Source: a virus. From it: 24,573 bases of DNA. How positions within the stretch are numbered: position 1 is the first letter of the stretch; the number at the start of each line of letters is the position of its first letter. The stretch lies in the IMG/VR virus record IMGVR_UViG_3300045257_000490, positions 1 to 24,573 of that record; one strand, 5' to 3'. Of the stretch, positions 1 through 24,573 are shown piece by piece. Both the position numbers and the translations under genes were made by a program. A model generated the notes under the pieces. It did not search any database and was not told the origin of the DNA. It worked only from the letters and a program-made list of their open reading frames with translations.

Positions 1-178
1 GCGCCTCGCGTTGCGCGATCAAGCGCGCGAGTTCCTGCTCCTGCTGCGCGAGCCGGTCCGCCGTCCTGCTTTCGTCGCCGGCACCCGAATAGGCCGCGGC
101 CTGCTCGACCAGGTCATTGATGTTCTGCCTGATGGCGGCGATGCGCTGGTCGAGTTCGGCGATGGTCGGGCCGGCCAT
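1..178 (-). CDS. Small coiled-coil protein, partial (runs off left edge)
   Basis: An open frame starts with ATG at 178 on the minus strand and continues past the left edge (59 codons visible). An AGGAGA ribosome binding site about 7 bases upstream (184-189) supports the start. The product opens MAGPTIAELDQRIAAIRQN and is almost wholly helical and charged, with Leu/Ile spacing typical of a coiled coil (TIAELDQRIAAI, LAQQEQELARLIAQ). I do not recognise a family. It is divergent from the terminase operon, separated by about 250 bases, so it is probably not part of the same transcript. The ribosome binding site and coding character make it a likely real gene; the function is unknown. Confidence 0.6.
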   Translation of the reverse strand, partial: MAGPTIAELDQRIAAIRQNINDLVEQAAAYSGAGDESRTADRLAQQEQELARLIAQREA

Positions 179-430
179 TTGTTGTCTCCTGCAAATGATT
201 GCGCTGCACGTGACGCCGAGAATGACATATCTTGCAAATAGATGCCACGGCACATGAGCCAAACTGACGCACCCCGTTTGACGAACGCGCGCTTTCGTGC
301 GAGCTTCCGAAATGCAGGCTGCGCGTGGCGCGCCCGCCCCCCATCAAATTCTCAGCTTCTGCATCGGCATCGCGCGTCGTTGCCGCGGGCGACCGACGTG
401 CGAGCCGCGCCCTTTCCGGAGGTCAAGATC

Positions 431-832
431 ATGCCCGAGCGCGCCAACGACGAGGCTCAGCCGGCGGTTGACGCGTTTCTCGCCCGGCTCGAGACCGCCA
501 TGAAGGCATGCGAGGCGCTCGGCGACGACGAGCTGACGCGGCACACGGGCCGCAAGATTCTCGCGGTCGCCGCCTGCGCGGCCGACGAATTGTTGCGCGA
601 CGGCGGGCAGGCGTTGCGCGCGGCGCCCGACAAGGTCGGCGCTTTCTTCGACCGGATCGCCGCCGGCTACATGCAGGCGATCGAGGGCTTGCACAAGCGC
701 GTTGCCGTCGCCGAGGCGGGTTCGGTCGCCGGCAGCGACTTCGCACCCTACCGTCCGCGTGCGAGCAACCCGCCAGCCAACGCGTGGGATCCGATCTCTC
801 CCCGCCTGCGGCGAGAGGCTCAGCGGGAATGA
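431..832 (+). CDS. Hypothetical protein in the terminase small subunit position
   Basis: A 133-residue protein starts at ATG 431, chosen over upstream starts because GGAGG lies at 418-422, 8 bases before it. Its TGA overlaps the ATG of the large terminase (ATGA at 829-832), indicating translational coupling. The protein is mainly helical and Ala/Arg-rich (residues 10-95), with a Pro-rich tail. No helix-turn-helix can be assigned by eye. Its position directly before the large terminase is where the small terminase subunit, which recognises phage DNA for packaging, normally lies; that role is inferred from position only. The last codons are read from a small palindrome (796-817), so the C-terminus may have been remodelled by a repeat. 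Confidence 0.7.
   Translation: MPERANDEAQPAVDAFLARLETAMKACEALGDDELTRHTGRKILAVAACAADELLRDGGQALRAAPDKVGAFFDRIAAGYMQAIEGLHKRVAVAEAGSVAGSDFAPYRPRASNPPANAWDPISPRLRREAQRE
796..817. repeat. Palindrome at the TerS-TerL junction
   Basis: The sequence reads CTCTCCCCGC, CT, GCGGCGAGAG: a 10-base stem with one mismatch, lying inside the last codons of the upstream gene and ending 11 bases before the terminase ATG. It resembles the core of the CTCTCCCCGC-type palindromes seen elsewhere in the window (6690s and 24330s). Confidence 0.5.
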
Positions 833-2610
833 CCCGAAGCGACTTCCGCGGCGCGCGCTATTACCCGGAGGAAGGCACGTGGCTGCGCCAACAGCTGCGC
901 GAAGAACTGCCCTATCTCGATTACCATGGCACGATCGCCTGGTACCGCGCGCACGAGCGCTTCTTCAACGACCGCGAACGCGCCTTTCTCGCCTGCAACG
1001 ACCGTTATTTTTTGCTCACCGGCCCGCTCGGCCGGTTGGACATGCACCATCCCTGGCTGTTCGAGCGCTGCCGCGAGGTCGAGCGCGCGCCGGACGGCCA
1101 TTTGGACCTGTGGAGCCGCTATCATTACAAATCGACCATCATCACCTTTGCCGGCGTCATCCAAGAAATCCTGTGCGACCCCGATCTGACGGTGGCGATT
1201 TTTTCCCACACCAAGCCGATCGCCAAGGCGTTCCTGGTGCAGATCAAGCGCGAGCTGGAGGCGAACGACCAGCTCAAGGACATGTTCCCCGACGTGCTGT
1301 GGCGCGCGCCCGCGCGCGAGGCGCCCAAGTGGTCGGAGAACGAAGGCATCGTGGTCAAGCGCGCCTCGAACCCAAAGGAGGCGACGGTCGAGGCGCACGG
1401 CCTGGTCGACGGCCAGCCGACCTCGCGCCATTACGGCCTGCTCGTCTATGACGACGTGGTGACGGTCGAGAGCGTCGGCTCACCCGAGCAGATCAAGAAG
1501 ACCACCGACCGCTGGGAGCTGTCCGACAACCTTGGCTCGATGACCGGCGTGCGCAAGTGGCACTGCGGCACGCGCTATCACTTCGGCGACACCTACGGCA
1601 TCATTCTCGCGCGCGGCGTGCTCAAGCCGCGCATTCATCCCGCGACCGACGACGGCACGCTCAATGGCGCGCCGGTGCTGCTCGCGCCCGCGCGCTGGGA
1701 GGAGATCAAGGCGGCGCAACGCTCAACGGTCTCGGCGCAGATGCTGCTCGACCCGCGCGCCGGCAACGTCGCCGTGTTCCGCGCTGAGTGGCTCAAGGGC
1801 TACGAGGTGCGGCCCGCCGCGCTCAACGTCTACATCCTGTGCGATCCCTCCAAGGGCTCGGGCGCGCGCTCCGACCGCACCGCGATCGCGGTGATCGGGC
1901 TCGACGGCGCCGGCAACAAATATCTGCTCGACGGCGCGCGCCACCGCATGAAGCTGTCCGAGCGCTACGGCTTGCTCAAGCGGTTCCACGGCTATTGGTC
2001 GAGCCAGCCGGGCGTCCAGTCGTGCCGGGTCGGCTACGAGCGCTACGGCGCCATGGTCGACCTCGAGGTGATCAACGAATATCAGCAGCGCGACCGCGCC
2101 TTCTTCGCCATCGAGGAGCTGAACTTCCCGCGCGACGGCTCGGCCCATTCCAAGCACGACCGCATCGAGCGGCTCGAGCCGGATCTGCGCGCCGGCAAGT
2201 TCCTGCTGCCGGCCGTGGTGCACCATCCCGAGTTCGGCGCGCGCGACGGCAAGGCCACGTGGCGCGTGTGGAGCGAGGCGGACGCGGCGGGGGCCGAGCC
2301 CGGCAGCTACGAGAAGACCCTCAAGCCCGACAACATCGTCTATCGCCCGCTGCTGGGGCCGACGCGGGCGCAGCAGCGGCTGGAGCGACTGGGCGAACGC
2401 TACCGGATCGTCGATCCGATCAAGCGATTGGACGAAGATCGCAACGTTTACGATCTGACCCGGGCGTTCATAGAGGAGGCACTATTCTTCCCGTTCGCGC
2501 CCCACGACGACCTGATCGACGCCTGCGCGCGCATCTACGACATGCAGCCGGTGGCGCCGAGCCAGTGGGAGAGGGCGGAGTGGGAGGCGCCGGTGTACCC
2601 GGATGCGTGA
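829..2610 (+). CDS. Phage terminase large subunit (packaging ATPase and nuclease)
   Basis: A 593-residue protein of the usual length for a large terminase, the motor that translocates phage DNA into procapsids and cuts it. The start at ATG 829 is used because it overlaps the upstream stop and the protein then begins MTRSDFRGARYYPEEG; the frame is open upstream but that part is shadow. The ATPase half shows a degenerate Walker A region around W95-T103 (WSRYHYKST) and Walker B at 204-209 (LLVYDD). The C-terminal RNase H-like nuclease half shows the acidic strand YILCDPSKG (D339), followed by DRTAI, and the final acidic motif HDDLIDA (D560, D561, D564). The acidic residues expected for ATPase and nuclease function are present, and the gene appears intact. 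It is followed by a minus-strand accessory gene instead of the portal, which is 6 kb away. Confidence 0.93.
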   Translation: MTRSDFRGARYYPEEGTWLRQQLREELPYLDYHGTIAWYRAHERFFNDRERAFLACNDRYFLLTGPLGRLDMHHPWLFERCREVERAPDGHLDLWSRYHYKSTIITFAGVIQEILCDPDLTVAIFSHTKPIAKAFLVQIKRELEANDQLKDMFPDVLWRAPAREAPKWSENEGIVVKRASNPKEATVEAHGLVDGQPTSRHYGLLVYDDVVTVESVGSPEQIKKTTDRWELSDNLGSMTGVRKWHCGTRYHFGDTYGIILARGVLKPRIHPATDDGTLNGAPVLLAPARWEEIKAAQRSTVSAQMLLDPRAGNVAVFRAEWLKGYEVRPAALNVYILCDPSKGSGARSDRTAIAVIGLDGAGNKYLLDGARHRMKLSERYGLLKRFHGYWSSQPGVQSCRVGYERYGAMVDLEVINEYQQRDRAFFAIEELNFPRDGSAHSKHDRIERLEPDLRAGKFLLPAVVHHPEFGARDGKATWRVWSEADAAGAEPGSYEKTLKPDNIVYRPLLGPTRAQQRLERLGERYRIVDPIKRLDEDRNVYDLTRAFIEEALFFPFAPHDDLIDACARIYDMQPVAPSQWERAEWEAPVYPDA

Positions 2611-2642
2611 GAAAAGGGCCACCAGTTAGGGCGATTGCGTTC

Positions 2643-3476
2643 TTAGGTTAGCAAAACCTTTTCGCCACGCTTATACAATTCCTCCGCTTGAGAATCGTTG
2701 ATCGGCTTTAATCTAACCCATATGTTCTTATTCTGATCGGATATGGGAAAACATACCCCGGCACCGATCCGGTAGTCCTCTATGTGAGACCTAAGAGTGT
2801 TTACGTGGCTTTCAAAAATAGTAAATGAAAACCCCTTTATTCCGATTGCTGATTCGTCATCAAGTTTGGAAGCAACAATAAAGTAATAATTGCCAATGTC
2901 TACCCAAAAGTTTTTTTCAAAAAAAATAATCGACCTCTTTACCAAATTTTCGTCTACCTCCACTGGGCCAAATTCCAGTTTGGGCGGGACCGCATATTCT
3001 CGGTGTTTCAGTTTCTCGCTAATGTCTTTTTGCATGCTCCCAATGATGTTGCTAATTTCTCGCTCCTGCGCTTCTGACCATTCCTGATAACATCTTGCCA
3101 TTTCGGCCCAATGCTCGCCGGGTTTTAAGGAAATTGGGAAAAATGGAATTTCCTGAAAGCCAGGGCTGGATTGCTGTTGGCGCGGGTAATAACTTTGGAC
3201 CGGAACGCGCCGTATCTGGTGATCGCCAAGGATTAGGCACTCTATGGCTCGAATTGTGAGGGAGCTCCCGCCGGTATTTTCCATATCGATGAAAGCCTGG
3301 GCTGTAAGATTGCCGAGAAAGTGAGACAGACCCAATTGATTTCGAAGCGTAAGTTGCATTTTTTTTCCGGCGAGCAGTTGCCGAATAGGAGGAAGCTGAG
3401 AGAGAACTATGGCCACAGTGGCGATGACTGCGCTCCAAACCCCCGGATTTTTCAGGAATGACAAGTCCCAATCCAC
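2643..3476 (-). CDS. Membrane-anchored hypothetical protein, AT-rich cargo gene
   Basis: A 277-residue protein with a GTG start at 3476; only a weak GAGAGA-like ribosome binding site is seen. The N-terminus has one hydrophobic segment (residues about 11-31, VWSAVIATVAIVLSQL), followed by a soluble domain of about 240 residues with no motif I recognise. The gene is clearly richer in A+T than the flanking phage genes, and codon use differs, which points to recent acquisition. It lies antisense and convergent with the terminase gene, with 32 bases between the stops. This is the layout of a phage moron, an independently expressed cargo gene. Roles such as superinfection exclusion or defence are possible but only speculation. 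Coding status is well supported by length and by the intact frame in AT-rich sequence. Confidence 0.8.
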   Translation of the reverse strand: MDWDLSFLKNPGVWSAVIATVAIVLSQLPPIRQLLAGKKMQLTLRNQLGLSHFLGNLTAQAFIDMENTGGSSLTIRAIECLILGDHQIRRVPVQSYYPRQQQSSPGFQEIPFFPISLKPGEHWAEMARCYQEWSEAQEREISNIIGSMQKDISEKLKHREYAVPPKLEFGPVEVDENLVKRSIIFFEKNFWVDIGNYYFIVASKLDDESAIGIKGFSFTIFESHVNTLRSHIEDYRIGAGVCFPISDQNKNIWVRLKPINDSQAEELYKRGEKVLLT

Positions 3477-3746
3477 TTAAAGTCTCTCGATTTTGCACAA
3501 TTTAGTTGACTTAGCTGATCCGCAAGGATCGCTTCGAGCGGAGATGGCAAGTATTGCGCCTTTCTGTGTTTGACGCAATCGTCCTCGGCAAACACTGGGG
3601 CTGGCAAGGGCACCGAAGGTGCTGTGCCTCCGCGAATGGAGCCGAGCCGACAAGCCGCATCTTTCGCGGGCTACGGCGGCGGCAGGTCGGCAGCCTAGGA
3701 AGTATGACTTGACTCGCGTTCCCGTTTCGTTCTCAGTCGCGGGCCA

Positions 3747-4025
3747 ATGCCCACCATCCGGCGGCTGGTCGATTACCCGTGGGTTCTGGTCCGGCTGCGC
3801 TGCGAAGTGTGCAAGCGGGCAGGGGCGTATCGGCTCGCGCGCTTGGCGGTGAAGTACGGCGCCGAGATCCTGCTCGACGACCTGATCGTGCGGTTGTCGG
3901 CGGATTGCCCCTGGCGCGACGAGCCGCGCGGCACCTGCGGCGCGCGCTTCTCCGATCTGCCGCCCCGGCGCCCGCCCGACATGCCGGCGCGCGCGATGCG
4001 CGTCATCGCCGGCGGGAAGAGGTGA
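3747..4025 (+). CDS. Small zinc-ribbon-like protein
   Basis: A 92-residue protein starts at ATG 3747. It contains a CxxC knuckle (C19-E-V-C22) and a second cysteine pair at C54 and C64 in the context ADCPWRDEPRGTCGARF, consistent with one bound zinc ion. The segment between is helical (LARLAVKYGAEILLDDLIVRL). I recall similar short proteins as conserved hypotheticals in Hyphomicrobiales, often near phage genes, but cannot name a function. An overlapping frame at 3779-4132 is a low-complexity Arg/Ala shadow. No strong Shine-Dalgarno is visible. It may bind nucleic acid or act as a small regulator; that is inference. Confidence 0.65.
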   Translation: MPTIRRLVDYPWVLVRLRCEVCKRAGAYRLARLAVKYGAEILLDDLIVRLSADCPWRDEPRGTCGARFSDLPPRRPPDMPARAMRVIAGGKR

Positions 4026-4031
4026 GGGCGG

Positions 4032-4226
4032 CTACGGGACCTCTTCGACCAGCAGCCGCTTGGCCTCGTGGTCCTTCAGGTGAAATTCCGCCAGAGCCGC
4101 AGCTTCTGCTGCGTCTCGATCGGGCGCCGTGACCCGCCCGAGGCGTTCCAGCCGTTTCCTGATGACCGACACCCGCCAGGTACGCACGGCCGGCGCGGCG
4201 GGTTGTGACTTACGCACACGCTTCAT
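4032..4226 (-). CDS. Small hypothetical protein (intact copy of a duplicated gene)
   Basis: A 64-residue protein starts at ATG 4226. It is basic at the N-terminus (MKRVRKSQPAAP) and ends in an acidic, helical tail with KDHEAKRLLVEEV. Its last 40 residues are repeated in a 5'-truncated copy at 4903-5034, with 31 of 40 residues identical by my alignment. Conservation at protein level with synonymous divergence argues that the frame was coding. It is convergent with the zinc-ribbon gene (6 bases between the stops). Function is not recognised; the size and basic head are compatible with a small nucleic-acid or protein-binding factor. Confidence 0.6.
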   Translation of the reverse strand: MKRVRKSQPAAPAVRTWRVSVIRKRLERLGRVTAPDRDAAEAAALAEFHLKDHEAKRLLVEEVP

Positions 4227-4319
4227 GCCGGCGAATCTGCCGCGTAACGCGGCGGAGTCAACAGGATACCGGCGCCAGCACGGCCAACGGATAACAGGAA
4301 GTCGCCAGCTTCGCGGGAG

Positions 4320-4353
4320 AAAAAAGAAGGCCTCGGCGCGCGACCGAGACCTT
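4320..4353 (-). terminator. Rho-independent terminator, minus strand
   Basis: Read on the minus strand, the stem AAGGTCTCGG pairs with CCGAGGCCTT (10 pairs with one G-U) around a 7-base loop, followed by CTTTTTT. It lies downstream of the minus-strand Flp pilin gene (4601-4765), the nearest gene that could use it. A similar stem of the same design ends the window on the minus strand. Confidence 0.75.
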
Positions 4354-4473
4354 CGAGTAGATGTCAGGTCAGACAGACGAACCCAACAGCAATTTCGTTA
4401 GCTCCACGAATGTTCAAGCTTGGTGAGTGCACCTGCGTCGCACCAGGTTCGAACCCGCGGCGCGAGAGTGGAA

Positions 4474-4543
4474 GGAGCCGGCGAGCGGGCATGGGCACGC
4501 ACAATGCTCATCCTGACGAGGCGCCCAGCGGCTCGCCGCTCCT
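4474..4543. repeat. 70-bp dispersed element, copy 1
   Basis: This 70-base block is about 90% identical (63 of 70) to 5661-5730, in the same orientation. Its ends are inverted repeats (GGAGCCGGCGAGC and GCTCGCCGCTCC) and it has a conserved centre CATCCTGACGAGGCGCCCAG. It could be a small non-autonomous element, a REP-type palindrome or a structured RNA. Apart from this block, the gap 4227-4600 holds the terminator just upstream and nothing else I can support. Confidence 0.7.
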
Positions 4544-4600
4544 CTCCATTCACTGTGGAACGGCGTTTCCCGTGCGGCCTCGCAACAGGTAGTCCGCTGC

Positions 4601-4765
4601 CTAGCGCAGCGCCGTGGCGACGGTCGTGTACTTGGTAGTAAGCGTGCTGCCGAGCGCGTTGGCGCTGCCAATGATTGCGATCGAAATGGACGAGGCGATC
4701 AGCGCGTATTCGATCGCGGTCGCACCGGACTGGTCGCGAACGAAACGGGCGAGCAGCGTCTTCAT
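4601..4765 (-). CDS. Flp/Fap family type IVb pilin
   Basis: A 54-residue prepilin starts at ATG 4765 and stops at 4601. It begins MKTLLARFVRDQSG and continues ATAIEYALIASSISIAIIG. It has the features of Flp pilins: a short leader ending in Gly14, the TadV-type cleavage site G|ATAIEY with Glu at mature position 5 and Tyr at 6, and one hydrophobic helix of about 20 residues. Flp pilins form the Tad adhesion pilus and are assembled at the inner membrane; no tad assembly genes are present here. The gene is a host-type chromosomal gene sitting inside phage-gene territory. A minus-strand terminator lies downstream (4320-4353), and the AT-richer stretch 4766-4900 probably holds its promoter. Confidence 0.9.
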   Translation of the reverse strand: MKTLLARFVRDQSGATAIEYALIASSISIAIIGSANALGSTLTTKYTTVATALR

Positions 4766-4902
4766 GAGAACTCTCCGGCCTGCCCCATCCGCCGTCCTTG
4801 GCTCACACCCTAACGAGAGATTACTGCGAGAGGTTTAAATCGCTCGCAAGAAATCCGTATCTTTGCGTTAATCTTTCCATTGGCTTGCAGCAATCGCGAG
4901 GG

Positions 4903-5034
4903 TCACGAGACTTCTTCCACGAGCAGGCGCTTGCGCTCGTGATCTTTCAGGCCAAATTCGGCCACGGCCGCGGTTTCCGCAGCCGCTTCCTCGGGCGCGG
5001 CAACCCGCCCCAGTCGTTCCAGTCGCTCGAGCCC
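4903..5034 (-). pseudogene. 5'-truncated duplicate of the 4032-4226 gene
   Basis: On the minus strand, 43 codons ending at TGA (4903-4905) encode a tail ending in KDHERKRLLVEEVS, matching the last 40 residues of the 4032-4226 product at 31 of 40 positions. There is no start codon or N-terminal half: upstream the frame runs into a terminator-like hairpin at 5069-5091. I read it as a truncated remnant of a local duplication. Confidence 0.75.
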
Positions 5035-5068
5035 GCCGCTTAAACAACCAAACCGCAGCTGAACGACC

Positions 5069-5091
5069 AAAGGGCCGCCTCGCGGCCCTTT
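5069..5091 (+). terminator. Strong GC hairpin with U-rich tail
   Basis: AAAGGGCCGC pairs perfectly with GCGGCCCTTT around a 3-base loop (CTC) and is followed by CGTTTTG. It would terminate transcription in the + direction just before the HNH gene, and less well in the other direction. It may insulate the HNH gene from read-through. Confidence 0.65.
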
Positions 5092-5108
5092 CGTTTTGGG
5101 ACGTCGCA

Positions 5109-5612
5109 GTGAAAAAATCCGAGTTGACGCAAGAACGGCTGCGTGAACTCTTACGCTACGACCCTAGGACGGGAAAATTTCGCTGGCGGGTGCGCAAGAG
5201 GTCGAACCACGATCCTGGGGACATCGCCGGCTGTCGCGTTCGATCGGACTTTTGGTGCATTCATATCGACGGTCGTCGCTACCAGGCGCACCAGCTGGCG
5301 TGGCTGTACATGAAAGGCGCGTGGGGCCGGCCCGTCATCGATCATCGTGACGGCAACTCTCTTAACAATCGATGGTGGAACCTGCGATTAACGACCCGTT
5401 CGAATAATGCTGCCAATCGGCGGCGCCTGCGCAGCAACACGTCGGGCTTCAAGGGCGTCGCGTTCAACCGGCAAAGAGGGAACTGGAAAGCGCAGATCAC
5501 AAAAGAGGGGCGACGGTATTATCTCGGCAGCTACGCGACCGCCGAGGAGGCGCATGTGGCCTACGTCGCCAAGGCGCGCGAGCTGTTCGGCGAATTTGCC
5601 CGAACGAAGTAG
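5109..5612 (+). CDS. HNH endonuclease with AP2 domain (homing-type)
   Basis: A 167-residue protein with a GTG start at 5109 (no good ribosome binding site seen, start uncertain). An HNH region spans about residues 58-95: AHQLAWLYM (H61), VIDHRDGNSLNN (D78, H79, N83, N86-N87) and WWNLRL (N91). An AP2/ERF-like DNA-binding region follows at about 110-160 (SGFKGVAFNR, NWKAQIT, YYLGSYATAEEAHVAYVAKA). This order, HNH then AP2, is well known in free-standing phage homing endonucleases, which cut DNA of related phages and spread their own gene. No intron is visible nearby. It sits between a hairpin terminator and the second copy of the 70-bp element. Confidence 0.92.
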   Translation: MKKSELTQERLRELLRYDPRTGKFRWRVRKRSNHDPGDIAGCRVRSDFWCIHIDGRRYQAHQLAWLYMKGAWGRPVIDHRDGNSLNNRWWNLRLTTRSNNAANRRRLRSNTSGFKGVAFNRQRGNWKAQITKEGRRYYLGSYATAEEAHVAYVAKARELFGEFARTK

Positions 5613-5660
5613 GCGGGCATATCCGCCATAGCGGGAGTAGCGCAGCTGCTGCAGCGTGGC

Positions 5661-5730
5661 GGAGCCGGCGAGCGGGCAGGGACACGCACCAACATCATCC
5701 TGACGAGGCGCCCAGCAGCTCGCCGCTCCT
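5661..5730. repeat. 70-bp dispersed element, copy 2
   Basis: Same length, orientation and inverted ends as 4474-4543, differing at 7 positions, three of them clustered near the middle. It lies between the HNH gene and the next membrane-protein gene; the most upstream possible ATG of that gene (5735) is 4 bases beyond it. Confidence 0.7.
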
Positions 5731-5830
5731 CTGCATGCCTCAAGTCACGTCCCAGCGACACTTGATCTTGCCATACTATTGCGCCGAATCCCGACTAAAC
5801 TCCGAATCAGAGCGAGCGGGGTTCGAGCCG

Positions 5831-6688
5831 ATGATCGAGTGGTTGAACGAAGCGATTGATTGGGTGTTCACGACGTGGCGACAGCTTCAGTCGAAGGACG
5901 CGCTGAGCCTTATCGTGAGCTTGTGCTCTTTCGTCATAGCGGCTGCCGGCTTCATTTATACCGTACGGTCAAAACGGCGAGACGCCAACACGGCTGCCAG
6001 GAACGACATGCATTCCTGTATTTCGGAGATATCCAAGATAAGGACCGAACGCGAAGAGAAACAGCGTGAATTGGGAGACGAGTATCTCGCCGCACAGAAC
6101 GTGCGGATGCGGACGATTTTCAACGACAAGACCAAATTGTTTCTCTCGAAGGCGGTGCTCCTGAGCACGAGATACCGGAGGCTCGATATCTCTTCATTTG
6201 AGAGCCTGTTGTTAGGCGCCGCTCTCGCCGACGAGGGGAAGTATCGCGCGTCGCTGCAATTCTATAAGCGCGCGGTGACAACGAGTGCCGATTCGGCGGA
6301 CAAAGCGGCCGCCTTGCGCGTGTATGGCCGCGCGCTGATCGCGTCCGGGTATCCGAGATGGGGACGGTGGCGCATGCGGCAAGCCGCAAAGCTCTTCTCC
6401 GCTTTGAGCAGCAAGCGTGGATACGACGACGACAAGATGAACTACGAAGCCGCGGACACTTACGCACGACTCGTCCGGACACAGCTGCGCTGGAATTACC
6501 GTAAGAAGACAGCCGCCGATCTGATCGACCTGCGACGAGCGATCGCCAACATCAGGGACCCGCGGCATCGTCAATCCATGCAGAGCGAGTTGGACGAAAT
6601 CACGCGGTCAGCAGCCCCTCCAGCGGCAACCGTACCAGATGCTGTCGTCGCGGACCCAACGCAGGGCGCGACGCCTGGCAGCCACTGA
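5831..6688 (+). CDS. Membrane-anchored protein with TPR-like region
   Basis: A 285-residue protein if started at ATG 5831 (MIEWLNEAIDW). An in-frame ATG at 5735 would add 32 residues, but these are read from sequence directly after the 70-bp element and look non-coding. One transmembrane segment at about 25-45 (LSLIVSLCSFVIAAAGFIYTV) is followed by a positively charged stop (RSKRR), a charged helical stretch, and a region with helical-pair character (ALADEGKYRASLQFYKRAV, AAALRVYGRALIASGY) resembling tetratricopeptide repeats. The tail is Ala/Pro-rich. The N-in or N-out topology cannot be decided. Its layout (single anchor plus cytosolic helical domain) echoes the unrelated minus-strand gene at 2643-3476. 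Function unknown; a membrane-linked accessory gene of the prophage is the best description. Confidence 0.75.
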   Translation: MIEWLNEAIDWVFTTWRQLQSKDALSLIVSLCSFVIAAAGFIYTVRSKRRDANTAARNDMHSCISEISKIRTEREEKQRELGDEYLAAQNVRMRTIFNDKTKLFLSKAVLLSTRYRRLDISSFESLLLGAALADEGKYRASLQFYKRAVTTSADSADKAAALRVYGRALIASGYPRWGRWRMRQAAKLFSALSSKRGYDDDKMNYEAADTYARLVRTQLRWNYRKKTAADLIDLRRAIANIRDPRHRQSMQSELDEITRSAAPPAATVPDAVVADPTQGATPGSH

Positions 6689-6730
6689 GGCTCACCCTCT
6701 CCGCCGCTCGCTCCGCTCGCGGGGGGGAAC
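6686..6730. repeat. GC-rich palindromic remnant after 6688
   Basis: The stretch from the stop codon holds CACCCTCTCCGCC, then GCTCGCTCCGCTCGC, then a run of seven G. It resembles the family seen at the right end (24328-24494), where CCCTCCCC and GGGGAGGG flank GCGAGCGTAGCGAGCGC. Probably a decayed copy. Confidence 0.45.
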
Positions 6731-6791
6731 CCAGAGGCCACGGCGGTTTGGTCCGTCAGCATGCAGGTCAAATGAGGTCGACAACGACGGC

Positions 6792-6825
6792 CGCCGCCAC
6801 TCTTGATTGGCAAAGAGTAGCGGCG
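6792..6825. repeat. Hairpin before the 6863 gene
   Basis: CGCCGCCACTCTT pairs with AAGAGTAGCGGCG (13 positions, one mismatch) around a 7-9-base loop. It lies in the leader of the next gene, 38 bases before its start. There is no U tract, so it is not an obvious terminator. Confidence 0.5.
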
Positions 6826-6862
6826 TAACTAGGTTTGCTCGCACTCTCATCGGAGACCCCAA

Positions 6863-7282
6863 TTGATCGAGTTTCGGAGCTTTGAAGAAACTCTTGCGCT
6901 CTTGGCCGCGTTCTTCACTGCTGTAATCGCATACAAATTCTTCAAGGCACCTCTAATCGTGTCCGCACTAATTGCAGTCCTTTCAGCCGCCGTTGTCGCT
7001 TACATCACCTTCTTTCAGTTCAAGCTGCAAGACGACATAATCACCTACCGCAATCGTTACCGCCAAACGAGCTTTCCCGTGGCGTGGGTGGAAAAAGTCG
7101 GCATGCAAACGTTCTGGGCGGGCTTGCCGGGACACACCTTTATGTTCCTCATGCGTAGCCCGCCCTCTCCGGTCAATGGTCATTTCATGCGTACGGGGCT
7201 TGTGTCATGGCCCAGCGCGAGCGATTGGGTTAAAGGAGTGAACGCGGCTGTCAAAGCTCAGCGCATTGGCGAGACCAAATAG
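6863..7282 (+). CDS. Small protein with two N-terminal membrane helices
   Basis: A 139-residue protein with a TTG start at 6863; GGAGA lies 6-7 bases upstream. Two hydrophobic helices at about 10-27 (TLALLAAFFTAVIAYKFF) and 30-51 (PLIVSALIAVLSAAVVAYITFF) form a tight hairpin, followed by a soluble domain of about 85 residues with no family I recognise (VAWVEKVGMQTFW, PGHTFMFLM). Base composition is nearer 50% GC than its neighbours, suggesting acquisition. A holin-like topology could be imagined, but the long soluble tail and lack of a neighbouring endolysin make that weak. Confidence 0.65.
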   Translation: MIEFRSFEETLALLAAFFTAVIAYKFFKAPLIVSALIAVLSAAVVAYITFFQFKLQDDIITYRNRYRQTSFPVAWVEKVGMQTFWAGLPGHTFMFLMRSPPSPVNGHFMRTGLVSWPSASDWVKGVNAAVKAQRIGETK

Positions 7283-7340
7283 AAGTTATGCTGCGCTTGC
7301 CATGTTCAATCTCTATTCTGCACCGTTGAGGAAATAACCG

Positions 7341-7547
7341 ATGTCGCTCCCGCCCGAATCCCTGCCGCCCTACTATATGCAGGGCAACGCCATCAACAAC
7401 CGCGTGACCCATAACGATCGCCCGTGGCTCGTGCTGGTCAACCAAGCCGATCCAAATTTCGCGCGCGATCAGCACCACGAGATCGAATACGAGTTCTCCG
7501 GCCGCCGGTTCTACGCCGATCGCAGCAAGCGCGGCGCCTATACCTGA
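7341..7547 (+). CDS. Small phage protein, hypothetical
   Basis: A 68-residue protein (starts MSLPPESLPPYYMQGNAINN) with GAGGA about 9 bases before ATG 7341. It is rich in aromatic and polar residues and lacks a signal or membrane segment. It begins the run of small + strand structural-type genes that leads to the portal. Its TGA stop (7545-7547) is the first three bases of a heptamer palindrome. Function not recognised. Confidence 0.7.
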   Translation: MSLPPESLPPYYMQGNAINNRVTHNDRPWLVLVNQADPNFARDQHHEIEYEFSGRRFYADRSKRGAYT

Positions 7548-7629
7548 TGTCAGATGTCAGATGTCAGATGTCGGATGTCAGATATCGAGAGCGATAGTCT
7601 GACCTCTGTCATCTGATCTCTGACATCTG
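7545..7629. repeat. Heptamer palindrome, GATGTCA type (A1)
   Basis: About five tandem GATGTCA units (with GGATGTC variants) form the left arm and degenerate TCTGACA-type units the right arm, separated by about 15 bases. The left arm supplies the stop codon of the upstream gene and the right arm ends about 10 bases before the ribosome binding site of the gene at 7648. Confidence 0.85.
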
Positions 7630-7647
7630 TTTCCGAAGGAAACACCC

Positions 7648-7872
7648 ATGCCCACCGCCGCTCCCGGCGCCGGTCCGCAGATCGGCCACGTCGTCATTTA
7701 CCGCCAGAACGCCACGACCGCCTATCCGGCGATCATCACGGGCGTGAATACCAACGGCACTGTTTCGCTGACCACATTCCCGCCCGGCGCCGCGCCGGCA
7801 ACGCAGGCGAACGTGGTGCACGATTATTCCGAGAAGAAATCGGGTGCGTGGTTCTATGCGCCTTACCTGTAG
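7648..7872 (+). CDS. Small virion-type protein, hypothetical
   Basis: A 74-residue protein with GAAGGA before ATG 7648. The sequence is Gly/Thr/Ala-rich and beta-prone (IGHVVIYRQNATTAYPAIIT, TVSLTTFPPGA), as in small capsid or tail accessory proteins. The C-terminus (SGAWFYAPYL) is followed directly by a TAG that belongs to the GTAGGGTGGGC palindrome. I recognise no family. Its place just upstream of the portal suggests a structural role, by position only. Confidence 0.7.
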   Translation: MPTAAPGAGPQIGHVVIYRQNATTAYPAIITGVNTNGTVSLTTFPPGAAPATQANVVHDYSEKKSGAWFYAPYL

Positions 7873-7963
7873 GGTGGGCTAAGCGGCGCGGCTTCGCGCC
7901 GCGTGCCCACGCGGATCAAACAAATGGTGGGCACGGGCCTGCGGCCCTTAGCCCACCCTACGG
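7869..7963. repeat. GTAGGGTGGGCTAAG palindrome (E1)
   Basis: The left end GTAGGGTGGGCTAAG is the reverse complement of the right end CTTAGCCCACCCTAC. An inner GC hairpin (GGCGCGGC TTC GCGCCGC) and inner GTGCCCAC / GTGGGCAC pair make a cruciform-like layout. The left end gives the TAG stop of the gene ending at 7872; the right end stops 9 bases before ATG 7972. Similar repeats are common, from memory, in alphaproteobacterial chromosomes. Confidence 0.9.
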
Positions 7964-7971
7964 AATCCAGC

Positions 7972-8394
7972 ATGTCCGATCTCCCTATCCTCCTGCGCTC
8001 CGAAACCACCCGCATGCCCGGGCGTTCGCTGGTGCGCCGCGAGGCGCGGTTCGTGCCCTCGGGCGAGGGCTCGCGCGAACGGTTGCGTGCCGATGTGGCC
8101 GCCGCGCGGGCCGTGCGGAGGATTCTCGACACCGCCTATCCCGGGCATGACTGGGAAGTCGTCGCCGACAGCGGCCAGGGCTACGTTGCGTTCCGTATCC
8201 CGGCGCTGATGGGCATGAACTACGCGTATCTGGTGAAAGGCCGGGACCTCACGCCCGAGGCGATCCTCAAAGGTGGTGGCGAGCTGCTCGAGCGCTACCG
8301 GCTGCCGCGCGGCAAGTTCGATCTCGACCGTTTCCTCGCGGCGCGGGCGGAACATTCGGTCCTGCTCGACCGAACTAAAAAAATTCCTTCGTAG
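7972..8394 (+). CDS. Phage-associated hypothetical protein
   Basis: A 140-residue protein taken from ATG 7972; the open frame extends upstream to 7903, but that part is read from the E1 palindrome. It has mixed alpha/beta character, with a basic helical segment (SRERLRADVAAARAVRRIL) followed by a likely sheet region (GQGYVAFRIPALMGMNYAYL). There is no signal or membrane helix. It lies directly before the portal, separated by palindrome E2 that supplies its TAG stop. No Shine-Dalgarno is evident in the 9 bases between the repeat and the ATG, so translation may depend on the repeat structure. Function unknown. Confidence 0.7.
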   Translation: MSDLPILLRSETTRMPGRSLVRREARFVPSGEGSRERLRADVAAARAVRRILDTAYPGHDWEVVADSGQGYVAFRIPALMGMNYAYLVKGRDLTPEAILKGGGELLERYRLPRGKFDLDRFLAARAEHSVLLDRTKKIPS

Positions 8395-8520
8395 GGTGGG
8401 CTAAGGCCGCCGTAGCCGTAGGCGAAGGCGGACGTGCCCACCACGACCTTTCAACAAATCGCATGACGCTCGTGGGCACGCGGTCTCCGCTGCGCTCCGC
8501 CCGCTTAGCCCACCCTACGG
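8391..8520. repeat. GTAGGGTGGGCTAAG palindrome (E2)
   Basis: A 130-base copy with the same outer ends as E1 and internal GTGCCCACC / GTGGGCACG. The TAG at 8392-8394 ends the upstream gene and the right end lies 9 bases before the portal start. The centre is longer than in E1 and differs in sequence. Confidence 0.9.
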
Positions 8521-8529
8521 AATCTCCCC

Positions 8530-10932
8530 ATGCTCCGCACCACACCACCCGGCGAAGACCCGGTCGGCGAGGCTCGTGTCAGCCCGGTCGGCTTTTTCGA
8601 GCACGGCTCGCCGCCGGGCGAAGACGGCGTCAACGACCTCTACCAGCACGCCTCGGACCTCGCGCTGCCGCCCGGATCGGCCCCGGAGCGGGTGGGTCAC
8701 GACGCGCCCGACTACCTCCATCTCATCACCATCGCCGAGCAGCAGGCGAATCTCTACGTCCAGCAGGTCAACCGGCGCGCCTGGTCGCGCTCTTACCGCG
8801 CGTTCCACAACGAGCACTTCGCCGGAAGCAAATACGGTCACAAGGACTGGTCGAACCGCTCGAAAATCTTCCGCCCGAAGACGCGCTCGGCGGTGCGCAA
8901 GGACGGCGCCGCCGTCGCGGCCTCGCTGTTCGGCACGGTCGACGCCATCACCTGCTCGGCGGGCGACGAGGCCGATCCCACCCAGCGCGGCGCCGCCGCG
9001 CTGATGCAGGAGCTGATCAACTACCGCACCGACCGCACCTCCGGCCGCGCCGCGATTCCGTGGTTCCTGGTCGCCATGGGCGCCAGGCAAGACGCGTCGA
9101 TCGCCGGCATCTGCGCGTCGAAGCAATATTGGAAGCTCGAATTGCGCAAGTCCGAGGACGAGCTCGGTCCGGTCTACGTCCCCGACATCGACAGACCCGA
9201 CATCCGGCTCTTTCCGCCCGAGAACGTGATCATCGATCCGGCCGCCGACTGGACCAACCCGGCGCAGTCCGCCGCCTATCTGCTGCTCAAGTATCCGATG
9301 CGGCTCTACGAGGTGGAGAAGAAGACGCGCGACCCGCTCAACCCGTGGAAGGCGCTGCCGCCCGACCTGCTCAAGGGCAGCGCGGAGGCGAGCAAATTCG
9401 ACGCGGCGGCGATCAGGCGCGCGCGCGAGTTCGGCCTCGACCGGTTCGACGAGACGCAGAACTCCGCCGCGTTCGACATCATCTGGGTCTACGAGGCCTT
9501 CATCCGCATCGACGGCGAGGACAAGTGCTTCTTCGCGCTCGGCGACAAGGCGTTCCTCACCGACCCGAAGCCGACGCGCGAGGTTTACCCCGAGCAGGCG
9601 GGCGACCGCCCGGTCACGATCGGCTACGGCGCGCTCGAGGCGCATCGGATCTATCCCATGGCGCCGGTCGAGAGCTGGCAGCAGACCCAGCAGGAGATCA
9701 ACGACGTCGCCAACCTCTATCTCGACACGATGAAGCAGAACGTCGCGCCGGTCACCAAGGTGGTGCGCGGGAGGAGCGTCGATTTGGAGGCGCTGCACCG
9801 GCGCGGGCCCAACAGCCACATCCTGGTGACCCGGCTCGACGACATCGACTTCGCCAGGCCGGTCGACATCCCGCAGTCGGTGATCGTCGGCATGGAGAAG
9901 CTCGACGTCGACATGGACGACCTCGCCGGCCAGTTCAACGCCGGGTCGGTGCAGACCAACCGCACGCTCAACGACACGGTCGGCGGGCTCAAGCTCATCG
10001 CCGGCGCCTCGAACGCGGTGCAGGAGTTCGACATCCGCCTGTGGATCGAGACCTGGGCCGAGCCGGCGTTGGCGCAGGTGGTGCGGCTCGAGCAGTATTA
10101 CGAGAGCGATGAGATCGTCCTCGGCATCTGCGGGCAGCGCGCGCAGCTGTGGCAGAAGCACGGGGTTTCCCGCATCACCGACGAGCTGATGGACCGCGAG
10201 GTGACGATCCGCATCAACGCGGGGCTCGGCGTCGGCGATCCGCAGCAGCGGCTTGCCAAGTTCCGCGACGCCACCGCCGTGGCGGCGCCGCTGCTCGCGC
10301 AATCGCCCGATTTCCAGAGCGGGAAGATCAAGCTCAACATTTCCGAGATCATGAACGAGTGCTTCGGCGCGGTCGGCTATCGCGACGGCGGCAAGCGGTT
10401 CATCAGCGAGGCCCCGCCCGATCCGGGCCAGGCCCAGCAGGCGCAGATGCAACAGGGGCTCATGCTCCAGAACATCCTCGCCGAGATCGCCAAGAAGCGC
10501 GCCCAGGCCAAGCACGCCGAGGCGCAGGCCGGCCACGCGCAGATGCTCGGCACGGCAGCTATTGCAAAAGTCGGCCTCGAGCACCGGCGCGCGCTCACCG
10601 ACGAGCGCAACTCGGCCTTCGACCACGCCCACCAGGTGCACGACCGGTTGCTCGCCGCCCACGAGCAGGGCCATCGGCACGCGATGGAAGTAGCAGATGC
10701 CAGAGGTCAGATGTCAGATTTCAGAAGTGCAACGGGCGATCCGACCTCTGACATCCGACATCCGACATCCGATGACGCCGCAGGCGTCATCGCCCAGCTC
10801 ATCGCGGCGCTGCGCGCGCCGCGCCCGCCGGTCGAGTTCGTGCGCGACCCCGCGACCGGCCGCATCTCGGGCGCGCGTTATCTGCAACCGCAGTTGCCGC
10901 CGCCGGCCACGAATGCTGCGATTGGACTCTGA
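8530..10932 (+). CDS. Phage portal protein (head-tail connector)
   Basis: An 800-residue protein, long like the portals of podoviruses such as P22 or N4. The portal forms the ring at the capsid vertex through which the terminase pumps DNA. Features include an N-terminal region with YLHLITIAEQQANLYVQQVN and WSRSYRAFHNEHF, the segment IRLFPPENVIIDPAADWTNP in the middle, a helical stem region near 440-520, and a long helical C-terminus (QAQQAQMQQGLMLQNILAEI). The start at ATG 8530 follows palindrome E2. A heptamer palindrome is inserted in frame at residues about 722-749 (QMSDFR, DPTSDIRHPTSDD). The identification rests on length, position between terminase and scaffold, and portal-like segments; the exact family should be checked. 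Confidence 0.8.
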   Translation: MLRTTPPGEDPVGEARVSPVGFFEHGSPPGEDGVNDLYQHASDLALPPGSAPERVGHDAPDYLHLITIAEQQANLYVQQVNRRAWSRSYRAFHNEHFAGSKYGHKDWSNRSKIFRPKTRSAVRKDGAAVAASLFGTVDAITCSAGDEADPTQRGAAALMQELINYRTDRTSGRAAIPWFLVAMGARQDASIAGICASKQYWKLELRKSEDELGPVYVPDIDRPDIRLFPPENVIIDPAADWTNPAQSAAYLLLKYPMRLYEVEKKTRDPLNPWKALPPDLLKGSAEASKFDAAAIRRAREFGLDRFDETQNSAAFDIIWVYEAFIRIDGEDKCFFALGDKAFLTDPKPTREVYPEQAGDRPVTIGYGALEAHRIYPMAPVESWQQTQQEINDVANLYLDTMKQNVAPVTKVVRGRSVDLEALHRRGPNSHILVTRLDDIDFARPVDIPQSVIVGMEKLDVDMDDLAGQFNAGSVQTNRTLNDTVGGLKLIAGASNAVQEFDIRLWIETWAEPALAQVVRLEQYYESDEIVLGICGQRAQLWQKHGVSRITDELMDREVTIRINAGLGVGDPQQRLAKFRDATAVAAPLLAQSPDFQSGKIKLNISEIMNECFGAVGYRDGGKRFISEAPPDPGQAQQAQMQQGLMLQNILAEIAKKRAQAKHAEAQAGHAQMLGTAAIAKVGLEHRRALTDERNSAFDHAHQVHDRLLAAHEQGHRHAMEVADARGQMSDFRSATGDPTSDIRHPTSDDAAGVIAQLIAALRAPRPPVEFVRDPATGRISGARYLQPQLPPPATNAAIGL
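10694..10774. repeat. Heptamer palindrome inside the portal gene (A2)
   Basis: GATGTCA-type units on the left (CAGATGCCAGAGGTCAGATG) and GACATCC-type units on the right surround a 15-base centre. The element keeps the portal frame open through about 27 codons. Most right-arm units carry the stop-free CC variant. Confidence 0.85.
10771..10791. repeat. Perfect 9-bp hairpin in the portal gene
   Basis: GATGACGCC pairs exactly with GGCGTCATC around GCA. It abuts the right end of A2, repeating the theme of a small GC hairpin beside a heptamer palindrome. Confidence 0.7.
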
Positions 10933-10935
10933 CTC

Positions 10936-11036
10936 GTCATGCCCCGCGCAAGCGGGGCATCCAGTACACACCGGTCCCGTTTGTATTTGAAAGATCTGTG
11001 GTTACTGGATCGTCCGCTTGCGCGGACGATGACGAC
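10936..11036. repeat. Two-hairpin repeat after the portal gene
   Basis: The block has hairpin ATGCCCCG / CGGGGCAT (10939-10960), then CCAGTA, a 40-base spacer, TACTGGAT and a perfect 9-bp hairpin ATCGTCCGC / GCGGACGAT (11009-11030). The inner CCAGTA / TACTGG also pair. This layout matches a REP-type element I recall as frequent in Bradyrhizobium-like genomes. It may act as terminator or mRNA stabiliser after the portal. Confidence 0.8.
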
Positions 11037-11057
11037 CGTGGGAATATTATTTACGCC

Positions 11058-11300
11058 CTACGCCAGCTGGTCCGCGGCGGTGGCCTGCGCGATGAGGGTG
11101 GCGCCGATGCGCTCGCAGCTTTGCGCGGTTTCTTTGATCAGCAGCGCGTTGTGCGGCGTCGTCAGATCGATCGTCGCCTTGCACACCGCGCAGGTCATGG
11201 AGGTGCGCCGCAGCAGCAGGGTAACCAGCCGTTCCGTGTATTGCTTGCAGGCGTCGCAGCGGATGCGCAGGAGCGTCAGGTCCGCGGTGGAAAAGCCCAT
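11058..11300 (-). CDS. Small zinc-ribbon protein
   Basis: An 80-residue protein with ATG at 11300 and GGAGC 9 bases upstream. Two CxxC knuckles, C15-D-A-C18 and C37-A-V-C40, 18 residues apart, form a typical zinc ribbon; the rest is helical (LLIKETAQSCERIGATLIAQ). It is on the minus strand, so separate from the phage structural operon. It may be a small DNA- or protein-binding factor. No specific family is recognised. Confidence 0.75.
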   Translation of the reverse strand: MGFSTADLTLLRIRCDACKQYTERLVTLLLRRTSMTCAVCKATIDLTTPHNALLIKETAQSCERIGATLIAQATAADQLA

Positions 11301-11399
11301 GGCGAATCGCTCCGGGGTGTGCGCGGGAGTTTACCCGCTGGTCGCGAGAATGGCGAACGGCGGGCAGGGCGCAATAGCGGCGCAGCCGCGTATTGCGCC

Positions 11400-12377
11400 C
11401 TACGCGGCGCGGCGTTCCCACGCCGCGAGCAGCCGGCGCAGGGATTGCTCCACGTCCGGCGCGGGCTCGAGCCCCGGGCTCTTCGACCCGGGGCCCTCGG
11501 GCACGAGCGGATCGATCGCCGGCTGCAGGGTGGCGGCAGCGATATCGGACGACGCCGTAGCCCGCATGGAGCGGAGCGGAATGCGGGAACTGCTGTTCGG
11601 GTTGCTCGGCAGCCCCGGATTTCGCTCCGCTCCATCCGGGCTACGCGCGCTCTCGTCCTCCGGCTCAGCCTGCGCGAGGATCTCGCGCAGGCTGCGGCGC
11701 GGGCGTCCGGCGCGCCGCGCCGCGCCATCGTTCACACCGCCCGCGGCCTCGTCGTGCACCCTGATCATCCGGCGCCGGGCGCGCACCAGGATCGTGCCGA
11801 CCACGGCGAGCAGCAGCGCGATGCCGAACAGCGCCGCCGGCAGCGCGCCCTGCGCGTCCGTCGCCGCGGCGGGCGCCGGTGCGGCAATTGGCGGCTTCGG
11901 CGCCGCTGGTGGCTTCGGCGGCGCCGGTTCGTTTCTCACCCGTTCGGTCGGCACCGGCCGCGCCCCCATCGGCTGCGGGACGGGCGTCGCGCTCGCGACG
12001 ACGGGCGCGGGCTCGGCGGGTGACGCCGCCGCGATGCCGGTCGCAGCCGCCTCGGGCCAGCGCGTGCCGAAGCCCGGGTCGGGCGCTGCCTCGCGCGCGG
12101 GAACCGGCGGCGGCGCCGGCGCCTCGTCGCCCGCCTCGGGCACCGGCGCGTTGCGCCGCGCGTTTGTTTGTGTCGATGCGCGGCGCCGTTTTGCGTCGCC
12201 GAGGTACCAGCACTTGCGGTGCGCCGCGCGATCGACGCGATAAAACCAATGGCTGCCCTGGGGCGCCTGCGCGTTCGGGCCGGCCAGGCATTCCTCGCCG
12301 CGCGCTGCGCGGTCGGCGCCGGCCGTCGCCGCGATGAGCAGTGCGAGGATGAGCGGAGCGGTCCCTTTGCGCGCCAT
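11400..12377 (-). CDS. Exported, membrane-anchored Pro/Ala-rich protein
   Basis: A 325-residue protein from ATG 12377, chosen because GGGAGGG lies just upstream and a signal peptide begins there (MARKGTAPLILALLIAATAG); the open frame extends to 12653 without support. The mature part opens with a small Cys pair domain (C30 and C56; GSHWFYRVDR, HRKCWYLGD), a motif I recall from Bradyrhizobium exported hypotheticals. A long Pro/Ala-rich linker follows, then a transmembrane helix at about 178-198 (LPAALFGIALLLAVVG) and a cytosolic tail. Residues about 245-274 are encoded by a palindromic element (PDGAERNP, RIPLRSMRA). A host gene, divergent from the pilin-like gene at 12617. Role unknown. Confidence 0.8.
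   Translation of the reverse strand: MARKGTAPLILALLIAATAGADRAARGEECLAGPNAQAPQGSHWFYRVDRAAHRKCWYLGDAKRRRASTQTNARRNAPVPEAGDEAPAPPPVPAREAAPDPGFGTRWPEAAATGIAAASPAEPAPVVASATPVPQPMGARPVPTERVRNEPAPPKPPAAPKPPIAAPAPAAATDAQGALPAALFGIALLLAVVGTILVRARRRMIRVHDEAAGGVNDGAARRAGRPRRSLREILAQAEPEDESARSPDGAERNPGLPSNPNSSSRIPLRSMRATASSDIAAATLQPAIDPLVPEGPGSKSPGLEPAPDVEQSLRRLLAAWERRAA
11557..11645. repeat. GTAGCCCGxATGGAGCGxAGCG palindrome inside a gene
   Basis: The left arm GTAGCCCGCATGGAGCGGAG and the right arm CTCCGCTCCATCCGGGCTAC are inverted copies with a few mismatches around a 30-base centre. It lies in frame in the minus-strand exported-protein gene and adds about 30 residues in its tail. Confidence 0.85.
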
Positions 12378-12616
12378 TCGTCCCTCCCGTTTTCCCTGAG
12401 CAACGGTATCGGGTTCGATTCGGGCCTGAGTGAGTCGCAAAATCGGCGCCGGTGGCGCATTTGTTGGAAGAACGCGCGCACCCGATCCGTGGTGCAAATG
12501 AGGCAATTGTGGCTGAGAACAGACTCTACGCGTTTTTACTGATGCGATTAAATCGGGCTGAGCAAATCGGCTGCTAGTCGATGCGTCGGGGGGCAAGCCG
12601 CGAACGGGGAGGGGTC

Positions 12617-12784
12617 GTGCGCCGATCGCTCGCACGTTTTCTCGCCGACACATCGTCGAGCGCGACCGTCGAGTACGCCCTGCTGGCCACGGGCGTCGCG
12701 CTGGCGATCGTGCTCGGGCTCATGCAGCTCGGCGTGCCCGGCCGCAGCGCCGCGCGGGCGTTGCTGAGATTCAGAAATCAGTGA
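12617..12784 (+). CDS. Degenerate Flp-like pilin
   Basis: A 55-residue product from GTG 12617, chosen because GGGGAGGGG lies directly upstream and because the protein then aligns with the Flp pilin at 4601-4765: leader MRRSLARFLADTSS, then SATVEYALLATGVALAIVLG. Glu19-Tyr20 fall at the same positions in both proteins. An ATG at 12581 would add 12 residues. The Gly before the prepilin cleavage site is replaced by Ser (S14), so processing by a TadV-like peptidase may fail. The tail is Arg-rich (GRSAARALLRFRNQ). Either a diverged pilin-like protein or a decaying gene. The TGA stop is directly followed by a heptamer palindrome. Confidence 0.7.
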   Translation: MRRSLARFLADTSSSATVEYALLATGVALAIVLGLMQLGVPGRSAARALLRFRNQ

Positions 12785-12896
12785 CCAGGTATCAGGTATC
12801 AGGTATCAGGTATCAGCTATCAGGTATCAGCTATCAGGTATCAGGTATCAAGAAATTCAGGTCTTTGATCCCTGATCCCTGATCACCGATGCCTGT
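12785..12896. repeat. Heptamer palindrome, GGTATCA type (C1)
   Basis: About nine GGTATCA units (some GCTATCA) form a long left arm; the right arm is TGATCCC-type units ending GATGCCTG. The left arm is about 70 bases, the right about 35, so the arms are unequal. Confidence 0.85.
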
Positions 12897-13269
12897 TTCG
12901 CGGACGTACCGTAATGCGCACGCCGCGGTAGGGCCAATACGGCCAGCCGGAAACCGGCGAATAGACGCGCGCGGCGCGCGGCGCGCATTCCCCGTTGGGC
13001 GCGCAGACCGGAAAGGCATAAAGCCCGGGGCGCTTCCAGCTGAGGTCGTAGGGGCCGTAGTCGTGGGTATAGTCGCAATAGGGCGCGCATTCGATCGCGG
13101 CCACGGGCGAGGCGGCGAAGATTGCGAACGCGAATAGCGAGTAGCGAATAGCGAATAGGGAACGGCGAGTCTTACTATTCGCTATTCGCCATTCGCTATT
13201 CGCCCTTTCGGCTATTCGCCATTCGCTATTCGCCCTTTCGGCTATTCGCCATTCGCTCTTCGCGCTCAC
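12883..13269 (-). CDS. Cys-rich exported protein with a repeat-encoded N-terminus
   Basis: A 128-residue protein. The only usable start is GTG 13269, which overlaps the TGA of the GlcG-like gene (GTGA), so it is probably translated by coupling. Residues 5-32 are SEWRIAERAN repeats, read from one arm of a heptamer palindrome. The hydrophobic signal peptide (RRSLFAIRYSLFAFAIFAA, about 35-53) is largely read from the other arm. The mature domain (IECAPYCDYTHDYGPYDLSW, then PVCAPNGEC) is Cys- and Tyr-rich and resembles small exported proteins of Bradyrhizobium-type bacteria, from memory. The 3' end overlaps palindrome C1. The mature domain is probably genuine and the N-terminus secondarily acquired. 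Confidence 0.65.
   Translation of the reverse strand: MSAKSEWRIAERANSEWRIAERANSEWRIANSKTRRSLFAIRYSLFAFAIFAASPVAAIECAPYCDYTHDYGPYDLSWKRPGLYAFPVCAPNGECAPRAARVYSPVSGWPYWPYRGVRITVRPRNRHR
13124..13262. repeat. Heptamer palindrome, GAATAGC/GAATGGC type (D1)
   Basis: The left arm (GCGAATAGCGAGTAGCGAAT) and right arm (CTATTCGCCATTCG units) are inverted. The right arm contains an exact 30-base tandem duplication (13181-13210 and 13211-13240), plus a 17-base partial third copy. The element is wholly inside the minus-strand gene 12883-13269. Confidence 0.88.
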
Positions 13270-13736
13270 TGCAGCTTCGCCTTCTCGATGCCGGCCATCA
13301 CGCATTCGGTGTCGACGCCGGGCGATCCGGAAAGGCCGACCCCGGCGACCACCTCGTTGCCGGCCTTGATCGGCACGCCGCCGTCGATGGCGATGACGTT
13401 GGGCAGCGTGGTCTGCTCGCGCCGGACCGGCTCGGTCGCCATGCGCTTGATGAAGTCGGCGGTGGTCATCTTGAAGGTCATGGCCGTGTAGGCCTTGCGG
13501 CGCGCGTTCTCGGTCGTGTGCGGGCTCGCGCCGTCGGCGCGCAGCGACACCACGGTGAGCCCGCCGCGGTCCACCACCACGACGGAGACCGCGTAGCCGC
13601 GCGCCTTGCACGCCTCGAGCGCGTTCTCCGCCACCGCCTTGGCGACGGCGTAGGACAACTCCTTGCGCTCGATGAACTGCGCGCGCGCCGGCACCGCCGC
13701 GACGCAGGCGAGCGCGAGGATGGCGACCAGGCGCAT
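13266..13736 (-). CDS. Exported GlcG/HbpS-family protein
   Basis: A 156-residue protein from ATG 13736, with GGAGG 7 bases upstream; the longer frame to 13823 is repeat-derived and rejected. A signal peptide (MRLVAILALACVAAVPARA, cleavage near residue 19) is followed by a GlcG/HbpS-type domain. Hallmarks are the early helix LSYAVAKAVAENALEACKAR, the strand VSVVVVDRGGLTVVSLRADGA, RRKAYTAMTF, and the C-terminal part GGVPIKAGNEVVAGVGLSGS. Proteins of this family bind small ligands such as haem or cobalamin, or occur in glycolate-like operons; the specific ligand here is unknown. It is a host gene coupled to the next minus-strand gene by a GTGA overlap. Confidence 0.88.
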   Translation of the reverse strand: MRLVAILALACVAAVPARAQFIERKELSYAVAKAVAENALEACKARGYAVSVVVVDRGGLTVVSLRADGASPHTTENARRKAYTAMTFKMTTADFIKRMATEPVRREQTTLPNVIAIDGGVPIKAGNEVVAGVGLSGSPGVDTECVMAGIEKAKLQ

Positions 13737-13761
13737 CGCGGGGCCTCCGGAGTATCGGGGG

Positions 13762-13867
13762 GCAGGTATCAGGTATCGGGCATCAGGTACCGGGATCAGG
13801 CCCCGAGGATGCGTCTGCTCCATCCCGATGCCTGATCCCTGATTGCTGAATCCTGATGCCTGTCAGG
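13762..13867. repeat. Heptamer palindrome, GGTATCA type (C2)
   Basis: The left arm is GGTATCAGGTATCGGGCATC; the right arm is CCTGATCCCTGATTGCTG and neighbours. It lies upstream of the GlcG-like gene, whose ribosome binding site begins about 10 bases away. Confidence 0.8.
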
Positions 13868-13875
13868 ACGGGCTG

Positions 13876-14013
13876 ATGGCGATCGCCCGGGCGGCGGCTT
13901 GGTACCAGCTCATCGATTTGAAGAAGCTCGTCCGCCGGGCGGGCTTGCGCTTCCTGCTGGTGGTTTTTCGGGTCGGGATGCTGCGTTTCCTCGTGCGCTT
14001 GCTCGACATCTAA
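13876..14013 (+). CDS. Possible small hydrophobic protein
   Basis: A 45-codon frame (MAIARAAAWYQLIDLKKLVR start) with an amphipathic, Arg/Leu-rich helix (LRFLLVVFRVGMLRFLVRLL). AGGACGGG precedes the ATG. A competing frame at 13899-14081 looks less protein-like. Short length and lack of homology knowledge keep confidence low. Confidence 0.3.
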   Translation: MAIARAAAWYQLIDLKKLVRRAGLRFLLVVFRVGMLRFLVRLLDI

Positions 14014-14210
14014 CTCCTCGCATGCAAACTCCCCCCGTGGACTTCGCCCCGCTCACGAAGTCCCACCGGCACCAACAATAAACCGGGTGCGGGCCGCGAT
14101 GCAAATCCCGCCGCACGCATACCTGCTCTGCGGCGCGTGGGCGGAAACCACAGCGCAATCATTAGCTTAGCGGCACTGGCTCGCAAGCGGGTTTGTGCAG
14201 CGCAGCATAC
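14014..14210. other. Gene-free stretch, nothing recognised
   Basis: About 200 bases after the possible small ORF show no convincing coding frame, RNA gene or terminator. The remaining part of the gap to 14317 is palindrome C3. Confidence 0.4.
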
Positions 14211-14309
14211 GGGAATCAGGGAATCAGGCATCAGGCATCAGCGGCGCCTTGATTCCTCGATCTCCGATCCCCCGTCCCTGATCCCCGATCCCTGATCCCC
14301 GATCCCTGG
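14211..14309. repeat. Heptamer palindrome, GGCATCA/GATCCCT type (C3)
   Basis: The left arm GGGAATCAGGCATCAGGCAT is opposed by many CCTGATCCCCGAT units. The last right-arm unit (GATCCCTGG) runs into the GGAG ribosome binding site of the gene at 14318. Confidence 0.85.
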
Positions 14310-14317
14310 AGAAACCC

Positions 14318-14776
14318 ATGGCCAAATACGCAATCACCGGGACGCAATCGACCGTCTCGGGCTCCTACAAGACCGCCCTCGACGTGTTCGCCACCACCGC
14401 GGCGGTGCGGCGCGGCAAGGTCTACGACGTGCTGATCGGCACCAACGGCACGCCGGCGGACAACTACCTGCAATGGGACATTTCCCGCATGACCGCCGAC
14501 GGCACCGGCACCGCGGTCACCCCGAACACGCTCGATCCGGCCGACGTTGCCGCGCTCGCCACGGCCAAGAACAACTACACCGCCGAGCCGACCGTCACCG
14601 CCAACTCCTCGCTGCTCAACGTCGGGGTCAACCAGCGTGCCTCCTACCGCTGGGTCGCCGCGCCGGGATCGGAGCTGGTGTTCCCGGCCACCGCCAACAA
14701 CGGCCTCGTGCTGCGCGCGCTCTCCGGCGGCTACACCGGCTCGGCCACCGGCGACTTCATGTACGAGGAACAGTGA
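14318..14776 (+). CDS. Phage virion-type protein, hypothetical
   Basis: A 152-residue protein; GGAG lies 8 bases before ATG 14318. It is rich in Thr, Ala, Gly and Asn with beta-strand character (MAKYAITGTQSTVSGSYKTA, SELVFPATANNGLVLRALSG), typical of capsid decoration or tail accessory proteins. No signal peptide or membrane segment. Its size and composition resemble the protein at 22489-22947, but I see no clear sequence match between them. The TGA is followed at once by palindrome A3. Structural role inferred from composition and context. Confidence 0.75.
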   Translation: MAKYAITGTQSTVSGSYKTALDVFATTAAVRRGKVYDVLIGTNGTPADNYLQWDISRMTADGTGTAVTPNTLDPADVAALATAKNNYTAEPTVTANSSLLNVGVNQRASYRWVAAPGSELVFPATANNGLVLRALSGGYTGSATGDFMYEEQ

Positions 14777-14778
14777 TC

Positions 14779-14863
14779 GGAGGTCAGATGTCGGATGTCA
14801 GAGGTCAGATGCCGCTTGTCTCTTCTGTCATTTGACATCTGTCATCCGTCATCTGTCATCTGA
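14779..14863. repeat. Heptamer palindrome, GATGTCA type (A3)
   Basis: The left arm GAGGTCAGATGTCGGATGTC is paired with the right arm GACATCTGTCATCCGTCATC and following units. It fills the whole junction between the stop codons of two convergent genes. Confidence 0.85.
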
Positions 14864-14864
14864 C

Positions 14865-15419
14865 TTACAGCACCCCTTCAATGTAAAATATGCGCGCGCG
14901 CGCACTCGAGCCGTTGGGGCCAATGTTCCTCAACACGATTTGTCGCGCTTTGGCCACATCGGCAAGATCGACAACGACCTGGATCGGTTGACTTGTAATC
15001 TCCACGGGCTTTTCAACGATCTTTTCGCCATTGCGTCCGTCGATCAAAATGCTGAGGTGCCCTTCGAGCAGCTGCAGCCGGACTCGTATCTTGCCCGGTC
15101 CCGCGCTGAACGGGGGAAACGGCACCGGTGCCGTTAGTGCATAAGTCCCCGATGCCGGCGAAGTCGTCAATAATTTGTCAGCGTCTTCGGAAAGCGCGGA
15201 TCCGGGGCCCACATTAAAAGAGCCGGGCGTCACTCTGGTCGCCGTTGCGCCGGCATTCGCAGCGGGGGTTGTCGTGGCAGGAACCGTGCTTGGCGCCGTC
15301 TGAACCGAGGCTGGCGCGCGGGCGGCGTCCATATGGCGCAGAGCTGTCAAAGTAATCCAAAACGATCCGACCACAATCGCCAACGCTCCCATGATCGTAG
15401 CGGCCGTTCGTAATCGCAT
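14865..15419 (-). CDS. Membrane-anchored hypothetical protein
   Basis: A 184-residue protein from ATG 15419. The frame is open far upstream (a GTG at 15521 would add 34 plausible residues, LFARLYEPAVVSIL), so the start is uncertain. A single hydrophobic segment at about 7-27 (ATIMGALAIVVGSFWITLTAL) is followed by a Thr/Pro/Ala-rich linker and a C-terminal beta-rich domain of about 90 residues (KIRVRLQLLEGHLSILIDGR, QIVLRNIGPNGSSARARIFY). The layout suggests an anchored protein with an external beta-sandwich-like domain. No family is recognised. It is on the minus strand, convergent with the virion-type gene before it, as cargo genes often are. Confidence 0.6.
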   Translation of the reverse strand: MRLRTAATIMGALAIVVGSFWITLTALRHMDAARAPASVQTAPSTVPATTTPAANAGATATRVTPGSFNVGPGSALSEDADKLLTTSPASGTYALTAPVPFPPFSAGPGKIRVRLQLLEGHLSILIDGRNGEKIVEKPVEITSQPIQVVVDLADVAKARQIVLRNIGPNGSSARARIFYIEGVL

Positions 15420-15649
15420 TTCGGCATTCACCGCGTACCGTGCGCGCTCGCAACGCCGGGTGAGAATACTCACAACCGCCGGTTCATACAACCGGGCAAA
15501 CAGCGCCAATGCTTTTCTCACGCGCGCACGCGCGCGATCGGCAAGATCGCGACGGCATGGGCGGTGGGTACCTGGGCGAGAGCTGCGATCCATCCTCCGC
15601 TGGGAGCGGCTCGTCCCTTCCGAGTCGTTGGAACAGTGATCATCATGAT
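15420..15649. other. Upstream region with possible N-terminal extension
   Basis: The minus-strand frame of the 14865-15419 gene stays open through this stretch. The part down to GTG 15521 could encode an N-terminal extension. Beyond that the sequence is alternating GCGCGC and looks non-coding; no promoter could be assigned. Confidence 0.35.
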
Positions 15650-15802
15650 GCATTCCCCGGGCCGCAGCGCTGCGCAGCGTCATTCCCCGTGCGCGCCGCG
15701 GCGCGAAGTGCCGCGGCGCAGACACGGGGTCCAGGGGCCACAAGCGTTGACCCCGCGTCAGCAGCGCACGCCGCTGACGCGGCGCAGCGCGGCGCCCGGG
15801 GA
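15650..15802. repeat. GC-rich compound palindrome
   Basis: The outer parts CATTCCCCGGGCCGC and GCGGCGCCCGGGGAA are near-inverted copies. Inside are CGCCGCGGCGCGAAGTGCCG hairpins and a GGGTCC / GACCCC pair. The whole block fills the junction before the gene at 15813. Confidence 0.7.
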
Positions 15803-15812
15803 AAGTTGAACC

Positions 15813-16064
15813 ATGCTGCGCCCCGGCGGCTACGCCTGCATCGTCGAGCCGGACCGGCCGACGCGCGAGTGCGACACCTTCACCTGCGCGCACTGCAATC
15901 GCGTCACCCACGTCAAGCCGCGCCAGCGCCCGGAAGACATCGGCGGCCTGTGCAAACAATGCATGGGGCTGATCTGCCTGGCCTGCGTCGGCGAGGCCTG
16001 CGTGCCGTTCCTCAAGCGATTGGACGAGATGGAAGCGAAAGCGCGCTTCCTCCGGGAGATCTGA
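15813..16064 (+). CDS. Small protein with three CxxC motifs
   Basis: An 83-residue protein starts at ATG 15813. Cysteine knuckles are C25-A-H-C28, C47-K-Q-C50 and C55-L-A-C58, with further cysteines at 9, 20 and 63; this would fit one or two zinc ions. The C-terminus is a charged helix (FLKRLDEMEAKARFLREI). It is 2 bases upstream of the next small gene and likely forms an operon with it and the tail-fibre-like gene. It recalls small zinc-binding proteins found in phage structural clusters, but I cannot name a family. Confidence 0.8.
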   Translation: MLRPGGYACIVEPDRPTRECDTFTCAHCNRVTHVKPRQRPEDIGGLCKQCMGLICLACVGEACVPFLKRLDEMEAKARFLREI

Positions 16065-16066
16065 CA

Positions 16067-16222
16067 ATGGCTGTCACCCAAGGCCCCGTCGCGCAAGTGG
16101 CCGTGGCGGCGCTGCCGCCCGCCGCACCCTCGACCGGGCCGGCCTCGCCCGGGCAGGCCATTGTGCCGATCGTGATGAATTTCGGCAGCGGCGTGCGCCG
16201 CATCGAAGTGCAGGGGTATTGA
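16067..16222 (+). CDS. Small hypothetical protein between zinc protein and tail fibre
   Basis: A 51-residue protein from ATG 16067, with GGGAG about 8 bases upstream. It is Ala/Pro-rich with a hydrophobic C-terminal half (QAIVPIVMNFGSGVRRIEV). Only 2 bases separate it from the upstream gene and 1 base from the tail-fibre ATG, which strongly supports translation as part of that operon. A longer frame from 15509 is not supported. Confidence 0.7.
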   Translation: MAVTQGPVAQVAVAALPPAAPSTGPASPGQAIVPIVMNFGSGVRRIEVQGY

Positions 16223-16223
16223 G

Positions 16224-17534
16224 ATGGCTCTGACTTTCGACCGCGTCGGCATGTCGACCTCGACGGTCGGTGCCGGCACGCTCACGCTCGGCGCGGCGCT
16301 CGGCAACGTGAGCCCGAACCTCGCCGCGTTCCTGAGCTTCGCCGGCGCCGGCGTCGCCAACGGGCAGACCGTGTCGTATCTCATCCTCGATTCCAACAAC
16401 GGCTGGGAAGTCGGGATCGGGATCTATACCTCGTCGGGCACGACGCTCACCCGCACCGTGTTCTATTCGAGCAATTCCAACAATGCGATCAGCCTCTCCG
16501 GCAACGCCCAGGTCTTCATCACCGAGATCGCGGAGGACGTGAACCAGGCGGGCTACGGCGGCTTCCGCAACAAGTTCCGCAACCCGGGCGTGGACGTCGA
16601 CCAGCGCGGGACCAACGGCAGCGCGGCGGCTGTCACGACCGCGGGCGCCTACGTGACCGACGGCCACATCGTCGTGCCGACCGGGGCGAGCGTCACGGCG
16701 CAGCAGATCACGCGCGACTCGATCTCGTCGCGCTCGGCGAACAGCCTCAAGATCACCGGCGCGACCAGCGTCACCGGCCTGCAGGTCAAGCTGCGCATCG
16801 AGAGCACCACGGCCGCGCCGCTCGCGAGCCAGCAGGTCACGGTCCAGTGCAAGGTCTATAACTCGACCGGCGGTTCGATCACGCCCAAGCTCTCGGCCGG
16901 AGCCCCGGCGGGCGTCGACAGCTTCGCGGCATTTAACGGGGCGCCTGCGAGCGGCGACCTCAACGCGGTCAACCTGCAGGCTTGTGCAAACGGCGCAACC
17001 ACGACGCTCGCCTACACCTGGGCGGGCGGCGCGGGGCTCAACACCGGCCTCGAGGCGACCTTCGACTTCGGCAACAACTTCACCACCAACACCAAATTCA
17101 TCGAGCTTTCCGACTTCGACATCCGCGTCACGCCCGCGGTCGCGACCGGGCTCAACAGCAACCCGCCGCCGACGGAGCTGCGGCCGATCAGCTTCGAGAA
17201 ACTCGACGCGCTGCGGTTCTATCAGCCCGTCCCAGGATACGGCGTGCCTATGTGGGTCCAAAGCGCGGCAACGCTTTTTATTAGCTATCAATATCTGGCA
17301 CCAATGCGGGCAGCGCCGACGGCCACGCTCGTGAAGACGAGCGTCGCGGCCGCATCTTTCGAAGCGAACGCAGGCTCGACGTGGATTAGCGGCAGTGGCT
17401 TGACGTTCACCGCGCCTGGTTATGGGGCTTCTGGTTTTGCCGTTCAGTGGACAGGGTTTTCGGGTCTAACTGCAGGAAATACGGCCGGAGTCAATTTCGC
17501 TGGCACATTCTTTACCCTCACCGCGGAGCTGTGA
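16224..17534 (+). CDS. Tail fibre or receptor-binding-type virion protein
   Basis: A 436-residue protein starting 1 base after the previous stop. The N-terminal 105 residues (FDRVGMSTSTVGAGTLTLGA, YLILDSNNGWEVGIGIYTSS, GTTLTRTVFYSSN) match a domain found, from memory, at the start of many phage tail proteins. A second part begins NKFRNPGVDVDQRG and looks like a carbohydrate-binding beta domain (LQVKLRIESTTAAPL, QQVTVQCKVYNSTGG). The last 100 residues are beta-rich and differ in base composition from the rest, suggesting a swapped tip. It probably contacts the host surface. Convergent with the methyltransferase gene, 24 bases away. Confidence 0.75.
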   Translation: MALTFDRVGMSTSTVGAGTLTLGAALGNVSPNLAAFLSFAGAGVANGQTVSYLILDSNNGWEVGIGIYTSSGTTLTRTVFYSSNSNNAISLSGNAQVFITEIAEDVNQAGYGGFRNKFRNPGVDVDQRGTNGSAAAVTTAGAYVTDGHIVVPTGASVTAQQITRDSISSRSANSLKITGATSVTGLQVKLRIESTTAAPLASQQVTVQCKVYNSTGGSITPKLSAGAPAGVDSFAAFNGAPASGDLNAVNLQACANGATTTLAYTWAGGAGLNTGLEATFDFGNNFTTNTKFIELSDFDIRVTPAVATGLNSNPPPTELRPISFEKLDALRFYQPVPGYGVPMWVQSAATLFISYQYLAPMRAAPTATLVKTSVAAASFEANAGSTWISGSGLTFTAPGYGASGFAVQWTGFSGLTAGNTAGVNFAGTFFTLTAEL

Positions 17535-17558
17535 AACCGTTGGTGACTCGTTTGCCGG

Positions 17559-18362
17559 TCAGGGCAAACCGGCGCGCCGTTGTAGGTCATCAGACGGCAT
17601 CGCCGTTACCCGAGGTGATTGATGATCTTGCTGTGGATTTGGACAACTCTTCGTGCAGATCAGCACGTCGGTCATTTCGCCGAGAATGGCGTGGTGCCGG
17701 TCATGGAAGCGGCGCAGTTCGACATCGAACGACGCCCAGCCGGCGATCAGCTCGGGCAAGTCGTAACCGTAATCAAAGGTGACAAGCGTGCCGGCGGGAT
17801 CAAGCGGGTCGCCGTGGTATGCCGGTTCGGTGAGGTGTTTGATGGTCCCGTCCCCAAGCCGCTCGGCGCGCCGGACCGTCTGCGTTAGATGTTTGAGTAT
17901 CGGAACGGTATGGAGATAGCGGCCGCCGAGCTCCAACGTGCGCCAGACCTCGCGATAGGCGGTGGCCGGATCGAACACATGCTCCATCACGTCTTGGGTG
18001 ATAACCAGATCGAAGGCATTGCTTTCGAAAGTTTGGCGTTCCAGGTCTTCGCAGCGGAAACCGTGTTTCTTGCTGCCGAAAGGAACATCCGCGAACAGGT
18101 GGGTCACGACATATCCCGGGCATTCCAGTTGTAACCGCGCTGAGACCCCGCGCGGCATCGGCGAGGACTCGTGAATGCGCAGCTTGCGCCAGTCGGGCGC
18201 GACGCTGTTGAGAACAAGCATCAAGGCGCGCTCGCGCGGCAGAGATCCGCAATCAATGCACAGCAGCTGATCGCGCAGCCACGCGCCGTGTTCAACAAAC
18301 TCAGCTCCGCCGCAGATCGGGCAGCAACCGAGCCGCTTTGCGATGTTCGACTGAGCTTCCAT
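17559..18362 (-). CDS. SAM-dependent methyltransferase with zinc ribbon
   Basis: A 267-residue protein from ATG 18362. The N-terminal zinc ribbon has C14-P-I-C17 and C35-I-D-C38. A class I methyltransferase domain follows: an AdoMet-binding region with RIHESSP (residues 62-68), then the motif FDLVITQDVMEHVFDP (about 117-132), characteristic of the Methyltransf_11-type fold, and GGRYLHTVPI (around 145-155). The C-terminal 90 residues may set substrate specificity. Such proteins often act in glycan or small-molecule modification; the substrate is not evident. It is a minus-strand cargo gene between two phage virion genes and could modify a surface receptor. Confidence 0.88.
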   Translation of the reverse strand: MEAQSNIAKRLGCCPICGGAEFVEHGAWLRDQLLCIDCGSLPRERALMLVLNSVAPDWRKLRIHESSPMPRGVSARLQLECPGYVVTHLFADVPFGSKKHGFRCEDLERQTFESNAFDLVITQDVMEHVFDPATAYREVWRTLELGGRYLHTVPILKHLTQTVRRAERLGDGTIKHLTEPAYHGDPLDPAGTLVTFDYGYDLPELIAGWASFDVELRRFHDRHHAILGEMTDVLICTKSCPNPQQDHQSPRVTAMPSDDLQRRAGLP

Positions 18363-18412
18363 TCGGGCACCCTATCCCGGCCGAGTTAGCAGGGGCAACC
18401 GGGGATTGATCC

Positions 18413-19468
18413 ATGCCCACCGGCATCACCGGCCTCGCCCAAACTGCCGTCGCCGCGCTCGCTACTACGAGCGAACCGGCGCTGGAATCGAAGTTTCACC
18501 AGCCGTGGTCGGAGCCGGTGAGGCAAAAGATCGCGCCGCAGCTCGCGGTCGCGCTGATCGCCTCGGGCCTCGCCTCCGTCGCGGCGGCGCCGTTTGCCGA
18601 AACGGTCACGCAGGACCGCTGGCATCAGCCATGGTCGGAGCCGGTGCGCACGCGCTGGTTTCCGCCCGCCGAGCAGCAGGCGGTGGCGCCCGATCCCGCA
18701 ACGCGGGTCTCGTTCTCCTGGTGGGCGTGGCTTTCCGAGCCGGTCGTCAAGGCGCGGCCGCGGCTTCGCGAGGCGCACCAGCAATGGCTCGCCTTTGCGC
18801 CGCCGTTCTCCGCCGGCGCGGTGCAGTCGGAATGGTCCGGTCCGCCGCCGAGCCTCGTGCGCTTCCAGTATCAGGTGCACACGCGCCCGCCGTGGCCGGA
18901 CATCAACGCATCCTGGCTGCCGCCGCTCTCGGAGCCGGTGCGGATCCGCCCGGGGCTGCTCGCGGCGCTGCAGCCCTACGAGGTTTCCTACGACGTTCTG
19001 CCGCTGCCGTTCCTCGGTGGCGGTGGCGGCTGGTATCTGCCCGATCCGACCCGACCGCCGTCTTCTGGCGAAGCGTCGCGGACTACGCTCGACGACGCTT
19101 CGCTGGCAATCCGCAAACCTCGGAAGCCCGGCGCGCCGCGCCAGGTCGCGCCGAAAATCGAGCCGCCGAGCTTCGCCGAGGTCATCGGCAATCAGCAGCC
19201 GATGCGGCTTGCCGATGTGCTGGGCTCGGCATTCGCGCCGCGGCTCGATGCACAACAACCGCCGGCGCTCGATCTTTATGTCCCGCCCGCCTCCGCCGTT
19301 CCGGCTACGGCGCGGCAAGCCCCGCTGCCGCGCGCGGTGATCGATGCCGCGGCGGACCACGTCGACGCGATGGACGCCATGGAAGCGATGCACGCGCTCG
19401 ATGAGCTGGAACGGCAGGAGCATGAGGCCTTGATCGCGATCCTGCTGCATCTGGCGAGTGGTGAGTAG
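18413..19468 (+). CDS. Phage structural protein with WSEPVR repeats
   Basis: A 351-residue protein from ATG 18413, with GGGGATT about 7 bases upstream. It contains at least four copies of a W-x-x-(P/W)-x-S-E-P-V-(R/V) motif at about residues 28-37 (FHQPWSEPVR), 70-79 (WHQPWSEPVR), 103-112 (WWAWLSEPVV) and 168-177 (WLPPLSEPVRIRPGL), spaced by 35-65 residues. I recall similar short repeats in phage virion proteins of alphaproteobacteria. The C-terminus is an acidic helix (HALDELERQEHEALIAILLH). The last residues (ASGE) and the TAG stop come from palindrome B1, so the native C-terminus may have been cut or extended. Role in the virion unknown. Confidence 0.8.
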   Translation: MPTGITGLAQTAVAALATTSEPALESKFHQPWSEPVRQKIAPQLAVALIASGLASVAAAPFAETVTQDRWHQPWSEPVRTRWFPPAEQQAVAPDPATRVSFSWWAWLSEPVVKARPRLREAHQQWLAFAPPFSAGAVQSEWSGPPPSLVRFQYQVHTRPPWPDINASWLPPLSEPVRIRPGLLAALQPYEVSYDVLPLPFLGGGGGWYLPDPTRPPSSGEASRTTLDDASLAIRKPRKPGAPRQVAPKIEPPSFAEVIGNQQPMRLADVLGSAFAPRLDAQQPPALDLYVPPASAVPATARQAPLPRAVIDAAADHVDAMDAMEAMHALDELERQEHEALIAILLHLASGE

Positions 19469-19527
19469 TGAGTGGTGAGTAGAAAAATGATCTTCACCAT
19501 TCGCCATTCACCACTCACTACTCGCCG
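19454..19527. repeat. Heptamer palindrome, GAGTGGT/GAGTAGT type (B1)
   Basis: The left arm GTGGTGAGTAGTGAGTGGTG faces the right arm CACCACTCACTACTCGCC, with a centre of about 25 bases. It supplies the stop codon (TAG, 19466-19468) of the upstream gene. The right arm ends 9 bases before ATG 19537, leaving no Shine-Dalgarno. Confidence 0.9.
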
Positions 19528-19536
19528 CCTCAACAA

Positions 19537-19950
19537 ATGACGCGTGATCCGATCGCCTCCCTCGCGCTCGAACGCGCGGCGCTGATCTCCGCCGACATCG
19601 AGGAGCAGCTCACCGCGCGCAATGAGCACGGCATGCGCCCGCTCATCGCCGTGCTGGCGAAGGCGCGGCGCGAGGCGGCGGACGCGATCGCGGCACTGGT
19701 CGACACGGCTCCGTCCGACGCCGCAGCGATCGCGCGCCTGCAGAACGAGGTCAAGCGTTTCGCCGATCTCGTGCGCTGGCTCCAGGAGATCGTCAACGAG
19801 GGGATCGACCAGCGCTACGAGGTCGCCGACAGCGAGCGCGATGAATTGGAACGCCTGGTGGCGCCGGTCGACGATGAAGCCCGCGCCCACGCCCTCGATG
19901 AACTGGAACGGCTCGGCCTTCGCCCGGGCAACGGAAGGATGGATGCATGA
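19537..19950 (+). CDS. Helical phage protein, hypothetical
   Basis: A 137-residue, highly charged helical protein (SLALERAALISADIEEQL, LQNEVKRFADLVRWLQEIVN) from ATG 19537. Its stop overlaps the start of the scaffold-like gene (ATGA, 19947-19950), pointing to coupled translation. No ribosome binding site is visible at its own start because the palindrome B1 ends there. Its placement directly before the scaffold suggests an assembly role. No family is recognised. Confidence 0.75.
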   Translation: MTRDPIASLALERAALISADIEEQLTARNEHGMRPLIAVLAKARREAADAIAALVDTAPSDAAAIARLQNEVKRFADLVRWLQEIVNEGIDQRYEVADSERDELERLVAPVDDEARAHALDELERLGLRPGNGRMDA

Positions 19951-21266
19951 CGACCGAGACCGCCGCGGCCGCGGCTGAAGCCGCCCGCGTTGCCGCCGAA
20001 ACCGAGGCGAGCCGCGAGATCGCCGCGACCGCGGCGTCCGACAGCCCGAATCCGCCGGCGCCGGAAGCGCCGGCGCCCGCGCCACCGCAGCCGGAACCTT
20101 CGTCCGAGCCGAAGCCGCTCGAGCGCATCACCACGTCGGATCGTGGCCGCGCCGACATCGCCGCGCGGTTCAAGGAAAAGCGCGCCGCGGCGGGCGGGCA
20201 GGTCGAGTTTCACGGCAATTTCCAGGACCCGTCGCAGACCTACGGGCCGTATGCGGGGCCGGGCGCCCCGCAGATGTCGGATGACAGAGATCAGAGGTCG
20301 GAGGAGCAGCCGCCGGCGCAACAGCACCAGCAAACCACCGAGGCGCCGCTAGCGCAGCCCGCTCCCCCAACCTCTGACATCCGACCTCCGACATCTGAAC
20401 AACAGCCGCCGCTCACCAAGCTCAAGGTCCACGGCGTGGAGATGTATCTCCCGCAGGACCAGGTGATCGCCGAGGCGCAGAAATCGCTCGCCGCGGGGAA
20501 CCTGCTGGAAAGCGCCAAGGAGGTGCTCAGCGGCGCGCGCCAGCCGGGCCAAGCCGCGGCGCCGCAACCCGAGACGCCGGTCACGGACGACAGCTACACG
20601 CAACTCGCCCAGACGCTGCAGCTCGAGCCCGATGCGGCGGTCGCGGGAGCGAAGCTCAAGGAGACCATCGTCAACGAGACCGCCAAGGCACGCCAGGAAG
20701 CGGCGCGCGAGGCCGGGCGCCAGGTCCGCCTCGAGAACGAGCTTGCCGCCAGCCAGCGCGCGCTCCAGGGGTTCGAGAAGGCGCACCCGGAACTCGCCGC
20801 GGACGAGTTCGCGCGCGATTCGATCACCACGCAGGTGCAGCGCGAGATCAACGCCGATCTCGCCGCGGCGGTCTCGCAAGGCATCCTCAAGGAACTGCCG
20901 AAGACCCAGGACGAGCGCAACGGGCTGCACACGCAATTAAGAGCGTTTGGCGCGCCGGTGCGCCCGATCGGCGATATTTTCGATGCGGCCGGGACGAAAT
21001 ACGCGACGTGGCGGGGCGGCACACCAGCCGCCCGGCCCGCGCCTTCGCCTCAGCCGCAGGCCACCACCACTCAATCCACGGCGCCTGCCGCGCCCCGCGT
21101 CGAGCTCACCACGGCTCGCCAGGAGCGCCGCGCGTCAATCCCCACCCAACCGACCAACGGCACCGTGCCGCCGCGTCCCGCGCCACCGCCCGAGCAAACC
21201 ACGGCCGGGCGACGGAGCGCCGCGATCATGGCGATGCGCAAGGCGCGAGGTCAGATCGTGGCGTGA
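19947..21266 (+). CDS. Scaffold-like protein (head assembly)
   Basis: A 439-residue protein located directly upstream of the major capsid gene, the usual place for a phage scaffolding protein. Composition fits: Ala/Pro/Glu-rich disordered N-terminus (residues 1-60), a helical, charged central part (about 150-310; LKVHGVEMYLPQDQVIAEA, KLKETIVNETAKARQEAARE) and a Pro/Ala-rich tail ending in a basic helix (RRSAAIMAMRKARGQI) that could bind coat protein. A heptamer palindrome is inserted in frame in the linker: left arm at about 109-119 (QMSDDRDQRSEE) and right arm at about 142-151 (TSDIRPPTSEQ). A role as scaffold is inferred from context and composition, not from a diagnostic motif. Confidence 0.75.
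   Translation: MTTETAAAAAEAARVAAETEASREIAATAASDSPNPPAPEAPAPAPPQPEPSSEPKPLERITTSDRGRADIAARFKEKRAAAGGQVEFHGNFQDPSQTYGPYAGPGAPQMSDDRDQRSEEQPPAQQHQQTTEAPLAQPAPPTSDIRPPTSEQQPPLTKLKVHGVEMYLPQDQVIAEAQKSLAAGNLLESAKEVLSGARQPGQAAAPQPETPVTDDSYTQLAQTLQLEPDAAVAGAKLKETIVNETAKARQEAAREAGRQVRLENELAASQRALQGFEKAHPELAADEFARDSITTQVQREINADLAAAVSQGILKELPKTQDERNGLHTQLRAFGAPVRPIGDIFDAAGTKYATWRGGTPAARPAPSPQPQATTTQSTAPAAPRVELTTARQERRASIPTQPTNGTVPPRPAPPPEQTTAGRRSAAIMAMRKARGQIVA
20271..20399. repeat. Heptamer palindrome inside the scaffold gene (A4)
   Basis: The left arm CAGATGTCGGATGACAGAGA (20271-20303) and right arm CCTCTGACATCCGACCTCCG (20369-20399) are inverted, but separated by 65 bases of Gln-rich coding sequence, the widest centre in this class. 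Confidence 0.85.
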
Positions 21267-21283
21267 GGCGGCCTTCGGCCGCC
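21267..21283. repeat. GC hairpin after the scaffold stop
   Basis: GGCGGCC pairs exactly with GGCCGCC around TTC, starting at the base after the TGA and ending at palindrome B2. No U tract, so not a standard terminator; it may lower read-through or protect the 3' end. Confidence 0.7.
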
Positions 21284-21349
21284 GTGAGTGGGGAATGGTG
21301 AATGGGGAGTGGCGATTGCCACTCACTACTCACCACTCACTACTCACCT
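21284..21349. repeat. Heptamer palindrome, GAGTGGT type (B2)
   Basis: The left arm GTGAGTGGGGAATGGTGAAT and right arm CACTCACTACTCACCACTCA are inverted. It lies between scaffold and major capsid genes, 37 bases before the capsid ATG. Confidence 0.88.
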
Positions 21350-21385
21350 TCGCCGCGATCATACCCAACACGAAAGGACACCGCC

Positions 21386-22372
21386 ATGGCGGGCCAACTT
21401 TGGTCCGTCTCCGCGGAAGGCGGATTCATGTATTCGGACGAATTGTCCGACGTGCTCCGTCAGCAGGTCCAGCCGCTCACGAAATTCCGTCAGCTGTGTG
21501 ACGCGAAGGACGGGAGCGAGAAGGGCCTCAACCGCGGCGACAAGTATCACTGGAACGTCTATTCGACCGTTGCCACCCAAGGGCGGCAGCTGCTCGAAAC
21601 CGACCCGATCCCGGAGTCGAACTTCACCGTCAGCCAGAAGACGCTGACCGTGAACGAGGCCGGCAACTCGATCCCCTACACCGGCAAGCTCTCGGATCTC
21701 GCCAAGCACGACGTCGTGTCGATCCTCGACAAGACGCTGAAAGACGACGCGCGCAAATATTTCGACATCGCGGCGATGCTGCAGTTCGACGCCTGTCAGC
21801 TGCGCGCCTCGACCGCGACCTCGACCACCTCGATCACGCTCGACACCAACGGCACGGCGAGCCAGACCAACAACGTCGCGCTCGGCACCGGGCACGTGAA
21901 GGCGATCGTCGACACGATGAAGGAACGCAACGTGCCGCCCTACATCGCTGACGACTACGTGGTGATCAGCCACCCGACCACCTACCGCAACTTCAAGAAC
22001 CAGCTGGAGACGATCCACCAGTACACCGAGACCGGCATCGTCTTCATCTTCAACGGCGAGGTCGGACGCTACGAGTCCTGCCGCTTCATCGAGCAGACCT
22101 TCATCCCGAAGGGCGGGGCGGCGAACCGCACCACCTGGGATCCCTACGCGGGCACCGCGCAGGCGTGGACCAACGCGCAGAGCTCATGGGCGTATTTCAT
22201 GGGCGGCGACACGGTCACCGAGGCGCTGTGCATCCCGGAGGAAATCCGCGCGAAAATCCCGGGCGACTTCGGCCGCTCCAAGGGCATCGCCTGGTACTAC
22301 CTCGGCGGCTTCGGCCTCGTTCACGACGACGCGCTCAACGGCCGCATCGTGAAGTGGGACAGCGCGGCCTGA
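21386..22372 (+). CDS. Major capsid protein (N4 gp56-like)
   Basis: A 328-residue protein from ATG 21386, with GAAAGGA about 8 bases upstream; the frame reaches 21302 but that part is palindrome. The sequence is typical of a major head protein: MYSDELSDVLRQQVQPLTKF, then KFRQLCDAKDGSEKGLNRGD, the strand KTLTVNEAGNSIPYTGKL, a long helix DKTLKDDARKYFDIAAMLQF, and a C-terminal half with DDYVVISHPTTYRNFKN and GIVFIFNGEVGRYESCRF. The N-terminal half recalls the N4 gp56 family of coat proteins with an HK97-type fold. It follows the scaffold-like gene and precedes a decoration-type protein, as in a head module. Intact. Confidence 0.88.
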   Translation: MAGQLWSVSAEGGFMYSDELSDVLRQQVQPLTKFRQLCDAKDGSEKGLNRGDKYHWNVYSTVATQGRQLLETDPIPESNFTVSQKTLTVNEAGNSIPYTGKLSDLAKHDVVSILDKTLKDDARKYFDIAAMLQFDACQLRASTATSTTSITLDTNGTASQTNNVALGTGHVKAIVDTMKERNVPPYIADDYVVISHPTTYRNFKNQLETIHQYTETGIVFIFNGEVGRYESCRFIEQTFIPKGGAANRTTWDPYAGTAQAWTNAQSSWAYFMGGDTVTEALCIPEEIRAKIPGDFGRSKGIAWYYLGGFGLVHDDALNGRIVKWDSAA

Positions 22373-22375
22373 CGG

Positions 22376-22392
22376 CGCGCGCGAAGCGCGCG
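22376..22392. repeat. GC hairpin after the capsid stop
   Basis: CGCGCGC and GCGCGCG pair around GAA, 3 bases after the stop codon and directly before palindrome B3, the same layout as after the scaffold gene. Confidence 0.7.
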
Positions 22393-22393
22393 C

Positions 22394-22466
22394 GTGAGTA
22401 GTGAATGGCGAATAGCGAATAGACCAATCGCTCCACTTCACCACTCACCACTCACTACTCACCATT
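22394..22466. repeat. Heptamer palindrome, mixed GAGTAGT/GAATAGC type (B3)
   Basis: The left arm GTGAGTAGTGAATGGCGAAT contains both B-type and D-type units, showing that these two types intergrade. The right arm is CACCACTCACCACTCACTAC and following bases. It ends about 22 bases before ATG 22489. Confidence 0.88.
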
Positions 22467-22488
22467 CCTCAACGAAGGAATCCAACCA

Positions 22489-22947
22489 ATGACAATTCCC
22501 GCGCACTACGCCCAAGCGCAAGTCGAGGTGATCACCATCCCCTCGTCCGCGTTCGGCGCCACCACGGCGACCTACAACTACATCGGCCCCAAGGGCCGCG
22601 AGGGCCACGTCGAGGACATCGTCGTCGACATTTCCGCCAACATGGTGGGCACCACCACCGTGCCGGAAGTCGACGTCGGTACCGCCTCGGGCGACGCGAC
22701 CTACGCACGCTACCGGCTTGGCTCCTCGGCCACGTCGGGTTATCTCGCCTCGGCCACGCCGAAACGGGCCAGCCAGGAGGCGTGGACCGGCAATCCGCCG
22801 ATCACGCTCTCCGACTATGCCGGGCACGTCGCGCTCAACAAGGCGCGCATCCCCAAGGACACGGCGTTCGTGATCACGCTCGGGGCAGGGGTCGGCGGCA
22901 CGCCGGCCGGCACGGCCAGCGTGTACGTGATCATCAAGTGGTTCTGA
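22489..22947 (+). CDS. Capsid decoration-type protein
   Basis: A 152-residue protein with GAAGGA before ATG 22489. It is beta-rich and Thr/Gly/Ala-rich (QVEVITIPSSAFGATTATYN, SVYVIIKWF at the C-terminus), without signal or membrane segment. The position directly after the major capsid gene is typical for a decoration or head-stabilising protein. The function is inferred from position and composition only. Confidence 0.75.
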   Translation: MTIPAHYAQAQVEVITIPSSAFGATTATYNYIGPKGREGHVEDIVVDISANMVGTTTVPEVDVGTASGDATYARYRLGSSATSGYLASATPKRASQEAWTGNPPITLSDYAGHVALNKARIPKDTAFVITLGAGVGGTPAGTASVYVIIKWF

Positions 22948-22956
22948 GGACCAACC

Positions 22957-23051
22957 GTAGGGTGGGCTAAGCGGACGGAGCGCAGCGCAGGCCGCGTGCC
23001 CACGCGTGGGCACGTTCGCTCGCATGCGCTCGCGCCCTTAGCCCACCCTAC
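22957..23051. repeat. GTAGGGTGGGCTAAG palindrome (E3)
   Basis: The outer ends GTAGGGTGGGCTAAG and CTTAGCCCACCCTAC, with an inner GTGCCCACGCGTGGGCAC palindrome. It begins 10 bases after the TGA of the upstream gene, so here it does not supply the stop. It ends just before the CGGAGG ribosome binding site of the gene at 23066. Confidence 0.9.
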
Positions 23052-23065
23052 AATCGGAGGCTCCA

Positions 23066-23278
23066 ATGTTCGGCCGCCTGCGCAACGTTCCGGAGAAGCT
23101 GAAACAAGCCAATCCGCTTCCGGAGAACCGCAAAGTATCCGCGACCGGCGACGCCGGCCGCGACGGCTACAGCTGCCTGTCCCGGGCCAATCGAGAAGAT
23201 GGCGTGCGGCCGCCTGCGGGCGGAGGCACCCGCGTCGACTGGCCCCCCAAGACGGATGCGGAAGATTACACGCCGTAG
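23066..23278 (+). CDS. Small hypothetical phage protein
   Basis: A 70-residue protein; CGGAGG lies 7 bases before ATG 23066. It is hydrophilic and basic at the N-terminus (MFGRLRNVPEKLKQANPLPE) and probably largely disordered. The frame ends in TAG at 23276-23278, read from palindrome E4. Flanked on both sides by E-type palindromes. Function unknown. Confidence 0.7.
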   Translation: MFGRLRNVPEKLKQANPLPENRKVSATGDAGRDGYSCLSRANREDGVRPPAGGGTRVDWPPKTDAEDYTP

Positions 23279-23371
23279 GGTGGGCTAAGGCCGCGAAGCG
23301 CAAGCGGAACGGCCGTGCCCACGCGTGGGCACGCGGTCTCCGCTTTGCTGCGCCCGCTTAGCCCACCCTAC
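23275..23371. repeat. GTAGGGTGGGCTAAG palindrome (E4)
   Basis: Same outer ends as E1-E3 and inner GTGCCCACGCGTGGGCAC. The TAG near its left end stops the upstream gene; the right end lies 24 bases before the next ATG. Confidence 0.9.
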
Positions 23372-23395
23372 AACCAAACAAACAGGAGAACCACC

Positions 23396-23725
23396 ATGGC
23401 TGACAACTACGGCCGCGAGCGCCGGCCCGACCCGCGCTTCGGCAAGTTCACCGAGGCCGAGGTCGAGGCCGGCACCGATGCCGGCACCGGCCGCGGCAAT
23501 CCCAAGCTGCACGAGAGTTCGGGCATCGTCGAGGAGAAGGTCGCGCACGGGCAGACCGTCAAGCGCGCCTACCCGCTCGACACCTCCGACATGACGCTCC
23601 CCAACGAGCACGGCATGGAGGGATGGAAAGGCGCGCCCGACAACGTGCGGCACTCCCTCGACGGGGCCTCCGCCGTCATGGGCCCGAACGACGGGAACGA
23701 GAGCCCGTACATTCCGAACCACTGA
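23396..23725 (+). CDS. Acidic hypothetical phage protein
   Basis: A 109-residue protein from ATG 23396, supported by AGGAGA 7 bases upstream; the frame upstream is palindrome E4. It is acidic, Gly/Asp/Asn-rich and probably flexible (FGKFTEAEVEAGTDAGTGRG, NEHGMEGWKGAPDNVRHSL). It could be a minor virion or adaptor-type protein judged by its place in the run after the capsid gene. No family is recognised. Confidence 0.7.
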   Translation: MADNYGRERRPDPRFGKFTEAEVEAGTDAGTGRGNPKLHESSGIVEEKVAHGQTVKRAYPLDTSDMTLPNEHGMEGWKGAPDNVRHSLDGASAVMGPNDGNESPYIPNH

Positions 23726-23726
23726 C

Positions 23727-23740
23727 GCGCGCTTGCGCGC
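23727..23740. repeat. GC hairpin after the 23725 stop
   Basis: GCGCGC pairs with GCGCGC around TT, starting 2 bases after the stop and followed at once by palindrome B4. Third case of this layout. Confidence 0.6.
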
Positions 23741-23741
23741 G

Positions 23742-23822
23742 CTTGTGAGTAGTGAGTGGTGAATGGCGAGTAGCAAGCGCCGCCCGCCTTCACCACTCAC
23801 CATTCACCATTCGCCACTCACA
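23742..23822. repeat. Heptamer palindrome, GAGTAGT/GAATGGC type (B4)
   Basis: The left arm TTGTGAGTAGTGAGTGGTGA and right arm CACCACTCACCATTCACCAT and following units are inverted around a centre of about 20 bases. Ends 15 bases before ATG 23838. Confidence 0.9.
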
Positions 23823-23837
23823 CTTCAAGGGACCGCC

Positions 23838-24305
23838 ATGCCCGAACCGCATCTGCTGCGCCTCGACCGCGCGCGCTACCATTCGAGCGTGCACGGCGAG
23901 TTCCAGAGCGCGACGCACTATTGGCAGGACGGCTTGCCGTTCGATGCGCTGGGCCATCTCGTCATGGGCGAGTGCTCGCCCGAGCAGCTCGCCAAGGCGG
24001 AGGCCAAGGCACCGCGGCGCCAGATGTCAGATGCCGGATGTCAGAGGTCGGAAGCGAGCGATCCGTCATCTGACATCTGTCATCCGACATCCGAGGTGAA
24101 TCTCGAACTCTGGGCCAAGGGCGAGGCGCGCTATCTGCCCGGCAAGGTCTTCGCCGCGATCCGCGAGCGCTACAACAAGTCGGTCACCACCTTCGCCGAC
24201 GCCATCGAGTTCCTGGTCAATGACGTGAAGCTCGTCGCACGGGAGCAGGCCTCGACCAAGCTGCTCTCCATGGGCCGCGTGAAGGCGGGGCCGGAGGAGG
24301 CTTGA
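23838..24305 (+). CDS. Phage-associated hypothetical protein with in-frame repeat
   Basis: A 155-residue protein from ATG 23838, preceded by AAGGGA; the longer frame from 23763 is palindrome-derived. The N-terminal domain (LLRLDRARYHSSVHGEFQSA, THYWQDGLPFDALGHLV) and C-terminal helical domain (IRERYNKSVTTFADAIEFLV) are separated by about 25 residues (62-86) read from a heptamer palindrome. The flanking domains look like ordinary compact protein, so the repeat seems to be tolerated as a linker. Function not recognised; last gene of the structural run in the window. Confidence 0.75.
   Translation: MPEPHLLRLDRARYHSSVHGEFQSATHYWQDGLPFDALGHLVMGECSPEQLAKAEAKAPRRQMSDAGCQRSEASDPSSDICHPTSEVNLELWAKGEARYLPGKVFAAIRERYNKSVTTFADAIEFLVNDVKLVAREQASTKLLSMGRVKAGPEEA
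24021..24094. repeat. Heptamer palindrome inside the 23838 gene (A5)
   Basis: The left arm CAGATGTCAGATGCCGGATG and right arm CATCTGACATCTGTCATCCG and following units are inverted around a centre of about 15 bases; frame is kept. Confidence 0.88.
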
Positions 24306-24327
24306 AGCCGTGCGTCACGCGCGCTTA

Positions 24328-24494
24328 TCCCTCCCCCGCGAGCGTAGCGAGCGCGGGGAGGGTGGACGCGCGCGAAGCGCGCGGCCGGGTGGGGGCTCTT
24401 TCTTTTTTCCTCCTCGCGCGGAATTTGCTGCGCAGCGCCCCCCACCCCTGACCCCTCCCCGCCAATCGCTGCGCGAATGGGGGGAGGGGAACCG
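24328..24494. repeat. CCCTCCCC / GGGGAGGG compound palindrome
   Basis: Contains CCCTCCCCCGCGAGCG with a matching CGCGGGGAGGG, then a GCGCGCGAAGCGCGCG hairpin, GGGTGGGGGCTC, and on the far side CCCCCCACCCC and CCCCTCCCCGCC with GGGGGGAGGGG. It looks like two nested or paired palindromes. A T-rich stretch (CTTTCTTTTTTCC) lies in the middle and could end + strand transcription. Confidence 0.75.
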
Positions 24495-24508
24495 AGAGGC
24501 CAGTGGCC

Positions 24509-24542
24509 GAAAAAGCGAGAGGCCCCGGCGAGCCGAGGCCTC
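24509..24542 (-). terminator. Rho-independent terminator, minus strand
   Basis: On the minus strand GAGGCCTCGG pairs with CCGGGGCCTC (one G-U pair) around CTCG and is followed by TCGCTTTTTC. It implies a minus-strand gene to the right of the window. Confidence 0.7.
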
Positions 24543-24573
24543 CCTACGACAGGCGCGGTGCCGGGTATCCGCC

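Follow-up and report, generated by a model that had tools for sequence, protein, structure and literature searches.

In Xanthomonas, degenerate GGGNATC heptamers form 70–75 convergent pairs per genome; the resulting inverted repeats are intergenic, with a mean distance of 28 nt to the neighbouring ORF on the 5′ side (Rehm et al., 2015; PMC4692102). Heptamer repeats of Calothrix are among the cases cited in PMC4692102. In heterocystous cyanobacteria (Nostoc), degenerate STRR heptanucleotide repeats base-pair in the P6b hairpin of the tRNA-Leu intron (PMC3488679). Beggiatoaceae contain dispersed intergenic tandem TAACTGA heptamers, which are direct and located just upstream of start codons, with one indirect case (PMC4679880). 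REPs are found less than 20 bp from both ORF ends of convergent genes, and intragenic copies also occur (Di Nocera et al., 2013; PMC3733652).

The stretch of DNA analyzed here (the window), a virus record of 24,573 bases, includes genes for the terminase large subunit (508–2610), an SU10-like portal protein (8530–10932), and the major capsid protein (21302–22372). Between positions 7546 and 24094 it contains 13 inverted repeats with arms of tandem heptamers (Table 1). An earlier, sequence-only reading had reached the same total but split the families differently, with four B and three C elements where our recount gives three and four. Its claim of a 7-base period was borne out. Counting 14-base windows with at least 12 matches at lags from 2 to 24, we obtained 216, 162, and 59 at lags 7, 14, and 21, respectively, whereas no other lag exceeded 11. 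The proposed mirror layout with the purine-rich word first is also real. Searching the window for periodic arrays that have a complementary partner, we found 12 pairs at period 7 and a single pair at period 10; the other periods between 4 and 12 gave none. TRF and an inverted-repeat finder are concordant with mirrored heptamer arms. In the window and close relatives, elements starting with the purine-rich word outnumber those of opposite polarity 27 to 1 in family C/D and, more weakly, 14 to 5 in A and 9 to 4 in B. Degeneracy of the words is limited to unit positions 3, 5, and 7. On at least one strand, each of the 13 elements folds much more stably than shuffled sequences do (z from −5.7 to −10.7).

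Table 1. Mirrored heptamer elements of the window (positions refer to the whole window)
Element	Position	Strand	Description
A1	7546–7629	.	GATGTCR heptamers; left arm of 6 units
A2	10694–10772	.	In frame in the 3′ part of the portal gene (8530–10932)
B1	12786–12895	.	GGNATCA heptamers; left arm of 9 units, right arm of about 4
D1	13130–13263	.	GAATAGC heptamers; right arm (13181–13263) is a 30-bp tandem unit ×2.8, 98% alike
B2	13763–13862	.	GGNATCR heptamers
B3	14212–14309	.	GGNATCA and GGGATCG units mixed
A3	14777–14862	.	Starts at the stop codon of gene 14318–14776
C1	19456–19523	.	GAGTRGT, 4+4 units; provides the stop codon of gene 18413–19468; missing or replaced in relatives
A4	20271–20397	.	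In frame within gene 19947–21266; arm spacing about 50 nt
C2	21284–21348	.	GARTGG/GAGTAGT, 4+4 units; between gene 19947–21266 and the major capsid gene
C3	22394–22464	.	4+4 units; 3′ of the major capsid stop codon; slot empty or occupied by another family in relatives
C4	23744–23822	.	4+4 units; same slot has A-type in L020 and B-type in L021
A5	24021–24094	.	In frame within gene 23763–24305; A-type retained in L019, L020, L023, L024, and L027

The earlier reading correctly noted the mixed units of B3 and the two transitions that separate GATGTCA from GGTATCA, but the common origin of families that it proposed finds only partial support. The non-random order of unit variants, described below, suggests that the C/D elements may descend from one ancestral element; for the word families A, B, C/D, and E we found no evidence of descent from one another. 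It is conceivable that an activity dedicated to this task and indifferent to sequence, be it a polymerase, a reverse transcriptase, or a repair function, advances in 7-nt steps and builds mirrored heptamer hairpins de novo at gene ends from different seed words. The unrelated word families GATGTCA, GGNATCA, GARTRGN, and GTRAYCR would then have arrived at a common architecture, both in phages and in several proteobacteria. We regard this as distinctly improbable.

Other palindromes are also present in the window. GTAG-tagged REP-like palindromes (GTAGGGTGGGCTAAG...CTTAGCCCACCCTAC), which are also found in phage spacers, occur at 7869–7961, 8393–8520, 22955–23052, and 23275–23371, and further host-type palindromes at 10934–11035 (CGTCATGCCCCGCG...) and 11556–11645 (CGTAGCCCGCATGGAGCGG...). 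An HbpS-like gene, apparently a moron, lies on the opposite strand within the phage structural region (13266–13823, minus strand).

A capsid search yielded 79 related viral loci. Purine-first mirrored elements number 40 in 173 kb of close relatives versus 1 in 430 kb of distant ones. Among 2.9 million viral contigs, the exact mirrored pattern was found in one contig for the A-word and in six for the D-word; thus, the trait is concentrated in few phages, the lineage of the window among them. Orthologous phage spacers often contain an element of a different heptamer family or a palindrome of a different class, and one site is occupied by family B, C, or D, or by nothing, depending on the relative. 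The slot 3′ of the capsid stop codon contains a B-type element in L175, C/D-type elements in L089, L174, and the window, and only ‘GCAG’-like empty spacers in L172, L020, L024, and L033; the flanks are 80–94% identical. No target-site duplication was seen in the filled and empty phage pairs, the flanks of which have diverged. The spacer upstream of the capsid gene in L023–L026 is filled by CGTC-type palindromes. A blastn comparison of B1 and D1 with plasmids gave no matches.

Some of the elements are located within genes. Three in the window (A2, A4, and A5) are in frame, all in genes of the virion region, and the portal gene of one relative has an inserted heptamer element that leaves the reading frame open. 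The coding-strand hairpins of in-gene phage copies tend to be weaker. A single spot in the portal gene (L171, 5164–5263; L170, 1983–2055) is occupied in one of these relatives by a heptamer element in frame and in the other by an insertion of unrelated sequence, marking a length-tolerant segment of the protein. Palindromes in frame inside protein genes are also known from Rickettsia, as the Rickettsia palindromic elements (RPE), which the in-gene phage copies resemble in this respect, although we know of no RPE with heptamer arms. Some RPE carry the CGTC tag (PMC3733652). In two loci (L153, 9636–9775; L019, 1093–1207) the loop between heptamer arms is replaced by a different palindrome, as if palindromes nest. 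Two others from different genomes (L142, 8583–8786, in G206; L151, 338–506, in G203) have arms of up to 16 units around centres of 58 bp that resemble each other and end in CAACCGGCTAACTT.

In bacteria, the exact pattern of three GARTRGY units is present in 38 of 398 Pseudomonadota genomes, frequently as plus/minus pairs, with few hits in the control. The A/B-word pattern gave 4 hits in these genomes versus 2 in the reversed control; as this is near the control level, we do not claim a wide spread of A/B words from that scan. Several of the richest genomes presumably belong to Bradyrhizobium: their 16S V3–V4 regions match a Bradyrhizobium sequence at 402–404 of 404 positions. Because a sample collected by similarity to one element (39 copies) could be biased in unit number and order, the analysis was repeated on 40 sites found by pattern. 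Mirrored arms are present at 39 of the 40 pattern-found sites. The Bradyrhizobium elements are 65–85 bp long and have a short loop and arms of 28–33 nt, about four heptamers; exactly four units were counted in 66 of 78 arms of the similarity sample and in 58 of 78 of the pattern sample. The order of unit variants is non-random (0 of 2000 and 4 of 2000 shuffles, respectively) and is common to different loci. In both samples, the likeness of the two arms of one element at variable positions is 0.63 versus 0.665 for random arms. Mirror-copying of arms is thus rejected.

Such arrays could be produced by microsatellite growth, in which 7-base polymerase slippage and template switching make mirrored arrays in place, without transfer between sites. 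In many bacteria, no long simple-repeat unit is commoner than the heptamer according to the summaries in PMC4679880 and PMC4692102, and long arrays of at least 12 units are present in G206, G203, and G283. However, growth of this kind is difficult to reconcile with a unit number mostly fixed at 4+4, with the common variant order, with arms that are not mirror copies of each other, and with degeneracy at only three unit positions. At orthologous sites, the check proposed in the earlier reading, we observed paired arms and a mostly fixed unit number, and no random growth lacking a paired arm. Microsatellite growth is therefore highly improbable.

The placement of the Bradyrhizobium copies is uniform. 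They start at a median of 5–6 nt from the stop codon (6 nt in the pattern sample), and in the similarity sample the boundaries of most copies are within 0–9 nt of gene ends on both sides. No element lies between divergent genes (0 of 28 in the similarity sample, 0 of 31 in the pattern sample), and all 31 classified pattern sites are codirectional or convergent, with gene directions approximated by a codon model trained on phage genes. In unbiased Bradyrhizobium sequence, a strong hairpin is present in 56% of the spacers between convergent genes and in 23% of those between codirectional genes, but in none of the 13 divergent spacers. Hairpins straight after stop codons, common between convergent genes, are also what one would see if these were canonical intrinsic (Rho-independent) terminators that happen to consist of heptamers. 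Such terminators combine a GC-rich hairpin with a U-tract, but six or more T within 9 nt after the stem occur at 0 of 78 stem ends, and a terminator scan of the window flags 0 of 13 elements, with no more hits than in shuffled sequences. As the stem lacks a U-tract, this explanation is rejected, and its probability is practically negligible.

The copy in the tuf–rpsJ spacer is present in 30 of 30 aligned Bradyrhizobium species, most of which retain two four-unit arms. Its mRNA-sense hairpin is the stabler one in 27 of the 30, although these species are related and do not represent independent counts. RNAalifold found little covariation on the antisense strand of this alignment. Outside tuf–rpsJ, the transcribed strand is the more stable in 13 of 34 phage elements and in 4 of 8 codirectional Bradyrhizobium copies. 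Selection at the RNA level is thus not visible in general, a general selection for the RNA sense is unsupported, and neither is a sense-RNA-specific role supported in the phage elements. The long RNA hairpins foreseen in the earlier reading are indeed predicted, on both strands, but the mRNA strand is not favoured among the phage elements.

Two orthologous convergent slots, found via their own heptamer elements, were studied in 26 (L215) and 29 (L240) species. A hairpin with z below −2 is present in 26 of 26 and 25 of 29 species, respectively. With classes assigned by motif, L215 contains a heptamer element in 6 species, a GTAG-REP-like palindrome in 15, a CGTC-REP-like one in 2, and CCCTCCCC in 3. 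The corresponding numbers for L240 are 8, 13, 3, and 0; at this slot, four species have an extra gene and in one the hairpin is absent. The class differs between close relatives, such as G424/G440 and G407/G429. On the flanking-sequence tree, the class has changed at least 11 times in L215 and at least 13 times in L240, counts that interspecies recombination could inflate; the L215 count is no fewer than with shuffled labels. These data suggest that what bacteria and their phages require at such gene ends is a hairpin rather than any specific sequence.

Based on these observations, we consider it fairly probable that the elements are dispersed extragenic palindromes that resemble REPs, have a build of their own, and act as sequence-independent, bidirectional 3′-end mRNA hairpins, in slots that are refilled by other classes. 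Located right after the stop codon and read in either direction, such an element would give the mRNA a long 3′-terminal hairpin, and one hairpin would serve both genes of a convergent pair. Because there is no U-tract, the most likely role is that of a 3′-end stabiliser or of a stop point for exonuclease trimming after Rho-dependent termination. New copies would be gained by copying from elsewhere, and a slot may be repeatedly refilled by GTAG-REP, CGTC-REP, or CCCTCCCC palindromes because only the hairpin matters. A phage lineage of putative Bradyrhizobium-like hosts would have accumulated the elements in the spacers of its late genes and, as in-frame copies, in protein segments that tolerate them. 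The likeness of arms slightly below the random level is odd if pairing is strongly selected and, like the missing general preference for the transcribed strand, counts against a hairpin function; the elements may also lie near stop codons simply because insertions are tolerated there.

The strongest competing explanation invokes a REP-like element that is purely selfish but lands with the same bias. Here, inert REP/MITE-like palindromes would be moved by a RAYT-like or other transposase, remain near stop codons since insertions elsewhere are purged, and often land in or near older palindromes. The clean filled and empty sites in phage relatives, the many class changes at single sites, the in-frame insertions carried by three genes of the virion region and by the portal gene of a relative, the nested palindromes of L019 and L153, and a unit order that looks inherited from a common ancestor all agree with this scenario. 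On the other hand, a hairpin is nearly always present in both convergent slots tested, the boundaries match gene ends on both sides in most copies, and neither a terminal tag nor, given the diverged flanks, a target-site duplication was seen. We consider the selfish explanation unlikely.

If a slot does require a hairpin of whatever sequence, REPs, heptamer elements, and other palindromes can stand in for one another in finishing mRNAs, which would help to explain the persistence of many unrelated palindrome families at bacterial gene ends. The orthologous slots make this interchangeability directly testable, with four hairpin classes at one site across dozens of species. The data also reveal that one phage lineage abounds in palindromes of host type, some of them in frame within virion genes, and they extend mirrored heptamers beyond Xanthomonas.

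The literature searched for the exact element sequences and unit arrays gave no match. The earlier remark that no described element of this exact design was known holds only in part, since convergent heptamer pairs are described in Xanthomonas (PMC4692102) and a similar design in tRNA-Leu introns of Nostoc. The Xanthomonas repeats are, as here, tandem degenerate heptamers in convergent pairs, and the B word GGNATC(A/G) is a rotated GGGNATC. However, only the B units (GGNATCR) come near the G-quadruplex-capable Xanthomonas unit, whereas A, C/D, and E have no G-tracts. The Xanthomonas study emphasized G-quadruplexes and a single word; our elements use several words that lack G-tracts and differ further in their fixed 4+4 build, their carriers among phages and Bradyrhizobium, and their swapping with REPs. 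The cyanobacterial STRR/P6b repeats likewise form hairpins of degenerate heptamers, but they are confined to the intron or to direct arrays, use other words, and show no gene-end placement. The TAACTGA repeats of Beggiatoaceae, an unrelated lineage, are also intergenic tandem heptamers, but direct and before start codons, unlike the mirrored elements after stop codons described here. GTAG- and CGTC-REPs (PMC3733652) and Br-REP1/2 (PMC5082802) are similarly dispersed, adjacent to stop codons of codirectional or convergent genes, and sometimes intragenic, and REP-like palindromes fill the same orthologous slots as the heptamer elements. Nevertheless, REPs are single palindromes of 20–40 bp with an unpaired GTAG/CGTC end tag, whereas the heptamer elements are 65–85 bp long with 4+4 tandem units, their arms begin directly with heptamers, and the flanks of the 39 Bradyrhizobium copies have no common tag by eye. 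Lacking the REP tags and size, they are not classed as REPs, though they apparently work like them. Thus, mirrored heptamers are partly known; the novelty is in the many words, the wide spread, the fixed 4+4 build, the density in one phage lineage, and the swapping with REPs.

Follow-up and report, generated by a model that had tools for sequence, protein, structure and literature searches.

A heptad palindrome as the probable replacement of part of the signal peptide of a Cys-rich protein gene in a virus record

The cargo locus and its genes

The window, by which we mean the whole stretch of DNA analysed, is a virus record of 24,573 bases in which phage terminase, portal and head genes are found, and it is a bacterial prophage. 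Its host may belong to the Hyphomicrobiales, a guess from general knowledge of repeats such as the one described here. Between the portal gene and the gene of a conserved 152-aa protein lies a cargo that includes three genes on the minus strand. The features of this region are the following.

8530 to 10932: portal gene, bounding the cargo on one side
12883 to 13269, minus strand: Cys-rich protein gene with repeat-coded presequence, 128 aa, GTG start
12886 to 13095, minus strand: mature Cys-rich domain (IECAPYC...NGEC...), whose four Cys are invariant across the five orthologues
13096 to 13128, minus strand: unique signal remnant FAIFAASPVAA, predicted cleavage after VAA; ATCTTCGCCGCC is common to contig L003
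13130 to 13170, minus strand: CTATTCGCTATTCGCTACTCGCTATTCGC, the palindrome's second (3') arm and part of its loop, coding ...SLFAIRYSLFA
13175 to 13263, minus strand: first (5') arm, GCGAATAGCGAATGG type, 2.8 tandem copies of a 30-nt unit, coding SEWRIAERAN twice and then SEWRIAN
13266 to 13269, minus strand: GTGA stop/start overlap, kept in L003 and L005
13280 to 13286, minus strand: Shine-Dalgarno (SD)-like GAGAAGG within the 3' end of the GlcG gene, about 10 nt before the GTG
13266 to 13736, minus strand: HbpS-like/GlcG gene with an ordinary signal, MRLVAILALACVAAVPARA
13763 to 13855: a further heptad palindrome (CAGGTATCAGGTATC type), immediately before the start of the GlcG-like gene
13866 to 14009, minus strand: gene of a small conserved basic protein, preceding GlcG and shared by the relatives with this cargo
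14318 to 14776: conserved 152-aa protein gene, bounding the cargo on the other side

In the related contig L155 (region before 5001) the 152-aa protein gene directly follows the portal gene and the cargo is absent, and thus the cargo is either an insertion or was lost in L155. It is adjoined on the plus strand (12617-12781) by a weak Flp/Fap pilin-like protein (24.3 bits against a Pfam cut-off of 32.2), and L003 has a similar one. Elsewhere in the window, a homing endonuclease-like protein with HNH_3 and AP2 domains (5109-5612, plus strand) is flanked by a 76-nt direct repeat, 89% identical, at 4474-4549 and 5661-5736. Further heptad palindrome families (GATGTCA, CAGGTAT, TCCCTGA and CACTCAC types) are scattered at 7546-7629, 10694-10776, 12786-12850, 14254-14308, 14777-14862, 19456-19528, 22386-22467 and 24019-24094. 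Between the gene of the small basic protein and that of the 152-aa protein, heptad repeats lie at 14216-14308; by eye none were seen at the same place in L003, L153 and L154, and they are thus a possible insertion polymorphism.

The HbpS-like/GlcG gene matches PF03928 with an E-value of 1.7e-29 (102.8 bits against a curated cut-off of 25), and its TGA (13266-13268) is overlapped by the GTG (13267-13269) of the Cys-rich gene, which begins VSAKSEWRIAERANSEWRIAERANSEWRIANSKTRRSLFAIRYSLFAFAIFAASPVAAIECAPYC... The full product reads VSAKSEWRIAERANSEWRIAERANSEWRIANSKTRRSLFAIRYSLFAFAIFAASPVAA followed by IECAPYC..., the guessed cleavage site lying between the two. The mature domain matched no known family; its sole match among genome contigs was short, came from Bacteroidetes and was judged spurious, and no homologue of the gene was found in the plasmid and phage collections, where plasmids of Allorhizobium/Pararhizobium gave weak intergenic matches to the repeat. 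An AlphaFold model of this domain was set aside at a mean pLDDT of 51.

The palindrome inside the presequence

Of the approximately 58 residues of the presequence, about 4-47 are read from the heptad palindrome CTATTCG/GCGAATA and 48-58 (FAIFAASPVAA) from unique DNA. The 30-nt tandem array extends over 13181-13263 with 98% matches and the heptad array over 13130-13170, and the inverted arms (13130-13158 and 13175-13203) are 93% complementary over 29 nt. The RNA fold of the palindrome has an energy of -70.1 kcal/mol (z -6.7), and the repeat is far beyond chance. The earlier note had assigned the SEWRIAERAN repeats to one arm, and indeed both copies together with SEWRIAN map to the left arm. It had also derived the hydrophobic core from the CTATTCG arm, which holds for SLFAIRYSLFA up to A47; FAIFAASPVAA is unique, so the arm does not supply the whole core.

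Since 7 and 3 are coprime, CTATTCG repeats give the same stop-free FAIRYSL cycle in all three frames, which would ease their recruitment as a presequence, and the 30-nt unit, being divisible by three, preserves the frame when the tandem array expands. The opposite strand of the CTATTCG-type repeat has one TAG per cycle unless the heptad is GAATGGC. In each of the window and L003, two of the three frames through the element are interrupted, and the open one is in phase with the mature part. Among 205 distinct elements, 256 of 615 frames (42%) have a start codon from which reading stays open until the right arm ends, and in elements outside this locus 32% of frames pass both arms with no stop; open frames are not rare, and in-frame fusion is thus cheap. 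A pure heptapeptide array has at most 6 residues in a row that are neither charged nor strongly polar. It would thus make a poor core, and fusion to downstream hydrophobic residues is needed.

Arg42 interrupts the core of the window presequence, which makes the hybrid YSLFAFAIFAA the likely h-region. A crude test finds the features of a Sec signal, namely an n-region with a net charge of +5, this core, and V-A-A before Ile59. The stretch free of charged or strongly polar residues is 7 long in the window and 5 in L005 when the unique remnant is taken alone, and 12 and 10 with the repeat included. With the repeat, the maximum hydropathy over eight residues is 2.76 (window) and 2.56 (L005), and five known E. 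coli signals, with sequences taken from general knowledge, span 2.25-3.02. The repeat-containing stretches of both thus compare well with E. coli signals, and the protein may be exported. Two features count against the reading of the repeat as part of a signal, the very long n-region (42 residues in the window) and the position of the 5' end of the gene within a very stable hairpin (-70 kcal/mol). A Tat signal was rejected, as TRRSLF occurs in the window and is absent from L003, L005, L153 and L154.

Orthologues and the history of the signal

Distinct repeat-bearing orthologues number three (window, L003 and L005), all from viral metagenome contigs, L004 and L006 being near-duplicates of L003 (2 differences) and L005 (1 difference). 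The mature domains of L003 and L005 are 87-88% identical to that of the window, and both contigs keep the GTGA overlap and an open repeat-coded presequence. That of L003 reads VIERKGANSEWRIANRKSWVSLFATHYSLFAISIAAAIAGIFAAQPAAAVDC; that of L005 reads VSDVARMSAAKCGDPGYRAARSSGLRTIRYSLFAILFASPALAIEC, with a GTAGCCC-type palindrome replacing the left arm. Both share CTATTCGCTACTCACTATTCGC, to which the window is identical at 21 of 22 positions, and the arm is thus probably orthologous. At a greater distance, L153 (66%) and L154 (63%) lack the GlcG gene at the site and read MITQAITGHWSIPKLFTATVFGLMLAGATPAAAVEC and MIRLTITGHWPISKLLTATLFGLVLAGAAPAAAVEC, respectively, with a unique hydrophobic core (KLFTATVFGLMLAGATPAAA) unrelated to the repeat-coded signal. 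Their GTG lies inside a different heptad palindrome of CAGTGATC type (4895-4928 in each, arms 4895-4907/4916-4928), which holds GGTGACCAGTG, with an SD-like site suitably spaced from the GTG start: GGTGA stands three bases before the GTG, and the anti-SD duplex has -11.5 kcal/mol, the 5% level for random 20-mers being -10.0.

On an unrooted comparison of these five sequences, a unique core as in L153 and L154 is probably ancestral. L003, which retains a full unique core behind the repeat, may be an intermediate. Replacement of an existing signal by the repeat is probable, and clearest in the window and L005, whose unique remnants are not long enough for a hydrophobic core. The earlier note had allowed that the repeat replaced or created the targeting sequence; the unique core of the distant orthologues, the repeat in the near ones and purifying selection favour the former, and the latter is not supported, as a signal seems to have been there earlier. 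L153 and L154 go halfway towards what that note had taken as telling against it, orthologues with an independent signal and start, and they speak for replacement rather than against.

For the mature domain, pairwise dN/dS comes to 0.090 (window-L003), 0.099 (window-L005) and 0.063 (L003-L005) at dS of 0.48-0.59, values with which a very recent loss of function in one lineage is compatible. Such purifying selection suggests that the gene is probably translated and used. If the shared arm reflects a repeat present in the common ancestor, as it suggests, most of this selection acted after the repeat arrived. The proposed coupling of translation to the GlcG-like gene is also supported: GTGA is conserved in the window, L003 and L005, with AAGG(A) 9-10 nt upstream (AAGGA at 9 nt in L003 and L005). 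In L003 the GlcG gene is internally deleted and mostly lost, and the last codons with AAGGA are kept, as expected if they serve the downstream start.

We therefore propose, at a probability of about 0.7, that a heptad palindrome supplanted the n-region and first part of an older signal in the gene of an exported Cys-rich protein. A ribosome would start at the GTG overlapping the GlcG stop by way of the SD-like site in the GlcG end and read through both arms, the first arm and loop giving a long positively charged n-region. YSLFA from the second arm would then fuse with the old-signal remnant FAIFAASPVAA into a Sec-type core and cleavage site, the n-region and front of the older signal having been swapped for the repeat; as FAIRYSL is stop-free in every frame, any junction frame could be captured. 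The direction of change, translation from this GTG and export are all inferred.

A broader version, in which heptad palindromes serve as movable modules that bring a start and a signal in any frame, rebuild the N-termini of exported proteins time and again, and should often do so in host chromosomes, which code for many such proteins, appears doubtful to us. Three palindrome kinds (CTATTCG, CAGTGATC and GTAGCCC types) do supply the start codon and/or presequence in five orthologues, and also in the GlcG gene of L005. This gene (L005:4336-4872) lacks MRLVAILALACVAAVPARA and reads MANSEGRIASGTTLASLFATRYSLFALLFAAGAAASPASA followed by QFIERKEL, with its ATG from the left arm. L003 GlcG retains the start of the ordinary signal (MRSIVMMALAC...), and thus the repeat-coded GlcG signal is probably derived; the GlcG dN/dS of 0.12 between the window and L005 cannot date any loss. 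It is a second and weaker case, of doubtful translation: an SD is absent (duplex -2.5), and a -68 kcal/mol hairpin holds the ATG in its stem. In a census of about 330 distinct right arms at 148 viral loci, signal-like fusions to intact genes were found only at the present locus, other high-scoring frames looking antisense or non-coding by eye, and the claim that the repeat makes signals everywhere was thus rejected.

That the insertion instead broke the gene, leaving an accidental open reading frame and a protein no longer exported or made, we consider unlikely. The low cost of open frames noted above, the strong hairpin at the start and the deletion in the adjoining GlcG gene of L003 would suit a broken gene, but all three repeat-bearing lineages have a mature domain under purifying selection and retain the start codon, the SD-like site, the open frame and a hydrophobic core of adequate length followed by a cleavage-like site. 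Quite unlikely is a start downstream of a merely untranslated or intergenic repeat, at a non-standard codon or at the GTG of Val56, with a shorter signal or none: the presequence is unusually long, repeats elsewhere (e.g., L062) immediately precede genes that have a start and signal of their own, and where REPs stand at the N-termini of ORFs translation may often begin downstream of predicted sites (PMC3733652), but no ATG, GTG or TTG past the repeat leaves a signal in the window, L003 or L005, and in the window and L005 the unique remnant is too short to form an h-region unless repeat-coded residues are added. In the window, Val56 lies three residues before the mature part and is the sole later in-frame start ahead of it; it is not conserved and would leave no signal, which bears out the earlier note's claim that no other start codon comes with one.

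Known repeats and the meaning of the replacement

The STRRs of Nostoc are heptameric repeats. The window repeat resembles those of Nostoc and Xanthomonas in its dispersed 7-nt unit and differs in that its units form long inverted arms; heptameric repeats are described in both genera (PMC4692102). GTAG-tagged REPs are reported inside or at the N-terminus of ORFs (PMC3733652), and the CGTAGCCCGCATGAGCGC palindrome of the L005 orthologue, read within the presequence, is REP-like in look; unlike these REPs of 20-40 bp, the window element has arms of 7-base periodicity. Rickettsia palindromic elements are read in frame within still-functional protein genes (Ogata 2000, as reviewed in PMC2229807), as the window palindrome is read in frame inside a protein gene; they have no heptad arrays, and that review does not describe them as replacing a signal peptide. 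The closest likeness is Yersinia YPO1552: the RU-2/YPAL MITE codes for part of its signal peptide, and its homologues in other genera have unrelated signals (Delihas 2007, PMC2759123, PMC2229807). Here too the repeat is read in frame at the N-terminus and the homologues without it in the signal, L153 and L154, have an unrelated one. The element is a 168-bp MITE there and a tandem heptad palindrome in the window, with an arm that yields one and the same peptide whatever the frame; the present locus further shows a mature domain under selection, a possible intermediate, and a second, weaker case in the neighbouring gene. A repeat-derived signal peptide is thus already a known kind, as Delihas described; what is new, judged by the literature searched, is the element together with the evidence for a replacement, and the sequence string of the window repeat was not found there.

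Signal peptides tolerate many sequences, and natural cases that show the swap, with the older signal, a possible intermediate and the replacement all in relatives, are few. A heptad repeat giving the same stop-free peptide in every frame may be easily captured as an N-terminus. This suggests a route by which new exported proteins could arise and repeats could be kept within genes, junk-like repeats becoming targeting sequences.
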